From Candidatus Bathyarchaeota archaeon (GTDB lineage Archaea; Thermoproteota; Bathyarchaeia; Bathyarchaeales; Bathycorpusculaceae): 64,000 nt of DNA. A model generated the notes under the pieces. The model was not told where the DNA came from and searched no databases. It saw only the letters and a list, made by a program, of their open reading frames with translations. The stretch's first letter is position 1; every line of letters starts with the position of its first letter. Made by a program: the position numbers and the translations under genes. The stretch lies in contig JAMDCQ010000020.1 of assembly GCA_023488905.1 (NCBI GenBank), forward strand, positions 1 through 64,000, given 5' to 3'. This document shows positions 1 to 64,000 of the stretch, in pieces.

Positions 1-1
1 C

Positions 2-187
2 TGCTTTTTTAGGCTTTGCTGGAACGGTGACTTTGTTGAGGATAAGCCTGATGAGTTCACAGGCTTCCATAAAGCCAAGAAGGCGCTTGCTAGATTTAAA
101 ATTATGCACACCTCTCGGATCCTAATAGGTTGGTATCGTAATAGTTGCAAACTTCGCACAAAAACAGTCATTTTAGTTAATAGTTAG
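2..187 (+). CDS. C-terminal part of an ORF truncated by the window edge, unknown function
   Basis: Open frame from base 2 to TAG at 185-187 (CFFRLCWNGDFVEDKPDEFTGFHKAKKALARFKIMHTSRILIGWYRNSCKLRTKTVILVNS); no N-terminus visible. Confidence 0.3.
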   Translation, partial: CFFRLCWNGDFVEDKPDEFTGFHKAKKALARFKIMHTSRILIGWYRNSCKLRTKTVILVNS

Positions 188-190
188 GGC

Positions 191-219
191 TTAGTAGATA
201 CCGCCTTCTGAAGTAGTGT
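191..219. repeat. Degenerate copy of the 3' end of the DUF2095-like gene (direct repeat A)
   Basis: ttagtagataccgccttctgaagtagtg matches 828-857 ttagtagatgccgccttctttgaagtagtg with one substitution and a 2-nt gap. Confidence 0.7.
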
Positions 220-320
220 GATTGGTCAAGAAACCTAGACCTGTTAACTCAGTTTAGTCAAGGAATCTGGACAAAAAACCATTTATTACCAGTCATCACA
301 ACTGTTTTTCAGATGAAAAA

Positions 321-815
321 TTGAAGAACAATCGCCTTGATCGAAAGTCGCCTTTTGTGTTCTTTTTGATAGTTATTCTTGTTTTGGCGCTCAGTTTGGC
401 ATTGTATTTTCAAGAGCCCAGTAGCAGACCAAATCAGTCAGAGCCGAACGTTCCCCAAGTAAAGATTACCGATTTTTCGGTGAATGACTATTGGCGCCCC
501 ATCGGTGGTTTGATCGTGGGCTACGACTTTAACTTATCAATCCAAAACGCAGGTGCAAGCAACGTAAGCGGGCTGGTGCTGAATATAACAGTTACAATCA
601 ATGACACAAGTGTTCCATACAGTACTTACTTTAAGGGTACATATGAGAACAATACTCTAATTGAACCGCTTGCTGTTGGAGAAGTTAGAGCATGCGATGG
701 AGTACTTATGACTAACTTGGGTTCAGGGACACCCTTTATTGTTCACTCGAACGGGACCTCAATTAAAGCCTCAGTTCTGTTGAATGGCGCTGTTTTGGAT
801 GAGCGAGAAAGCTAA
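321..815 (+). CDS. Membrane-anchored/secreted hypothetical protein
   Basis: N-terminal TM segment (FVFFLIVILVLALSLALYF), then an extracellular beta-type domain. Confidence 0.6.
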   Translation: MKNNRLDRKSPFVFFLIVILVLALSLALYFQEPSSRPNQSEPNVPQVKITDFSVNDYWRPIGGLIVGYDFNLSIQNAGASNVSGLVLNITVTINDTSVPYSTYFKGTYENNTLIEPLAVGEVRACDGVLMTNLGSGTPFIVHSNGTSIKASVLLNGAVLDERES

Positions 816-827
816 TGAAAAGTGCAG

Positions 828-1247
828 TTAGTAGATGCCGCCTTCTTTGAAGTAGTGGTTTTCTTCTTTTTTAGGACCAAAAGCGCGTACCCCATCCTTT
901 TTGAGTTGGCACCTAAGTTCCTTGGCGTATTCTTTTGTGATTTCGCCCTTCTTCTCCAAGTAAGCGATGATTTCTTCTGCTTGCGCTTCAGTGTCGCATC
1001 GGCGCAGGAAATCCACGGCTTGCGGGTTAAAATGCCGCAGTTTATCAGGCGTCTCGGTGCGCGGTGCTAATTCCTCTTCTGGTTCATGGCATTCGTCACA
1101 TGCACATTCGTCCACGCCCTCTACTTCAGATTCAGCTTCCAAAGCGTTCTTTCGCACAGCATCAATCGGAACCTTCACTTCGCCACTCTCTAATTCCTCG
1201 TAAAGATGTGGAAACATTTTCTTCAGAGACTTCTTGTCAATAGCCAT
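828..1247 (-). CDS. Conserved archaeal protein, DUF2095-like
   Basis: MAIDKKSLKKMFPHLYEELESGEV... typical of a small conserved archaeal family; 139 aa. Confidence 0.65.
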   Translation of the reverse strand: MAIDKKSLKKMFPHLYEELESGEVKVPIDAVRKNALEAESEVEGVDECACDECHEPEEELAPRTETPDKLRHFNPQAVDFLRRCDTEAQAEEIIAYLEKKGEITKEYAKELRCQLKKDGVRAFGPKKEENHYFKEGGIY

Positions 1248-1318
1248 GACATATCATTTAACTAAAAATGAAATGGAGCTTTAAGTTTTTTTGATGACTA
1301 TTCCCTTTTTGCGTGAAG

Positions 1319-1933
1319 CTATTCCGGTATGAACCGTTGCGTTGGGTTGTATGAGAGGACTTTTTCGAGCGCCCTGATGTTTAAGCCTTTGAGTTCGTCG
1401 CCAAACGTTTCGCAACGCCGCTTTTTGCCAGCCTCCTCTCGGTTGCGGGCGACGACTTCAAGGCCATGTTTAGCCTGCGTCTGGGCATAAATATGGAAAG
1501 ACCCCAAAGTTACCCCTTTCTTGTTCACCGATGTCCAAGCCGTCTTTGTAACCTTGACGCCGCCAGCTTTCAAAACGTTAACGACGCCCTCAGGGCTATC
1601 GGTGTAAACTGCGATGTCGATGTCGCTGCCCTGCTTGATCGTGCCACGCCAAACACTACCAATCAAAACTGGACAGAAAGCGCTCAAAAGCCTCATTACC
1701 TCCAAAGCTTCTCTGCGCATCTCGATTAAGCGGTCTTTACGTTTTTCTCCCTCGTTTTCCTCAGCTATCTTATCCAGCTCGAGAGCCACTTCAAGGTTGG
1801 AGGGCAAAAAATTGGTACCCAACGTTTGGGCTGCTTTATCTTTGGCTTGCTTGTATTCTTTTTCTGCTCCAAAATAGAGCAGGGTGGCTGCTTCCCGTGC
1901 GACTCGACGTTTCAAATCAAAGTCGTCGGACAA
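1319..1933 (-). CDS. Nucleotidyltransferase domain protein
   Basis: GSVWRGTIKQGSDIDIAVY resembles the GS-x-D-x-D nucleotidyltransferase motif. Confidence 0.7.
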   Translation of the reverse strand: MSDDFDLKRRVAREAATLLYFGAEKEYKQAKDKAAQTLGTNFLPSNLEVALELDKIAEENEGEKRKDRLIEMRREALEVMRLLSAFCPVLIGSVWRGTIKQGSDIDIAVYTDSPEGVVNVLKAGGVKVTKTAWTSVNKKGVTLGSFHIYAQTQAKHGLEVVARNREEAGKKRRCETFGDELKGLNIRALEKVLSYNPTQRFIPE

Positions 1934-1938
1934 AGCCT

Positions 1939-3189
1939 TTACCGTTTAGCGATGGTTTCGTAGAGCTTAACGGTTTTCTCAGCGATCTTGTTCCAGGTGA
2001 ACTCAGCTAGGACGCGTTTTCTGCCGTTTTTGCCCAAGGTTTTTTGCCATTCAGGGCTTTCGAGAGCGTTGGTGACTCCCCATGCGATGTCGCTTGGGTT
2101 GTTGGGGTCGATGTGGTAGCCGCACTGTTCAGGTCCGCAACAGATGACGATTTCACGCATACCACTTACGCCAGCTGCACCAACGACGACTGGTTTCTCC
2201 ATGCTCATGGCTTCAAGGGCAACTATGCCGAAGGGTTCATAGAAACTGGGGAACACTGCGATGTCGCATGCTGCGTAGTGGCGGATGCGTTCTTCCTCGG
2301 GGATGAAGTCGAAGCAGAATTTGACGAAGTCACCCATCTTTGTTATCTGGGTAAGGTTAGTTAGATATTCCTGCAAGTCGCCGACGCCGACGATGACCAG
2401 TTTTGCCTTGGGGATTTTCGTTAGGATGTGGGGCATAGCCATGATGAGTTTGTCTACGCCTTTAACGACCACGAGTCTCCCTAAGAAGAGAATCATGTAT
2501 TCGTCGTCTTTTATGCCGTATTTAGCACGGATACGTTGGATATCCTCTTTTGAGACGGTTTCAGGATTATACTTCTGTGGATCTACGCCGTTGTAGCTTA
2601 CTTGGATTTTCTCGCGTGGAAAACCAAGCCCAATAAGTTCGTCCTTCATGGCGTAGGACACGGTGACAACCATGTCAGCCATGTTGCCCGCCCGCAACTC
2701 AATGTTGCTCACAACACCCGAGCCATTACCCATGGTCCGACCCTTCTCAGTGGAATGCACATGGAATGCAAACGGCAAATTCGTTTCACGCTTAACAGTA
2801 ACGCCGCCCATCGCTGAAAGCCAGTCATGGGCAACCACAACATCGTATTTCATGGCTTCCTGCTTGATTAATTCGTTAACGAGTTTCGCAGCGGATAGAT
2901 AATTGTAGACCATGAGTTTGCCGAAGAATTGCTGTCCGCGTCCCCACTTTTTGATGTCTTCAGATATGACGTCGGGGAGTGAGTCGGAGATGTCTATGTG
3001 GAGTGGGCGGTGTATTTCGATGCCTCGCCAGATTTCTCGGGTTGGCATGGAGCCTTCGTCGTCGTTCATTGTGAAAACGGTAACGTCGTGGTCGTTGAGG
3101 ACGAATTTGCGGGTGATTTCTGCCGCGTAGGTGCCTAGTCCGCCGACGATTTTAGGTGGGTATTCGTAGACAAAAACAGCTATCTTCAT
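1939..3189 (-). CDS. Glycosyltransferase family 4 / glycogen synthase-like
   Basis: MKIAVFVYEYPPKIVGGLGTYAAEI, FLGRLVVVKGVDKLI, PSFYEPFGIVALEAM. Confidence 0.88.
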   Translation of the reverse strand: MKIAVFVYEYPPKIVGGLGTYAAEITRKFVLNDHDVTVFTMNDDEGSMPTREIWRGIEIHRPLHIDISDSLPDVISEDIKKWGRGQQFFGKLMVYNYLSAAKLVNELIKQEAMKYDVVVAHDWLSAMGGVTVKRETNLPFAFHVHSTEKGRTMGNGSGVVSNIELRAGNMADMVVTVSYAMKDELIGLGFPREKIQVSYNGVDPQKYNPETVSKEDIQRIRAKYGIKDDEYMILFLGRLVVVKGVDKLIMAMPHILTKIPKAKLVIVGVGDLQEYLTNLTQITKMGDFVKFCFDFIPEEERIRHYAACDIAVFPSFYEPFGIVALEAMSMEKPVVVGAAGVSGMREIVICCGPEQCGYHIDPNNPSDIAWGVTNALESPEWQKTLGKNGRKRVLAEFTWNKIAEKTVKLYETIAKR

Positions 3190-3369
3190 GTTTTGAGTGT
3201 CACCATTTAACCATTTAGAGGTGGGAACCTCTGTACTAAAGCTTTACCCAAGCCAGCTAACGAGTTGCTACTTAAAAACCAAGGGATTGCTCATGGTTTC
3301 TGTAGGTTTTGGGGAAAACTTTGATTAGACTGAAACACATATCCCCTTAAGAGGTAAGGTGCCGCTAAG

Positions 3370-3984
3370 ATGAGTTTATCACCTATTAAATTGGAAATTC
3401 TGCAATCTATGTTGCTATCGGACAAACCGCAGAAAGCCATGGAAATTGCTAAAGATGCCCATAGAGAGTTCCAGCCAGTTATGATGCACCTCTTGGGACT
3501 CCAAAGAATGGGCTATGTTTCGTCTCCAGAAAAGGGACTCTACATTATTAGCTCAGCAGGCAAAAAAGTTCTCGGTATTCCTGAAATCACAAAAGAGAAG
3601 GCGACAGCCATACTCGCTTACGCACCACACGATAAATCCTTCCACTTCTACGCTACAGTGGGCAAACCGCTCAGTATGCATGCCCATAACCTGCGGGATT
3701 TCGTTGGGAAAATCGACAAAGCAGACATAATCTCGGTGGAATTCCACTTTAAACGTGGCGACTTTGAGAGCTGGTTTAAGGGGTTGGGCGACGAAGAATT
3801 AGCCAAAAAGACAGCCCTGCTAAAGCAACGCAACGTAGTCGGCGAGGAACTCAGAAAACAACTGCGCGAAATGACCCATAAACGCTATCACGAGTTGGCT
3901 GAGTTGACGGGTCAGGTGTTTCCTGAAGACGAGCACAATAACCATCTTGCCCCCCACGGTGGACACACCCACATACACGCTTAA
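3370..3984 (+). CDS. wHTH-like regulator with His-rich C-terminus
   Basis: N-terminal winged-helix pattern; tail EDEHNNHLAPHGGHTHIHA. Confidence 0.55.
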   Translation: MSLSPIKLEILQSMLLSDKPQKAMEIAKDAHREFQPVMMHLLGLQRMGYVSSPEKGLYIISSAGKKVLGIPEITKEKATAILAYAPHDKSFHFYATVGKPLSMHAHNLRDFVGKIDKADIISVEFHFKRGDFESWFKGLGDEELAKKTALLKQRNVVGEELRKQLREMTHKRYHELAELTGQVFPEDEHNNHLAPHGGHTHIHA

Positions 3985-4075
3985 CAATAAAGCAACTTTT
4001 TCAGTCTTTAATTTCACTTAATATTTCATTTAAAACGTAAAAAGTGGTTCTTCCAAAAAAAGAGGAAGAAAAAAT

Positions 4076-5068
4076 TTAGGTTATTTGCTTGTAAATCGGG
4101 TGCTCTTTGAACTTCAGAATGGTTGAGGACCACTCGATAGTTCCGCTTGGCAGCCTCGTGCAGAGCGACTGAACTTTTGCGCCGCCCTGAATGAACCGCA
4201 CGCCATCAAGCATTTCTCCTTTAGTGATGCCTGATGCAGCGAAAATCATCTCGTTACCCTTCGCCAACTCGTCTTCAGTGTAGGTCTTGTTTATGTCTAC
4301 ACCTGCAGCTTCGAGGCGGGTCATTCTGTTCTCGTCGTCTTTTTTGTCCTTCCACACCTTAACAAGCATGGTTCCGCCTAAACATTTAACTGCGGTAGCT
4401 GCAATGGTGGCTTCAGCTCCTGCACCTGCGCCAACCAGCAAATCCACACCTGAATCAGACAGGCAAGTAACGATGGCGCCTGCGATGTCTCCATCAGCGA
4501 TTAAGATAATTCTTACACCCATCTTTCTGAGGCGCGCAAGCAATTCGTCGTGTCGGGGTCTTTCCAGCATGATGACGGTGAAATTCGCTAAAGGTCTCTT
4601 TTTGAGTGTGGCTATGGTTGTTACTATTTCTTCGATGGGCATTTCTAAGTTGATTTTTCCTTTTGCGATGCCGTTGGTTGCAACTTTGAAGTAGTAGCCG
4701 TCGTCAGGCAAAACTTGGAGGCACCCCACCGGGGCACAAGCCAAGGTTGATATGGCGTCTTTTTTGCCTTTGCTGGTGGCGGTTGTGCCGTCCACTTGGT
4801 CGATGACGAACTCCACTTTGGGTCCGTTGCCGGTACCGACTTTTTCGCGGTTGTTAAATGCGGGTGCGTTGTCTTTGGGTCCTTCGCAGCAGATAACTTC
4901 GCCGTCGATTTCCATTTGGTTCATAATTGCCCTTGAGAAATCTAGGGCGGTTTGATCAACCATGTCGGGGTCGCCTTTGCCAATGTGCAATGCTGCTCCG
5001 ACGGCTCCGGCGGTGGTTATGCGAATTAAGGATGGGCCAAGAGATCGTAGAGATGTCATGTCTATCAC
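4076..5068 (-). CDS. glpX: Fructose-1,6-bisphosphatase class II (GlpX-like)
   Basis: GlpX-type sequence: DFSRAIMNQMEIDGEVICCEGPKDNAP, FVIDQVDGTTATSKGKKDAIS. Confidence 0.85.
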   Translation of the reverse strand: MIDMTSLRSLGPSLIRITTAGAVGAALHIGKGDPDMVDQTALDFSRAIMNQMEIDGEVICCEGPKDNAPAFNNREKVGTGNGPKVEFVIDQVDGTTATSKGKKDAISTLACAPVGCLQVLPDDGYYFKVATNGIAKGKINLEMPIEEIVTTIATLKKRPLANFTVIMLERPRHDELLARLRKMGVRIILIADGDIAGAIVTCLSDSGVDLLVGAGAGAEATIAATAVKCLGGTMLVKVWKDKKDDENRMTRLEAAGVDINKTYTEDELAKGNEMIFAASGITKGEMLDGVRFIQGGAKVQSLCTRLPSGTIEWSSTILKFKEHPIYKQIT

Positions 5069-5982
5069 TTTTTCCTCTCGTTTTGCCAGAGTTCTACAAA
5101 TTCCATGTAGTTCTGGGCGATTTTTTCAACTGCTTCTTTTTGGGTGGCTTTGCCTGCTCGGAACTCGACGAGGGGATCCCAGAAAATTGTTCTGCCAACT
5201 GCGAAGCCAATGATGCCTGGGATTTTGGCTCCGACTGCAAGCCACTCTTTAACTTTGTCTTTGGATTCACCGCGTCCCAAAGTGATGACGCCTGCTTTGC
5301 GTCCGTCTGCTTGAGCCTGAGCGACGATGGCTTTGGCGTTGGCTGGGTCTTCGACGCCTTCGAGTTTCCAGATGGCTGGTTCAACGCCGCCGTCTTGGAT
5401 TTGCTTTAGGCTTTCACACATGAGTTTGGGGCGAAGTTGTAAGTCATATTTCTCTTTGGAACCGCCCAGTGAAGCAAGCTGTGTGGGGGTTGCGGGGACG
5501 ATGAGTTCGAATAGGAAGGGTCGTTGGGTCTTGGCGAGGTAGTCGCTGAGTTCCTTTAGGCGCTGGAGTTGACGCTTGTTTAGGATTGGGTCGCTTTCGG
5601 GGTTGTAGCGTACCAGCACTTTGAGGAAGGTTGGGTTGAATTCTTCGATGTGCTTGCTGTATTGGCTGCCGTATTCGAAGTCAAATTCGTCTTGACCTGA
5701 CTTCTCTGCGGGCATGGCGAAGTTGAAGCCCTCTTTTTTAGCTTGACAGAGGATTTTTGCGCCGAATTCTTCGTCAACTAAGAGTCCCGCGATGTCTTTG
5801 GGAACCCTCTTTGTAAGCGCCAGTTTGAAGCCTTCAAAAATTATCTTTTTAGCTTCTTGGATTTTCTTTTTTTCTTCAGGTGTCGGGGGGCGGCCTTTGA
5901 TTCCGAACAATTTCTCGATGAAAGAGGCTCGATGATCAAACGCTAAAATCAGCAAATCCTTTTTAGACCAATCGGTCAACAT
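5065..5982 (-). CDS. DUF2090 / IolC C-terminal-like TIM-barrel aldolase-type protein
   Basis: LLILAFDHRASFIEKLFGI, GLLVDEEFGAKI, GIIGFAVGRTIFWDPL; stop/start overlap (ATGA) with glpX. Confidence 0.7.
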   Translation of the reverse strand: MLTDWSKKDLLILAFDHRASFIEKLFGIKGRPPTPEEKKKIQEAKKIIFEGFKLALTKRVPKDIAGLLVDEEFGAKILCQAKKEGFNFAMPAEKSGQDEFDFEYGSQYSKHIEEFNPTFLKVLVRYNPESDPILNKRQLQRLKELSDYLAKTQRPFLFELIVPATPTQLASLGGSKEKYDLQLRPKLMCESLKQIQDGGVEPAIWKLEGVEDPANAKAIVAQAQADGRKAGVITLGRGESKDKVKEWLAVGAKIPGIIGFAVGRTIFWDPLVEFRAGKATQKEAVEKIAQNYMEFVELWQNERKK

Positions 5983-6144
5983 TGCTCACCGAGCCTTTAT
6001 CATGTTTTACTCAAATAAATCGTTATTGCTCCCGCTTGTTTTCCAAATAAAGCAGCCCTTTTTCCTGTCTGATAGGCAGGTTTTAGCGGGTTAGGATAAA
6101 CTGAAATACAAAACCCGCCATAATAGCACAGTCAAGGGCTAAAC

Positions 6145-6645
6145 ATGACTGACCCAAAAATCGTCACAGTCAAACTACCCGAAGAAGTCTACCAAGAAAT
6201 CGCTCTGCGCATACCTGAAGGCGACCGAAGCGACTTCATCCGCGAAGCCATCGCTGAGAAACTCCAGAAAACCCCCAAACCCGACAAACTCTTAGCCCTC
6301 GAAACCCGCATGGCACAGCTAGAAGAGCAGTTTGGCCAAATCAAAAAGTACCTCGCCGACCTCGACATACTCACCTTCCAACATGGAAAAATCAACCCCT
6401 ACCAATACGCCACAGACGAATTAGACCGCAAAATCATAGAGTACCTCATGAACTACAAGTCCACTACCACTCCCGAGTTGGCGGATTACCTCAAAACCAA
6501 CCGCTGGCTCGTACTAAACAGGCTGCAGAAAATCGAGAAGAACAGCAAAAAACAGGCGGGCAAAGCAATCATTGAATACTATGCGGGGGAGCGGTCGGGG
6601 AAGAAGAAGGCTTGGTGGATAGATGAAGAGTTAATTCAGGAATAG
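6145..6645 (+). CDS. Ribbon-helix-helix (CopG-like) regulator with C-terminal HTH
   Basis: KIVTVKLPEEVYQEIALRIPEGDRSDFIREAIAEKL. Confidence 0.75.
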   Translation: MTDPKIVTVKLPEEVYQEIALRIPEGDRSDFIREAIAEKLQKTPKPDKLLALETRMAQLEEQFGQIKKYLADLDILTFQHGKINPYQYATDELDRKIIEYLMNYKSTTTPELADYLKTNRWLVLNRLQKIEKNSKKQAGKAIIEYYAGERSGKKKAWWIDEELIQE

Positions 6646-6693
6646 GCTGGGTTAGCTTTAAATTCTCTTTGCATGTTTGGTTTCTGCTTGTGT

Positions 6694-6772
6694 GGGCTCG
6701 TAGTCTAGCACGGATTAAGGCATCGGCCTCCGGAGCCGAGAATCCTGGGTTCAAATCCCAGCGGGCCCGCCA
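6694..6772 (+). tRNA. tRNA-Arg (anticodon CCG), encoded CCA
   Basis: Acceptor GGGCTCG/CGGGCCC; anticodon arm TCGGC-CTCCGGA-GCCGA; T arm CTGGG-TTCAAAT-CCCAG; G73 then CCA. Confidence 0.95.
6754..6770. repeat. att-like direct repeat, left copy within tRNA-Arg
   Basis: AATCCCAGCGGGCCCGC, identical to 19879-19895. Confidence 0.8.
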
Positions 6773-6959
6773 CATTTGACTCGAATTTAACCTCTTTTCC
6801 CCTTTCTTTTTTTGAGCATTTAGAAGGTCCTACGTTAGGCGTTAAACGACCAGAATCAAGAGTCCCTCAGTGTATGGATTGCACTTTTTGGTGTGGCCGC
6901 TGTTCTGAGCCAACGTCGGATGTCAAGAAGTCGATTAATTGTCTAGCATCGAGTGATGC

Positions 6960-7330
6960 TTGCTCCAAGTTTTCGATAAGAGGGCAGAAAGCTCAGGAGG
7001 CTCAGGTTTGAGAAAGTACCAGACTTGGGCTTACTTGAACGCTGAAGGCAAGAAGCTCTGGGGCGACGTCTTTCCTGACGGCGAAATCCCCATTCAGAGT
7101 ATGATTGCTCAGGCTGCAACCTTAGAGGGCGTCAATGGCGTCGAAAGGGTTCTTCTGGTTGACTGGAAGGAACTCGCGCCGAGCAGCAAAACTCTGTTCT
7201 TGAGAAAATCAGCAAATTAAGTGGCGCCTCCGGAGACACCATCCTCAAACATATCTCGAAAGTTGGTTTGCCCTTGCGTGAGAAATACACGGAAGGTTGC
7301 GGAACAAGCCGAATGGGGCTCCTCATTTAG
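6960..7330 (+). pseudogene. Frameshifted small MGE-type protein
   Basis: ORF 6960-7220 ends early; a second frame continues as VLEKISKLSGASGDTILKHISKVGLPLREKYTEGCGTSRMGLLI to TAG at 7328-7330. Confidence 0.5.
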
Positions 7331-7341
7331 GAGGACTTGCC

Positions 7342-7692
7342 ATGGACTTCAACGTTAGCAAAATAGATCCAGTTGATTGGCTGACTGACGACAGATGGAT
7401 TGTTTTTAGCTTCTACGGCGGCTTTGCACAGTACCTAGAGCACTCTTACTTCACTCCAGGAACGCCAAAAAACGCCGAGTTCGAAGTCATGGTGGCTCCT
7501 GTTTCAATCAACGGTTTGAATGGCATAGCGCCTTTCTACCGCATAAAAGATAGTGCCGAAAACCGTGATTCACTCCGAGCAGCACTCTCAGAGTTCAACG
7601 AAAAACGCTTGCTAACTTTGGCAGAACTCGACGAAAACATTGAAGATCTAAGACAAAAAGTCAGGGAAATAGTTCTCCCAACACTTCGGTGA
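7342..7692 (+). CDS. Hypothetical protein (116 aa)
   Basis: ATG at 7342 preceded by AGGAGG; overlaps the next gene by 4 nt. Confidence 0.55.
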   Translation: MDFNVSKIDPVDWLTDDRWIVFSFYGGFAQYLEHSYFTPGTPKNAEFEVMVAPVSINGLNGIAPFYRIKDSAENRDSLRAALSEFNEKRLLTLAELDENIEDLRQKVREIVLPTLR

Positions 7693-8612
7693 TTTTTTTG
7701 GTTGATGCTATCGGTAGAAGTCAAAACTTTTCTTCTTCAAAGTCAAAAGTCAAATTTGACTTTACTACCGTTCGCACCAGAGTCATCCCAATACTCAAGC
7801 GTGTGCAGGTCGGTGACTATCCTGCCAAGATCGGTCGCACGTATGGTTGGAGCAAACAGCACGTATCTTACTACCTAAACAAGCTGGAAAAAGCTGGATT
7901 GGTTTGTCGCAGGAAGCGGAGTAGTGCTGTGTTTATTGAGTTGACGCTTAGAGGTCAAAATTTTCTCGGGTCATGTGAGGGCATCCTCTTCGGGTCAGGC
8001 GTGTTCCGTTTGGAGAAGGTCCAGTATAGGTATCCGATTTTGGCTGAGGGTTTGCTTCCTGCAGATTTTCGCAGGATTGAGATGCAGAATTGGACTGCCT
8101 TGCTTGGGTTGGAGCAGGGTGTTAAGGTTAGGCATACTTCGAGGTCTTGGATTGTGCATGTGGAGACTCTTTATGGTCGTAGCCCGGGAGAGTTGTTTAC
8201 GCTTTCTAAGAATTTGGCTGACCGTGTTGCTAAGGGTTTGATGGTTAAGTATGGCTGCCGACTTGCTGATGGGGAAATCTGTAAGGGGCATGAAGTAGCA
8301 ATTGACGATCCAGTGGCTCAGTTACTCAGCAGATACTTCACGGTTAGCGTCCCAGGCAAGTGCCACATGGACCACAGTCCCGGAGAGTTGGAGGGTGAGA
8401 TTGATTTTGAGCAAAGAGACATGGCGGTTGAATATCTTCTCATGCCTGAACGGGTTAAGAAATTGGAAGGGCAACTTGCAGCCTTGAGTTGTGACTTGGA
8501 AAGAATTGGCGCTAATCTCGAGAAGTTGACTGTTGTTTTGGGGAAGCTCTGTGATGTCGAAGGAGAAACCAACGCTCACAAAGGTGCAGGAGGTAGCCAA
8601 TATGTCGCTTGA
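7689..8612 (+). CDS. wHTH DNA-binding protein with C-terminal coiled coil (MGE-type)
   Basis: RVQVGDYPAKIGRTYGWSKQHVSYYLNKLEKAGLVCRRKRSS winged-helix; C-terminal heptads. Confidence 0.6.
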   Translation: MIFLVDAIGRSQNFSSSKSKVKFDFTTVRTRVIPILKRVQVGDYPAKIGRTYGWSKQHVSYYLNKLEKAGLVCRRKRSSAVFIELTLRGQNFLGSCEGILFGSGVFRLEKVQYRYPILAEGLLPADFRRIEMQNWTALLGLEQGVKVRHTSRSWIVHVETLYGRSPGELFTLSKNLADRVAKGLMVKYGCRLADGEICKGHEVAIDDPVAQLLSRYFTVSVPGKCHMDHSPGELEGEIDFEQRDMAVEYLLMPERVKKLEGQLAALSCDLERIGANLEKLTVVLGKLCDVEGETNAHKGAGGSQYVA

Positions 8613-8703
8613 GCAGGGCGTTAAGTTAGCGCTAATGGCAGTGAAAACTTGTTCAAAGGCACTTTTAGCACTTAGTCTAAGGCATGGAAAAAGTCCATGC
8701 TTT

Positions 8704-9192
8704 TTAAAAGTCGCCTTGCAGTCCGGCTACTAGATTAGCCACGCTTTCTCTGATTGAGCTTGGAGTGCTTTGTCCCAGTGCACCCAGTTCCTTACCGAGT
8801 GTTCCCATGGTTTTTGCGAAATCAGCCAGGTCAAGTGCTATAGCTTTCATCTGCATAGCGAACTCTTCTGTGATCTCCCCTGCCTGCAAATCTGAGATAG
8901 CATCAGCTCTTGCTGCTTTGGCTTCGTCAATCTTTGATTTAAGTGCAGTCACATATTCGTCTACGATGGCAAGTTTTGCTTCTTGTGCTTCTGCGCGGTT
9001 AACTTTTGTTTCCAAGATGAAATTCTGAATGTCAGCTTTGTGTGTCTGTGTAATTTCACGAATCTCGCTTGCTAGATCTTTACCAAGTTGGCCTTGAGTG
9101 CTTTGCGCCTGAACGAGCGCCATTAGGGAACATGCGATTAGCATTGCTGCTATTGCTGAGATTGCGAATGTTTTCTTTAATGTTTTTTTCAT
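8704..9192 (-). CDS. Secreted alpha-helical protein
   Basis: Signal peptide MKKTLKKTFAISAIAAMLIACSLMALVQAQ, then helical Ala/Glu/Lys-rich sequence. Confidence 0.65.
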   Translation of the reverse strand: MKKTLKKTFAISAIAAMLIACSLMALVQAQSTQGQLGKDLASEIREITQTHKADIQNFILETKVNRAEAQEAKLAIVDEYVTALKSKIDEAKAARADAISDLQAGEITEEFAMQMKAIALDLADFAKTMGTLGKELGALGQSTPSSIRESVANLVAGLQGDF

Positions 9193-9426
9193 CCTTTTTG
9201 TCCTCCGTTGATTGTTGGATTTTCATTGTGAATGGACAATAAAAGGGTTTTTTCGTTCGATTTCGCTCTATAACCTTCAGAAAGGGTCATTTCGGTATTT
9301 TAACCTTCAGAACAGTTATAATTTTCCTTCGCAACTTTTTAGGCGGTGCACACCCAGCTAACGCACGGGAAACGCTTGCCTTGAATGAACAAATTCTCCA
9401 AACAGTCAATTAACGCTGCGTTTTCG

Positions 9427-9789
9427 TTAACTTCTGTCCACAATAAATGTGCAGGGAGCCTCAAAGGGGGGTTGGTTCATGATTACGCCTGTCGCTTTGT
9501 ATTCTCCAGGTGTGGCGTCTGTGGGTTTCCATTTTTCCGTGTAGGTCAGTGTCTCGTTGGGTTGTAGAATTAGTTGCTCTATGGTCATGGCGAACATTTT
9601 TCCGTTTGACCAGCGCCAGATTTCCTTCTCGCCTTTTGAGATTATGAAGTCGTATCGTTGAGCTGATGTGAAAATTAGCTCGACTGGGCTCCGACCTCCA
9701 TTCGTGATGGTAACGGATATTTCCACTTCTTCCTCTACCGAATATTGGCTTTTACTCGTTTGAGTCTTGACTGAAATTTGCGTCTTCAT
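9427..9789 (-). CDS. BsuPI-type (intracellular proteinase inhibitor) domain protein
   Basis: Compact beta-sandwich pattern: SPVELIFTSAQRYDFIISKGEKEIWRWSNGKMFAMTIEQLILQPNETLTYTEKWKP; no signal peptide. Confidence 0.75.
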   Translation of the reverse strand: MKTQISVKTQTSKSQYSVEEEVEISVTITNGGRSPVELIFTSAQRYDFIISKGEKEIWRWSNGKMFAMTIEQLILQPNETLTYTEKWKPTDATPGEYKATGVIMNQPPFEAPCTFIVDRS

Positions 9790-9834
9790 TGTCAGAACTC
9801 TTCAGTCATGGAAAAAAGGGAGAGGGAACTATGC

Positions 9835-11553
9835 TTAACCAACTGTGAAATACGTTTTTCCTGTTGCGGGAGTGTAGCCTGCTAGAGAGGCTGTTGCCTC
9901 AACGTTGTATGTTCCAGTTGTTGCTTGAGGTCCCACCCTGTACTTGAACTGCGCTATACCATCTGTGTTTGTTGTGCCTGAGCCTGATGCCGCCCGACCG
10001 CTAGGATCGGTAACAGTAACGGTTACAGCTGCTCCAGCGAGTGGGCTGTCAGTAAGAGTGTCCTTAACGGTCACTGTAATATAGGCAAACGAATTCTTCG
10101 AGTATGTTGTCTTGTCAGTTGTGACGGTTACACTCATAGTCTTCTCAGTGTCGGGTATGTTGTCGACGGTTACCGTTATTGAGCTTTGAGCAGTTTTTGT
10201 ACCCTCAGTAGCAGTAACTGCTATAGTATGGGGTCCATCAGCTACCACTGTGGTATCCCATTGTGCCTCATAATAATCGCCGACTAACCCCATAGCATTC
10301 TGCGCTCCCCCATCGATGGCATATGTTACAGAAACTGACCCTGCCGCGTTTGTTAAGGATGCTCGGATCGGAACTGTGCCGCTAACAGTGGAGCCTGCAG
10401 TTGGGTTTGTTATGCTAACAGTTAAAGATGGTGCGCACTGTGCCACTGCTTTTGCTGCATCTATTCTGCCGTATCCGTAGCTTGTGTCAAATCCTGGCGA
10501 CCCCAGATCTACCGCGGTACCCTGCAGAATGCTTCTAACTTGAGCAGGAGTTAATGATGCCTTAGCTAACATTAGTGCGACGGTTCCAGATACATGTGGG
10601 CAAGCCATGGAAGTGCCGCTGTGAGTGCCATAACTGCTGCCGGGCAAAGTGGAAAAAATGGAAACGCCTGGCGCTGCAAGCTCAACAGCTGGCCCAGTGC
10701 TGGACCAACTAGCCCTAACATCGTTCTGATCTGTAGCGGCGACAGCTATGACTGAGTCATATTTTGCAGGATACCCAACAGTGTCGCCTGTCCCATCAGC
10801 AGTACCGCTGTTTCCTGCAGCAGCCACCAGAATAATGTTGTATGAATAATATGCCTTGTTGCATACATCTTGCAGCGCAGAACTCGACGAGGACGAGCCA
10901 AAGCTCATGCTGACAACCTGCATCTGGTTAGTAATGCACCATTCGATGCCTTTGACTATGTCACTTACAAATCCTGAACCTTGGCTGTTTAGCACTTTGA
11001 CAGCGTAAAGCGAAGCGCTTGGCGCAACCCCCACCACTCCAATATCATTATTTACTGCGGCAGCGATGCCTGCACAGTGAGTACCATGTCCATTGTCATC
11101 ATTGTAGGTTCTTGTGCCCCTGACGAATGTTGCTCCGCCTTTAACTGACAAATCTTCGTGTCCAGTGTCGATGCCTGTGTCCACTATGGCAACTTTTATT
11201 CCTGCACCACTGCTTGAAGGCCACGCCAAATCAGCGTCTATCCTGTCTACGCCCCAAGGAAGAGTTTGGGCAAGAGCGTATGCTTGGATATCGGATTCTA
11301 AATAAGCAATGGCGGGGTTGTTTTTCAATGCGTCTATGGCTTGGGTCGGGATTGAGGCAGCTATCGCTGGAACATAGTCGTAAATGTATTTTATTTCGCC
11401 TCCAGATGCGTGAACTATCGCTGTATTTGGAACGCCTTTGAATCCTATGATAACTGGTACTTTCTCTGAAGGTTGCGCTGCAACACTACTCACAGTTAGT
11501 ATGCTGGATGCGATTAAACAAAGAATCAGAACTGAGACTAACGCTCTTTTCAT
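9835..11553 (-). CDS. Subtilisin-like S8 serine protease with propeptide and C-terminal Ig-like domains
   Basis: Signal peptide; catalytic motifs VAIVDTGIDTGHED, DDNGHGTHCAG, GTSMACPHVSG. Confidence 0.95.
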   Translation of the reverse strand: MKRALVSVLILCLIASSILTVSSVAAQPSEKVPVIIGFKGVPNTAIVHASGGEIKYIYDYVPAIAASIPTQAIDALKNNPAIAYLESDIQAYALAQTLPWGVDRIDADLAWPSSSGAGIKVAIVDTGIDTGHEDLSVKGGATFVRGTRTYNDDNGHGTHCAGIAAAVNNDIGVVGVAPSASLYAVKVLNSQGSGFVSDIVKGIEWCITNQMQVVSMSFGSSSSSSALQDVCNKAYYSYNIILVAAAGNSGTADGTGDTVGYPAKYDSVIAVAATDQNDVRASWSSTGPAVELAAPGVSIFSTLPGSSYGTHSGTSMACPHVSGTVALMLAKASLTPAQVRSILQGTAVDLGSPGFDTSYGYGRIDAAKAVAQCAPSLTVSITNPTAGSTVSGTVPIRASLTNAAGSVSVTYAIDGGAQNAMGLVGDYYEAQWDTTVVADGPHTIAVTATEGTKTAQSSITVTVDNIPDTEKTMSVTVTTDKTTYSKNSFAYITVTVKDTLTDSPLAGAAVTVTVTDPSGRAASGSGTTNTDGIAQFKYRVGPQATTGTYNVEATASLAGYTPATGKTYFTVG

Positions 11554-11804
11554 GTTCGATACGCCTGAATATTGCTCTGTCGACCTAACGTATTAAGTTT
11601 GTTCTGAGATCGATTATCCTATTTGGTGTTGTACTTTTTGTGCTTGTCTTAGCGTATGCGTTGGTTTCTGAAGAAAAACCGCGAACATGTGGCTCGCTGC
11701 GGGTTGACTAAGCTTTCTTTGCCTCGTTATGGCTGTGCGAATTCGAATCCAACATCAGCTGCATCCGTTGCTCACTCTTCCTGTTAGTCTCTTTTGGTTT
11801 TCTA

Positions 11805-12248
11805 TCATTGTTTTTTGAAGGTTGGCAGCCTAAGGATGTGAACACTAACACCGACTGCGACAGCAACCATGATTAGTTGCATTGGCAAAACCAGAGGAGG
11901 CGGCAATAGACGGCTTAGAAAGAAAACAGTTGAGACCCCAATCGTAGCCCACAAAACTGTGAGAGCAGTAACCTTTGTTTTTATTGGGAGGCCTCTGCCT
12001 TCCTTGTAGTTTCTTATGTACTCCCCGAACCACTTGTTGTTCAGCAGCCAATTGTACATTCTTGTTGAGCTTTTGCAGAAACATGCTGCGGCAGCAAGTA
12101 GAAAAGGCGTGGTTGGCAGAAGCGGCAGCACCATACCGATGGTTCCCAAACCCACACAGATCAGACCTGCAACAAGCCATAGTGCTTTGGTGACTTTCCG
12201 TCCTTTCTTTTCGCAGCCTGCTGTTTCAGAAGTCTTTCCGTTGTCCAT
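11805..12248 (-). CDS. DUF454 (YbaN-like) membrane protein
   Basis: LWLVAGLICVGLGTIGMVLPLLPTTPFLLAAAACFCKSS. Confidence 0.8.
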   Translation of the reverse strand: MDNGKTSETAGCEKKGRKVTKALWLVAGLICVGLGTIGMVLPLLPTTPFLLAAAACFCKSSTRMYNWLLNNKWFGEYIRNYKEGRGLPIKTKVTALTVLWATIGVSTVFFLSRLLPPPLVLPMQLIMVAVAVGVSVHILRLPTFKKQ

Positions 12249-12460
12249 AGCTTACATCTCTGCATAGTTTGCGCCTGTTTCACCTTAAAAACTATGTGCT
12301 GTCGCTACCTCTCTCCTGTTCGTGCATGTTGGGGCGAGATCTGAACCTTGTTTCGCGCATGCCTTGGCTGGAACTGGCTCGCGAGAACTTCTTTACAGTA
12401 GCTGCGTTCAGCTTTATCCACAGAAATAGTTAAAACTGTCCTCTGTGCTACGGAGTTAAC

Positions 12461-14098
12461 TCACAAGTGTAATCTCGTGGCTTTCCTCATATAGAAGCTG
12501 CAGTTGTTTGGAAACGTGTTAGAAGGAGGGGGTGGCGGCGGAGGCGGGATTGGCAGTTGTTGAACTTGCATCTTTCTTCTACGTCTCCATACCAGCACAG
12601 CTGCAATAATGGCAATCGCCGCTACCATGCCTGCTAGGGCAAAGACTATTTGCCACGAAAAGGGAAGCGCAGGATTAACGTTTGAACTCGCCCACCATTG
12701 ATCCACCGAGCTGGAATCCCAAAACGAAACATAATTTTGCAACTCCTGCGAGCTGAAGCCGTTTTGCCCCGCATTGGGCAGGGTCAAGGATTGACCTGAC
12801 TCAATTGTTACCGTGTTGCCGGACCGCCAATCAACAAAAACCACAGGCCCAGTGATAACATTGATTGTTGCCCCTGTGTTTGATACACTCACTATGTACT
12901 CTGTGCCCATCGGCACAAGATAGCCTTGACGTATAGCAACTGGCTCCGCGTAGTAGTGGGTATCTGTGTCTGTTGAGTGCCCCTTAAAGTGCGCCGTACC
13001 CTCCAACAAGTAGAGCAAGCCTTCGACAACTACTCCCTTGAAACCATGCATAGCGCCTCCCAAGCCCATCAAGAACCAACTCAGCGGACCCAACCCCTCA
13101 TCAATGAGCCCCTCCTCGTATGGCCCACTGTAGCCTTCGTTTGGGAGAGGAGGAACAGCTGCTTCCAACGTCAACGTCCCGTCAGCTTTGGTTTCCTGCT
13201 GAATGCCTACGAACTGCAGCTTCGAATCAGCCCCCAGATCCACGTAGCAGTCTCCGCTTGGATAACGAAACTCCACCACAGAATCGCCCGTGGTTCTGAC
13301 TATGCTTCCAGAGGATATTTCTCGGTCAGAGGCGAGTGGCGTGTATTGTCCCGTGTTTGGATCCATGATTGCCGCTGAACCACGCAGCAGACCAACCGTT
13401 CCCAACGCGTAGGTTTCCGTTGGAGAAGGCGTGGGTGAAGGGTTAACTGTTCGAGTGACTGATATGGAGGTGCTCCCCGAGATGCTCGCTGGACCTCCGC
13501 TTGAAGATATAGGCGTGGTTACTGTGTAGCCGTCCTGCAATTTCACTTGGTATGTTCCCGAGGTTGTTTGCGTGATTGAACTTATTGGGACGCTGATTGG
13601 CGTCGTTACAGTTTGCCCTGCCACCGTCGTTGTGATGGTCCCCGAGAGGGTGGAAGGCGCATTCGTCGCCGTTACAGTGACTTTTAGGGTGGCTATCATA
13701 TCTGAGCCAACGGTCCCAGAAACTGAATCCGTTTCCGCAATGTTCACCTGGGGAGCAGATATCGTTCCAAAACCCCCTCCTGTATTCATGCTTCCAGACA
13801 TGGAAACTGCGTAGTTGCCGTTGCCTGAGCCTGACACCTGTTGACCCGTAACGGTCAAGTGCAAAACGTTGCTTCCGGACATGGAGACCGTTATGGAGGC
13901 CCCGCTTTCATTTACGATGGAGGTGGCGCTAAACTGCATCGTTATATCCCAATAACCTGACTGAGCAAACACGAAGCCAACTGGAAAAACGGTGAGGACA
14001 AGCAGAGTTATGATGATAAACACTGCTGATGAAAACCTTGTTTTCTTTTGAGATGACAGGGAAAGGATGCTGTTGCCTCCTCGGGTTCTTTTCGGCAC
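12461..14098 (-). CDS. Secreted/membrane protein with FecR-like domain, C-terminal TM and polyproline tail
   Basis: RGSAAIMDPNTGQYTPLASDREISSGSIVRTTGDSVVEFRYPSGD; TM then RRRRKMQVQQLPIPPPPPPPPS. Confidence 0.65.
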   Translation of the reverse strand: MPKRTRGGNSILSLSSQKKTRFSSAVFIIITLLVLTVFPVGFVFAQSGYWDITMQFSATSIVNESGASITVSMSGSNVLHLTVTGQQVSGSGNGNYAVSMSGSMNTGGGFGTISAPQVNIAETDSVSGTVGSDMIATLKVTVTATNAPSTLSGTITTTVAGQTVTTPISVPISSITQTTSGTYQVKLQDGYTVTTPISSSGGPASISGSTSISVTRTVNPSPTPSPTETYALGTVGLLRGSAAIMDPNTGQYTPLASDREISSGSIVRTTGDSVVEFRYPSGDCYVDLGADSKLQFVGIQQETKADGTLTLEAAVPPLPNEGYSGPYEEGLIDEGLGPLSWFLMGLGGAMHGFKGVVVEGLLYLLEGTAHFKGHSTDTDTHYYAEPVAIRQGYLVPMGTEYIVSVSNTGATINVITGPVVFVDWRSGNTVTIESGQSLTLPNAGQNGFSSQELQNYVSFWDSSSVDQWWASSNVNPALPFSWQIVFALAGMVAAIAIIAAVLVWRRRRKMQVQQLPIPPPPPPPPSNTFPNNCSFYMRKATRLHL

Positions 14099-14547
14099 GG
14101 AATTTCCTCCTTAACAAGTAAACCTTTCTCGTTTACGTATTAAAAACTTTGCAATCTAGCGCGGCAGAGACGCATTTATCCTACTCAATTATTGCAAAAA
14201 TCTGACGCCTACGGCACGTTAATTTTCTCAAAAAAGAAAAAGGAAGGGAAAAAAGCGGTATAAATGTGCGCAGAGGTGGTGGGCACGCTGGGATTCACGC
14301 GCATCTGCGCCACCAAGTTAGAAAACTTCTAAAAAAGGAGAAAGTAGCTGCGTAGAAATAAGCGTGGCGATAAATTCTCTTAACATCACCAATGAGTCTA
14401 TGTTCAAATCAACCGTTTGTTAAAATTGGGGCGGGTTCGTTTGATACAGACAGACTTCCTTAGCCCGGTTAAGGGCAGAAATTGCGCAGATGTACAGAAG
14501 CTTCATAGCTACGTTGATATTCAAGTTATAACTATACATCCGAAAAA

Positions 14548-15468
14548 ATGGTGACTAGGTTGAGCGAGATAAGTAATGTTATTCAAAAGAAGGGAACTGA
14601 CAGGCTAAAGCGTGGATTCGCAAAAATGTGCAAAGGTGGCGTTGTAATGGATGTCACTAATGCAGAACAAGCTAAAATCGCAGAAGCTGCAGGCGCAGTC
14701 TCCGTTATGGCGCTGGAAGCTGTTCCAGCTGATATAAGAGCTCGAGGCGGGGTCGCTAGAATGGCTGACCCAAAGAAAGTGAGAGAAATAATAGCTGCCG
14801 TCACCATTCCCGTAATGGCCAAATGCAGAATAGGTCATATCGCAGAAGCTCAGGTACTCCAAGCTCTGGGTGCAGATATGGTTGATGAAAGCGAAGTGTT
14901 AACTCCTGCTGACGAAGAGGACCATATCGCAAAAACAGGATTTACTGTTCCGTTTGTGTGTGGTGCAAGAAACTTGGGGGAAGCGCTTAGGAGGATAAAC
15001 GAAGGCGCTGCTATGATAAGAACAAAAGGTGAACCAGGAACAGGGAACGTGGTTGAAGCAGTGAGGCATCTCAAAGTTATGAATAAGGAGATAACTTCGC
15101 TCAAACAAATGGATGATTTGCAGTTAAAGGCAAAAGCGGAAGAATACCGTGTACCTATTGAACTTGTAAAAGAAACAAAACGACTGCAAAGATTACCCGT
15201 CGTTAACTTTGCCGCCGGAGGAATAGCAACCCCTGCAGACGCAGCCTTAATGATGCAGCTAGGAACCGACGGATTGTTTGTAGGTTCAGGAGTGTTCAAA
15301 TCTAAAAATCCAGAGGCTTACGCAAAAGCTATTGTAGAAGCAGCTATGCATTATGATGATCCCAAAATTATAGCTAACATATCTGAAGGCCTTGGAGAGC
15401 CCATGGCTGGCATTGATACCTCAAAGATGGAAGAGAGCCAGAAGATGCAGACTAGGGGAACTAATTGA
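14548..15468 (+). CDS. pdxS: Pyridoxal 5'-phosphate synthase subunit PdxS
   Basis: [71 protein letters not shown]. Confidence 0.96.
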
Positions 15469-16064
15469 AAGTAGGCGTCATAGCAGTACAAGGTGCAGTA
15501 TCTGAACACATTGATGCCCTGACGCAGGCGATGAAGAGTGAAGGGATCAAAGGAAAAGCTGTTCCAGTACGAGTACTTGAAGACCTCAGTGATATTGATG
15601 GGCTTGTTATTCCTGGTGGCGAATCAACGACAATAGGTCGCCTTACACTGTCTTCAGGGCTACACGGACGCATAGTCGAGCTTGCACAAGGAGGACTTCC
15701 GATTCTTGGAACATGTGCTGGCACTATTCTGTTAGCCTCCGAGGGAGACCGACAAGTCAAGGATACTGACACAAAACTCCTTGGCTTACTAGACATGCAG
15801 GTAAACCGAAACTCTTACGGTAGACAAGTGGACTCATTTGAGGCAGGCTTACAAATAGCTGAGTTGGGAAGAGCACCATTTAAGGGAGTGTTCATTCGTG
15901 CTCCAACAATTGAAAAAGTTTGGGGCAAGACTGAAGTCTGGGCTAAATACCAAAACAAAATCGTTGGCGCAAAGAAAGGCAATATTTTGGCTCTAACTTT
16001 CCATCCAGAAATAACCGAAGATCTCAGGATTCACCAGTTTTTTTTGAAACAAATAGAGTCATAA
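15465..16064 (+). CDS. pdxT: Pyridoxal 5'-phosphate synthase glutaminase subunit PdxT
   Basis: [39 protein letters not shown]; overlaps pdxS by 4 nt. Confidence 0.95.
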
Positions 16065-16120
16065 GATACTTTTGACGATAGCACTTGATCTTCATAGATG
16101 AGTATTAATAATAAAAAAAG

Positions 16121-16253
16121 GTGTGTATTTAGCTCTAACAGTTTTTTCTACAAATTCACTTTAAAATCCATTGGAAGGTATCAATTTGAGCGACATTAAA
16201 ATTAGCCATTTGACATGAATTCATCAGCGTATAGGCAAGAGCTAAATACACAC
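16121..16253. repeat. 133-bp segment bounded by perfect 16-bp inverted repeats
   Basis: gtgtgtatttagctct (16121-16136) and agagctaaatacacac (16238-16253). Confidence 0.75.
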
Positions 16254-16270
16254 AAAAAAAGGGAGAGAAG

Positions 16271-16338
16271 CTGCTTAGGAGAAGCAGAATTGGCGATGTC
16301 GCCAACGGATATGGGTTCAATTCCCATCCCCAGCTCCA
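16271..16338 (+). pseudogene. Truncated type II (long variable arm) tRNA-like 3' half
   Basis: CTGCT-TAGGAGA-AGCAG arm, variable stem TTGGCGA/TCGCCAA, T arm ATGGG-TTCAATT-CCCAT, CCCCAGC-T-CCA; no matching GCTGGGG 5' acceptor or D arm upstream. Confidence 0.65.
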
Positions 16339-16441
16339 AAAACTGAACTTTGCATGCAAGCCCAGTAAGTTATTGCTGACTATTTTCGGAAGCAAAAGAA
16401 GAAATGAGAAAAATTAAATGATTCATTGCTTATTTCTAGCC

Positions 16442-16633
16442 ATGGAAAACGTCAGTTATATTGAATGGGTGCCTGCTGGAGCATTGATTAAGTGTCTATT
16501 TGTTGGATTTTCTGCCTATATTGTGATTTTTTCTTTAGCAATTTTTCTATTTGTTGAATTATCTGCTGAGACTGTTTATGGGCTTGTTTTGGGGTGGGGA
16601 ATTTTGGTTTTTCTTTTGTTCCTAGTGTGCTAA
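16442..16633 (+). CDS. Small membrane protein
   Basis: Two predicted TM segments, 63 aa. Confidence 0.35.
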   Translation: MENVSYIEWVPAGALIKCLFVGFSAYIVIFSLAIFLFVELSAETVYGLVLGWGILVFLLFLVC

Positions 16634-16843
16634 CCAATTTATGGGACAAAAGCAGCGCCCTCTGCGAGTATGTTAAGTAAACAGTTTAAACTTTGTCTTG
16701 ACGTAAAATGTTGTAGATCATGGGCTGCAAGTTTGACTACTCAAAAGCCTAAAGAAAAGCGTCATTTCCGTTATAAGAGTGAAAGTTGTGTGCAAAAAAC
16801 CAAGATGTTTAAATAAGGTGGCACATGACAAACTTTCTCGGAA

Positions 16844-17344
16844 GTGGCTGACTTGGTATCAGGAAAAGCAAAAACAGATATACTGGGGATTGTTGGGGTA
16901 GCCGGTTTATTAATCTCAATGTTCATGGCGGTGGTGTTGTTTGGGCCTTATTTCGGGTTTAGTTTGCTGACTGTTGATGAGAATTTGGCGATAGTTGTCT
17001 TTTCAATTTCGATTGCTGTGACAGTCATGGGTTTTAGTTTCCTTCAGAAAACTGCAATAAAAATAACCAAAGAAGCAATCGCTGATTTTGCTAATCCGAT
17101 ATTGAATTCAAAGGGCAAGGTTTCAGCTCGCGAAATAGCTGATAAACCGCTTAAAGGAAAAATGGAGATCGCCATTCTTGTGAAAAGCTATCTCGAACCA
17201 ATGATTGGGGAAGGTTATTTTGAAGGCGCCCGTCTTGAAGGTGGGTGGTTGGTGAAAGACGTTATCCCCTGTGAGTACTGCGGGAAGCCAGTCCGGTTAA
17301 CCGACACGAAATGCTCCAGCTGCGGAGCTACAATTAAAAAGTGA
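16844..17344 (+). CDS. Membrane protein with C-terminal zinc ribbon
   Basis: Two TM segments; CEYCGKPVRLTDTKCSSCGATIKK. Confidence 0.65.
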   Translation: MADLVSGKAKTDILGIVGVAGLLISMFMAVVLFGPYFGFSLLTVDENLAIVVFSISIAVTVMGFSFLQKTAIKITKEAIADFANPILNSKGKVSAREIADKPLKGKMEIAILVKSYLEPMIGEGYFEGARLEGGWLVKDVIPCEYCGKPVRLTDTKCSSCGATIKK

Positions 17345-17636
17345 GTTAACAGGCGTGGATGGCGGTCAGCTAAGTTGCTTTGCCATGTAGGGTCCGTCTC
17401 GCTCGTAGCCGCGCGCGGGTTTGCCAAATTTTCGTAGACAAGCGCGCACTCTTTTTATTTAAACTACTAAGTATAGACTTAAGATAATTTAATTTTCTCT
17501 CTTGCCTCACTCCCATACACGTAGAGCTCAGCACAAACATATTCGCACACCAACAGAATTTGAGTCTTAATTCATATTTTATTTTTGCAGATCTTTATTA
17601 GCTTGAAAGCAGTAGCTTAGTCAGCTTGATGAATTT

Positions 17637-18152
17637 ATGACCTACTGCACGGGCTGTGGAAAAGAAGTGCCTGAAGGCTCAGAGTTTTGTCCGAGCTGCG
17701 GAGCCTCTGTTAGGTATGTGGCAGGTTTGCACGGGGACTGCTGCTGAAAGAATCATGAGCGAAAGTTCTTTGCAGCAACACTGGGTTAAAAGAGTTATCG
17801 ATATCGTGATTGATTCAATCATTGTTGCTATCGCAACCGCGATCTTGGGGCTTGTAACCGACATAGCGGGGGTTTTCAACTTGCTGAGTTTTCCCTTCGC
17901 GATGGGTTTAATATACGTTCTCTACTTCACCATAACTGAGTCCCTTTATGGCTACACCATTGGAAAGAGACTGGTCAACCTTAGAGTTGAGACCTTGGAT
18001 GGAAGAAAACCGGGTTTGCAAAGCGCCTTCATAAGGAACATCAGCAAAATCCATTTTCTTTTCTTGATTTTGGACACAATCGGCGGTTTTTTCACCTCGA
18101 AAGATCATCATCAAAATATATCGATCAAATCGCGCATACAACAGTTGTCTAA
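17637..18152 (+). pseudogene. Zinc-ribbon + RDD membrane protein with two frameshifts
   Basis: MTYCTGCGKEVPEGSEFCPSCGASVR at 17637 is in a different frame from the RDD core (WVKRVIDIVIDSIIVAIATA...GKRLVNLRV); the C-terminus KYIDQIAHTTVV* needs another frame change near 18114. Confidence 0.75.
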
Positions 18153-18235
18153 TACTTCTTTTTACGGGTAATCCTTACAGCGTAATCTTTTTTGGCAAAA
18201 TACGCTATATTTTGGCTGATTTAACTGTTTAAAGC

Positions 18236-18463
18236 ATGGAATACGCACCTATTGCAGTCTTGGTCGGCGCATTGCTGACGATGGCGTCAGTTGTTTTCGG
18301 CGCGAAGTACACGCAGGGCAAAGGCAAAGCCAAGCAGCTGACCAAGCTTCTAAACACAATTATTGACGCTGCACAAGACGATGAGGTAACCGAAAAAGAG
18401 TTTCAAAGGATTGTTGCTTCCGCCAAGACCATTTTGGAAAAACCGGAGGCGCAATCAGCCTGA
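18236..18463 (+). CDS. Small protein with N-terminal TM and helical tail (virus-type)
   Basis: MEYAPIAVLVGALLTMASVVFGAKYTQGKGKAKQL...; first of a tightly packed gene run. Confidence 0.5.
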   Translation: MEYAPIAVLVGALLTMASVVFGAKYTQGKGKAKQLTKLLNTIIDAAQDDEVTEKEFQRIVASAKTILEKPEAQSA

Positions 18464-18897
18464 GAAGAAAGCTTCTTGGTTTCTCTGTTCTTTTCCTTCT
18501 GTTTTCAGTTGCAGCTACCTATGGTGTTCAACAATATCAGGTTAGAATTCCTGCAACTGGCAACGTCAAAGCAATCGGTATAGGTGTCTACAATGATCAA
18601 GCCTGTACAAGTTCACTTTCTAGTATTAACTGGGGGCTGTTGTCGCCTGGAGAAAACAAAACTTTCACTTGTTATCTAAAGAGCCTCTCAAACGTTAATG
18701 GTTCTCTTGCTTTATCGGTTGGTAATTGGGCGCCAACTTCAGCAAGCAATTACATTATTCTTTCATGGAATCGGGAAAGCTACCACATAACGCCGGGCGA
18801 AGTCATTTCAGCGGTATTTGCGCTGCAGGTTAGCTCTTCCATTCAAGGTGTGACCAGCTTCAGTTTTGATGTAGTTGTCACAGCTGTGGAGGCTTAA
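18460..18897 (+). CDS. Secreted protein, probable non-ATG (CTG) start overlapping the previous stop
   Basis: Frame contains signal peptide LRRKLLGFSVLFLLLFSVAATYG upstream of the first ATG (18640); GGAGG 11 nt upstream of CTG at 18460. Confidence 0.55.
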   Translation: MRRKLLGFSVLFLLFSVAATYGVQQYQVRIPATGNVKAIGIGVYNDQACTSSLSSINWGLLSPGENKTFTCYLKSLSNVNGSLALSVGNWAPTSASNYIILSWNRESYHITPGEVISAVFALQVSSSIQGVTSFSFDVVVTAVEA

Positions 18898-18900
18898 TAG

Positions 18901-19083
18901 TTGAGCAAAAACCAAAGCACGAAGAATACCGAGTGGCTTCACAAGTGGGAGCAATTTGGGCAACGCATTAACCAGTTTCCTGAGTGGATGCAAACAATTC
19001 TTTTGGAAGATGTGGAGACGGCTATCCGGAATCGACTTGTCATTTTTGAGATGATCCACAACAAGGTAAAAGGAGCAAGCTAG
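18901..19083 (+). CDS. Small hypothetical protein
   Basis: 60 aa, TTG start, in the same compact gene run. Confidence 0.4.
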   Translation: MSKNQSTKNTEWLHKWEQFGQRINQFPEWMQTILLEDVETAIRNRLVIFEMIHNKVKGAS

Positions 19084-19084
19084 C

Positions 19085-19411
19085 ATGGGCTATTGCGAAG
19101 TTGAAGCCGTTAAACTTGTCTTGCAGATTCCCTCTGAAACTGAAACCTTTGACGAGGAAATATCTGGTTGCATTGTCTCGGCTGACGCTTTAGTTGATAG
19201 TTTGCTAAAGCAGAAAGGCCTTAGCGTTTCTTCACCTACCCCTCAGAATATCATTGATGCAAGTGCCATTTTGCAGCTTGGCAATTTCGGCGTCGCCGAG
19301 ATCCAGTTGGGGCTGAAGCGTTCTGGTAGGAAGCAAACAGGTTCCTGGATGTCTACGGGGAAACCGAAGGAGAATTACCGTTTAAGGTGTGCCAAGCTTG
19401 ATATCGGTTGA
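19085..19411 (+). CDS. Possible phage head-tail connector-like protein
   Basis: Size, position and pattern just upstream of the gp10-like gene; fold is inference. Confidence 0.4.
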   Translation: MGYCEVEAVKLVLQIPSETETFDEEISGCIVSADALVDSLLKQKGLSVSSPTPQNIIDASAILQLGNFGVAEIQLGLKRSGRKQTGSWMSTGKPKENYRLRCAKLDIG

Positions 19412-19859
19412 AGTTAGCACTCATGGTTTAGAATTTGACGAGGTTGTGCAACATCTTAGTGGACCGTTAAGGCAGAAGCTTGTTGAGAAGCTTGCGGATA
19501 TTGCCTATGCCTCTGCGTTTTATGGTGTACCTTGGCTAACTGGTCGACTTGCCCAGTCAATCGTTAAGGAGATTGGTGATGGTGAAGTTAGAATTGCAGC
19601 TTTGGCGCCTTATGCCATGTACGTGGTGAATGGAACATCGCCTCACGAGATTAGACCTGTTAACACTCGTGTGCTGGCTTTTAGCGTCAAGGGCAAGATG
19701 GTTTTCGCTTCTCTGGTTCATCATCCAGGTACTAAACCTAATCCCTTCATGCAAGAGGCAGCCGAGAATGCACGCAACCAAGCCGACATCGAAAATCACC
19801 AACTAATAGTACTGAGCAATCAACTTAAGGAGCTGATACGCAATGAAAAAACAGGCTAA
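19389..19859 (+). CDS. HK97 gp10-like phage tail/head completion protein
   Basis: YGVPWLTGRLAQSIVKEIGDGEVRIAALAPYAMYVVNGTSPHEIRPV...KPNPFMQEAAENA typical of gp10-like proteins. Confidence 0.7.
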   Translation: MPSLISVEVSTHGLEFDEVVQHLSGPLRQKLVEKLADIAYASAFYGVPWLTGRLAQSIVKEIGDGEVRIAALAPYAMYVVNGTSPHEIRPVNTRVLAFSVKGKMVFASLVHHPGTKPNPFMQEAAENARNQADIENHQLIVLSNQLKELIRNEKTG

Positions 19860-19878
19860 ATTCCAGTCAAATCTTTTG

Positions 19879-19895
19879 AATCCCAGCGGGCCCGC
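19879..19895. repeat. att-like direct repeat, right copy
   Basis: AATCCCAGCGGGCCCGC identical to the tRNA-Arg 3' end (6754-6770). Confidence 0.8.
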
Positions 19896-19910
19896 TACTG
19901 CCCTTCTTGC

Positions 19911-21422
19911 TTATGAAGTTAGATTTTTGATGTATTTCCAGATTAGTTGTGGCTGGTCAAACGCTGTTCGCAGCGCCTTACCTGGGTGCTTGATGTGACC
20001 CATCAAAGACAGCCTCTTGTACTCCGCCAGTGCCTTAGCCGCGATTTCCTTGACTTCTGCGGGCGTGAATTCGTTTGTGGTGATGAGGGGCATGCCTTTT
20101 GCTTGTCTTGCCTGAGCAAAACTGTTCCACGACAGGTCAGCTGGCAGGTAGCCTTTGGCTTTGCATTCCTCATAGAGCCTTGTACCATAAGACGGCGTTG
20201 CCGCGAATAGGTGCATACCCACATCGTACTTCCGCTTGAGCATCAAAGCGAAGTCCACGGTGCGTTGCATGTTTTCTTTGGTTTCGCCGGGGAACCCGAT
20301 GATGTAGAAGGCACCAGTTTTTAAGTCGATTTCTTTGGCGTTTTTGGCGAATTCGACCACGCGGTTGAGGTCGAGGCTTTTGCAGATGACTTTGTCAAGG
20401 ATTCTCTGGTCGCCTGATTCTACGCCTACGAAGATGCTGTTGGCACCTGACTGCTTCATCTTCCTCAGCAGCTCCAGATTTAGGCAGTCGGCTCGGACGC
20501 CGTTGGGGGTTTCCCAACCGATCTTGATTTTCCGACTTATGATGCCGTCGCAGATGGCTTCGAAGCGTTTCAGATCCAGCGTCAAGTTGTCGTCTTCGAA
20601 GAAGATGTTTTTGACCTTGTACTTGTCTACGACGAATTGGATGTGATTAAGGACGTATTCAGCCGAGTGTGCGCGGAAACCCTGCCCCATGTGCAAATGC
20701 ACGGCGCAGAAGCAGCAGTTAAAGGGGCAGCCCCTGCTGGTCACCATCGAGACCGCTCGGTTTTGGAAGCTACGGTAGCCGATCTTTTTGGGGTTAAGGT
20801 AACTTTCCATGTCTACTAAGTCGTAGGCTGGATAGGGCAACTCATCAAGGTCTTCAATGAAGGGTCTGCGCTCGTTGACGGTGACGGCGCCGTTTTGTCG
20901 GTAAACTATGCCCTTGATTTCGCTGAGCGATTTTTTGCCCTCGAAGTATTGGGCGATTTCCAGCATGGCGTATTCGCCTTCGCCTGTGACTGCGATGTCA
21001 ACGGTTTTTGCTTCTTCTAGGAACTCTTTGGGAACCAAGGTTATGTGGGGTCCGCCGACGACGGTTAGGATGTTTGGGTTGGCTTCTTTGGCGGCTTTGC
21101 TGACTGCGATGGCGTGGCCGATTTGGCTGGTGAAGGGCCCCGCTATGCCCACTATGTCGGGGTTTCTACTCCGTATTTCCTCTTCAATTCGCTTAAGGGG
21201 TAACCCGATGGTTACTGCTTCACCGTTTTTCTCCTCAAACTCCGCCCCAGCCATAAACGCATCCATAATCTCCACTGCGTAGCCATTTTTCTGGAGCACG
21301 GCGGCTATGTACATTAATCCAAGCGGTAGATTGCCTGCTGGCGGGTCAGAACCGGGATAGAACGTCTGCGGCGGGTTAACGAGGAGAACCTTCATGGCAC
21401 ACTCAGCAACTAAGTAGTTCAA
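19911..21422 (-). CDS. B12-binding domain radical SAM protein
   Basis: VLLVNPPQTFYPGS, TSRGCPFNCCFC (CxxxCxxC). Confidence 0.93.
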   Translation of the reverse strand: MNYLVAECAMKVLLVNPPQTFYPGSDPPAGNLPLGLMYIAAVLQKNGYAVEIMDAFMAGAEFEEKNGEAVTIGLPLKRIEEEIRSRNPDIVGIAGPFTSQIGHAIAVSKAAKEANPNILTVVGGPHITLVPKEFLEEAKTVDIAVTGEGEYAMLEIAQYFEGKKSLSEIKGIVYRQNGAVTVNERRPFIEDLDELPYPAYDLVDMESYLNPKKIGYRSFQNRAVSMVTSRGCPFNCCFCAVHLHMGQGFRAHSAEYVLNHIQFVVDKYKVKNIFFEDDNLTLDLKRFEAICDGIISRKIKIGWETPNGVRADCLNLELLRKMKQSGANSIFVGVESGDQRILDKVICKSLDLNRVVEFAKNAKEIDLKTGAFYIIGFPGETKENMQRTVDFALMLKRKYDVGMHLFAATPSYGTRLYEECKAKGYLPADLSWNSFAQARQAKGMPLITTNEFTPAEVKEIAAKALAEYKRLSLMGHIKHPGKALRTAFDQPQLIWKYIKNLTS

Positions 21423-21897
21423 TCCTGCCTGATATTTAAATTGCTGAAATAGATGGATTCTCTTCTGTTCTTGTGGCAGATTCAGATAAGCGTCATACTG
21501 TTGTTAATACTTCACCTCCCAACCGCATACAAACCAAGTAAGACGTAGGCGAACGGGTCATCCTACACTTTATTCTCCGCTTAAGCCGACTCGGGGCCAT
21601 TTGCCGTCCGCAATGTCAAAAATCAGCCAAAGGGTCTCAAAGCCCGCTCTCAGAATACCGATTGCCTTGCTCTGCATGTAAGACCTATTCCCAGGATAGA
21701 TAACACTTCTTATCGGGCTGTCACATTCAAAGCAACGTCTGACACACGGTACACCTCATTGGTAGAAGGCCAAGAAACAAGGACTACAGGAATTGTTTAG
21801 AGTAAACCCTCAAATTGCGAATAGTCGAACTGAACTGTGCTTGCACCTTAAAACAATGAAGGCATAACTGCAAAGATAAATGCTAATACCAGTTTCT

Positions 21898-23139
21898 TCA
21901 TAGCCTCTCATTTCCTTGGTGTTTTTTGAAATAAACCAGCAAACCCAAAACTATCACGACAGCTATCGATATGAAAGCAGTGGCGACAAGCGTTGTTGAA
22001 AGAGGCTGTGGTTGGGATTCTGGAGGTTCGGTGGGTTGATCGGAAGGGGAAGAAGTCTGCATAGGCGTGATTGAGGGCAATGAAGTTGGATTGGTTGTTG
22101 GCGAGGGCGATGTAGATGGTGGCGGAGACCAATAAGGTGGGAGAGGTCCTTGATAGCCGAACGGAATGTATAGTTCAGTAGCCGCAATGGCAGTTCCCTG
22201 AAGATTAAAAAAGGGAGTACCTCCAAATGCGTATACCGTATCATTCACAACCCCTACGGCAAAATTAAATCTGGAAGTAGGCATCGAGGCACCCAACGTC
22301 CAACTGTCAGCTTCCGGGTTGTAAACCTGAGTAATGTTAGTACCGAACAAACTTTGTGCAGGCAATCCTCCGAAGAGGTAAATTCTCTTAGGTGCCCATA
22401 CACCGGTTGTAGCCGCCGCAGCTGCTTGCCAGACTACATTTGGCATGGGGGTTCCAAAGCTCCAAGTGTCCGTTGTAGGATTATAGATTTGAACTAAGTC
22501 CAAGTTCACTGAATCGGCAAATTCATTCTGACCACCCATTATGAAGATTTTACCGTTAACGACGGTTGATGCGTATTGGACAACAGGATGAGGAATGTGT
22601 GCTTTTGTGGTCCATGAATCTGTTTGAGGGTCATAGACTTCGGTTATATCTACAGTAGTGAATTGTCCGCCAGTTCTTCCGCCTATCAAGTAGATTTTAC
22701 CGTCAACCACGTTCGCGTTTAATTGGCTTCTGTTCATGGGCATGGGCTTCTTGCTTTCCCAAGTGTCAGTTAGTGGATCATAGACCTCGTTAAGCGAACT
22801 GAGAATATGTGAACCGGTTGATTGATCAAAGCCCACACTGCCACCTATTACATATATTTTGTTCTGATAAACAGCTATTCCAAATGAGCTTCGGGGGGTT
22901 GGAACAGGCTGTTTTGTTGCCCAAGTTAAAGTGGCGGGGTCATATTCTAGGTTTGTGCCGTCGGGTCTAATGGTATAGATTTTTCCATTAACCACAGCTA
23001 CTTCTAATCCAGATTTTGCATCAGGCATAGGTGGTCGATCTATCCAAGAATTTTCTGTAGCGCTTGCAGCCTGTGTTATCACTAAAAATGAGTATGCTGC
23101 AATGACCAGAATAAGCAACCAACCAAGGCTTTTTCTCAT
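21898..23139 (-). CDS. Secreted Kelch-repeat protein with C-terminal membrane anchor
   Basis: Repeated NKIYVIGG / GKIYLIGG / VYDPLTDTW units, Pro/Ser/Thr linker, C-terminal TM. Confidence 0.85.
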   Translation of the reverse strand: MRKSLGWLLILVIAAYSFLVITQAASATENSWIDRPPMPDAKSGLEVAVVNGKIYTIRPDGTNLEYDPATLTWATKQPVPTPRSSFGIAVYQNKIYVIGGSVGFDQSTGSHILSSLNEVYDPLTDTWESKKPMPMNRSQLNANVVDGKIYLIGGRTGGQFTTVDITEVYDPQTDSWTTKAHIPHPVVQYASTVVNGKIFIMGGQNEFADSVNLDLVQIYNPTTDTWSFGTPMPNVVWQAAAAATTGVWAPKRIYLFGGLPAQSLFGTNITQVYNPEADSWTLGASMPTSRFNFAVGVVNDTVYAFGGTPFFNLQGTAIAATELYIPFGYQGPLPPYWSPPPSTSPSPTTNPTSLPSITPMQTSSPSDQPTEPPESQPQPLSTTLVATAFISIAVVIVLGLLVYFKKHQGNERL

Positions 23140-23342
23140 ACTTATCAGTTAAAACGGATTATTCATACTGTAAAAGCGTTTTCGTCAAGGTTTCTTGACT
23201 AAACATTTATTGAAAGCTAGCAGTAATTGGTTTTTAGTATCTTGTCATCGCTTTAACTTTTTGCGATTCATGGTCCCCAACAAATTTGAATTAGTTGGAG
23301 GGTACGTTCTTTCCCCAGTTGAAAAAGCTTTTTACTGTTGTC

Positions 23343-23668
23343 CTGTTGTTGGGGCGGACTTTTCTTCCCAGAGTTCCCACCCAAACTTTATGGCGTTTTT
23401 ACGGAACTCATCTAGGCGAATCAAACCCTTGTCCGCAGCAGCGATCAAGTCAGCAGAATTCAGTTCTGGCTTTTGGGGTACCGTAATTCAGCCGCACCTT
23501 ATTGGGGTCAATCCCAGACTGAGTAATAATAGGCAAGAATAGCTCCCGTTCCACTTGACACTTTACATAACGCTGGACCGGTTTTATGAGCATGTCCTGC
23601 AAATCCAGCGCCGCCGTTATAGGTGCTTTGGAGCGGGTAACCTGTAACTTTGTAGGGCAAGAGTCCAT
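23343..23668 (-). pseudogene. Remnant resembling a phage portal protein C-terminus
   Basis: LIKPVQRYVKCQVERELFLPIITQSGIDPNKVRLNYGTPKA, frameshift, then ELNSADLIAAADKGLIRLDEFRKNAIKFGWELWEEKSAPTTGQQ. Confidence 0.45.
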
Positions 23669-23804
23669 GTTTTAGGCCTCCGGGATTGTGTTCTGGTGCA
23701 GATACCTAGCGATCATGCAACTTGGCGCCTTCAACCGCACAAACCTCCAAGCCCTAAATCGACAATCACAGGCTTTTCTCTGTTATTTTGTGGCAGGTGT
23801 GGAG

Positions 23805-23838
23805 CCTATAAATAAGGGGGGTATAGAAAAAAATTGCA
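23805..23838 (+). promoter_or_regulatory. Promoter-like element (TATA + G-tract), shared with 49646-49680
   Basis: cctataaataaggggggtatagaaaaaaattgca. Confidence 0.45.
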
Positions 23839-23978
23839 CGTCAACAGCAGAAGTCTCCACAGGTATTTCTATGGCTAGCTTGGCATGTTACTGCCATGCG
23901 ACAACAACATATCTTTATGAGCGGTTATTCGGCACTAGTCTTGTTAACTTTTCCGTAGTTTAGTAGGAGGTGAATTTT

Positions 23979-24302
23979 TTGAGTACAAGAACTGAAGAAG
24001 CAAGAAAGGGCAAAATGACCGTTGCCGAAGCCGGAAGGAAAGGCGGACAAAAAACCGCATCCACCCACGGACGCGAATTCTACGAGGAAATCGGACGCAA
24101 AGGCGGCGAAAAAGTCTCAGCTGAAAGAGGACCCGAATTCTACAGCGAAATCGGAAGCAAAGGAGGCTCTGAACGAGCCAAGCAGCATGAAGGCACAGCT
24201 GAAGCAGCAGGCAAAACCAGCCTAGAAGAAGCAGGACACAGAGGAGGACAAAGAGTTCGCCGACTGATTCAAGCGGGGAAGGAACGTGAAGGGCGAGAAT
24301 AA
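23979..24302 (+). CDS. KGG-repeat stress protein 1 (GsiB/LEA-like)
   Basis: GRKGGQKTASTHGREFYEEIGRKGGEKVSAERGPEFYSEIGSKGG; GGAGGTGA SD, TTG start. Confidence 0.85.
   Translation: MSTRTEEARKGKMTVAEAGRKGGQKTASTHGREFYEEIGRKGGEKVSAERGPEFYSEIGSKGGSERAKQHEGTAEAAGKTSLEEAGHRGGQRVRRLIQAGKEREGRE
24175..24259 (+). repeat. 85-bp perfect direct repeat (copy 1) inside KGG gene 1
   Basis: gagccaagcagcatgaaggcacagctgaag...aaagagttcg identical to 24878-24962. Confidence 0.9.
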
Positions 24303-24371
24303 ACGCAAGTAGCCTGTTTTGAAGGGTTCTGTTTTTCGAGACCAGTAGTTTAGCAGGGGAGGTGACATTTT

Positions 24372-24560
24372 TTGGAGGAAAAACGTGGAAAAATGACTGT
24401 TGAGGAGGCTGGACGCCGCGGAGGATTAAAAACCGCCCAGACGCATGGCGAAGAATTCTACAGTGAAATCGGGCGCAAAGGCGGAAGGATAGGTGGACCC
24501 AAAGGAGGGCAACGTGTCCGAAGGCTTGTGGAGCAGGGCAAAGCCCGCGAAGAAGAATAA
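24372..24560 (+). CDS. KGG-repeat stress protein 2
   Basis: MTVEEAGRRGGLKTAQTHGEEFYSEIGRKGG; TTG start. Confidence 0.85.
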   Translation: MEEKRGKMTVEEAGRRGGLKTAQTHGEEFYSEIGRKGGRIGGPKGGQRVRRLVEQGKAREEE

Positions 24561-24750
24561 AACAAAAAAACAAAAAAAAATCAAACCGTTTTTTTCATTT
24601 TTTTAAAGGGATCAATAGGTGTAGCTCTAATCGCAAAACTGGTTGTTTAGCTGTTGCTGTTTATGGACAGCCACATATGTTTAAGAGGCTTGTTCTAAGC
24701 TAGGTCATTGAGTAGAAAGCTACCGTACGACTTTTTTGGAGGTGAAAAGT

Positions 24751-25002
24751 TTGAGCGCAGACAGAAGGAAAGGTAAAATGACCGTGGAGGAAGCTGGTCG
24801 TTTAGGTGGAGAAAAAACAGCTCAAACGCACGGCCCCGAATTCTACAGCGAAATAGGCAGCAAAGGCGGATCTCAAAGAGCCAAGCAGCATGAAGGCACA
24901 GCTGAAGCAGCAGGCAAAACCAGCCTAGAAGAAGCAGGACACAGAGGAGGACAAAGAGTTCGGCGCCTAATCCGAGAGGGCAGAGAATATGAGGAAGAAT
25001 AA
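24751..25002 (+). CDS. KGG-repeat stress protein 3
   Basis: MTVEEAGRLGGEKTAQTHGPEFYSEIGSKGG; GGAGGTGA then TTG. Confidence 0.85.
   Translation: MSADRRKGKMTVEEAGRLGGEKTAQTHGPEFYSEIGSKGGSQRAKQHEGTAEAAGKTSLEEAGHRGGQRVRRLIREGREYEEE
24878..24962 (+). repeat. 85-bp perfect direct repeat (copy 2) inside KGG gene 3
   Basis: Identical to 24175-24259. Confidence 0.9.
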
Positions 25003-25068
25003 AAACCGAGACATTGCATTACCAGAAAACCCCCTCTCTGAGTAAGCATGTTTCAACGGGAGGTGAAG

Positions 25069-25251
25069 TTGTTGCCTGATAGAAGGAAGGGAACGATGAC
25101 GGTGGAGGAAGCTGGACGCTTGGGCGGAAGGATAGGTGGACGGAGAACGGCGGAGACGCATGGCAGGGAGTTCTATGAGGAAATCGGGCATAAGGGTGGG
25201 CAAAGAGTTCGAAGGCTAATCAGGGAAGGAAAAGAGTACGAGGAAAAATGA
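25069..25251 (+). CDS. KGG-repeat stress protein 4
   Basis: MTVEEAGRLGGRIGGRRTAETHGREFYEEIGHKGGQRVRRLI; start at TTG 25069 or 25072 after GGAGGTGA. Confidence 0.82.
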   Translation: MLPDRRKGTMTVEEAGRLGGRIGGRRTAETHGREFYEEIGHKGGQRVRRLIREGKEYEEK

Positions 25252-25275
25252 TCCATGTTGTGGAGGTGAAATTGG

Positions 25276-25446
25276 TTGTCTGAAAATCGAAGGAAAGGAA
25301 AAATGACTGTGGAAGAGGCAGGTCGAATGGGCGGGGAAAAAACCTCTAGAACACACGGTGAAGAATTCTACAGTGAAATCGGCCACAAAGGCGGCCAGAA
25401 AGTCAGAAGGTTGATTGAGCAAGGTAAAGAATACGAGGAAAGGTAA
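25276..25446 (+). CDS. KGG-repeat stress protein 5 (56 aa, absent from the ORF track)
   Basis: MSENRRKGKMTVEEAGRMGGEKTSRTHGEEFYSEIGHKGGQKVRRLIEQGKEYEER; GGAGGTGA then TTG. Confidence 0.85.
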   Translation: MSENRRKGKMTVEEAGRMGGEKTSRTHGEEFYSEIGHKGGQKVRRLIEQGKEYEER

Positions 25447-25485
25447 GTCAGCGTTCAAGTTTTTGGTTTATTCAAGTTTTTTAAT

Positions 25486-25794
25486 TTGACGAGTTTTTGG
25501 AGGTGGTATGCAACGAGTGAACAAACAGCGACTACACGGCGAAGAGGAATTGGGCAGGGCAGAGGCTCAAGGCGGCAATACACTGACCGAAGCGGCAAAG
25601 CAGGTCACGTAAGTCCCGCCATAGTAGAGAAGTACCTAAAGGGTATGCGTTACCCCGCAGAAAAAGAACGTTTAGTTAACAACGCCCAAACCAAGGATGC
25701 ACCCGACGACGTAATGAACATCATCAACAGACTGCCAGAAAAAACGTACAATTCGCCCATCGACATAACTAAGGAAATCGGAAAAATACAGTAA
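25486..25794 (+). CDS. DUF2795-like protein (start uncertain)
   Basis: VSPAIVEKYLKGMRYPAEKERLVNNAQTKDAPDDVMNIINRLPEKTYNSPIDITKEIG; the SD-preceded ATG at 25509 is in another frame. Confidence 0.6.
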   Translation: MTSFWRWYATSEQTATTRRRGIGQGRGSRRQYTDRSGKAGHVSPAIVEKYLKGMRYPAEKERLVNNAQTKDAPDDVMNIINRLPEKTYNSPIDITKEIGKIQ

Positions 25795-25894
25795 CCGTCT
25801 TTTTTTGTGGTTGCTCGGTGAGCCCACATACCCTTAAGGCACATCATTCAGTAGAAAAAATTAGACCTGATTCTTTTTTGGAGGTGAATAATTT

Positions 25895-26149
25895 TTGGCG
25901 ATGAAAAGTGAACAAAAAAGAAAAATGACTCGACAAGAAGCAGGTAGAATCGGCGGAAAAAAGGTTGCCCGCGAAAGAGGACCAGAATTTTACCGCGCTA
26001 TCGGCAAGAAGGGCGGCGAAACAGTGGCTGAGCAGCGTGGCTCAGAGTTCTATCGAGAAATAGGCAGAAAAGGCGGTGAAAGCAGAAGCAACAAAGCAAC
26101 CAGAAATAGAAGTGCAAAGTCAAAGCGTGCATCAAGAAGAGGCGCTTGA
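25895..26149 (+). CDS. KGG-repeat stress protein 6
   Basis: GRIGGKKVARERGPEFYRAIGKKGGETVAEQRGSEFYREIGRKGGES; GGAGGTGA then TTG. Confidence 0.85.
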   Translation: MAMKSEQKRKMTRQEAGRIGGKKVARERGPEFYRAIGKKGGETVAEQRGSEFYREIGRKGGESRSNKATRNRSAKSKRASRRGA

Positions 26150-26227
26150 CAAATCTATTTTTTCTTGTAGGGAGTTTTCAAGTGGGCAATCACAAAATTG
26201 AAATATTTTCCAAGCTACTTTTAGGGT

Positions 26228-26671
26228 ATGAAGAAATTACTTGTTTTGTATTATAGTCGCAGTGGGAACACTGAAAAGATGGCTAAAGCAGTGGCTGAAG
26301 GAGCCCAGAGCGTAAACGGCGTCGAGGTGGATGTCAGCTACCACGTAGAAGCCTCAGAACTGACTAACTACGACGCTATAGCGTTGGGAGCGCCGACTTA
26401 CCGAAAAGAAATACCTATAGACTTCAAGAACCTCTTCGAAGAAGCCTCAGCCCAAAACTTAAGTTTAAAGGGCAAACTTGCCGCTGCGTTTGGTTCCTAC
26501 GGATGGAGCGGAGAAGCACCCAAAATGGTCCTCGACATCATGAAAGAAGAGTTCAAAATGCAAGCCATCGAACCGACCGTACTCGCGAAATACATTCCTG
26601 ACCAAACAGCACTTGACGACTGCCGAGCGCTTGGGAAAAAGATTTCCGAAACCTTGATGAACACCTCTTAA
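26228..26671 (+). CDS. Flavodoxin / NAD(P)H:quinone oxidoreductase-like
   Basis: LLVLYYSRSGNTEKMAKAVAEG FMN loop; GSYGWSGEAPK. Confidence 0.9.
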   Translation: MKKLLVLYYSRSGNTEKMAKAVAEGAQSVNGVEVDVSYHVEASELTNYDAIALGAPTYRKEIPIDFKNLFEEASAQNLSLKGKLAAAFGSYGWSGEAPKMVLDIMKEEFKMQAIEPTVLAKYIPDQTALDDCRALGKKISETLMNTS

Positions 26672-26695
26672 CACCTATCGATTGGAGGATTTTGT

Positions 26696-27178
26696 GTGGA
26701 ACCAAAAAAAGAGCTTCTTGATTTCTTGAAAAATCAAGTTAACGTAGAAAAAGAAATTGTGGATTCGCTTGAGAAAGCTATTGTGGATATGAAGAACCCC
26801 GCTGTCAAAGGCGTCCTAAAAGGGGTATCTCTGGATTCAGTGAAACATGCGGAACTCTACACTTCAGCCATTACCCTGCTAACAAGTGCATCAACCGCTT
26901 TAGCCCAAAGCGACCTAGACACCCAGCGCGAACTCATCCAGAAACACATCGACATAGAATCCAAACTCATCAAAGTACTCAAAGAAAAAATCCCTGAAAT
27001 CGAAAACCAAAAAGTCGTTTTCCTCCTAAAAGCCATCCTCGAAGACGAAATTCGTCACCACGCTATGTTAAAAATGACGCTTGAAATAATCGTCAAAGGC
27101 GAAACCATAACGGAAGATGACTGGTGGAAGATGCTCTGGGAAAATGTACCTTTCCATGGCGCGCCAGGCGGCGGCTAA
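26696..27178 (+). CDS. Ferritin-like/rubrerythrin-like four-helix protein
   Basis: Helical protein with E..H-type residues (DEIRHHAMLK, SVKHAELYTSA). Confidence 0.6.
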   Translation: MEPKKELLDFLKNQVNVEKEIVDSLEKAIVDMKNPAVKGVLKGVSLDSVKHAELYTSAITLLTSASTALAQSDLDTQRELIQKHIDIESKLIKVLKEKIPEIENQKVVFLLKAILEDEIRHHAMLKMTLEIIVKGETITEDDWWKMLWENVPFHGAPGGG

Positions 27179-27197
27179 AAGTAAAAATAAAGTGAAG

Positions 27198-28142
27198 TTA
27201 AGAGTTTTCGTTGGCGTGGAAAACTTTTTGGGAGGAATTCCACGTTTCCTCAACTATTTCATGCATACCCTCAAGAACTGAAGCCAAGGTTTCGCCTTTG
27301 CAGGTTAAGCCGTATGCTTTGGGGGTTCTTCTTATGAAAACTAGTTTTTTGCCTTTTAACCCTCTGAGGTACTTGTAGATTCTACGTGTGGATAGCTGTG
27401 TTTCTTTGGATAGTTTGCCTGCAGATATGCCCTCGCTTGGGATGCTGTCGTAGACTTTTCGCTCTGTTTCACAGAATGATTCCAGCGATGGGTCACGTTT
27501 GGATTGGAAAAAGAATATGTAATCACGGTCTTCGGGCGTTTCTATTAACCCGACTTCGCGTAAACGTTTCAGGATGCGAGACGCAACTTTAGGTGAAATA
27601 ACTGTTTCTATTTCTTCAAAGGTCTTCGGACCAGCCAATAGCGCCCTGAGCAGGGTTTCTTCGTAGCATTCCGAGTGCGCTGGTAGAACTTCAGCGAATT
27701 CGGGAAATACTCCTAGGACTTCTGTTAGGCGTCCACCGAAATGAGTGGCGTAGTATTCGTCGCATGACTCGTTAGCTAAGCCCACTGCCATAAGCGGTTG
27801 AAGGTACTCTTCGTTTATGGTGTCTTGGCTGTGGGTGCGCCCGGTTTTTTTGAGTTCCTGCTGAAGTTGACTAACGGAGTATCTGCCGTCAGCTATGGCT
27901 TTTAGAATGTGGAGGCGGGTTTCATTCTTTAAGACATTGAAGAGTTCTTTTAGGTAGTTTGGGTTCTCCATTGTTTGGTTGAGTTTGCGGAGTTCGTTTT
28001 TGAGTTTGTATGCTTGGCAGCGGTTGATGCATTCAAGCGGTGAGGTAGGTGCGCAGTTTCGGCATTCGGCGTCGAGTGTTTTTAGCATGGTTGCGAGGTC
28101 TTTTTTGTGGTTGTTGGGGGTTGGTTGGAGGACGTTGCCCAT
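27198..28142 (-). CDS. Multi-winged-helix regulator with N-terminal Cys cluster
   Basis: CRNCAPTSPLECINRCQAYK; ArsR-like ELFNVLKNETRLHILKAIADGRYSVSQLQQEL and two further wHTH. Confidence 0.7.
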   Translation of the reverse strand: MGNVLQPTPNNHKKDLATMLKTLDAECRNCAPTSPLECINRCQAYKLKNELRKLNQTMENPNYLKELFNVLKNETRLHILKAIADGRYSVSQLQQELKKTGRTHSQDTINEEYLQPLMAVGLANESCDEYYATHFGGRLTEVLGVFPEFAEVLPAHSECYEETLLRALLAGPKTFEEIETVISPKVASRILKRLREVGLIETPEDRDYIFFFQSKRDPSLESFCETERKVYDSIPSEGISAGKLSKETQLSTRRIYKYLRGLKGKKLVFIRRTPKAYGLTCKGETLASVLEGMHEIVEETWNSSQKVFHANENS

Positions 28143-28225
28143 TTTTTGTTCTCCTTTTGCCGGTGTCAGCCGGGGAAGTGGAGGTATGGTGCGCTAAGGT
28201 GCTTAATACAACTGGTTGCCCGTTT

Positions 28226-28258
28226 TGACACGCGTCATATTTAATGACATGCGTCATA
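28226..28258. promoter_or_regulatory. Two operator-like near-palindromes in a divergent promoter
   Basis: TGACACGCGTCATA and TGACATGCGTCATA, 19 bp apart start to start. Confidence 0.65.
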
Positions 28259-28303
28259 CTTAAATAAGTTGCCCCCCAAAGATACCAATATTCAGGTGAA
28301 AAC

Positions 28304-28678
28304 TTGATACTACCATGCGAAGTAGGAGTCAAAACAGTTCTCCCAGCAGTCAAAGCAGTAATGGCACGCACCATAGTAGAAAACCACGGTTTAACCGAAA
28401 AACAAACCGCCGACCTCCTCGGTCTATCCCAATCAGCCGTAAGCCGCTACCTCGGACGCGAACGAGGCAACCACCTAACCCTCGAAAACACCCACCAAGT
28501 CAAAGACCTAATCAACCAAATGGTAGCAACACTTGTAAAAGAACCCCAAAACAAAAACAAAGTACTGGAACTCTTCTGCCAAACCTGCATAACCATACGC
28601 GAATTGGGTTTGATGTGCCCCAAATGCCAGCAAGAAATGCCTAAAGACTGGGCAGAAAAATGCTTCTTCTGCCGCTAA
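28304..28678 (+). CDS. HTH transcriptional regulator with C-terminal Cys motif
   Basis: MARTIVENHGLTEKQTADLLGLSQSAVSRYLGRERG; CPKCQQEMPKDWAEKCFFC; TTG start. Confidence 0.75.
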   Translation: MILPCEVGVKTVLPAVKAVMARTIVENHGLTEKQTADLLGLSQSAVSRYLGRERGNHLTLENTHQVKDLINQMVATLVKEPQNKNKVLELFCQTCITIRELGLMCPKCQQEMPKDWAEKCFFCR

Positions 28679-28896
28679 AATAGCCTGCCTAAATGCGGCT
28701 AAATATAGAACTCGCTGCAAGAACCTGAAGAGGGATGGCTATGCGTCTCAGCCCTTTAAATAAGGGGAGGGGGGTCCTCTCTGAGAGCAACAAACGCGAC
28801 TCAAAGTCAAATCCTTTTGTTTATCCTCAAAAAGCGAGTTGAGATGTCGGTAAAAGTAAATAAACAACGTGACCTAACACTAAAAGAAACCGCTGT

Positions 28897-30708
28897 TTGG
28901 TGAATTCGGTGAAGCGAACCCTCGTGTTACTGCTGATTTCTGCTTTTGCTTTAGTCGCCATTCTGCCCTCGATTTCACTGGGCAACGTGGTTTCTGCGCA
29001 AGACAGCGGCTACAGCATTGAAAGGGTGGACCACCGAGTGCAGGTGATGTATTCGGGTCACATGGTGGTTGCGGATACAATCCATGTTTCAGGCCAAGTC
29101 ACAGACGATTTCCTCATCGGATTACCCTTGAAGTATAGTGCAGATGTCCTCAAAGCATTCGCTTACGACGACAGCAAAATGTACACAGTGCATTTAGGTG
29201 TACCGCTTGGAGACCGCGGTGGATTCTACGCAGCCGAAGTAGATTTTAACGGAGATTCCCCAAGCGTTTTCACCGTAGCCTTTGTCCTATCTAACAGCCG
29301 AATCGAAGAGGGCGGAGGCGGCAACTTTACCATCGATTACCCCGCTTACCCAAGCTTAACCCAAACTGTGGGAATCTGCAACGTAACAGTCACTTTCACC
29401 AGTACCCCAACAAGCATCTCTATCTCCAGAGACGGAGAAAACGTCAACACCGTAAATTACCTGACCAATAACCTGCCCGCCTACACCTATTCCGTGGGTA
29501 AGGCGCTTGTTAGAGTGCCAGTCGGTTCCCTACAGTTACTTACCGTTGACAGTTTAGAACGCCAAGTAACAATTGACCCCACAGGCGGCGTATCAGCCAC
29601 AGAAACTTACCGTTTAACCAGCAAATCTACTTCTTCGCTAAGCGCTGTTGTACTAAGTTTACCTCCTGACGCCACAAACATAATCGTCAAGGATGCATAT
29701 GGCGGAACGCTTCAAAGCGGGCAATCTCCCACGCAAGCCACCGACCTGCTGCTTGTAAATGCCACTCTGTCGGCTTTTGTGAACAGTGGGCAATCAATTG
29801 GCTTAACAGTGCAGTATACTCTGCCCAAAGCGACCTTGGTTAGCGGCCAGTACGATCTGGTGGATTTTGACTTTTTCGCAAATTACCAATATGTTGTCGA
29901 TCACGCAACTGTGACGTTTAATCTGCCTGAAGGCGCAACCATCATAACGCCACATGCCACTATGCTTGGCTCTAACTCGACGCTTACCCGCCAAACCTTC
30001 CAAGACGCCTTAACAGTCACCCAGAACAGTGTAAGCTACGCCGACAACCTTGCACCCCAACAAACCAGCCTGCACCTGTCCTTCAGTTATAACCCAGTTT
30101 GGGTTTCGTTTAGACCCACTTTCTGGGCGGCTCTGATAGGTGTAGTTGGTTGTATAGGCGCGGTTGCCTATAGAAAAATCAGACCTAAAGAGCAGACTTA
30201 TCGGGCGAGGTCTCAGCAGCTGGCTGATCAACCACCCGAAATCGCGGCGCCTGAAACGGTTAAAGCGGGGCAACCCATAGATTTAGCGTCTCTCAAAGCC
30301 TTCCTAGAAGCCTATGAAAGTAAGCGACTGGCGATTGCTGAGCTTAAGGCGCTGGATGTGCAGGCTCAGAAAGGCAAAATCCAGAGACGCCAATACAAGA
30401 TGCAGAGAAGCGCCGTGGAAACCCGCTTAGCAGGCTTAAAGATTACCATCGATCGCTGGCGAGCAGTGTTTCTGGCTTCGGGCAGTTCGCATGCGGATAT
30501 GGTGCGGCAGCTGGATTTGGCTGAAGCGGATTTGGCTGAAGCTGAAGAGGGCATGAAAGTCTTTGAGGCGCGTCGACATAGAGGGGAGATTTCGCTTGAA
30601 GCCTACAGGCGTAGTGTAGCTGACTCGCAGAAGGTGCGGGATAAAGCTGATTCAGCCATCAGCGGAATCCTGTCGCGGTTACGTGAAAAAATCAGGCGTG
30701 CCACCTAA
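28897..30708 (+). CDS. Secreted/membrane protein with large extracellular region and cytoplasmic coiled coil
   Basis: Signal peptide, TM FWAALIGVVGCIGAVAYRKIR, C-terminal helical domain. Confidence 0.65.
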   Translation: MVNSVKRTLVLLLISAFALVAILPSISLGNVVSAQDSGYSIERVDHRVQVMYSGHMVVADTIHVSGQVTDDFLIGLPLKYSADVLKAFAYDDSKMYTVHLGVPLGDRGGFYAAEVDFNGDSPSVFTVAFVLSNSRIEEGGGGNFTIDYPAYPSLTQTVGICNVTVTFTSTPTSISISRDGENVNTVNYLTNNLPAYTYSVGKALVRVPVGSLQLLTVDSLERQVTIDPTGGVSATETYRLTSKSTSSLSAVVLSLPPDATNIIVKDAYGGTLQSGQSPTQATDLLLVNATLSAFVNSGQSIGLTVQYTLPKATLVSGQYDLVDFDFFANYQYVVDHATVTFNLPEGATIITPHATMLGSNSTLTRQTFQDALTVTQNSVSYADNLAPQQTSLHLSFSYNPVWVSFRPTFWAALIGVVGCIGAVAYRKIRPKEQTYRARSQQLADQPPEIAAPETVKAGQPIDLASLKAFLEAYESKRLAIAELKALDVQAQKGKIQRRQYKMQRSAVETRLAGLKITIDRWRAVFLASGSSHADMVRQLDLAEADLAEAEEGMKVFEARRHRGEISLEAYRRSVADSQKVRDKADSAISGILSRLREKIRRAT

Positions 30709-30765
30709 AACCTTTTATTTTACTCATCAGCTTTTTGAAAAACCATAGCAGTGAGGTAAGACAAA

Positions 30766-30945
30766 ATGGTAAAAATTGTTGTCGATCCTAAATGCACTGG
30801 ATGCGAGACTTGTGTCAACACTTGCCCCGTCGGCGTTTATGAAATTAAAAGCGGCAAGGCCTCTCCAACCAAGGAAAGCGAATGCTTGGTTTGCAGAGCT
30901 TGTGAAGCACAATGTCCTGAAGGTGCAATTCAGGTAATCGAGTAA
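30766..30945 (+). CDS. Short 2[4Fe-4S] ferredoxin (59 aa, absent from the ORF track)
   Basis: MVKIVVDPKCTGCETCVNTCPVGVYEIKSGKASPTKESECLVCRACEAQCPEGAIQVIE. Confidence 0.92.
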   Translation: MVKIVVDPKCTGCETCVNTCPVGVYEIKSGKASPTKESECLVCRACEAQCPEGAIQVIE

Positions 30946-31030
30946 AAACGTAGTCTCTCATTTGCTGAGAGAATTTCCCTTTTATTAAACAACCTTTTTT
31001 GAAGATATTTGTTGTCTTGTGCTGACTGCG

Positions 31031-31161
31031 TTTTCTATTTAGTAGTTGTTGCCGAACCCCCTCTTGTTTCAACAACAACCCGCGGCGCGTGTGGACGGTT
31101 GCGTTTTTGCTTTGGACGCGGGTTTGGGTTGCTAGCTGGTTGTGGCGAATTCTGCAAGCAG
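31031..31161 (+). ncRNA. Candidate structured RNA family, copy 3 (divergent)
   Basis: Shares ttgctagctggttgtggcg and ...gcaagcag with the copies at 41472 and 49758; hairpin GTTGTTG/CAACAAC replaces AGAAGA/TCTTCT. Confidence 0.4.
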
Positions 31162-31247
31162 CATAATCATTTTCGAAGGTTTTGTTATCGGTCAACTAGC
31201 TGAAACCGTCGCATACTCTATAGTTTTTCCTAATGTATCTGAGCGGT

Positions 31248-31979
31248 TTAGCCGAACAGTTGAGACAGGTTTTTGCCCACTGAGTGAAGATCGCTTGCTA
31301 TTTCGTCTGGCCTCTGCTTGCTGTCGTGGAGGTCTTTTAAGCTGTTGAACTGGGAAGACACAAACACCGTCCGCAACCCCACATCTTTAGCGCCCTTAAT
31401 GTCCTCAAGCGGGCTGTCGCCGACAAAAACCGCCTCCTCCGCCTTCACCTCCAACCGCCCAAGCAATTCATGGAAGATGTCTGGGCAGGGCTTTCTACAT
31501 CCAACCTCGTCAGATACGACTATAGCGTTGAAGTATCGGGGTATGCCGACTTTTCTTAGGCTCTTGTGTATGACTGGGGCATGAGTGAAGTTGCTGATTA
31601 AGCCAACTTTGGTTTGGGCAGAGGTTTGTTCCAGTAGCTGTTTGGCGCCTTCCCGCAACTCGAGCGTATCGATGAAATCCTGAAAGAACACGTTTAATGC
31701 GGCTTTGATACATTCATCTTCTGGTGTAACCCTGTAGCCCAAGCTGCACAGCGCCTCCGCAACCCAAATCGCGTTGGTTACTTCTTTGAATTCTTCGTAG
31801 CGGATTCTGCGGTACTTAAGGTGTGCAATGTGGTAGGCGTCTAGGAATTTGGTTTTGGTTATGTCGAAACCTTCGGCGACGAGGGCGGAGAAGAGGTTGT
31901 TTTCTGAGGCGGTCATGCTGTAGCCTTTGCAGTTGACGAGTGTGCCGATGTAGTCGAAGATTACTGCTTTTAGACTCAT
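31248..31979 (-). CDS. HAD-superfamily hydrolase
   Basis: AVIFDYIGTLVNC, GLISNFTHAP, GCRKPCPDIF, VFVGDSPLEDIKGAK. Confidence 0.9.
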   Translation of the reverse strand: MSLKAVIFDYIGTLVNCKGYSMTASENNLFSALVAEGFDITKTKFLDAYHIAHLKYRRIRYEEFKEVTNAIWVAEALCSLGYRVTPEDECIKAALNVFFQDFIDTLELREGAKQLLEQTSAQTKVGLISNFTHAPVIHKSLRKVGIPRYFNAIVVSDEVGCRKPCPDIFHELLGRLEVKAEEAVFVGDSPLEDIKGAKDVGLRTVFVSSQFNSLKDLHDSKQRPDEIASDLHSVGKNLSQLFG

Positions 31980-32716
31980 TTGCGGTTTCCCTTTGCGGCT
32001 TTTTTGATTTGTTCCAAGGCTTTTCCTATCTCTGTGTTGAGTAGGCAGTCTGGGTTGCCGATTGCAGCTTCCACCTGCGGGTCATAGGCAACTGAACCCA
32101 GATACTTCAGCCCCAACTTGGCCGTTTCGTGCTCTATAGCGTCTGAGCTGTCTCGCTTCATGTTCTCAATGACCCCGACGACGGGCATGTTTAGTTCACA
32201 TAATAGTTGAACTTGTTTTTTGACGACTTCGAAAGCCAAAAGCGACGGTGTAGTGACGATTAGAAATTCGATTCGCTTAACCAGCCGAACCAAATCGAGG
32301 ACAGCGTCACCGATACCTGGCGGCATATCAATTATCAGAAAGTCCAGTTCGCCCCATTGGGTGACAGACAAAAGCTCGATTAAAGCGTTGGAGACGTCTG
32401 CCCCACGCAGAGGAGTTGCCTTATCCCCAGCAAAGTAAACCAGCGACATAAACTTGAACCCTTCAACGGTTGCTGGTACGATGCCCTTGTCTTCTGTGGG
32501 CTGCACAGATTGGGGCACACCTAAAATGATATGGGTTGAGGGACCGGTGAAATCTACATCGAACAAGCCAACGCGGGAGTTTTCTTTTGTAAGCGAGAGC
32601 GCCAGTGCGGTGGCGATCATGCTTTTGCCTACGCCGCCTTTTCCGCTGGAAACGGCGATTATCCGCTTTATCCGCGCTAAACGGGTGCTGATTACGCTTG
32701 TCCTCGGGTCAATCAC
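31976..32716 (-). CDS. Mrp/MinD-type ATPase, probable archaeal ATPase-type HypB
   Basis: Deviant Walker A IIAVSSGKGGVGKSMIA; overlaps hypA by 4 nt. Confidence 0.8.
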   Translation of the reverse strand: MIDPRTSVISTRLARIKRIIAVSSGKGGVGKSMIATALALSLTKENSRVGLFDVDFTGPSTHIILGVPQSVQPTEDKGIVPATVEGFKFMSLVYFAGDKATPLRGADVSNALIELLSVTQWGELDFLIIDMPPGIGDAVLDLVRLVKRIEFLIVTTPSLLAFEVVKKQVQLLCELNMPVVGVIENMKRDSSDAIEHETAKLGLKYLGSVAYDPQVEAAIGNPDCLLNTEIGKALEQIKKAAKGNRK

Positions 32717-33117
32717 TCAGTTTTGACTCCTTTGATGTCCTCGAGCCAGATGCCGCGTCCGCTTGCGATTTCAAAGTCAGGACTGCCACATTTCGGGCAC
32801 TTAATGTAAGAGTGCGCCACTTCGGGCACGAAGTGTATGGCTTCGGCGGTGGCTTTGTCGAGTTTTTTCTGGTTGTACTGCCAAGTGGTTCCGCAAACCC
32901 GACACTTCAATGTCGATTTGGCTTTTAGGATACGGTATTTTGCGCCTCTTAAGATGCCGTCGCCCATCTGTTTGAGGGCAAAACGTAGAATCGGCGGTTC
33001 AACCTGCTGAAGCGCCCCCACTCTAATGGTGACTTCCGACACGGAACAGAGGTGCTCTTGCTCAGCTATTTGCCGTGCCGTCGCGAGAATGCCTTCAGCT
33101 AATGCCCACTCATGCAT
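32713..33117 (-). CDS. hypA: Hydrogenase maturation nickel chaperone HypA
   Basis: MHEWALAEGIL; CRVCGTTW...CPKCGSPDFEIASGRGIWLEDI. Confidence 0.9.
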   Translation of the reverse strand: MHEWALAEGILATARQIAEQEHLCSVSEVTIRVGALQQVEPPILRFALKQMGDGILRGAKYRILKAKSTLKCRVCGTTWQYNQKKLDKATAEAIHFVPEVAHSYIKCPKCGSPDFEIASGRGIWLEDIKGVKTE

Positions 33118-33285
33118 ACCTAAAGAGGCAAAGTGCAGAAATAAAAGAATATTGCAAACGTAAACAATTTTGAAACGATAGTAAACTTAAACACCGAACT
33201 GCTTTCCCGGCGGGGAGCGGTTTCTGGTTGACTGTGCAAAGCCTTAAAATGCTTAGCCATCCACGTTAAGGCTTGGTGAACCCAC

Positions 33286-34584
33286 ATCAAAGTCATAGCT
33301 GACCTGCACATTCACGGCCGATACAGCCGCGCAACCAGCGAACAAATGAACCTAGCCGAAATCGCGAAATACGCCAAAATCAAAGGCCTAAACCTCGTCG
33401 GCACAGGCGACTTCACCCACCCCCTGTGGCTCAAAGAAATCCGCGAAACCCTCAGCCCCGAACAGGACACGGGACTGCTTAAACTCGCCAAAGGGGATTC
33501 GCCTATTCGGTTTATGCTTCAAACTGAAGTCTGCACAATTTTCGATTATCAAGGTGAATCCAAAAAGGTTCACCACGTCATTTTAGCCCCCAGCTTGGAG
33601 GTCGTAGACCAAATCAATGAGCGCCTCAAACGCTTCGGCGACTTAGCTTCCGACGGCAGACCCATCCTCGACGCCACCGCGCCCCAACTGGTTGAAGAAG
33701 TCATGGCAGTCAGCGGCGACAACATGGTTTTCCCCGCGCATGCTTGGACACCATGGTTCAGCATCTTCGGCGCATTCAGCGGCTTTGACACCATCGAAGA
33801 CTGCTACCAAGACATGACCAAATACATTCACGCTCTCGAAACGGGGCTCTCCTCAGACCCGCCCATGAATTGGAGGCTAAGCAAACTCGACCGCTATGCG
33901 CTGGTCTCAAACAGTGACTGCCACAGTTTTTGGCCTTGGCGCATCGGCAGAGAAGCCAACGTCTTCGATCTTCCCGACTTTACCTACAATAATGTAGTGT
34001 CTGCGGTTTCTGACAATGACCCTGAGCGCTTCAAGTTTACAATCGAAACTGACCCAGCCTATGGCAAATATCACTGGACAGGGCACCGCAACTGCAAAGT
34101 GTCGCTCTCGCCTCCTGAAGCCATCAAATTCGGCAACGTCTGCCCCGTCTGCCGACGAAAACTGACCAAAGGCGTCGAGCAACGCGTCGAAGAACTCGCC
34201 GACCGACCTGCAGACTACAAACAGCCAAACGCCCCCGGATTCAAACGTCTTTTACCGTTGTCTGAGATCATCTGCGCCGTTTTGGGAACCGATTCGCCTG
34301 CCATCCAAGCAGTCTGGAAACCCTACAATGCGCTTGTGGAGAAATTCGGCGACGAATATACAGTGCTACTTGATACGCCGTATGAGGCAATGGCTTTAGT
34401 TGTGGATGCACCGTTTGCGCAGGCAATCGTTAAGGTTCGGGATGGCACTGCTAAGGTGACGCCGGGCTATGACGGCGTGTACGGACAGCTGGTTTTGGGT
34501 TCAGATGTCCCAGTGGTTAAGCCTAAGCCGCCACAAGCGCCGAAAGTACAGCAACGGAGCATGAGCGACTTCTTTGGCGCTTAA
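33286..34584 (+). CDS. PHP-domain protein (TIGR00375-like); apparent non-canonical ATC start
   Basis: (I)KVIADLHIHGRYSRATSEQMNLAEIAKYAKIKGLNLVGTGDFTHP; in-frame TGA at 33277; first ATG only at 33346. Confidence 0.8.
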   Translation: MKVIADLHIHGRYSRATSEQMNLAEIAKYAKIKGLNLVGTGDFTHPLWLKEIRETLSPEQDTGLLKLAKGDSPIRFMLQTEVCTIFDYQGESKKVHHVILAPSLEVVDQINERLKRFGDLASDGRPILDATAPQLVEEVMAVSGDNMVFPAHAWTPWFSIFGAFSGFDTIEDCYQDMTKYIHALETGLSSDPPMNWRLSKLDRYALVSNSDCHSFWPWRIGREANVFDLPDFTYNNVVSAVSDNDPERFKFTIETDPAYGKYHWTGHRNCKVSLSPPEAIKFGNVCPVCRRKLTKGVEQRVEELADRPADYKQPNAPGFKRLLPLSEIICAVLGTDSPAIQAVWKPYNALVEKFGDEYTVLLDTPYEAMALVVDAPFAQAIVKVRDGTAKVTPGYDGVYGQLVLGSDVPVVKPKPPQAPKVQQRSMSDFFGA

Positions 34585-35906
34585 GCGTGGGCTATGAAGG
34601 TTTTTCCTGCAAAGTTAGGCGACGGCGAATCACCCGTCCAGAGGTCGCTTGAAACCAGCGCTTCTCCAGCGTAGCCGTAAGCCACCGACACAGAATCCTG
34701 CATCCAATAGTAAGCGCAGACGCCTATGCTGAGGTCCTTGGCGTTTTGGAGGATGGCAGTCCAGAAGTCATATTCACGTTCTCGTCTCTGCGCTAAAGTC
34801 ATGTTGCCTCCGCCGAACCGTTCCTCGACGCTTGACCAATAGTTGTAAATGAAATCCGCATCCAAGACACCCATCTCGTTGAACACCAACGGCACAGTGC
34901 AGTTGATGCTTCTTGTCTGGGGCACCATATCCACAGAGTTTAGTTGGCTTTTAACCGCTTCATAGGTGTTTGCCCACTGCAGGTTGGGGTAAGGTGAATG
35001 CATGTAAGTGTGCGTAGTAAAGGCTACATTGAGGGGTGCTTTGCCCATGGCGTTTTCTAGTTGGCTGTAGAGTTCAGGTGCCCAAGTGAGACTCTGCCAC
35101 CCCGGCACAATACCCACCTGCCACTGCATAAATACCAAATTCTCGTTGCCTAAGCCGCGGATGGTTTTGTAAGCTTCAACAATGTAGTTGAAGAAGGCGG
35201 TTTTAGTGTCGCCGGGTTCATTCCACAACTCAAAAATCACGTTGCCATATCCACCCAGCCGCTCTACGACGCTGGCCCACCATAGATGCCAAAACTCCAT
35301 CTCACTTCGCCCTGCATCGGCGGTGACGCTTTGGATGAACTGGTAGCTGGCGGTGTTTGGCACCCATGTCCCGGGTTCCCCTTCGAAAGTTCGGCTGAAC
35401 AGGTAGCCGTTCACGGCGCTGTAGGGGCATAAATCGACGTAAATGCCGTATTTGGCGGCTTCTTGAACCAGCGTTTCGAGGTAGAGTCGGAAGCTTATGG
35501 TTACGTCGGCGACTTGGGGCTCATAAGTGCTGCGTGAGATGTTGTCTATCCACCACCAGTCCACGGGTATGAAGACGCGTATCATATTGACGTGCCAGTA
35601 GTCACGGTAGCACTGCAGCGTCGCATCCATTTTGGGCAGGTTCTCCTCTATGGGCAACCATTTTTGGGTCCAACTAAAAACCTGCTCCCCTGGCCCCGAC
35701 CACATGCCAGACGGAGACTGCAAATCCCCCGAGCGCCCAATCCCTCGTAAATAAACCACATTACCGTAAATGTCCAGGATTTTGTAGCCTGACGTGTGTA
35801 GAGCCATCGATTTGGCTAGGTCTAAACGGTAAGAATTGACCAGCAATGTCGCTATCAATGCGGCAACTAAAACAGAAACCACGCATGCAGCGAGTTTTTT
35901 GTTCAC
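34581..35906 (-). CDS. Secreted glycoside hydrolase (cellulase/GH5-like)
   Basis: Signal anchor; YGNVIFELWNEPGD and FNEMGV catalytic-type motifs. Confidence 0.75.
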   Translation of the reverse strand: MNKKLAACVVSVLVAALIATLLVNSYRLDLAKSMALHTSGYKILDIYGNVVYLRGIGRSGDLQSPSGMWSGPGEQVFSWTQKWLPIEENLPKMDATLQCYRDYWHVNMIRVFIPVDWWWIDNISRSTYEPQVADVTISFRLYLETLVQEAAKYGIYVDLCPYSAVNGYLFSRTFEGEPGTWVPNTASYQFIQSVTADAGRSEMEFWHLWWASVVERLGGYGNVIFELWNEPGDTKTAFFNYIVEAYKTIRGLGNENLVFMQWQVGIVPGWQSLTWAPELYSQLENAMGKAPLNVAFTTHTYMHSPYPNLQWANTYEAVKSQLNSVDMVPQTRSINCTVPLVFNEMGVLDADFIYNYWSSVEERFGGGNMTLAQRREREYDFWTAILQNAKDLSIGVCAYYWMQDSVSVAYGYAGEALVSSDLWTGDSPSPNFAGKTFIAHA

Positions 35907-36076
35907 TAAAACGCCTCTCCAAAACGTTGTGGCTTAAACTGCGGAGAAGAGATTCAATTAAAGAAGACGTGTACTGATTTTTAAAGCGTACTGTCGAGCG
36001 CTTAGTAGACTAGGCGCAGAAAGCAAAATCGTTTTATGCCCCACAAAAATCTAGTACCGCTATAGGACCGATTATC

Positions 36077-37426
36077 TTGAAGGACCTTCTCACAAAAATC
36101 ACTGGAGCTGCCACCGACAACTTCGGGGCACAATACGCAGAAGCAAGAGCACAGCAAATCGCCAAAACTATGCTTACACTCAAGGAGGAACGGGTTGAAG
36201 CCGCCAAGCAGGGCATAGAAAACGGCGTCGCCATCCGCGTGCTGGTCAACGGCGCGTGGGGGTTTGCCTCGGTTGGGTCGCTGGACGCCGCAATTTTGGA
36301 AGGCGCTGTGTCGGATGCCTGCCGGATGGCCAAGCTGGCGGGCACACGGCTGAAGATTCCGATTAAGCTGGCACCTGCGAAGGCGGTTGAGGCCCATGTG
36401 GTGGTTAAGCCCAAGAAAGACCCCGCTGAGGTGTCGGTGGAGGACAAGATCAAAACCGCCCTCACCATAAACAAAACCATCCTCGGCTTCGATGGGCAAA
36501 TCAAGAGTTGCGGAATAGATTATGCGGATTTGATGATTAACAGCTTTTTCGTCAACAGCGAAGGCGCAGGCATCGAGCAGGATAAGCTCTACGTTTGGGC
36601 CCGCGTAACCGCCTCAGCCCAGAGCAATGGCGCGTTCACGTTTAGTCGTGAAGAAATTGGCTCCACCAAAGGCTACGAACTCTTCGACGAACAAGCCCCC
36701 GAAGAAATAGGCAGAACCGTGGCGAAACGCGCCGTCGAACAAATCAGCGCCAAGTCACCTAAAGGCGGCAAATTCCCCGTCGTGCTGGGGCCAAACGTTG
36801 TTGGCGTGTTTGTGCATGAAGCCTTTGGGCACTTGGCGGAGGCGGATTTGGCGCTTTCAGGTGGCTTGCTGGCTTCGAATATGGGCAAAAAAATCGGCTC
36901 CAACCTCGTCACCTTCTACGATGACGGCACGATGGAGGGCTCGTTTGGTGCCTTCAAGTACGATGACGAAGGGGTCGCCAGCCAAAAAACCCTGCTCATC
37001 AAAGACGGCGTCGTCACAGGCTTGATGCATAACCGCGACACCGCACACAAATTCAACACCGCACCCACAGGCAACGCTAGAGCCGAAGACTTCCGCGTGG
37101 AACCCATCATTCGAATGCGATGCACCTACATGGCACCCAGAGACCGCACTCTCGAAGAACTCCTAGAAGGCGTCAAATCAGGCTACTACTTCAAGAGTTT
37201 CCGCGGAGGCCAAGCCAGCTTAGACGGCACCTTCCAAGTGGGCATCCAAGAAGGCTACGAAATCAAAAACGGCGAAATCGGCGCTCCAGTGCGCAACGCA
37301 TCCATCAGCGGCAACACATTGGAAACCCTGCATAAAGTGGACAGTGTGGGTAAAGATTTTCATCTGGACCGGGTCGTTGTGGGAAGGGGCAGACAGCTTT
37401 TATCTGTGATGGTGGACCGCACATAA
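36077..37426 (+). CDS. tldD: TldD-like metalloprotease subunit
   Basis: [15 protein letters not shown] (HExxxH), [42 protein letters not shown]. Confidence 0.9.
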
Positions 37427-37441
37427 GAGTAAGCGAGGTGG

Positions 37442-38812
37442 TTGTCGGTGGCAGTGCTTGAAAAAAACACCATGCTCAACTTAGCCGAAAACACAGTGAA
37501 AGCGGCGCTTAGGCTGGGAGCAGCGGAAGCAGAAGCTTACGTCTACGACGGCCAGGCAGTTAACATCGGGGTAGAGTTGGGGCAAATCAGCAAAACCAAC
37601 CGCATCATCGACCGCGGCATAGGCGTGCGACTCGCCGCAAACAAGGCAATCGGCTTCGCCTACACTAACATAGTCAACGACCAAAACGCCATAGAAACCG
37701 TAGTTGCCCGTGCACTCGGCGCAGCGAAGGCAAGCAAACCTGACTCTGACTGGAATGGGCTGCCCCAAAAGAAGCCATACGGCGCCACTGTGGGCACTTT
37801 TGATGAGAAAATCGTCGCATTAAGCCCTGAGGATTTAGTTAAAGTTACTTCGGCGATGTTGGATGCTGCGGGCGGGGTGGATAAGCGTGTGTTCCCAATC
37901 GAGGGCGGAGTTGGAAGTGGCTGCGTTTCAGCGGCTATCGCCAACTCCAGTGGCGTCACTGGCTACGATAGGGGCACAATCGTCGAGTGCAGTCTGGCGG
38001 CGCTGGCAAAAGAGGGCGGTGCAGTGACTCCGATTTGCTTCGAATTCAACGCCTCAAGAAACTACCGCTTAGATCCCGAGTGGGTGGGCAGGGAAGCAGC
38101 CAAACTTGCAGTCTCGGCGCTAAGACCTAAACCAGTCGAGAGCAAAACCGCTAAAGTCATCTTGACCCAATTCGCCCTCCAAGACCTCTTCGCATACACG
38201 CTTATGGGGGCGATAAAGGCGGACAGTGTCCAGAGAAACCAATCGCCGTTTAAGGGAAAAATCGGTGAACAAGTCGCCTCAGAAAACCTCACCATCTACG
38301 ACGACGGTTTATACCCCGCTGGACTGCGCACCTCCGTATTCGACGGAGAAGGCGTCCCCCGCCAAAAAACGCCTATCATCGAAAAGGGCGTTTTGCGTAA
38401 CTTCATCTACGACAGCTACACAGCCAATAAAGAATCAAAGGAAAGCACAGGCAATGCCTCTCGCGCAGGTTACCTCTCCACGCCAGGAATCGAAACCACC
38501 AACTTCCACATAGCCTCAGGCAACAAAACCACAGAACAAATGTTCTCTGAAGTCGGCGACGGCTTAATCATCTACTACCTGCAGGGCGCACACAGCAGCA
38601 ACCCAGTTAGCGGAGAATTCTCTGTGGTGGCGACGCCGTGCTGGAGAATCAAAGACGGCGAAATTGCGCATTCATGCAGAGGCGTGATGCTGGCAGGCAA
38701 CATCTTTGACCTCCTCAAAAACATCACGGTAGTTGGGGGCAATGAGCGGCAGATGGGTTCAATGATTGCGCCATGGGTGATAGTGGAGAATATGCGGGTA
38801 ATCGGCAAATAA
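37442..38812 (+). CDS. tldE: TldE/PmbA-like partner
   Basis: PmbA-type sequence directly downstream of tld[53 protein letters not shown]. Confidence 0.88.
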
Positions 38813-38818
38813 TCCGAA

Positions 38819-38856
38819 ACCACGCGACCTCTCAGCGGCCACCTCCCCTCCCTTAT
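38819..38856. repeat. Left part of a dispersed repeat split by the IS
   Basis: accacgcgacctctcagcggccacctcccctcccttat; 34/38 identical to 49712-49749. Confidence 0.8.
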
Positions 38857-39969
38857 CAGTAGATCAAAAATTGCATGACTTTTCACCCACCCACCTCAAT
38901 ATCGGGCAACCAAGACAGGACTAAACACAACCTAACAGCATTCTTGAGCGCATACGCCCGAACACGTCTTCTACGCCTAAAATTCCACAAAACCCACAAA
39001 TTATACAAAACCACCGCCAAAAAGAAAAACAAAAGCCTCAACCTATACAGCCTCGAGGTAGTTTTAGCCAAAAACAACCCAATCAACCGATAACTAGTCT
39101 CAATCCCCCAACGCCGCCTAAACAGCTCCTTGAGCCTTCTGGGCTTAAACAGGGTATTAGTAGCAAAAACAAGCAATCTCTTACTCTGACGCATAGTTAC
39201 AAGCCTAAAAGACGCCTGCTCAAAAGCTGACCTCTTATGCGTAGTCGTAGTATAAACCACATCCAACCCTGCCTTTAAGGGATCTTTATGCCAAGGAATA
39301 TGCATGATATAGCTGATTTTAGAGGCATCTAGATACCTTATCACTTGGGTAGAGAAGTAGCCTCTATCCAACAGCACCAGCTTAACTGTTAAACCCAAAT
39401 CAAAGACGCATTTTAAAAGATACTTGACATGCCAAAGCTTGCTTTTACGCATCATCGGCACAGCTGCCATGGTTAGTCTCTGGCTGTTCCAGAGCACGCT
39501 CACGGTTGCATACCTATAAGCGTGATTTGAGCCATTCTTGTGCTGTGTTCCAACGACGTCTCTTGCGTGGGGGTCGCCGTAGTACATTTCGTCATGCCAG
39601 TCTATTGCTATGATCAGTGGCTTAGACAAGGCGCCTTTTTGTTTCATTTTTGTGATTGTTTGTTGGTTGATTTGGAGTAGTTTTTGGGGGTTTAGTTGTT
39701 TTAGGTGGTTTCTGGCTGTTTGGCCGCAGAGGTTGAGGTTTTGGGCGCATTCTTCTATGTAGTTGTTGTCGATTGCGGCTAGGATGAGTGTTTTTGTGGT
39801 GTCTTTGCTGTTTCTGGCGTGTTTGTAGTCAAGGGAGTTGTTGATTGTTTGTTTAAAATATAAGTAAGCCTTTAGCTTATCTTTTCGTTTAGGGATAGTG
39901 CTGTAGCTAGTCATTTCAGTTACCAAAGCTGGTTACAGCGCTATTCCGATAAAAATTTTTGATCTACTG
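38857..39969 (-). mobile_element. Complete ISH3-like (IS4-superfamily) insertion sequence, about 1113 bp
   Basis: 16-bp terminal inverted repeats CAGTAGATCAAAAATT; TTAT target duplication at 38853-38856 and 39970-39973. Confidence 0.88.
38883..39926 (-). CDS. DDE transposase (ISH3-like)
   Basis: IAIDWHDEMYYGD, LVLLDRGYFSTQVI, FRRRWGIETSYRLIG (Y-(2)-R-(3)-E type). Confidence 0.88.
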   Translation of the reverse strand: MVTEMTSYSTIPKRKDKLKAYLYFKQTINNSLDYKHARNSKDTTKTLILAAIDNNYIEECAQNLNLCGQTARNHLKQLNPQKLLQINQQTITKMKQKGALSKPLIIAIDWHDEMYYGDPHARDVVGTQHKNGSNHAYRYATVSVLWNSQRLTMAAVPMMRKSKLWHVKYLLKCVFDLGLTVKLVLLDRGYFSTQVIRYLDASKISYIMHIPWHKDPLKAGLDVVYTTTTHKRSAFEQASFRLVTMRQSKRLLVFATNTLFKPRRLKELFRRRWGIETSYRLIGLFLAKTTSRLYRLRLLFFFLAVVLYNLWVLWNFRRRRRVRAYALKNAVRLCLVLSWLPDIEVGG

Positions 39970-40046
39970 TTATATAAAGAGAAAATGTTGTGGTTGTGTT
40001 GGTACTACTGCAAACGCTTTTACGCTAAAAAAAGCGCTGTTTTGAT

Positions 40047-40082
40047 GAGTGACTTACCCCATTTGGGTGAGCACTCTTTTTT
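40047..40082 (+). terminator. Strong stem-loop followed by T6
   Basis: GAGTG(A)CTTACCC-CATTT-GGGTGAG-CACTC then TTTTTT. Confidence 0.6.
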
Positions 40083-40108
40083 AGGCAGCAATAAGAGGCG
40101 CAGCATCT

Positions 40109-40459
40109 ATGGTTTTGGTTGAAGGGCTAGAAATGCAGGGTGAAATAATATCCAGATGGCAACTTGAAAAAGCATGGAACACGCTAAGCGACAAGCCCTT
40201 GCCTAAAGTCAAAATGCTACGGTTAAGCGACTACGACTTCGACCATGTGCTGGAACATAGACGATGCTTGGAGGATGACCTGCGGGAGATTGAAGAATGG
40301 GGACGTGTGTTATCCAAGCACGGTACAGACGCCTGCATCTTTAACGCCGAAGACATCGACGATGCAGATTACATCATACTGGTCAGGAAAAATCCGTATC
40401 ACAGTTTAGAAGAGATTATCCTTCACGAATTGGCACATATCGCCAGAGGCGACCTCTAA
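40109..40459 (+). CDS. Hypothetical protein with C-terminal HExxH motif
   Basis: EEIILHELAHIARGDL. Confidence 0.6.
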   Translation: MVLVEGLEMQGEIISRWQLEKAWNTLSDKPLPKVKMLRLSDYDFDHVLEHRRCLEDDLREIEEWGRVLSKHGTDACIFNAEDIDDADYIILVRKNPYHSLEEIILHELAHIARGDL

Positions 40460-41433
40460 CCCAACTTAGCCACTGTTTTGCTAAATAATTCGATTCCATC
40501 GGTGTTTGGCAAGTCGGCAAAGTACAGCATAAAATAAGTCACGCCCAAATCAGCGTAAACCCGCAAAGCTTTAACGCATTCGTCTGGTGTCCCTGCCAGA
40601 GTGTATTTTTTGAAATCTTCAAGCGAAGAACCGACGGGTTTGTACTTAGCGATCTTTAAGTCTAACGCTTTTTGGTCTTCTGTAACGAGAATTTGCCCGC
40701 TCGGCCAACAGGACCGCTCAATGTCCCCAAAATCTCTGCCGACGGCTCTGCAGTGCCGTTCTAAAACCGCAAGCTTACGCTTGTAATCCTCTATTGACGC
40801 CAAAAAGCCCCAGTCAAAGCGGTCTGCGTGTTTTGCGGTGACTTTTAGGGTGTATTTTTCGCCTGCTCCTCCGACGGTGATTGGGGGATGTGGTTTTTGT
40901 TTGGGTTTGGGTTCGCATACGGCGTCTTTTAGCTGGTAGTGTTTGCCAGAATAGTTGGCTTTTCTTTGAGTCCATAGCTGAGTGGTTACTTCCAGAGCTT
41001 CCCCCAACTGTGCGGCTCTAACAGATGACTTGGGAAAGTCGAAGCCGTACGCTGTGTGCTCATCTTCTTGTACGCCTGCGCCGATGCCAAATTCTAATCG
41101 TCCATTCGAGATTACGTCTATGGTTGCTGCTTGTTTAGCCAGCAAGGCGGGGTTTCGGTGGGCGTTGCAGGTCACCATGGTTCCAAGGCGGATTTTTTTG
41201 GTTGACGCTGCTAGGGCGGCTAGTGTGGTCCAGCATTCAAGGATTTGGGCGTTGTTGTACATGAGGTGGTCGTCTAGCCAGACTGAGTCATAGCCCGACT
41301 GCTCGCAGGTTAGAACGATTTTTTTGAGTTGATTATAGTATGGTTTGGGGTTTTGGGTTTGGAAAGCGTAGAAGGGGAGGAAGACTCCGAATTTCAGTTT
41401 ACCCAAATTAACCACTCTGAGCTGATTAAGCAA
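40456..41433 (-). CDS. LLM-class (F420-dependent-like) flavin oxidoreductase
   Basis: FGVFLPFYAFQTQ, DSVWLDDHLM, RNPALLAKQAATIDVISNGRLEFGIGAG. Confidence 0.9.
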   Translation of the reverse strand: MLNQLRVVNLGKLKFGVFLPFYAFQTQNPKPYYNQLKKIVLTCEQSGYDSVWLDDHLMYNNAQILECWTTLAALAASTKKIRLGTMVTCNAHRNPALLAKQAATIDVISNGRLEFGIGAGVQEDEHTAYGFDFPKSSVRAAQLGEALEVTTQLWTQRKANYSGKHYQLKDAVCEPKPKQKPHPPITVGGAGEKYTLKVTAKHADRFDWGFLASIEDYKRKLAVLERHCRAVGRDFGDIERSCWPSGQILVTEDQKALDLKIAKYKPVGSSLEDFKKYTLAGTPDECVKALRVYADLGVTYFMLYFADLPNTDGIELFSKTVAKLG

Positions 41434-41471
41434 CTATTGCGTTGGGCAGTAATAGCTTTAGCTGTAACAGT

Positions 41472-41646
41472 AAATCAGGGGGGTTCGGCGTGTTTTGTTT
41501 TTTTATTGTTAGAAGAAGAGAGTGCCGCCCTTATTCTTCATCTTCTCGGAAGCTTTGCTGTGCAGTGCTTTTTGGTGTCTGCGTCTGGGATGCGTTGCTT
41601 GCTGGTTGTGGAGCTTTCCTCAAGCGAAAGAAATTTTGATCTACCG
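41472..41646 (+). ncRNA. Candidate structured RNA family, copy 1
   Basis: Aligns with 49758-49925 along most of its length; hairpin AGAAGA...TCTTCT; ends TTTGATCTACCG. Confidence 0.5.
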
Positions 41647-41737
41647 ATAAATCGGCAGAGCGTATGGGAGACAGCGAAAGCAACAATATTTAAGAAGCCC
41701 ATCTTTCTTAGAGTACTTGTAGATTTTCAGCTGCTTC

Positions 41738-43432
41738 ATGTTCGAATTGAAGGTTTTTAGGGAAATTGCCATGAGAGAATTGGTTTTTCTTTTCCTTTTT
41801 CTATCTCTACTTCTTAGTCTTGGCGTTATTCTTCAATTCGGAGGCTCCGATTCCGAGGGCAATTTCGAGTTTATTGGGCTTGCAGGCTACATAACATCTC
41901 AAGCTGAACTTGAGAAAACAATCGAACTAATGGAAAACAAACACCTCAATGCCTACCGTGTTAGCTTTAGGCCGAGTTGGATTTCTCAAGAGGGGGAAAT
42001 CAAAGGTTACAATCCAGCTTGCATTGATTTTTTGCTTGTAAACACCAACTTTCTAGTTATTGTGGATGGAAACCACCTTTATCCCGCAACAGAGGGTTCC
42101 CTGTACGCTTACAATCACTGGGACCAAGTGAGAGGCAGAGTTTTTCAGGTTCTTGAAAGATACCCCAATAACTCTCGAGTGGCAGTGGAATTGATTAACG
42201 AGTACAATTTAGCTGACTATGACACAAAAATGCAAGACCTTATTGACGAGATTAGAAACGCAAGCTACAGCAATACCATCGTAACCAACAAACTCACTAC
42301 CAACTGGCACAAATTTGAGGACCCTTTAAACAACACCTATCAGGGCATGCATTTCTATTTCAACCACTGGAAAACTGATGGTGCATTAGCCCAGATGAAC
42401 AGAGCCATAAATCAGTATGGGATCACAAAAATCCTAAATACCGAAGTGGGAGCAAGCAGTGACGAATACAGGCAGTTCACTCAAACAAACGTCGATGAAC
42501 TGGAGGCATTTTTGATTCAGAGCCAAAGTTTAGGAGTTAGCAACTGTATATGGATGAATAACGACACCCAAAACTGGCAAGGGTACGCATTATACGATTT
42601 TTACCTCAACCCGCCCAATTCCACCCCGACACCAACCATCGAACCAACCTTGCCCCCAACACCTCCACCAACCTATGAACCCACAGCTACCCCAACACCA
42701 ACAGCCTCAACAACCCCCGAACCGACAAACACCCCACCACCCACGCCGCAGCCAATGCTATTTGCAGACAGCTTTGAAACACAAGGATTCAGCCAGTGGT
42801 CAGGGAGAGGGGGCGTCGGCACACACTCCGAAACAATAGAAAACAGGCACCCCCAAGATGGAAACTACAACGCACGATTCTCAGCAAACTCCCGCTCAGA
42901 AAGTTGGGCTTACAAGAATCTGCCATCTTCACCAGTTCTTTATTTTCAAGAGTATGTGAGAGTGAATAGTTTGCCGACTTATGGCAACCGGTTGTATTTA
43001 GGAACGATACAGGCGAACTCGCGTAATAGCGTGGAGGTGTTTATTGAAAATAGGGGAGGCAACTACTATTGGGGGTTGCTTACCTTGGTAAACGGGCGAT
43101 CTTACTTTAACCGTGAAGCTGTTGCCAGTAACCCCCACACAGGCACCTACTACGCGATAGAATTCTGCCGAGATACAGCGGAGGATAAGAGCAAGTTATG
43201 GGTGGATGGAACCCTGAAAATCGACGTTGACCGCGCTAATGCTGGAGGCGCCAACAGGGTTTACAGTGGAATAACGGGTACAAACGCAAAAAGCCTCGTG
43301 TACATCGACAACGTTAAGGTTTCGGATTCATACATCGGTATATCTAATTTTTTAGAGGACTTGCAGGCAGAACCCAATATTTCGCGGGGTTTCCCAGTTA
43401 TTTTTTCGGGCAGCGTATTGTTTTTCCTCTAA
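41738..43432 (+). CDS. Secreted glycoside hydrolase-like protein with Pro/Thr linker and C-terminal lectin/LamG-like domain
   Basis: VAVELINEYNLADYD and ILNTEVGASSDE catalytic-type motifs; PTPTIEPTLPPTPPPT linker. Confidence 0.65.
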   Translation: MFELKVFREIAMRELVFLFLFLSLLLSLGVILQFGGSDSEGNFEFIGLAGYITSQAELEKTIELMENKHLNAYRVSFRPSWISQEGEIKGYNPACIDFLLVNTNFLVIVDGNHLYPATEGSLYAYNHWDQVRGRVFQVLERYPNNSRVAVELINEYNLADYDTKMQDLIDEIRNASYSNTIVTNKLTTNWHKFEDPLNNTYQGMHFYFNHWKTDGALAQMNRAINQYGITKILNTEVGASSDEYRQFTQTNVDELEAFLIQSQSLGVSNCIWMNNDTQNWQGYALYDFYLNPPNSTPTPTIEPTLPPTPPPTYEPTATPTPTASTTPEPTNTPPPTPQPMLFADSFETQGFSQWSGRGGVGTHSETIENRHPQDGNYNARFSANSRSESWAYKNLPSSPVLYFQEYVRVNSLPTYGNRLYLGTIQANSRNSVEVFIENRGGNYYWGLLTLVNGRSYFNREAVASNPHTGTYYAIEFCRDTAEDKSKLWVDGTLKIDVDRANAGGANRVYSGITGTNAKSLVYIDNVKVSDSYIGISNFLEDLQAEPNISRGFPVIFSGSVLFFL

Positions 43433-43620
43433 ACTCAGCTTTTTTGCCCAGAATCACTACTTCAAGGAAACCGCTCATTTGTTACTATTTTGGACAGTTA
43501 ACCAAACATAAACGTTAAAAAATGCACATTTTCACCATAAAACACGCAAGGCAACCCAGATAAGTAATTATAATTCATAAAACCTATCTAAAACAAACCC
43601 AACCACCCCGTGACTTCCCT

Positions 43621-44136
43621 ATGCCGACTAAACCGCATTCCATATTCGACTTGATGAGTGAAGAAAGCGAAGCGGTTGATGAGGCAGAAGAAAAACGACG
43701 ACAACGCAAAGAACTTCTCGAGCCTACAGGCGTCAAAGACCTCTTCAAAGAGGGCAAAATCAGCATAAACAAGTTCACCTGCGTCGGCGGTCAATGCAAA
43801 CTCTGCATCAAAGCCTGCCCAACCAACGCGCTCTACTGGGGCACTGGTGAAGTCGGCATAGTCGATGACCTCTGCGTTTACTGTGGTGCATGTGTTGCCA
43901 GCTGCATGGTGGATGACTGCATAAAAGTTGAGCGCACAGGCGAAGACGGCAAAGTCGAGAAATTCAGCAAAATGTCCGATTTAATTAAGCTACAAGAGAA
44001 GAAGAACGCTAAAAAACGGTTTGAACGAGTGAAGTCAAACGCTATTCTGCTGAGACGGGCTTACAAAGAAAAAAACGAGACCAAGAAATATCGTGAGCAG
44101 CAGAAGCTCTATGTGGACCAAGAATACAGAATCTAA
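43621..44136 (+). CDS. 4Fe-4S dicluster ferredoxin-like protein
   Basis: CKLCIKACPTNALYW...DLCVYCGACVASCMVDDC. Confidence 0.88.
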   Translation: MPTKPHSIFDLMSEESEAVDEAEEKRRQRKELLEPTGVKDLFKEGKISINKFTCVGGQCKLCIKACPTNALYWGTGEVGIVDDLCVYCGACVASCMVDDCIKVERTGEDGKVEKFSKMSDLIKLQEKKNAKKRFERVKSNAILLRRAYKEKNETKKYREQQKLYVDQEYRI

Positions 44137-44145
44137 CGCGCCAAA

Positions 44146-45495
44146 TTATCTTTCAGGCTGGTAGTTAATGGGAAAAGCTACAATTATTTTTGTACCTTGA
44201 TTGGGGGTGCTCTCGACAGCGATTTTGCCGCTATGAGCTTCTACAAAGCGCTTGCAGACAGCCAAACCGAACCCCATACCCTTCGCCTTCGTCGTGAACA
44301 TAGGCGTAAACAGTTTTGAAAGGGTTTCTTGATTCATTCCTAAACCCGTATCTTGAAAGCTGAAAACGACGAAGTTGTGGCTTGTTCTTGTTTTGATGGT
44401 TAATTTTCCACCCTCAGGCATGGCGTCAAGAGCATTCTTGATTATGGCAACGAAGGCATGTTCAATCTTGAGGACATCGACCTCCAATACGGGTTTATCT
44501 GTTGTTTTGTTAACGATTTCGATGTTGGCGGGAACAGCTATCTGATTAAGGGACATGGTTGTTAGGGTCTTGGGGTCTGTCAGTGAGGGGTGCAATGTGA
44601 TGACTTGGGAGTAATCTATTAAATCGTTGATTATTTTGTCTGAACGCCTTATGCAATTGTCGATTTCATCTAGCATCTCCTTGCAAACAGGGTCATCCTT
44701 TGCGATTCCGTTGTGCGTTTTGAGGTAATATGTGGCGCTTCTGATGCCCTGTAAGGGATTCCGGAGGTCATGCCCAATTATTCCCGCTAATTCCCCGATA
44801 GCCGCCAACCGCTCCGCTTTGAGCAGTTTCGCCTCCATCTCCTCGAGGTTTTTGTTTGCCTCTTCCAGTTTCTTCTCTAAGAGGATAAAAGAGGGCAGGC
44901 TGCTTGGGTTCACGGTTTGGGGTCCATTAAACATAAAAGCAATGAAGACCAACCCAAAAATGGCAAGCATCACGGGTATATCTACTGAAGTACCAAGATC
45001 AATAACAACGCCCTCGAACAAAAAGCATAAAGTAGCAATCAAAAAATGAAGATCCGCAGAACCTCTGCTTTTAGCGAAAATGTAAACCATAATCGGAACG
45101 GCGGTTCCCATGAAAAAGACCATTAACCCTAGACGTAAAGGTGCAAATGAGAACTGAGCGAAAAAGGCCGCCAGAGAAAGTACCGCCCCAATCATGAAGA
45201 CGATAAATGGAATTTGGAAATTGTTGACTTTGAAAAGACTTGACAACGCAGCGATCGCAACTGCGAGAGCCATCGGTATGAACAGCCATTCTCCAGAAGG
45301 AAAAACGGGTGTTCTGCCCAAGCTTTCTATTAGCGGTGCATAAAACCCGAAAGCTGATATGAAAAGGCCGAATGCGAAAACAAGTTTACGTTTGTTTTTG
45401 TCTTTAAAATAAAGATATGTAAGTACAAGTGAAAGTATCAGTGAAGCAAGGAAGGGGACGAACAAAAATAGGCTGTCTTTTAATTGTTGATACAT
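44146..45495 (-). CDS. Membrane sensor histidine kinase
   Basis: Multiple TM; IGHDLRNPLQGIRSATYYL H-box; FQDTGLGMNQE, TKAKGMGFGLAVCK. Confidence 0.93.
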   Translation of the reverse strand: MYQQLKDSLFLFVPFLASLILSLVLTYLYFKDKNKRKLVFAFGLFISAFGFYAPLIESLGRTPVFPSGEWLFIPMALAVAIAALSSLFKVNNFQIPFIVFMIGAVLSLAAFFAQFSFAPLRLGLMVFFMGTAVPIMVYIFAKSRGSADLHFLIATLCFLFEGVVIDLGTSVDIPVMLAIFGLVFIAFMFNGPQTVNPSSLPSFILLEKKLEEANKNLEEMEAKLLKAERLAAIGELAGIIGHDLRNPLQGIRSATYYLKTHNGIAKDDPVCKEMLDEIDNCIRRSDKIINDLIDYSQVITLHPSLTDPKTLTTMSLNQIAVPANIEIVNKTTDKPVLEVDVLKIEHAFVAIIKNALDAMPEGGKLTIKTRTSHNFVVFSFQDTGLGMNQETLSKLFTPMFTTKAKGMGFGLAVCKRFVEAHSGKIAVESTPNQGTKIIVAFPINYQPER

Positions 45496-45667
45496 TCATT
45501 TCCTCTACCGCTGAAACTGTTCTGCCGCTGAAAACACTCTGGTTGATTTAGCCACTTAGTGATTTGTGTGTCATTCCAGCAATGAACACTGCTAAAAAAA
45601 CAAAAGCAGACAGGAAAACTGATAAGCAAAAACATTATTCTACACCAAACACAAGGAAGAAACTGTT

Positions 45668-46684
45668 ATGAGTAAAACTTACACTATAGCCGCGCTTAAA
45701 GGCGATGGCATCGGACCCGAGGTCACCGAGGCAACTGTCAAGGTGCTTGAGGTCGTTGAAAAGAAATCCAAGTTCAAACTTAACATTCTCTATGGAGAAG
45801 CAGGAGCCCACTGCATTCCACAACACGGAACAAACTTGCCCAAAGAAACCGTGGAACTCATCAAAAAAACCAACGCGTGCCTTAAAGGCCCCATGACCAC
45901 CCCTGAAGAAGCAGGTGCACCCGTTAGCGTCGCCGTTACACTCAGGCGAATGTTTGGGTTATATGCGAATGTTCGTCCATGCCGCACTTTTCCAAACGTC
46001 GAATCCCTCAAACCCAACATTGACCTCGTTGTAGTTCGAGAAAACACTGAAGGACTCTACTCAGGTGCGGAATCGCTTTTGGCTCCAGGCGTCGGCGTAG
46101 CACTTAGAATCATCACTCATGAAGCGTCACTAAAAGTAGCTGATTTCGCCTTCAAGTTGGCCATGCAACGCAGAAAGCACCTCACTTACATCCACAAAGG
46201 TAACATATTGCGCATAACCGACGGGATATTCAAAGACGCAGTCAAAGAAGCTCAAAAGAAGTACCCAGAAGTCGAAGTAGACGACTTACACATCGACGCA
46301 GCCACCATGCAACTCATAAAGCAACCAGAAAAATACGATGTCATGGTCACAACCAACCTGTTCGGCGACATTATCTCTGACGAGGCGGCGCAGGTTACAG
46401 GCAGCTTAGGCTTAGCGGCAGGTGCAAACATCGGCGAAACCTACGGCATGTTCGAACCAGTCCACGGCTCAGCACCCAAATACACAGGCATGAACCGCGT
46501 TAACCCCATTGCAACCATAATGGCAGGCGCCATGATGCTGGATTGGCTAGGCGAGAAAGCTGGGGCGAAGAAAATTGAGGATGCCGTGATTGCGGTGCTC
46601 AAAGAGGGCAAAGTCCGCACACACGATTTAGGCGGCCAAGCCAAAGGCACAGAAATCACAGACGCCATCGTAGCAAAAATCTAA
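45668..46684 (+). CDS. Isocitrate/isopropylmalate dehydrogenase family protein
   Basis: IAALKGDGIGPEVTEATVKVLE; NLFGDIISDEAAQVTGSLGLAAGANIG. Confidence 0.93.
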   Translation: MSKTYTIAALKGDGIGPEVTEATVKVLEVVEKKSKFKLNILYGEAGAHCIPQHGTNLPKETVELIKKTNACLKGPMTTPEEAGAPVSVAVTLRRMFGLYANVRPCRTFPNVESLKPNIDLVVVRENTEGLYSGAESLLAPGVGVALRIITHEASLKVADFAFKLAMQRRKHLTYIHKGNILRITDGIFKDAVKEAQKKYPEVEVDDLHIDAATMQLIKQPEKYDVMVTTNLFGDIISDEAAQVTGSLGLAAGANIGETYGMFEPVHGSAPKYTGMNRVNPIATIMAGAMMLDWLGEKAGAKKIEDAVIAVLKEGKVRTHDLGGQAKGTEITDAIVAKI

Positions 46685-46710
46685 CCATCTTTTTCTTCTT
46701 TTTTGTTTTT

Positions 46711-47559
46711 TTAGTTTACTGAAACGAATGTGTTAGAGTCCACGTGGACTTCAACGGAGCCATTGTTTGCCGACTTTATCCGCGCGTTAACAACTAAAAG
46801 ACGCGGGCTTTCACGCAGCAGCCGCTCAAGCTCCTTAACCTTCTCGTTCCAAACAACCACCACAACCTCGCCAGAATCGTCCCTCAACGCCAACCGCATA
46901 ACCACCCCATCCGTGTCGTCGCCTCGGGTGAACCCGTTTTTGCCATAAACTGCTTTCACGGTGCCACAAACGTGAACATTGCCCATGTTGCTGTTTAGGG
47001 TGCTGATTTTTGTGGTGAACCGCTCGATTGGTGGAATTTCGGTTTTTTCTGGGGGGAGCGGTTCGATTTGGCTTTTGTTGCCCATGTGTAGCTCGGTTTT
47101 GCCGTAGCGGTCTTCGCGCGTGTACCCATGCAAGAGGCGAACGGTTTGTCCAGCTTTTAATTCTCCGCGCTCAACTAACTCGGCTTTCTCATTCCACAAA
47201 ACAACCCTCAAGAGGCCATCGCAGTCGCCCAGCATCAAAGTTGTGAATTTGCCAGATTTTTCCTCACCCTGAAAAGTCTTAACGGGAAAAACCACGATTA
47301 AACGCCCCGCAACGTTGACATCGTACAAGCCTGCGATCAGTCGCCCCGAAGTTATGGTGCCGCAGCTCTGGAAGTTGTTCTGCTGAACCGAAACTCCCAG
47401 CTTGGCGGCAATCAACCGCAGAAGCGTTTCGTCACCCAATAAGCCGTTGGTTCTAGCCCTCTCGTGCGCCAGTTGCTCTAGGAGTTGGGCTTGGGTTATC
47501 TGTGTGTTTTTGGCAGTAATCTCCTCGATCAGGTCTTGGGTGGTCATGTGTGCCGACAC
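46711..47559 (-). CDS. RPA-like OB-fold single-strand DNA-binding protein
   Basis: Two OB-fold segments ending DGLLRVVLWNEKAELV and SGEVVVVVWNEKVKEL. Confidence 0.78.
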   Translation of the reverse strand: MSAHMTTQDLIEEITAKNTQITQAQLLEQLAHERARTNGLLGDETLLRLIAAKLGVSVQQNNFQSCGTITSGRLIAGLYDVNVAGRLIVVFPVKTFQGEEKSGKFTTLMLGDCDGLLRVVLWNEKAELVERGELKAGQTVRLLHGYTREDRYGKTELHMGNKSQIEPLPPEKTEIPPIERFTTKISTLNSNMGNVHVCGTVKAVYGKNGFTRGDDTDGVVMRLALRDDSGEVVVVVWNEKVKELERLLRESPRLLVVNARIKSANNGSVEVHVDSNTFVSVN

Positions 47560-47635
47560 GATTAAGCAGTGCAGGCGCTTTTAATTTTTTGCCCTTCCCC
47601 GCGGCGTTGGCTACGTTTATTAAAAGCGCGGAACC

Positions 47636-47917
47636 ATGTTTTGGTGGTGCACTCGCTTGGAACTGTCGGCTTTTGTCACAATCGGTATGGCGCTGGTGAT
47701 AGTCGGCGTTATCTTGATTGTAGTGGCGCTTGTCCGTGCCTCAATGGGCGGCGAAAAAAGCGGGGATAGTCGAGTGCGCGGAGCAGGGGTAATTATGATT
47801 GGGCCGATTCCGATTGTTTTTGGGACGGATAAGCAGTCGGTTAAGGCGGTTTTGGCGTTGGCGCTATCGGTTGTTGTTTTGGTTACGTTTGTGGTGTATT
47901 ATTGGATGTTGAGGTAG
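47636..47917 (+). CDS. DUF131 family small membrane protein
   Basis: GIALVIVGVILIVVAL...GAGVIMIGPIPIVFGTD. Confidence 0.75.
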   Translation: MFWWCTRLELSAFVTIGMALVIVGVILIVVALVRASMGGEKSGDSRVRGAGVIMIGPIPIVFGTDKQSVKAVLALALSVVVLVTFVVYYWMLR

Positions 47918-48214
47918 ATGAGCGCGGTAAGCGAACAAAGCGAGGAGAATGGGGTTGCTGTTTCGGGTAGAACTGTGGGTTTGCTGCTGGCTGGGTTTGC
48001 GCTGGTTTTAGTTGGCATCGTCGTCATAGTTGTGGCGACACTGGTTTTTGGCAACGGTGGAAGCGTGGGCGGCGTAATCCTAATCGGACCCATACCAATC
48101 TTTTTCGGCTCCGGTCCAAACGCCACATCGCTAATCGCCCTAAGCGTAATCCTAACTATAATCAGTATAGTTATGTTTATTGTGCTGAACAGACGAACTA
48201 AAAGAAGCAGCTAA
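47918..48214 (+). CDS. DUF131 family small membrane protein (tandem paralogue)
   Basis: LVLVGIVVIVVATLVF...GGVILIGPIPIFFGSG. Confidence 0.75.
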   Translation: MSAVSEQSEENGVAVSGRTVGLLLAGFALVLVGIVVIVVATLVFGNGGSVGGVILIGPIPIFFGSGPNATSLIALSVILTIISIVMFIVLNRRTKRSS

Positions 48215-48222
48215 AAAGCGGT

Positions 48223-48345
48223 TTATTCTTCTGGTTTCTTTTCTTCTTTGCCGTAGTAAGCGTACAGGAAGATCAACGCTAAAGCAATGCCAATTGAGCC
48301 CATCAAGATGTACTGGAGTGTTATGAAGTATTCGCTTAATCCCAT
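48223..48345 (-). CDS. 40-aa single-TM microprotein (absent from the ORF track)
   Basis: MGLSEYFITLQYILMGSIGIALALIFLYAYYGKEEKKPEE; classic TM plus charged tail. Confidence 0.6.
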   Translation of the reverse strand: MGLSEYFITLQYILMGSIGIALALIFLYAYYGKEEKKPEE

Positions 48346-48418
48346 TGAGGTTCCTCTGTATATCTTACTGTTGTAGCAACTTACATATTTAAATCTAAAC
48401 CCAAAACAGCCCTTAAGC

Positions 48419-48859
48419 CTAAACTTCTTTTTTGACCTTGTCAGCAGGCGGCTTTTTCCATTCGTTCATGAGCATGTCGTAGCATTCGTCGTTTTCCTCA
48501 TAAGTTTTGTACCAGCCGAGGTTTTGGGCAAGCTTCTGGGTGAGCAGGTGGTAGCACATGTGGACTTTTTTGTCGAGCACTCGGAAGTAGAAGTCATCGC
48601 AGGTGCAGAATTCAGCTTCGGGCATGATGAGGTAATCGCGTTCCCTGCCGACCACAATCCAAACAACTCTGCCTGAAGGCTTAAACGTGTATTTTTTTAC
48701 TCTGCCCTCGGTGACTGCGTCTAGGGCTTTGGTGAATCTTTGCCCGAAGAGTTCGTAGAGGTCGTTGAGGTTGTCCCCTGAGAGTTTACCTACTGTTTTG
48801 GCTTCTCTGCAGATAGCGTTTAGGGTTTCAACCTCAGAGTTATCGCTCATCGTGCTCAA
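48419..48859 (-). CDS. SWIM zinc-finger-like protein
   Basis: CTCDDFYFRVLDKKVHMCYHLL (CxC...CxH). Confidence 0.75.
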   Translation of the reverse strand: MSTMSDNSEVETLNAICREAKTVGKLSGDNLNDLYELFGQRFTKALDAVTEGRVKKYTFKPSGRVVWIVVGRERDYLIMPEAEFCTCDDFYFRVLDKKVHMCYHLLTQKLAQNLGWYKTYEENDECYDMLMNEWKKPPADKVKKEV

Positions 48860-48889
48860 GCTACTAATAAGGTGAAGAGAATTTAGCTT

Positions 48890-49498
48890 TTAGCCTATGT
48901 TTATGGGTTCGCCTTTGCTTTTGGATGGCTCCTGCTTTGGCAAGACGACTTCTAATACGCCGTTTTTGTAGGTTGAGGCGGCTTCTTTGACTTTGACTTT
49001 GGCGGGCAACGCTACCTCCTTGTAGTACTTGTTCTGGGGCGTATCGACGGAGATGTCTATTGAGTCTTCGGTTCCGTGCAGTTTGATGTCGGTTTTTTCG
49101 ACTCCGGGTAACTCGGCGACTACGCGGACCTCGGTTTCGTTTTCCACGATGTCCACGAGTGGTTCGCGTTCCTCTTTGACTTCGGGGGGTCCTTTGAGGC
49201 CTTTTTTGATGTTGCCGAACTCTTGGATTTCGGGTTTGCCGTCGGGTCCGATTTTCATGCTGTAACCGTAAACGAATGGTCCAAGTTCCTTCACCGTGCT
49301 GCCGTCTGGCAACTTGCGTTCCTTCACGTATTCTTTGGGTACTTTTTCGGTGAAGTCTTTGAGTTCCTCATCCATCATCTTCTCCATTTCTTTGAACATA
49401 TTGTCTATGTCACCGAAGAAGGGGTCTTTGGATGGGTTGCGGCGTTTTTTGAACCATTCAGGAAAATCCTCGTTGTCTGATGACACACAGTTCACCAA
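48890..49498 (-). CDS. Hsp20 small heat-shock protein
   Basis: Alpha-crystallin domain: EVRVVAELPGVEKTDIKLHGTEDSIDISVDT...YKNGVLEVVLPKQ. Confidence 0.92.
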   Translation of the reverse strand: MVNCVSSDNEDFPEWFKKRRNPSKDPFFGDIDNMFKEMEKMMDEELKDFTEKVPKEYVKERKLPDGSTVKELGPFVYGYSMKIGPDGKPEIQEFGNIKKGLKGPPEVKEEREPLVDIVENETEVRVVAELPGVEKTDIKLHGTEDSIDISVDTPQNKYYKEVALPAKVKVKEAASTYKNGVLEVVLPKQEPSKSKGEPINIG

Positions 49499-49645
49499 GA
49501 TATTGAGGGGTTTTGGAAGCCAATAAGTTTATTGTTAGAAACAGGTGGCTTCATCATATCTCGGATGCGGGTTTGCGTTGCCTATAGAAATTAAAATCAT
49601 TTTTCCAGCGTTTTGGCCTTGTTTTTGGGTTAAAGGAATTATAGC

Positions 49646-49680
49646 TGCGATTTTTGTACTATACCCCCCTTGTTTAAAGG
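49646..49680 (-). promoter_or_regulatory. Promoter-like element, minus strand, shared with 23805-23838
   Basis: Reverse complement cctttaaacaaggggggtatagtacaaaaatcgca. Confidence 0.45.
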
Positions 49681-49711
49681 CGCATACGAAACCGTATCCG
49701 AACAAACAAAA

Positions 49712-49755
49712 ACCACGCGACCTCTCAGCATCTACCTCCCCTCCCTTATATAAAG
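49712..49755. repeat. Intact copy of the dispersed repeat disrupted by the IS at 38857
   Basis: accacgcgacctctcagcatctacctcccctcccttatataaag. Confidence 0.75.
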
Positions 49756-49757
49756 GC

Positions 49758-49925
49758 AAATCAGATGGTTTTGGGTTTTTTTGTTTTTATCGTAGAAGAA
49801 GAGAGTGTCGCCCCTATTCCTCCTCTTCTCGGGAAGCTTTGTGGCGGCTGCTTTTTTGCGTCTGGGAATGCGTTTCTGGCGGGTTTTGGAGCTTTCGCAA
49901 GCAGACCCAAAACTTTGATCTACCG
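49758..49925 (+). ncRNA. Candidate structured RNA family, copy 2
   Basis: Aligns with 41472-41646; TATA-like ttatataaag just upstream; hairpin AGAAGA...TCTTCT; ends TTTGATCTACCG. Confidence 0.5.
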
Positions 49926-50016
49926 AATATAAAGTAACCAATTCTTTGCTTGAGAAAACCATTTTACCGTATCCCACTAACTGTCTTGTAAGGTAAAGTC
50001 CAGTGTTTTGGCGTAA

Positions 50017-51579
50017 ATGATATATTCGCGCTCCGCCTTTTCGATTTGCATCAAGGGAAAGGCTACTACTTTGTCAAACGAAGGCAAAACACGAACCGTT
50101 GAAGAGATTAACGCGAAAATCCGCAAGGGCGACGCCCAAGTCCTAACCGCCGAAGAAATGAAAAAGCTCGTCGAGAGCAGCGGCGTCGAAGTCGCTTTCA
50201 AAGAAGTCGATGTTGTTACAACAGGCACTTTTGGCGCCATGTGTTCTTCGGGCGCTGTTATCAACCTCGGCCACTCTGATCCGCCCATCAAAATCGATCA
50301 TGCATGGATAAACGACGTGGAAGTCTGCCACCCCGGCGCAGCAGTTGACATATTCATCGGCGCCACGAACATGTCGGAGAAGCAGCCTTTTGAGTACGGC
50401 GGCGGGCACGTCATAGGCGACTTGGTTGCAGGTAAAGAAGTCGAGTTACGCGCCACCGCGTACGGCACCGACTGCTACCCCAGAACCCAAGTTAAAACCA
50501 CCTTAACCAAAGACGACCTCAACCAGTTCTGTCTGCTGAACTTCCGCAACGGCTACCAACGCTACAACTGCGCCGTCAACAGCAGCGACGAAACCATCTA
50601 CACCTACATGAGCAAGCTTTTGCCGAGGTTCCGAAACGCCACCTACTCAGGCGCAGGCGAACTTAACCCCCTTATGAACGACCCCGACTACGAGACGATG
50701 GGTATGGGTACCCGCATATTCCTCGGCGGCGGACAAGGCTACATAATCGGCGAAGGCACCCAGCATAGCCCTAAAAACCTCAGCGGCACCCTCATGGTCA
50801 AAGGCGACGCCAAAAAGATGACGCCAGAGTATCTGCAGGGCGCTGCCTTCACAAAATACGGCACGTCCTTGTATGTCGGTTTAGGCGTTCCAATCCCAAT
50901 CCTCAACATGGGCTTAGCTAAAAAGACCGCCATCCGCGACAGCGAAATATTCACCGACATCGTCGACTACAGCGTGCCGCGTCGTGATCGACCAAAGTTT
51001 GGGCAAGTCAGCTACAAAGAACTCAAATCAGGCAGCATAACCATCAATGGAAAAAAAGTCCGAGTCAGCTCCCTTTCAAGTTTAAAGATGGCCAAGAAAG
51101 TTTCCCAGACCTTGAAGTCATGGATTGAAGAAGGCACATTCACGTTAACTTCGCCTGTGGAGCGGTTGCCAACTAGCACCGTGTTTAAGTCTATGCGGCA
51201 AACCGAGGAAATCCCCTTTGTCGTCAGCGTCATGCACCCCGCGGTCACCTGCACCGAAGACGAAGAAATCCGAGCCATCGCAGAACGCATAGTCACAAAA
51301 TCCGTCAACCACATTGTTGTCGTTGACGCTACAGGTAAACTCCGCGGCATCGTCACCTCATGGGACATAACCCGCGCCATGGCAGAGGGCAAAAAAGCCC
51401 TATCAGACATCGAGTCACGCAACGTCATAACCGCTAAACCCGACGAACCGCTTGAAGTCGCCTCAAAACGTCTCGCACAACATAACATCTCCGCGTTGCC
51501 AGTTGTTGATATCGAGCGGAAAGTGTTGGGTATTGTTACATCGGAAGATGTAGCTAAACTCTTGGGGAGACGTTACTGA
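50017..51579 (+). CDS. DUF39 (L-aspartate semialdehyde sulfurtransferase-type) with C-terminal CBS pair; start uncertain
   Basis: KTRTVEEINAKIRKGDAQVLTAEEM, GTFGAMCSSGAVINLGHSDPPIKI; CBS repeats at the C-terminus. Confidence 0.88.
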   Translation: MIYSRSAFSICIKGKATTLSNEGKTRTVEEINAKIRKGDAQVLTAEEMKKLVESSGVEVAFKEVDVVTTGTFGAMCSSGAVINLGHSDPPIKIDHAWINDVEVCHPGAAVDIFIGATNMSEKQPFEYGGGHVIGDLVAGKEVELRATAYGTDCYPRTQVKTTLTKDDLNQFCLLNFRNGYQRYNCAVNSSDETIYTYMSKLLPRFRNATYSGAGELNPLMNDPDYETMGMGTRIFLGGGQGYIIGEGTQHSPKNLSGTLMVKGDAKKMTPEYLQGAAFTKYGTSLYVGLGVPIPILNMGLAKKTAIRDSEIFTDIVDYSVPRRDRPKFGQVSYKELKSGSITINGKKVRVSSLSSLKMAKKVSQTLKSWIEEGTFTLTSPVERLPTSTVFKSMRQTEEIPFVVSVMHPAVTCTEDEEIRAIAERIVTKSVNHIVVVDATGKLRGIVTSWDITRAMAEGKKALSDIESRNVITAKPDEPLEVASKRLAQHNISALPVVDIERKVLGIVTSEDVAKLLGRRY

Positions 51580-52013
51580 TGGGCAGAATACTAATCAGGG
51601 TCAACGAAGAGCAGGTTTCCGAGCCAATTGCGTCGCAAGTCATCATCGAGTACAAGGTGCCTATGGTTATCTTGTCTGCTCACATCAACTCGAAAGGCGG
51701 AGAAATCCTCGTCGAAATACCCGATGACACTGAAGACAAAATCGTGGAAGCCTTACGAAAAAGAGGCGTCACCGTAAGCGTCCCCAAATCGATCGAAGTA
51801 GACAGCGAAAAATGCTTTAGTTGCGGCAGCTGTGTCGCCCTTTGCCCCGTGGAAGCTATCAGTTTAACCTCTGACTCCTCAGTGCAGTTTGACAAAGAGA
51901 AATGCTTGGGAAGTACCTGCAGTATCTGCGTGGACGCCTGCCCCGCACGAGCCATAAAAGCAGTTAAACCAAACGGCAACGGCTCCCAAAACAACAGGGA
52001 AAAGAAAAGTTGA
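51579..52013 (+). CDS. NIL domain + 2[4Fe-4S] ferredoxin
   Basis: N-terminal NIL domain; CFSCGSCVALCPVEAI...CLGSTCSICVDACPARAI. Confidence 0.88.
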   Translation: MGRILIRVNEEQVSEPIASQVIIEYKVPMVILSAHINSKGGEILVEIPDDTEDKIVEALRKRGVTVSVPKSIEVDSEKCFSCGSCVALCPVEAISLTSDSSVQFDKEKCLGSTCSICVDACPARAIKAVKPNGNGSQNNREKKS

Positions 52014-52720
52014 CAGGAATACTCATCAAAGAAAACTTTACCCTAAAAGAATCCCAGTGCACAATAATTTCTGACCGCCCTCAAGCCATCGAAGCCGCCA
52101 AAGAATCCATCCGCCGAAGCCGACAAGAACTCGAACTCTACGTTCGAGCAACCCCCAAGTTTCTGCATACCCTAACGCCTATCCCTGTGCCCGAGAAGCC
52201 ACTGGTTGCCAAAATGATGGCTGAAGCTGCAAAGAAAGCCGATGTTGGTCCCATGGCGGCGGTCGCGGGAGCCATTGCAGACCTAGCCGTAGAAGCCATG
52301 AAACAGGCGGGTTGCACGGTGGCGGTGGTGGAGAACGGCGGAGAAATCATGGCAGACTCCAATCAGCCCGTGGATGTGGCAGTTGCCGCAGGCGATGAAC
52401 CGCTTTCTAAACGCTTTGGCTTTCGACTAACAGAGTTCCCCCTAGCTGTCGCGACCAGTTCGGGACGGTTTAGTCACGCGTTTAGTTTTGGGGATGCTGA
52501 GGCTGCGACGGTTTTCTGCAAAAACGCCGCCTTAGCCGACGCGGCAGCCACGGCAGTGGGGAACGTAGTCAAAGGGGACGACGCCGAGGCGGCAATCCAA
52601 GCAGGCATCACCCGCGGATTGTCTATCGAGGGCGTTGAAGGAATCTTTATCCTCTACAAGGGGCAAGTGGGCACCGCTGGCAAGATACCCCAAATGATAA
52701 AGGTCAAGCCCTCAACCTGA
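52010..52720 (+). CDS. UPF0280 family protein (COG2122-like)
   Basis: FKESQCTI..-type N-terminus, VGPMAAVAGAIADLAVEAM, VVENGGEIMAD. Confidence 0.85.
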   Translation: MTGILIKENFTLKESQCTIISDRPQAIEAAKESIRRSRQELELYVRATPKFLHTLTPIPVPEKPLVAKMMAEAAKKADVGPMAAVAGAIADLAVEAMKQAGCTVAVVENGGEIMADSNQPVDVAVAAGDEPLSKRFGFRLTEFPLAVATSSGRFSHAFSFGDAEAATVFCKNAALADAAATAVGNVVKGDDAEAAIQAGITRGLSIEGVEGIFILYKGQVGTAGKIPQMIKVKPST

Positions 52721-54445
52721 TTGTGTGTAAGTTCTGAGACGCCTCAAGCGCTAATCTTGAGCGACAACACTATTTCGGTTTGGCTTGACATGACTCAGGA
52801 AACCGATGCTGCAGTAGCCAGTAGCGAAGCTTCAGCGCCGCAAAAACCCACTGGCAAGAAGCAAATCAGCATCGAAGAAATCGCCGCCACCTTCCAAACC
52901 GTAGCCGAAGACATCGCCCAAATCAGCCAGCTAAACTCCGCGGAAAACGCCGTTGTTACTCAGTTTTTGTCCTCGCTAAAGACACATATGGAACCCCTCA
53001 CCCCCTCAATCCCCGTTTCCACCGTAATTATCCCCATCGAGTATGGTTTACCTCAACAAGCTCACATTCAGCCAAATGGTCGCCTGCAGTTAACCTATAG
53101 TGATGACCGCAAGCAGCTTGTAGATTTGAGTGAGCCTAAAAACCGCGATTTCATGATGGCAGTCATCGACGATGTCATGCCCAAATTGGAGGCTTTAGCC
53201 CGAGAGTTTGAAGAGCGCCTGCTACGAAAAGATATACCTGTCGAGGAGCCGCATGTTGAGATTCCTGCGCCACAACCTCCAGCACCCATCATCCCTGAAC
53301 CCTTGCCGCCTCCAGTAGTCGCGGTTGAACCCGCCGTAACCTTGCCTGAGCCTGAACCTGCCCCAGTTGAAGTGGCCCCTGGACCTCAACCGCCACCCGT
53401 AGAAGTCATTGACCCCCCAATAGAGCGAAACGCCAAAATCGATGCGGTTACCACTGAAACGCTGGATTTTCTGGGCATGCTTGGCGGTGAAGTGTTTGAG
53501 CAGGAACCTGTCAGCAAATACTTCGACGACTGGATGGTAAACCTGCGCCAAATCATTTTGTCCTTTGAATCCAACGAAGCCATAGGCGCAGATGAAGCCT
53601 TTGCCGCTCAGTATAATCAGATTTTTGGGAAAATCCAAGATGAACTCGATAACAGAATCGCCAACGAAGCAGAAATGGCAGTCTCAGCTAGAACGCTGGT
53701 AGAGAACAGGTATCTCCTCAACAAGATCAATGAGGAACACGCTGCTCAAACCAAACAGTTAGTTGAGAAGGGCACAAGCGCCATCGAAACACTGATGCGC
53801 AGCATGGCTAGCATTGAAAAGGAGTTAGCTGAAGCGCAAGCAGTCAAAGTAAGCTACCGCCACCCCCTGCAGAAGATGGCTAAAGACCAAAAAGTAGCTG
53901 AACTCACCCAGAGACTAAACTCCGTCAAAAAACGCTTAGCAATGGCTGTGGGCACCTCTTCCGTTGAAGGCGGAAAATCAGGAGACATCGAAGCCCAGTT
54001 TGAGGCACAGACCAAGATGCTTGAGGAGAAACGTAAAATCGCCATGGAACTCCTCAACAAAAACGTGGACGACTTGGTAAATGAAATCGCCAAATTAAAG
54101 ATGATTAAAACCAGCAACCCCATCAAAAGGGTTTCCATCCAGCAGCAAGTATTCGAGACCGAGCAGAAACTGTTTGAGGCAAAGAAGCGGCTGGAGTTAG
54201 CGGAGAAGAATTCGTCAGCTGAAATGGAGCAGCTTCGGGCTGAGTACGAGAAGAAAAAGGAAGCCGCGTTAGGTAAAGTGCAGACGCTGGAGAAGGACAT
54301 CGCCATCAAAGCGGTTGATAACTCTGCGGGAGTTAGAAAAGAGGCTGCTAACGCTTTGGCGGAGGCTGTTAAGGCTCTGTCAGAGAAAAAGAAGGCTGTG
54401 CCAGCCTCGCCGGCGGCTGAGGAGGCTGCTGAAGTTAAGCAGTAA
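52721..54445 (+). CDS. Large coiled-coil protein with Pro-rich linker, unknown function
   Basis: PAPQPPAPIIPEPLPPPVV linker; long heptad-rich C-terminus; start may be 52791. Confidence 0.7.
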   Translation: MCVSSETPQALILSDNTISVWLDMTQETDAAVASSEASAPQKPTGKKQISIEEIAATFQTVAEDIAQISQLNSAENAVVTQFLSSLKTHMEPLTPSIPVSTVIIPIEYGLPQQAHIQPNGRLQLTYSDDRKQLVDLSEPKNRDFMMAVIDDVMPKLEALAREFEERLLRKDIPVEEPHVEIPAPQPPAPIIPEPLPPPVVAVEPAVTLPEPEPAPVEVAPGPQPPPVEVIDPPIERNAKIDAVTTETLDFLGMLGGEVFEQEPVSKYFDDWMVNLRQIILSFESNEAIGADEAFAAQYNQIFGKIQDELDNRIANEAEMAVSARTLVENRYLLNKINEEHAAQTKQLVEKGTSAIETLMRSMASIEKELAEAQAVKVSYRHPLQKMAKDQKVAELTQRLNSVKKRLAMAVGTSSVEGGKSGDIEAQFEAQTKMLEEKRKIAMELLNKNVDDLVNEIAKLKMIKTSNPIKRVSIQQQVFETEQKLFEAKKRLELAEKNSSAEMEQLRAEYEKKKEAALGKVQTLEKDIAIKAVDNSAGVRKEAANALAEAVKALSEKKKAVPASPAAEEAAEVKQ

Positions 54446-54646
54446 TCCGAAACGCTTATATTTTAAAGTCGGTGACTGTTTGCACAGGTTCGAAGCAATG
54501 AACACCAAAGAAGCCAACCAACACGTTAACGCATGGCAACGTGATAGCTTCGACTACGGCTTTTATTATTTCGGTTATTTTCCTTAAGCCCAGAACTGAA
54601 AAATTTTTGTAAAGCGGTTCTGGGCAGGGCATGGGTGTAACATATT

Positions 54647-55891
54647 ATGACGAAACCACTCTCTAAACGTAAAATTGTCGTTAAATTCGGCGGATCCAGC
54701 CTCGCCGACCACGAACGCCTTCTCAAAGCAGTCATGGCAATTGTAAACGAAACCAAAAGGGGCACCAAAGTCGCTGTGGTAGTGTCCGCTATGGGCAAAA
54801 CCACCGACGTCCTCTTAACCACCGCAAAAAACACATCCAACGGAAAACTCGCCAAACACGAACTCGACGACATCCTCTCCATGGGCGAACGCACCAGCGT
54901 TCGCATCTTCTCCACTGCACTGCGCAACAACGGCGTGGACTCCTGCTACTTTGACCCCATGGATAGCAACTGGCCCATAATCACCGACGACAAATTCCAA
55001 AACGCCAACCCCGATGTCAAGGCTTGCACTAAAAACATTGCCGAATATGTCTTGCCTATAGTCGAAAAAGGCACCGTACCCGTCATCGCGGGGTTCGTGG
55101 GCAAAACAAAAGACGGCAAAATCACCACGCTCGGCAGAGGCGGAAGCGACACAACCGCTTTCCTCTTAGCGGAGGGCATAGGCGCAGACCAAGTTGTCTT
55201 GGTCACGGACGCTGAGGGCATAATGTCTAGTGACCCCAAAATCATCCAGTCACCCCAAAGACTGCCCACCATCGACGTCAACACCCTCGTCGGTTTGGCG
55301 GATTCTGGGGCGAAATTTATCCACAGCAAAGCGCTCAAGTACAAACCCAAAAACATCGACGTCAAAGTCATAAGCAACGCCCACGGCGACCTCAGCAGGG
55401 AAGGCACCATCATAACCGGCGGCTTAGCCAGTGAACTCGACGCCGAAATCGCGCACCCAACCTCCGTTGCGGAAATCACGGTCATCGGTAACGGTTTGTC
55501 CGCTAACCCCCAAGTCATCACCCAGATGATCGAGAAAGTCAAAGAAAACACCGTGCTCTTGGGCATGTCGATGAACACTAACTCAATTATCCTCTACGTG
55601 CCGCAGACCGAAAACATCAACAGCCTATTCAACCAGATACATCAAATCACTGTGGGCAACAAAGAAACCATAGCCATGGCTGTCAAAAGAGACTTGGTCT
55701 TCATTAAAACCAGCGGTGTCGGCTTAGAAGAAACCCACGGCATCATTGGCAGAATCAGCGAGGATTTGCGTGTTAACGGCGTAAACATCAGCGGCATCCT
55801 CACTATCACTTCGAGTATTTTGTTGTTTGTAGATTGGAATGAGAAGGAGAAAGCGCTAAAGTTAATTAAAAACGCGCTCAAGTCACATTAG
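54647..55891 (+). CDS. lysC: Aspartate kinase with ACT domains
   Basis: KIVVKFGGSSLADHERLL; TLGRGGSDTTAFLLAEGIGADQVVLVTDAEGI. Confidence 0.94.
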   Translation: MTKPLSKRKIVVKFGGSSLADHERLLKAVMAIVNETKRGTKVAVVVSAMGKTTDVLLTTAKNTSNGKLAKHELDDILSMGERTSVRIFSTALRNNGVDSCYFDPMDSNWPIITDDKFQNANPDVKACTKNIAEYVLPIVEKGTVPVIAGFVGKTKDGKITTLGRGGSDTTAFLLAEGIGADQVVLVTDAEGIMSSDPKIIQSPQRLPTIDVNTLVGLADSGAKFIHSKALKYKPKNIDVKVISNAHGDLSREGTIITGGLASELDAEIAHPTSVAEITVIGNGLSANPQVITQMIEKVKENTVLLGMSMNTNSIILYVPQTENINSLFNQIHQITVGNKETIAMAVKRDLVFIKTSGVGLEETHGIIGRISEDLRVNGVNISGILTITSSILLFVDWNEKEKALKLIKNALKSH

Positions 55892-55903
55892 GGGCAATTC
55901 AAA

Positions 55904-56695
55904 TTGAACGTAGGCAAAACCCGCAGACTCAAAAAAATCATGCAGAAAGATAACCGCACAGTAATCGTGCCCATGGATCACGGCGTCACTATCGGCCCAA
56001 TCCAAGGCATAACCAACATGCAAACCATAACAAACCAGCTTCTCAAAGGCAAAGTTGACGCCATCTTGGTGCATAAAGGCATAGCCAAACGCATCGACGT
56101 AGACGGTGCAGGGTTAATAGTTATGCTTTCAGGTGCATCCAACCTTGGCCCTAACCCCAACGGCAAAGTCCAAGTTTGCAGTGTAGGCGAAGCTCTCCGC
56201 CTAGGTGCCGACGCCGTCAGCGTACACGTCAACATAGGCGCACAGGACGAGGACAAGATGCTTGCGAAATTAGGCAAAGTCAGCGAAGAATGCGAGCACT
56301 ACGGGTTGCCTCTGCTGGCAATGATGTACCCGCGGGGACCAAAAATCACAAACGAACACGCAGTCGAAGTGGTAGCGCATGCCGCCAGAATCGGCGCGGA
56401 ACTCGGCGCAGACATCATCAAAACCAACTACACAGGCAACATAGAAACCTTCAAAACCGTCACAGAAAGCTGCCCCGCCCCAGTAGTCATCGCGGGTGGA
56501 CCGAAATGCAAATCAATGCAAGAAGTCCTACAAACCACATTCGACGCACTCAAAGCAGGCGCCGCGGGACTCTCGATTGGAAGAAACGTTTTCCAATGCG
56601 AAAACCCCACCCAAATCGCAAAAGCCCTCTCCACAATCGTACATGAAGGCGCATCTGTAGAGCAGGCAACGAAAATCCTCGGTGAAAAACGTTGA
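55904..56695 (+). CDS. 2-amino-3,7-dideoxy-D-threo-hept-6-ulosonate synthase
   Basis: [32 protein letters not shown]. Confidence 0.92.
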
Positions 56696-57732
56696 AGGAA
56701 CTCTGGCTAGAAATCCCCAAAACCGCGTCCGCACAAGAAAAGGACGCTTTACTTAGCCTTGCAAGCGATAATGCAGATGTGGTTTTGGACGATGGACAAG
56801 CCCGAAACCGAGCGGGCAAACTGGACCTGACATTTCTAGCGGACTTAAACGAGAAAACCCTTGCCCAGCTTAAAAAAGAAGGCAAAAAAACCGTTTACCA
56901 AGTCACCATACGTGGCAAAGAGGACGAGAACCGCGCCGCCAAAGCTGCAGAACTCGGCGTCGACTACGTCATCATCAACTGCCAAGACTGGCGCGTCATA
57001 CCGCTTGAAAACCTCATCGCCAAAGGCAGAGGCAAAAGCAAACTTATCGCCGAAGTCGCCACCGCAGACGACGCCAAAGTCGTTTTGGAAGCGCTGGAGC
57101 TAGGAACCGACGGCGTACTTCTCCAAACCGCCAGTCCCGCTGAACTGGAGAAAACCATCAAACTCATCAAAAATCAGCTACCCAAAATGGGATTAACCAC
57201 TGGTAAAATCCTCTCGGTTAAACCCATCGGCACAGGCGCGCGCGTCTGCGTAGACACCGTGGATTTGATGGTGCCCGGCGAAGGCATGCTGGTGGGCTGT
57301 CAATCCGCAGGCTTCTTCTTGGTCGAAGCGGAAGTCAGCGAGAACCCCTATGTGCAGTCGCGTCCTTTCCGCGTAAACGCAGGCCCAGCGTCGCATTACA
57401 CGTTGACTTCGCTACAGGGCACCCGTTACCTCTCCGAGTTGAAGGCGGGCGACGAAGTTCTCATAGTGAGCCGCGAAGGCAAAGTCCGAATCACCAACGT
57501 CGGCAGATCCAAAATCGAATTCCGCCCGCTGATGCTTATCGAAGCCCAAGTGGACGACACCAAAATCAAAACCATCCTCCAAAACGCAGAAACAATCCGT
57601 GTCGTCACCCCAAAAGCGTCCAAACCCGTAACCGAGCTCAAGGCAGGCGACGAGGTCTTGGTGCATTTGGCTGCGAAGGGAGGCAGACACTTCGGCATAT
57701 CCGTGCCTGAAGAAACGGTGATTGAGAAGTGA
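56692..57732 (+). CDS. aroB': 3-dehydroquinate synthase II
   Basis: Archaeal AroB' sequence: VGCQSAGFFLVEAEVSENPYVQSRPFRVNAGPASHYTL. Confidence 0.93.
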   Translation: MKELWLEIPKTASAQEKDALLSLASDNADVVLDDGQARNRAGKLDLTFLADLNEKTLAQLKKEGKKTVYQVTIRGKEDENRAAKAAELGVDYVIINCQDWRVIPLENLIAKGRGKSKLIAEVATADDAKVVLEALELGTDGVLLQTASPAELEKTIKLIKNQLPKMGLTTGKILSVKPIGTGARVCVDTVDLMVPGEGMLVGCQSAGFFLVEAEVSENPYVQSRPFRVNAGPASHYTLTSLQGTRYLSELKAGDEVLIVSREGKVRITNVGRSKIEFRPLMLIEAQVDDTKIKTILQNAETIRVVTPKASKPVTELKAGDEVLVHLAAKGGRHFGISVPEETVIEK

Positions 57733-58412
57733 CGCCGAGAATCTGCGTCTCGATTCTTCCCAAAAACATGGCAGAAGCCCAAAAACTCATCGAAAAAGCC
57801 CAAGACGCCCAAGCTGACTTTGTTGAAGTCCGTATGGATTACCTCGAAGAGACACGCAACCTCAAAGACTTAACGGCGAGCACAAAAATCCCGTTTATAG
57901 CGACAAACAAGCTTGAGAGCGAGAGAGGTTTTTTTTCTGGCTCCGAAATCGAGCGCCAACAAACCCTGCTCAACGCCGCCGAGTGTGGCTTCAAATACAT
58001 CGATGTTGACTTCCGCAGCCCCAAACGTAACGAAACAGTCGCTAAACTTAAATCGCTTGGAGCTAAGGTCATCGTTTCCTACCATAAATTCGATGGAATC
58101 CTAAACATTTCCTCGCTGGAAAAAATTTTAGATGAGCAAATCGCAAGCGGAGCCGACATCTGCAAAATCGTCCTAACTGCCAAACAAATCGAAGACAACC
58201 TCCCAGTCCTCAGCTTCGTCTCCTTCGCCTCCACCAAAGCCAAGTTAGTGTGCTTCTGCATGGGCACAGAGGGCAAGACTTCACGGTTGCTTTCCCCAGT
58301 TTTCGGTGCCTTCTTCACTTTTGCCTCGCTAGATGAGGACAGCCAAACTGCGGCGGGACAGATGAGTATAAAAGAAATGAGAGCCGCATACAAGCTGTTG
58401 GGGATTGGGTAA
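57729..58412 (+). CDS. aroD: 3-dehydroquinate dehydratase type I
   Basis: ADFVEVRMDYLEE, VIVSYHKFDG, FCMGTEGKTSRLL. Confidence 0.93.
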   Translation: MTPRICVSILPKNMAEAQKLIEKAQDAQADFVEVRMDYLEETRNLKDLTASTKIPFIATNKLESERGFFSGSEIERQQTLLNAAECGFKYIDVDFRSPKRNETVAKLKSLGAKVIVSYHKFDGILNISSLEKILDEQIASGADICKIVLTAKQIEDNLPVLSFVSFASTKAKLVCFCMGTEGKTSRLLSPVFGAFFTFASLDEDSQTAAGQMSIKEMRAAYKLLGIG

Positions 58413-59269
58413 TGACTATTTCGGGTAAAACTCGAGTTTGCGGAGTCATAGGCGACCCCATCGAGCACACGCTAAGTCCCTGCATGCATAACGCTGCGTT
58501 TGAAGCATTGGGGTTAGACTACGTGTTTTTAGCGTTCAAAGTTAAACCCGCCTTTGTAGCAGACGCCGTGAACGGTATGCGAGCGCTAAACATTCGGGGC
58601 TTAAACGTAACCATGCCCCACAAGCACACAGTCATGGCAAACCTAGACCGCATTGACCTCTCAGCTCAACTGATCAATTCAGTAAACACAATCCTAAACA
58701 AAGAAAACCTTCTATTTGGATTCAACACGGATGGAGTCGGCGCAGTAAAAGCGCTCAAAGAAAACGGCGTCGAACTTAAGGGCAGAAAAGTCCTCCTCTT
58801 AGGCGCAGGGGGAGCCGCCAGAGCTATAGCTTACGCGATGGCAAAGGAGGCTGACGAACTTGCAGTTCTTAACCGCACCGTAAAGCAAGCTCAAGCGCTC
58901 GCTAGGCTTCTTGAAAAGTCAGCGAACAAAAAAATCGCTTCAGGCTCCCTATCCCCGAGTGATGTGCAGAAAAACCTGCAGGACTCAGACATCCTCATAA
59001 ACGCCACCTCCATCGGCATGAAACCGCGCCCAGAAGAAACCCCTGTTCCACCCAAACTGCTCAGACGCGACCTCTCAGTCATGGATATAGTCTACAATCC
59101 ACTCGAAACGAAACTGGCAAAAGACGCCAAAGCCGCAGGCGCTAAAGTCATAAGCGGCGTAGAAATGCTCATCTATCAAGGCGCCGCCTCCTTTGAAATC
59201 TGGACAGGCAAATCCGCGCCCGTTGAAGTTATGAGGAAGGCAGCGCTTAACCGTTTAATGAAGGTGTAG
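58412..59269 (+). CDS. aroE: Shikimate dehydrogenase
   Basis: GVIGDPIEHTLSPCMHNAAFEALGLDYVF; LLGAGGAARAIAYA. Confidence 0.96.
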   Translation: MTISGKTRVCGVIGDPIEHTLSPCMHNAAFEALGLDYVFLAFKVKPAFVADAVNGMRALNIRGLNVTMPHKHTVMANLDRIDLSAQLINSVNTILNKENLLFGFNTDGVGAVKALKENGVELKGRKVLLLGAGGAARAIAYAMAKEADELAVLNRTVKQAQALARLLEKSANKKIASGSLSPSDVQKNLQDSDILINATSIGMKPRPEETPVPPKLLRRDLSVMDIVYNPLETKLAKDAKAAGAKVISGVEMLIYQGAASFEIWTGKSAPVEVMRKAALNRLMKV

Positions 59270-59274
59270 ACAAG

Positions 59275-60144
59275 TTGGCGGGTAAAGCAGTGGCTGTAGC
59301 GCATGGCGCAGCGACAATCGTTAACGCGATTGCACTTGGCAGGGGCGCCGCGTTCGGAGTCGATTTGTGGACAAAAGCAGAGGTCAAATTGACAAGTGAA
59401 GTGGGCGTTTTTGAGGTTAATATCACTTCTGACCCCTCAGAGAGCACTCTCCTCGTTGAAAAGACAGTCACCCGTGTCCTGCAAAGGTTTGGTTTAGAGA
59501 AATCTTTCGGGGCAAAAGTAAAAACAGAATCAAATATCCCTGCTGCGCGAGGGCTTAAGAGTAGTAGTGTCGCCGCAAATGCAACCGCGCTTGCGACCAC
59601 AGCTGCTTTAGGAAAAACGTTGGATGATTTAGAGACAGTTAAAATTGGTGTTGAATCGGCTTTCGATGCCAAATGCACCATTACAGGCGCCTTCGACGAT
59701 GCATGTGCATCCTACTTCGGCGGAGCAGTCATAACAGACAACACAAACCGACAAATCCTCAAACAGATGCCGCTGCCAAAAGATTTAGCGGTTCTGTTCC
59801 ATGTCCCAGCCAAAAAAGCTTACACCATTAACTCAGACGTTGCACGGCTACAAACGGTTAAGCCGCTTGTGGAAACCGCTTTCGAGAAGGCGATGGCTGG
59901 CAAACTCTGGGAAGCCTTAACACTCAATGGCCTTGTTTACTCTGCTGCTTCTAACCAGAACGCCTCAATTGCCATTGACGCGTTGGCTGCTGGAGCCGTC
60001 GCTGCGGGGCTCTGCGGCAAAGGTCCTGCTGTAACCGCTGTAACCCCAACCGACAACGTTGACAGGGTAAAGGCTGCCCTCCAAAAGTATGAGGGCGAGG
60101 TCCTATTGGCTCACTTCAACAGCGAGAAAGCCAAGGTGCTCTAG
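59275..60144 (+). CDS. aroK: Archaeal GHMP-type shikimate kinase
   Basis: IPAARGLKSSSVAANATALA GHMP motif in aro operon context. Confidence 0.93.
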   Translation: MAGKAVAVAHGAATIVNAIALGRGAAFGVDLWTKAEVKLTSEVGVFEVNITSDPSESTLLVEKTVTRVLQRFGLEKSFGAKVKTESNIPAARGLKSSSVAANATALATTAALGKTLDDLETVKIGVESAFDAKCTITGAFDDACASYFGGAVITDNTNRQILKQMPLPKDLAVLFHVPAKKAYTINSDVARLQTVKPLVETAFEKAMAGKLWEALTLNGLVYSAASNQNASIAIDALAAGAVAAGLCGKGPAVTAVTPTDNVDRVKAALQKYEGEVLLAHFNSEKAKVL

Positions 60145-60146
60145 CC

Positions 60147-61442
60147 ATGACCGATGTAACTGTGAAGAGGGCTGAGCGCCTAAGCGGAGAAGTAATGGCG
60201 CCGCCATCGAAATCCTACACTCAACGCATGGTCATAACCGCAGCATTATCTGAGGGCACCTCGAGGGTTTGGCATCCGCTGTTTTCAGAAGACACCGACG
60301 CAGCGCTCCGAGCCGTGACCGCTTTGGGTGCTGGGTTCCAAACCTGCGACGAGTGCTGGGCAATCAAAGGCGCAAAGCCGCTCAAAGCTGCAAAAGAGCC
60401 CATTGACTGCGGCGAATCAGGAGCAACCTTACGGTTCATGATTCCAATTGCTGCGCTGGCTGATGGTCGCTCGACTTTGGTTTTTCGTGGTTCGATTGAG
60501 CGGCGCCCAGTGGAGCCGTTGCTAAAAAGCCTCAAAGACCTCGGCGCAGTAGCCCATGTTGGCAAACACGGAGATTTGGATGCTGTTTTCGTTGAAGGCG
60601 GCGGCATTGCAGGCGGAGAAACATCAATTGCGGGTGATGTGAGTTCACAGTTCATTTCGGGGTTAATGTTTGCTTGTCCGATGGCAAAAAAGGATGTTAA
60701 AATCAAGCTTACCTCTCCGTTGGAGTCTGCAGATTACGTGAAAATGACTCAGGCGGTTCTCTCCAAACACTCAGTAACAGTCACTGTAGATGACGACTGT
60801 ATCCCTATCCCTGCAGGTCAAACCTACAAGGCAGCCGACGGCACTGTTCCAGGCGATTTTTCCTCAGTCGCGTTCCTACTAGCCGCTGCAGCCATAACCC
60901 GCTCTAAAGTCACAGTCACAAACCTTGATTACGAGAGTGTGCAGGGCGACAAAGCCATCCTCGCAGTGCTCAAGCGCATGGGGGTAACCGGAAAGGTCTG
61001 CCCAGACAGCGTCGAAATAGAAGGCACAGGCACACCGCTCAAACCCATAGATGTGGACGCAAAAAACATTCCTGACCTTGTCCCAGCCATCGCTGTGCTA
61101 GCGTGCTACGCAAACGGTGTATCGCACATTTCAGGAGCAAAAAGGCTTCGGCTCAAGGAATCTGACCGTTTGCAATCCATCTTTGGGGAACTCACGAAGA
61201 TGGGTGCCCAAATTACCATAACCGATGACGGCTTAACCATAAAAGGCAACCCTCTCCACGGGGCAATCATTGACCCCCACAACGACCACCGAATCGCCAT
61301 GGCCGCAGCCGTCGCCGCCCTATGCGCAGAAGGTGAAACCACAGTTGCCGATGCGGAGTGCATCAGAAAGTCTTATCCGCAGTTCTTCCATCATCTAAAG
61401 CAATTAGGAGTTGACGTTGTTGGCGGGAAACTCGATAGGTAA
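60147..61442 (+). CDS. aroA: EPSP synthase
   Basis: MAPPSKSYTQRMVITAALSEG; CGESGATLRFMIPIAAL; LRLKESDRL. Confidence 0.96.
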   Translation: MTDVTVKRAERLSGEVMAPPSKSYTQRMVITAALSEGTSRVWHPLFSEDTDAALRAVTALGAGFQTCDECWAIKGAKPLKAAKEPIDCGESGATLRFMIPIAALADGRSTLVFRGSIERRPVEPLLKSLKDLGAVAHVGKHGDLDAVFVEGGGIAGGETSIAGDVSSQFISGLMFACPMAKKDVKIKLTSPLESADYVKMTQAVLSKHSVTVTVDDDCIPIPAGQTYKAADGTVPGDFSSVAFLLAAAAITRSKVTVTNLDYESVQGDKAILAVLKRMGVTGKVCPDSVEIEGTGTPLKPIDVDAKNIPDLVPAIAVLACYANGVSHISGAKRLRLKESDRLQSIFGELTKMGAQITITDDGLTIKGNPLHGAIIDPHNDHRIAMAAAVAALCAEGETTVADAECIRKSYPQFFHHLKQLGVDVVGGKLDR

Positions 61443-62523
61443 AGAATTCACGGTTACTACGTTTGGCGAGAGTCACGGTAAAGTCGTCGGCGTCGTCGTG
61501 GACGGTTGCCCAGCGGGGCTGCCTCTTACTGAGGCAGATTTTCAGGAAGAACTGGACAGGCGAATTCCAGCAGAGCCCAAAATCGTCTCAGCCCGAGTCG
61601 AAAAAGACACAGCCAAAATCCTAAGCGGCGTCTTCAACGGCTACACCACAGGCGCACCCATCGCCCTGATGGTTGAGAACAAGGAAACCAAATCCAGCGA
61701 CTACGACGCCATAAAAGACCTTCCCAGACCCGCCCACTCCGATTACCCAGCCAAAATCCGCTACGGCGGCTTTAACGATTACCGAGGAGGCGGACGCTTC
61801 AGTGGACGCGTAACTGTGGCGCTTATCATGGCAGGCGTTGTCGCTAAGAAGTTGCTGGGCAGATACAACATCGATGTATTGGCATACACCAAAGCAATCG
61901 GCCCAATCAAAAGCACCAAAGCCTTCACTGCGGCGGAAATCCGCAAAAACCGCTACACAGCCGCAACGCGATGCCCTGATTTGGCTTGTGCCGAAAAAAT
62001 GGAAGAAGCCATCATAACCGCAAAGGCAGAGGGTGACAGCCTCGGCGGAGTCGTCGAATGCATAGCTCTCAACATGCCTGCGGGCGTCGGCGAACCCCTC
62101 TTTGACACACTGGACGGGGATTTGGCAAAGGCGCTTTTCGGTGTTCCCGCGGTGAAGGGGATCGAGTTCGGCGTTGGCTTCAAAGCCGCGGAGTTGCGTG
62201 GCTCAGAAAACAATGACGCTTTCCTTGTCAAAGGCGGCAAGGTATTGACGGCGTCAGAGAACGCTGGCGGTATCTTAGGCGGCTTGTCCACCGGTATGCC
62301 CATTGTCATCCGCGTTGCAATCAAACCCACACCCTCCATCGCCAAAGAGCAGCAAACCGTGAACCTCTCCTCAATGAAAAACGCCCAGCTAGCCGTGAAG
62401 GGTCGTCATGACCCCTGCGTGGTGCCTAAAGCGGTGCCCGCCATCGAAGCAGCAGTTGCAGTAACGTTAGTGGATCATCTGATTCGTTCGGGCGAGATCC
62501 CCAAAATCCTCAAGGAGCACTAA
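61411..62523 (+). CDS. aroC: Chorismate synthase
   Basis: FTVTTFGESHGKVVGVVVDGCPAGLPL; RYGGFNDYRGGGRFSGR. Confidence 0.97.
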   Translation: MTLLAGNSIGKEFTVTTFGESHGKVVGVVVDGCPAGLPLTEADFQEELDRRIPAEPKIVSARVEKDTAKILSGVFNGYTTGAPIALMVENKETKSSDYDAIKDLPRPAHSDYPAKIRYGGFNDYRGGGRFSGRVTVALIMAGVVAKKLLGRYNIDVLAYTKAIGPIKSTKAFTAAEIRKNRYTAATRCPDLACAEKMEEAIITAKAEGDSLGGVVECIALNMPAGVGEPLFDTLDGDLAKALFGVPAVKGIEFGVGFKAAELRGSENNDAFLVKGGKVLTASENAGGILGGLSTGMPIVIRVAIKPTPSIAKEQQTVNLSSMKNAQLAVKGRHDPCVVPKAVPAIEAAVAVTLVDHLIRSGEIPKILKEH

Positions 62524-62527
62524 AAGT

Positions 62528-62788
62528 ATGGAAGATGTAGCAGTGTTGCGTGAAAAAGTCGATGCAGTCGACGACCAAATCCTAAGAGACCTAGTTCAGC
62601 GCGTGAAAATTTGCCGAGCCATCGGCGACCTCAAGAAGCAGCAGAGTAAACCTGTCCACGACATCCACAGAGAAACCGAAGTCATAAAACGCGTCCGCGA
62701 AAGAGCCGAAATGCTCAAGCTTGACCCCGAAAAAATCGAGCGCATTTACCGCGAAATAGTTAATATGTGCAGTAGCGTTCAACAGTAG
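62528..62788 (+). CDS. aroQ: Chorismate mutase (AroQ type)
   Basis: LREKVDAVDDQILRDLVQRVKICRAIGDLKKQQSKPVHD. Confidence 0.92.
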   Translation: MEDVAVLREKVDAVDDQILRDLVQRVKICRAIGDLKKQQSKPVHDIHRETEVIKRVRERAEMLKLDPEKIERIYREIVNMCSSVQQ

Positions 62789-62816
62789 AGAACTCTCAAC
62801 GGAGAGCCTGTTCCCT

Positions 62817-63896
62817 ATGCTGTATGAAATAAACGAGAAAGCACTCAAACTCGAAAGTGAAGGAAAAAAGATAATCCGATTAAACCTCGGCGACCCAGAC
62901 ATGGCTACGCCCCCCGAAATCGTGGAGGCAGCTTATGCTTCTATGAAGGCGGGAAAAACCAAGTACTCCTCATCCTACGGTGAGCTTCGGTTGCGCCAGA
63001 AAATCGCTGAGGTACACGGCGTCAAAGCAGAAAACGTGGTGATCACCCCGGGTTCGAAGTGGGCGATTTTCTCCACGATGTTTCTGATGCTCAAAAGCGG
63101 CGGCAACGTCATCATCCCCACGCCGTATTGGACTGCTTACGATTTAATAGCGAAGAGTTTTGGCGCAAAAGTCAAACTGCTCCGCACCGAGATGGAGAAC
63201 GGCTGGAATGTTGACCTCGAAAAACTCGAGGGTTTGATTGACAGCGAGACGAAGATGATTATCCTAAACAACCCTAACAACCCCACCAGCAAAGTCATGG
63301 ACTCAAAAACCCTCGACGGCATAGTTGAAATCGCCAACAAAAAAGGCATCACAATCCTAAGCGACGAAGTCTACGGCGCAATCGCGTTTAACAAAACCAA
63401 AAGCATACTCGACTACGGCACCGACAGCAAACATATACTCAGTAACGGCTTCAGCAAAACCTTCACCATGACGGGCTGGCGCATAGGCTACGTCGTCGCA
63501 AACAAAACCTTAATCGACAACATCACCAAACTCAACCAAATCACCTTCAACAACGTCCCCGTCTTCATCCAAGACGCCGCACTCAAAGGCCTAGAACTCC
63601 ACGCGCAAATCGCCAGCAACATCAAAGCAAAATACAAAGCCCGCGCAGACATAGCATCCCAAAAACTCTCCGCTGCAGGCTTCAAATTCACCTCGCCCGA
63701 CGCACCCTTCTACGTCTTCCCCAAACGTGACGGCTTAGACGGCACCAAATTCACCTTAGACCTCCTCGACCGAGGCGTCGCAGTGGCTCCCGGCTCAAGC
63801 TTCGGCGAATACCCCGAACACTTCCGCATCAGCCTAACCGCACCCGACGACCAAATTGAAGAGGGCTTAACGAAAATCTGTGAGGCACCTAGCTGA
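62817..63896 (+). CDS. Class I/II PLP aminotransferase
   Basis: IRLNLGDPDMATPPEIVEAAY; NNPNNPTSKVM; SNGFSKTFTMTGWRIGY. Confidence 0.94.
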   Translation: MLYEINEKALKLESEGKKIIRLNLGDPDMATPPEIVEAAYASMKAGKTKYSSSYGELRLRQKIAEVHGVKAENVVITPGSKWAIFSTMFLMLKSGGNVIIPTPYWTAYDLIAKSFGAKVKLLRTEMENGWNVDLEKLEGLIDSETKMIILNNPNNPTSKVMDSKTLDGIVEIANKKGITILSDEVYGAIAFNKTKSILDYGTDSKHILSNGFSKTFTMTGWRIGYVVANKTLIDNITKLNQITFNNVPVFIQDAALKGLELHAQIASNIKAKYKARADIASQKLSAAGFKFTSPDAPFYVFPKRDGLDGTKFTLDLLDRGVAVAPGSSFGEYPEHFRISLTAPDDQIEEGLTKICEAPS

Positions 63897-64000
63897 TGCG
63901 GACGGCGGTTCTTGGCGCGGGAAAAATGGGCGTCTGGTTTGCCAAATGGTGCATAGAGAAAGGCGACGCCGTTGTTCTCGCTGACAGGAACCCCCAGAAA
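63896..64000 (+). CDS. Prephenate dehydrogenase-like (TyrA), N-terminus only
   Basis: MRTAVLGAGKMGVWFAKWCIEKGDAVVLADRNPQK; runs off the window. Confidence 0.7.
   Translation, partial: MRTAVLGAGKMGVWFAKWCIEKGDAVVLADRNPQK

Follow-up and report, generated by a model that had tools for sequence, protein, structure and literature searches.

R1, a dispersed hairpin-forming intergenic repeat family of an archaeal genus, in part bounded by ISH3-type ends

What are the three similar intergenic stretches in the window, i.e., the whole stretch of 64,000 nucleotides analyzed here, that carry hairpins of different stem sequence at comparable positions? The first-pass annotation had proposed a family of three copies that might represent either a structured RNA or MITE-like elements. 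All three stretches are indeed present and correspond to full-length plus-strand matches of a covariance model for a repeat family designated R1:

31020..31164, + strand: R1 copy of the GTTGTTG/CAACAAC arm type without ISH3-type ends (covariance model, 110.5 bits, full length)
41484..41630, + strand: R1 core of the AGAAGA/TCTTCT arm type (covariance model, 125.1 bits, full length)
49767..49907, + strand: R1 core of the AGAAGA/TCTTCT arm type (covariance model, 85.2 bits, full length; the lowest score of the three)

Copy 31020 has genes for a ferredoxin and a HAD hydrolase as neighbors, copy 41484 is accompanied by genes for a luciferase-like monooxygenase and a GH5-like protein, and the neighbors of copy 49767 encode an HSP20-like protein and a homocysteine-biosynthesis enzyme.

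The family size of three turned out to be a large underestimate. A covariance-model search of the genome and its relatives, which the first-pass annotation had named as a check, recovered 114 copies of the approximately 145-nt intergenic element in the own genome, an incomplete assembly of 1.79 Mb in 23 contigs that is archaeal by its 16S match. The model was built from 52 copies and comprises 147 positions, all of which are covered by nearly all 114 matches, and blastn with positions 41480-41650 as query yielded 45 matches only in the own genome. Of the 32 genomes of the genus, 15 have matches to the model at E ≤ 0.001, their copy numbers ranging between 1 and 114; the other species account for 14 positives among 31, with 1 to 92 or more copies each, and a few copies are also found in sister genera. 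Just 11 of the 114 own copies overlap a region called coding by a rough home-made gene finder based on codon usage, which bears out the proposed intergenic location, and no conserved ORF was noted inside R1. R1 represents a dispersed, non-coding repeat that forms hairpins and resides in intergenic regions of this archaeal genus and some sister genera. A literature search in open-licence papers retrieved no description of the family. A pattern scan for the motif of its 3' hairpin gave zero matches in IMG/VR contigs and one unrelated-looking match in GTDB 220 contigs, a collection from which near relatives may have been left out.

Read along the plus strand, the R1 core has a T-rich start, continues with a first hairpin (H1) and a middle part that contains the conserved stretch TTTTTGG..GTCTG, and closes with a hairpin (H3) whose end reads CAAGCAG. 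The arms of H1 occur as GTTGTTG/CAACAAC, AGAAGA/TCTTCT, GGAAGATG/CATCTTCTTCC and mixed types, and almost every copy has a T-run at its left edge. In the window the hairpins are located as follows:

31045..31076, + strand: hairpin H1 of copy 31020 (arms 31045-31051 and 31070-31076, paired in the MFE fold)
31136..31161, + strand: hairpin H3 of copy 31020, CTGGTTGTGG / CTGCAAGCAG (sequence, helix counts, MFE)
41511..41546, + strand: hairpin H1 of copy 41484 (AGAAGA 41511-41516, TCTTCT 41541-41546; sequence, fold)
49794..49829, + strand: hairpin H1 of copy 49767 (AGAAGA 49794-49799, TCTTCT 49824-49829; sequence)

The arms of the early hairpin are located exactly where they had been annotated, i.e., AGAAGA/TCTTCT at 41511/41541 and 49794/49824 and GTTGTTG/CAACAAC at 31045/31070. 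The supposed outer stem CTGCT...AGCAG is better described as the local 3' hairpin H3 (CTGgTTGTGG...CCACAAgCAG), which is present in most R1 copies. Conservation varies strongly between columns (variance/mean 14), with 12 columns conserved to at least 97% and 26 columns below 50%. The cells of H3 contain 123 G-U versus 22 A-C combinations on the plus strand, an excess that favors this strand if R1 acts as RNA.

Does this architecture reflect selection on an RNA? The cells of H1 and H3 are paired in 86.3% of cases compared with 80.9±0.5% in shuffles, and the covariation score amounts to 0.205 compared with 0.133±0.007. In an arm-swap test of the own genome H1 arms fit their own partner better than the arms of other copies (z = -5.5), and the corresponding z values for relatives and another genus are -4.6 and -1.6; relatives also exhibit arm types with retained pairing, e.g., GTTGATG/CATCAAC in the sister-genus genome G062. 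The claim that the stem is replaced while pairing is kept accordingly holds between arm types, but not within them, where the arm-swap test gives z about 0 and no pairing signal. Moreover, some recombinant copies have unpaired H1 arms, and no significant covariation emerged from a tree-aware analysis, a home-made G-test with a tree-based null, in which no left-right pair reached an E below 1 and the best scored about 5. Taken together, the missing within-type signal, the mispaired recombinants and the tree-aware result reduce the pairing evidence for H1 to a few events: the signal lies between few arm types and reflects a small number of independent events. Such an arm-type pattern could also have resulted from module swapping or template-switch repair of palindromes.

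The fold z-scores of R1 are -0.84 on the plus and -0.61 on the minus strand compared with -0.24 and +0.13 for the flanks, i.e., mildly lower on both strands, and the three copies of the window fold no better than shuffles. Rfam provided no match in the window or the R1 loci beyond tRNA and rRNA, even at E ≤ 1, and R1 as a known RNA family was rejected on this basis. That R1 copies are functional structured RNA genes, namely plus-strand sRNAs dispersed by mobile ends and retained for their RNA function, would be in agreement with the pairing of H1 arm types across species, the G-U excess of H3, the slightly lower fold z-scores, the invariant unpaired motifs and a conservation that is equally good in copies without terminal repeats. 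We nevertheless regard this explanation as unlikely, given the non-significant tree-aware covariation, the absence of a signal within arm types, the mispaired H1 arms of some copies, the unremarkable folding of the window copies, the variation in copy number within a single genus (0 to 114 per species), a T-run located 5' of H1 on the proposed strand, a left side without common promoter and the lack of an Rfam match. An RNA function of R1 is possible.

The orientation of the genes around R1, based on home-made gene calls, is random without any preferred arrangement, and a role as riboswitch, UTR element or gene-tied terminator was rejected for this reason. Some copies are preceded by tRNA genes or a 5S-like sequence, albeit so few that their frequency is near chance, and tRNA-adjacent integration sites were likewise discarded. 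R1 pairs within 500 bp have the same orientation in about ten of eleven cases, and R1 often adjoins TATA boxes and synteny breakpoints.

Both terminal inverted repeats (TIRs), CAGTAGATCAAAA...TTTTGATCTACTG, are present in 23 of the 114 own copies, one in 32 and none in 59; these classes were assigned with our own script allowing up to 3 mismatches in 12, and some of them, e.g., the one-sided class, include chance matches. TIR-bounded elements measure 163-184 bp. Two R1 copies of the window end with a TIR, and the annotated end points 41646 and 49925 coincide with the ends of the right TIR TTTGATCTACCG:

41468..41646, + strand: R1 element with diverged TIRs, CAGTAAATCAGG (41468-41479) and TTTGATCTACCG (41635-41646) (sequence, TIR classes)
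ending at 49925, + strand: right TIR TTTGATCTACCG of copy 49767 (TIR classes)

Two forms are bounded by such ISH3-type ends, namely R1 and a longer sister family, whose homology to R1 is marginal by profile comparison (E = 0.007, small set). Among the 32 TIR-bounded elements of both families a perfect 4-bp target duplication is found in 12, compared with 5.5 expected from crossed flanks, and the rebuilt targets are mostly TATA boxes, e.g., CTTTATATAAGG and CCCTTATATAAAG. The duplication is imperfect in the remaining 20, and several elements have TTAT as left and ATAA as right flank. Only with an exchange of flanks would this common pattern be compatible with a simple duplication, and it could have arisen from recombination between copies that swapped their flanks. 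At least one element of this type (L045) matches different contigs of the relative G011 with its left and right flanks, in agreement with flank exchange between copies. Comparisons with relatives provided no clean empty site; the best candidate is position 14713 of contig C17, where G011 differs by approximately 144 bp, i.e., about one R1 length, and a deletion in the relative is possible. The former classification as MITE-like is appropriate for the subset with ISH3-type ends, which judging from its sequence seems to behave at least in part like non-autonomous MITEs, but not for the family as a whole with its 59 TIR-free copies.

A candidate for the mobilizing enzyme is located between the first two R1 copies of the window:

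38857..39969, - strand: ISH3-like insertion sequence of 1113 bp with TIRs CAGTAGATCAAAAATT...AATTTTTGATCTACTG (TIR pair 14/14, TTAT on both sides)
38883..39926, - strand: transposase gene, 347 aa (Pfam DDE_Tnp_1, E = 1.1e-11; NCBIfam ISH3 family, E = 4.3e-51)
38853..38856, + strand: TTAT, left copy of the 4-bp target duplication that flanks the insertion sequence (sequence, TIR pair)
39970..39973, + strand: TTAT, right copy of the 4-bp target duplication that flanks the insertion sequence (sequence, TIR pair)
38808..38856, + strand: TATA-box module B, interrupted by the insertion sequence (repeat D8, sequence)

DNA homology to G011 ends at 38815 and restarts at 39976, close to the ends of the insertion sequence. 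Its DDE transposase is related to the NCBIfam ISH3 model, scoring 173.8 bits and hence under the 225-bit cut-off, and the archaeal host is a further common trait with the ISH3 family. Published features of ISH3 are CRGT ends and direct repeats of 4-5 bp (PMC2266710), which are matched by the CAGT ends and the 4-bp duplication observed here. In contrast, the length of 1113 bp differs from the 1225-1500 bp of the family (PMC2266710), and in the window transposase an F replaces the Y of the Y-(2)-R-(3)-E-(3)-R motif. The TIRs of this insertion sequence are the same as the ends of R1 elements, making it a candidate supplier of the transposase for R1. At E ≤ 1e-10 the transposase is matched in only 3 of the 32 genomes of the genus, and it has no match at this threshold in most R1-bearing relatives, including genomes that hold TIR-bearing copies. 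An origin of R1 by internal deletion of the insertion sequence was rejected, since the two have only short ends in common.

The flanks of copies without terminal repeats show no TIR similarity above background, the cores of these copies are full-length with model scores equal to those of other copies, and none of the 12 inspected copies of G062 carries TIRs. The equal preservation of these cores and the TIR-free copies of the sister genus show that TIRs are not a defining part of R1, and a family in which half of the copies and another genus lack terminal repeats is not simply a MITE family. It could still be argued that R1 is an ordinary MITE family throughout whose TIR-less copies are merely old and decayed, because MITEs normally shed their direct repeats over time (PMC10969869), one-sided TIR copies exist and TIR labels form clusters on the tree (19 changes versus 34 after shuffling). 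This explanation is quite improbable, as it conflicts with full-length, equally scoring cores that lack any residual TIR, with the TIR-free copies of another genus, with the short extent of the ends in common with the insertion sequence and with the TATA-box tail that replaces the TIRs in 29 copies.

This tail occurs in two main types at a distance of mostly 44-52 nt from the core, and a TATA-box module adjoins an R1 copy of the window:

49701..49749, + strand: TATA-box module B adjoining the start of R1 copy 49767 (repeat D8, about 35 matches in G011)

The nearly fixed distance of the two tails and the left-edge T-runs would be compatible with a cis-acting promoter or insulator cassette, in which the T-run stops upstream transcription and is followed by hairpins and a TATA box. 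Of the 27 right-hand genes that could be scored, however, just 16 are on the same strand, the distance to this gene is often large, 85 of the 114 copies lack a TATA tail, and the modules are numerous without R1, as exemplified by G011 with about 35 module matches compared with 15 R1 copies. We therefore consider a cassette highly improbable.

How, then, did R1 copies without terminal repeats spread? The identities of the 5' (H1) and 3' (H3) halves across copy pairs are nearly uncorrelated (r = 0.11), with pairs among them that reach 98% identity in one half and 53% in the second, thus indicating that R1 copies are mosaics. Eleven intergenic sites are common to the own genome and relatives with R1 present in both species. 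At these sites, the informative alignments show the R1 copy of the relative to be 56-74% identical to the own one, with adjacent flanks up to 89-95% identical in the closest relative. The own copy is nearly always more similar to its own paralogs than to its positional counterpart, and between 2 and 109 own copies per site score nearer to the copy of the relative than the counterpart does. The simplest reading of these alignments is an exchange of the occupants at R1 sites, via either gene conversion or repeated insertion.

The explanation that we favor, and hold to be probable, is that R1 represents a modular, mobile, hairpin-forming intergenic repeat family whose core predates its capture by ISH3-type ends. 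A subset would have been captured between such ends, and an ISH3-like DDE transposase with a preference for TATA boxes would move it in trans in the manner of a MITE. The TIR-less copies may be older or may have spread via recombination or gene conversion between copies; alternatively, a hypothetical enzyme that reads the hairpins could have dispersed them. The constraint on hairpins and motifs may originate from mobility or from an RNA product, two sources that the data do not separate. A more far-reaching proposal, which we put forward tentatively and with considerable doubt, is that the R1 core constitutes a structured element in its own right, either RNA or single-stranded DNA, with TIR-independent spread and module swapping at fixed intergenic sites across the archaeal family, and that the ISH3-type ends were captured later.

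Bacterial genomes contain dispersed, modular, hairpin-forming intergenic repeats such as BOX of Streptococcus pneumoniae, REP/BIME, ERIC and the Correia repeats, some of which have mobile relatives. Described in these terms, R1 resembles them, and it differs in its archaeal host and the two captured forms with ISH3-type ends. The MITEs of Sulfolobus and Haloquadratum and the QMITE of Coxiella are, like R1, short, non-coding, intergenic and multi-copy, and share with the R1 subset TIRs in common with a resident insertion sequence, short target duplications, in R1 in part of the elements, and interior stem-loops (PMC10969869). R1 is distinguished from these MITEs by the half of its copies that lack terminal repeats, its conserved, modular interior and its TIR-free occurrence in another genus. 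Few dispersed repeats of archaea have been described so far, and R1 offers a natural series for testing the spread, recombination and retention of non-coding repeats in this domain. Its frequent location beside TATA boxes and synteny breakpoints suggests that R1 may shape gene expression and gene order, and a self-standing core, if true, would establish a new class of hairpin-directed mobile repeats in archaea.

Dispersed TATA-box modules lie in the window at four places:

38808-38856, TATA-box module
49701-49749, TATA-box module
49652-49690, TATA-box module
23804-23833, TATA-box module

The modules occur in two types, one reading ACCACGCGACCTCTCAGC..ACCTCCCCTCCCTTATATAAAGG and the other ending in CCCCCCTTATTTAAAGG, and their conserved stretch is far longer than that of an ordinary promoter. 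About 35 matches are present in the relative G011. A comparison of window positions 38815 to 49543 with contig C15 of G011 documents an inversion or translocation between the two genomes, whose breakpoints fall at TATA-box modules, the insertion sequence and the hairpin-bearing intergenic repeat R1; the flanks of other R1 copies likewise map to differing G011 contigs. Window positions 23997-26078 harbor an array of repeated coding units, comprising several tandem paralogs with the pattern KGKMTVEEAG...EFYSEIGxKGG.

A second, longer repeat family of this genome, measuring 254-278 bp (CTCTTTATGTGGGTGTTTTGGTTTACGGCACACCAC...), is located between the terminal repeats that also bound part of the R1 copies, resembles R1 in layout and is often found directly after R1 copies that bear a TATA tail (loci L031-L038, L048, L056, L062-L065 and others). 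A third intergenic repeat, CTATAGGTTTCTGCATACATCTGATATTTGGATCCTAATATGTCCACGAAAAACGC, is present in several loci, for example in L026 around 1500-1900 and in the right flanks of C9:91203 and C18:193163.

Genome G096, which belongs to another genus, contains one lone R1 copy (L304, C23:44516-44662) with a high score of 111 bits, possibly reflecting recent transfer or contamination. This copy adjoins a tRNA-like 3' end.

Within the genome itself, the four most similar R1 pairs are 93-98% similar:

C17:161573 and 176170
C14:20338 and 23586
C18:126621 and 151000
C9:51647 and 93113

In each pair the two members share a contig, are oppositely oriented and are separated by 3 to 41 kb, the arrangement expected of gene conversion or hopping on a local scale.
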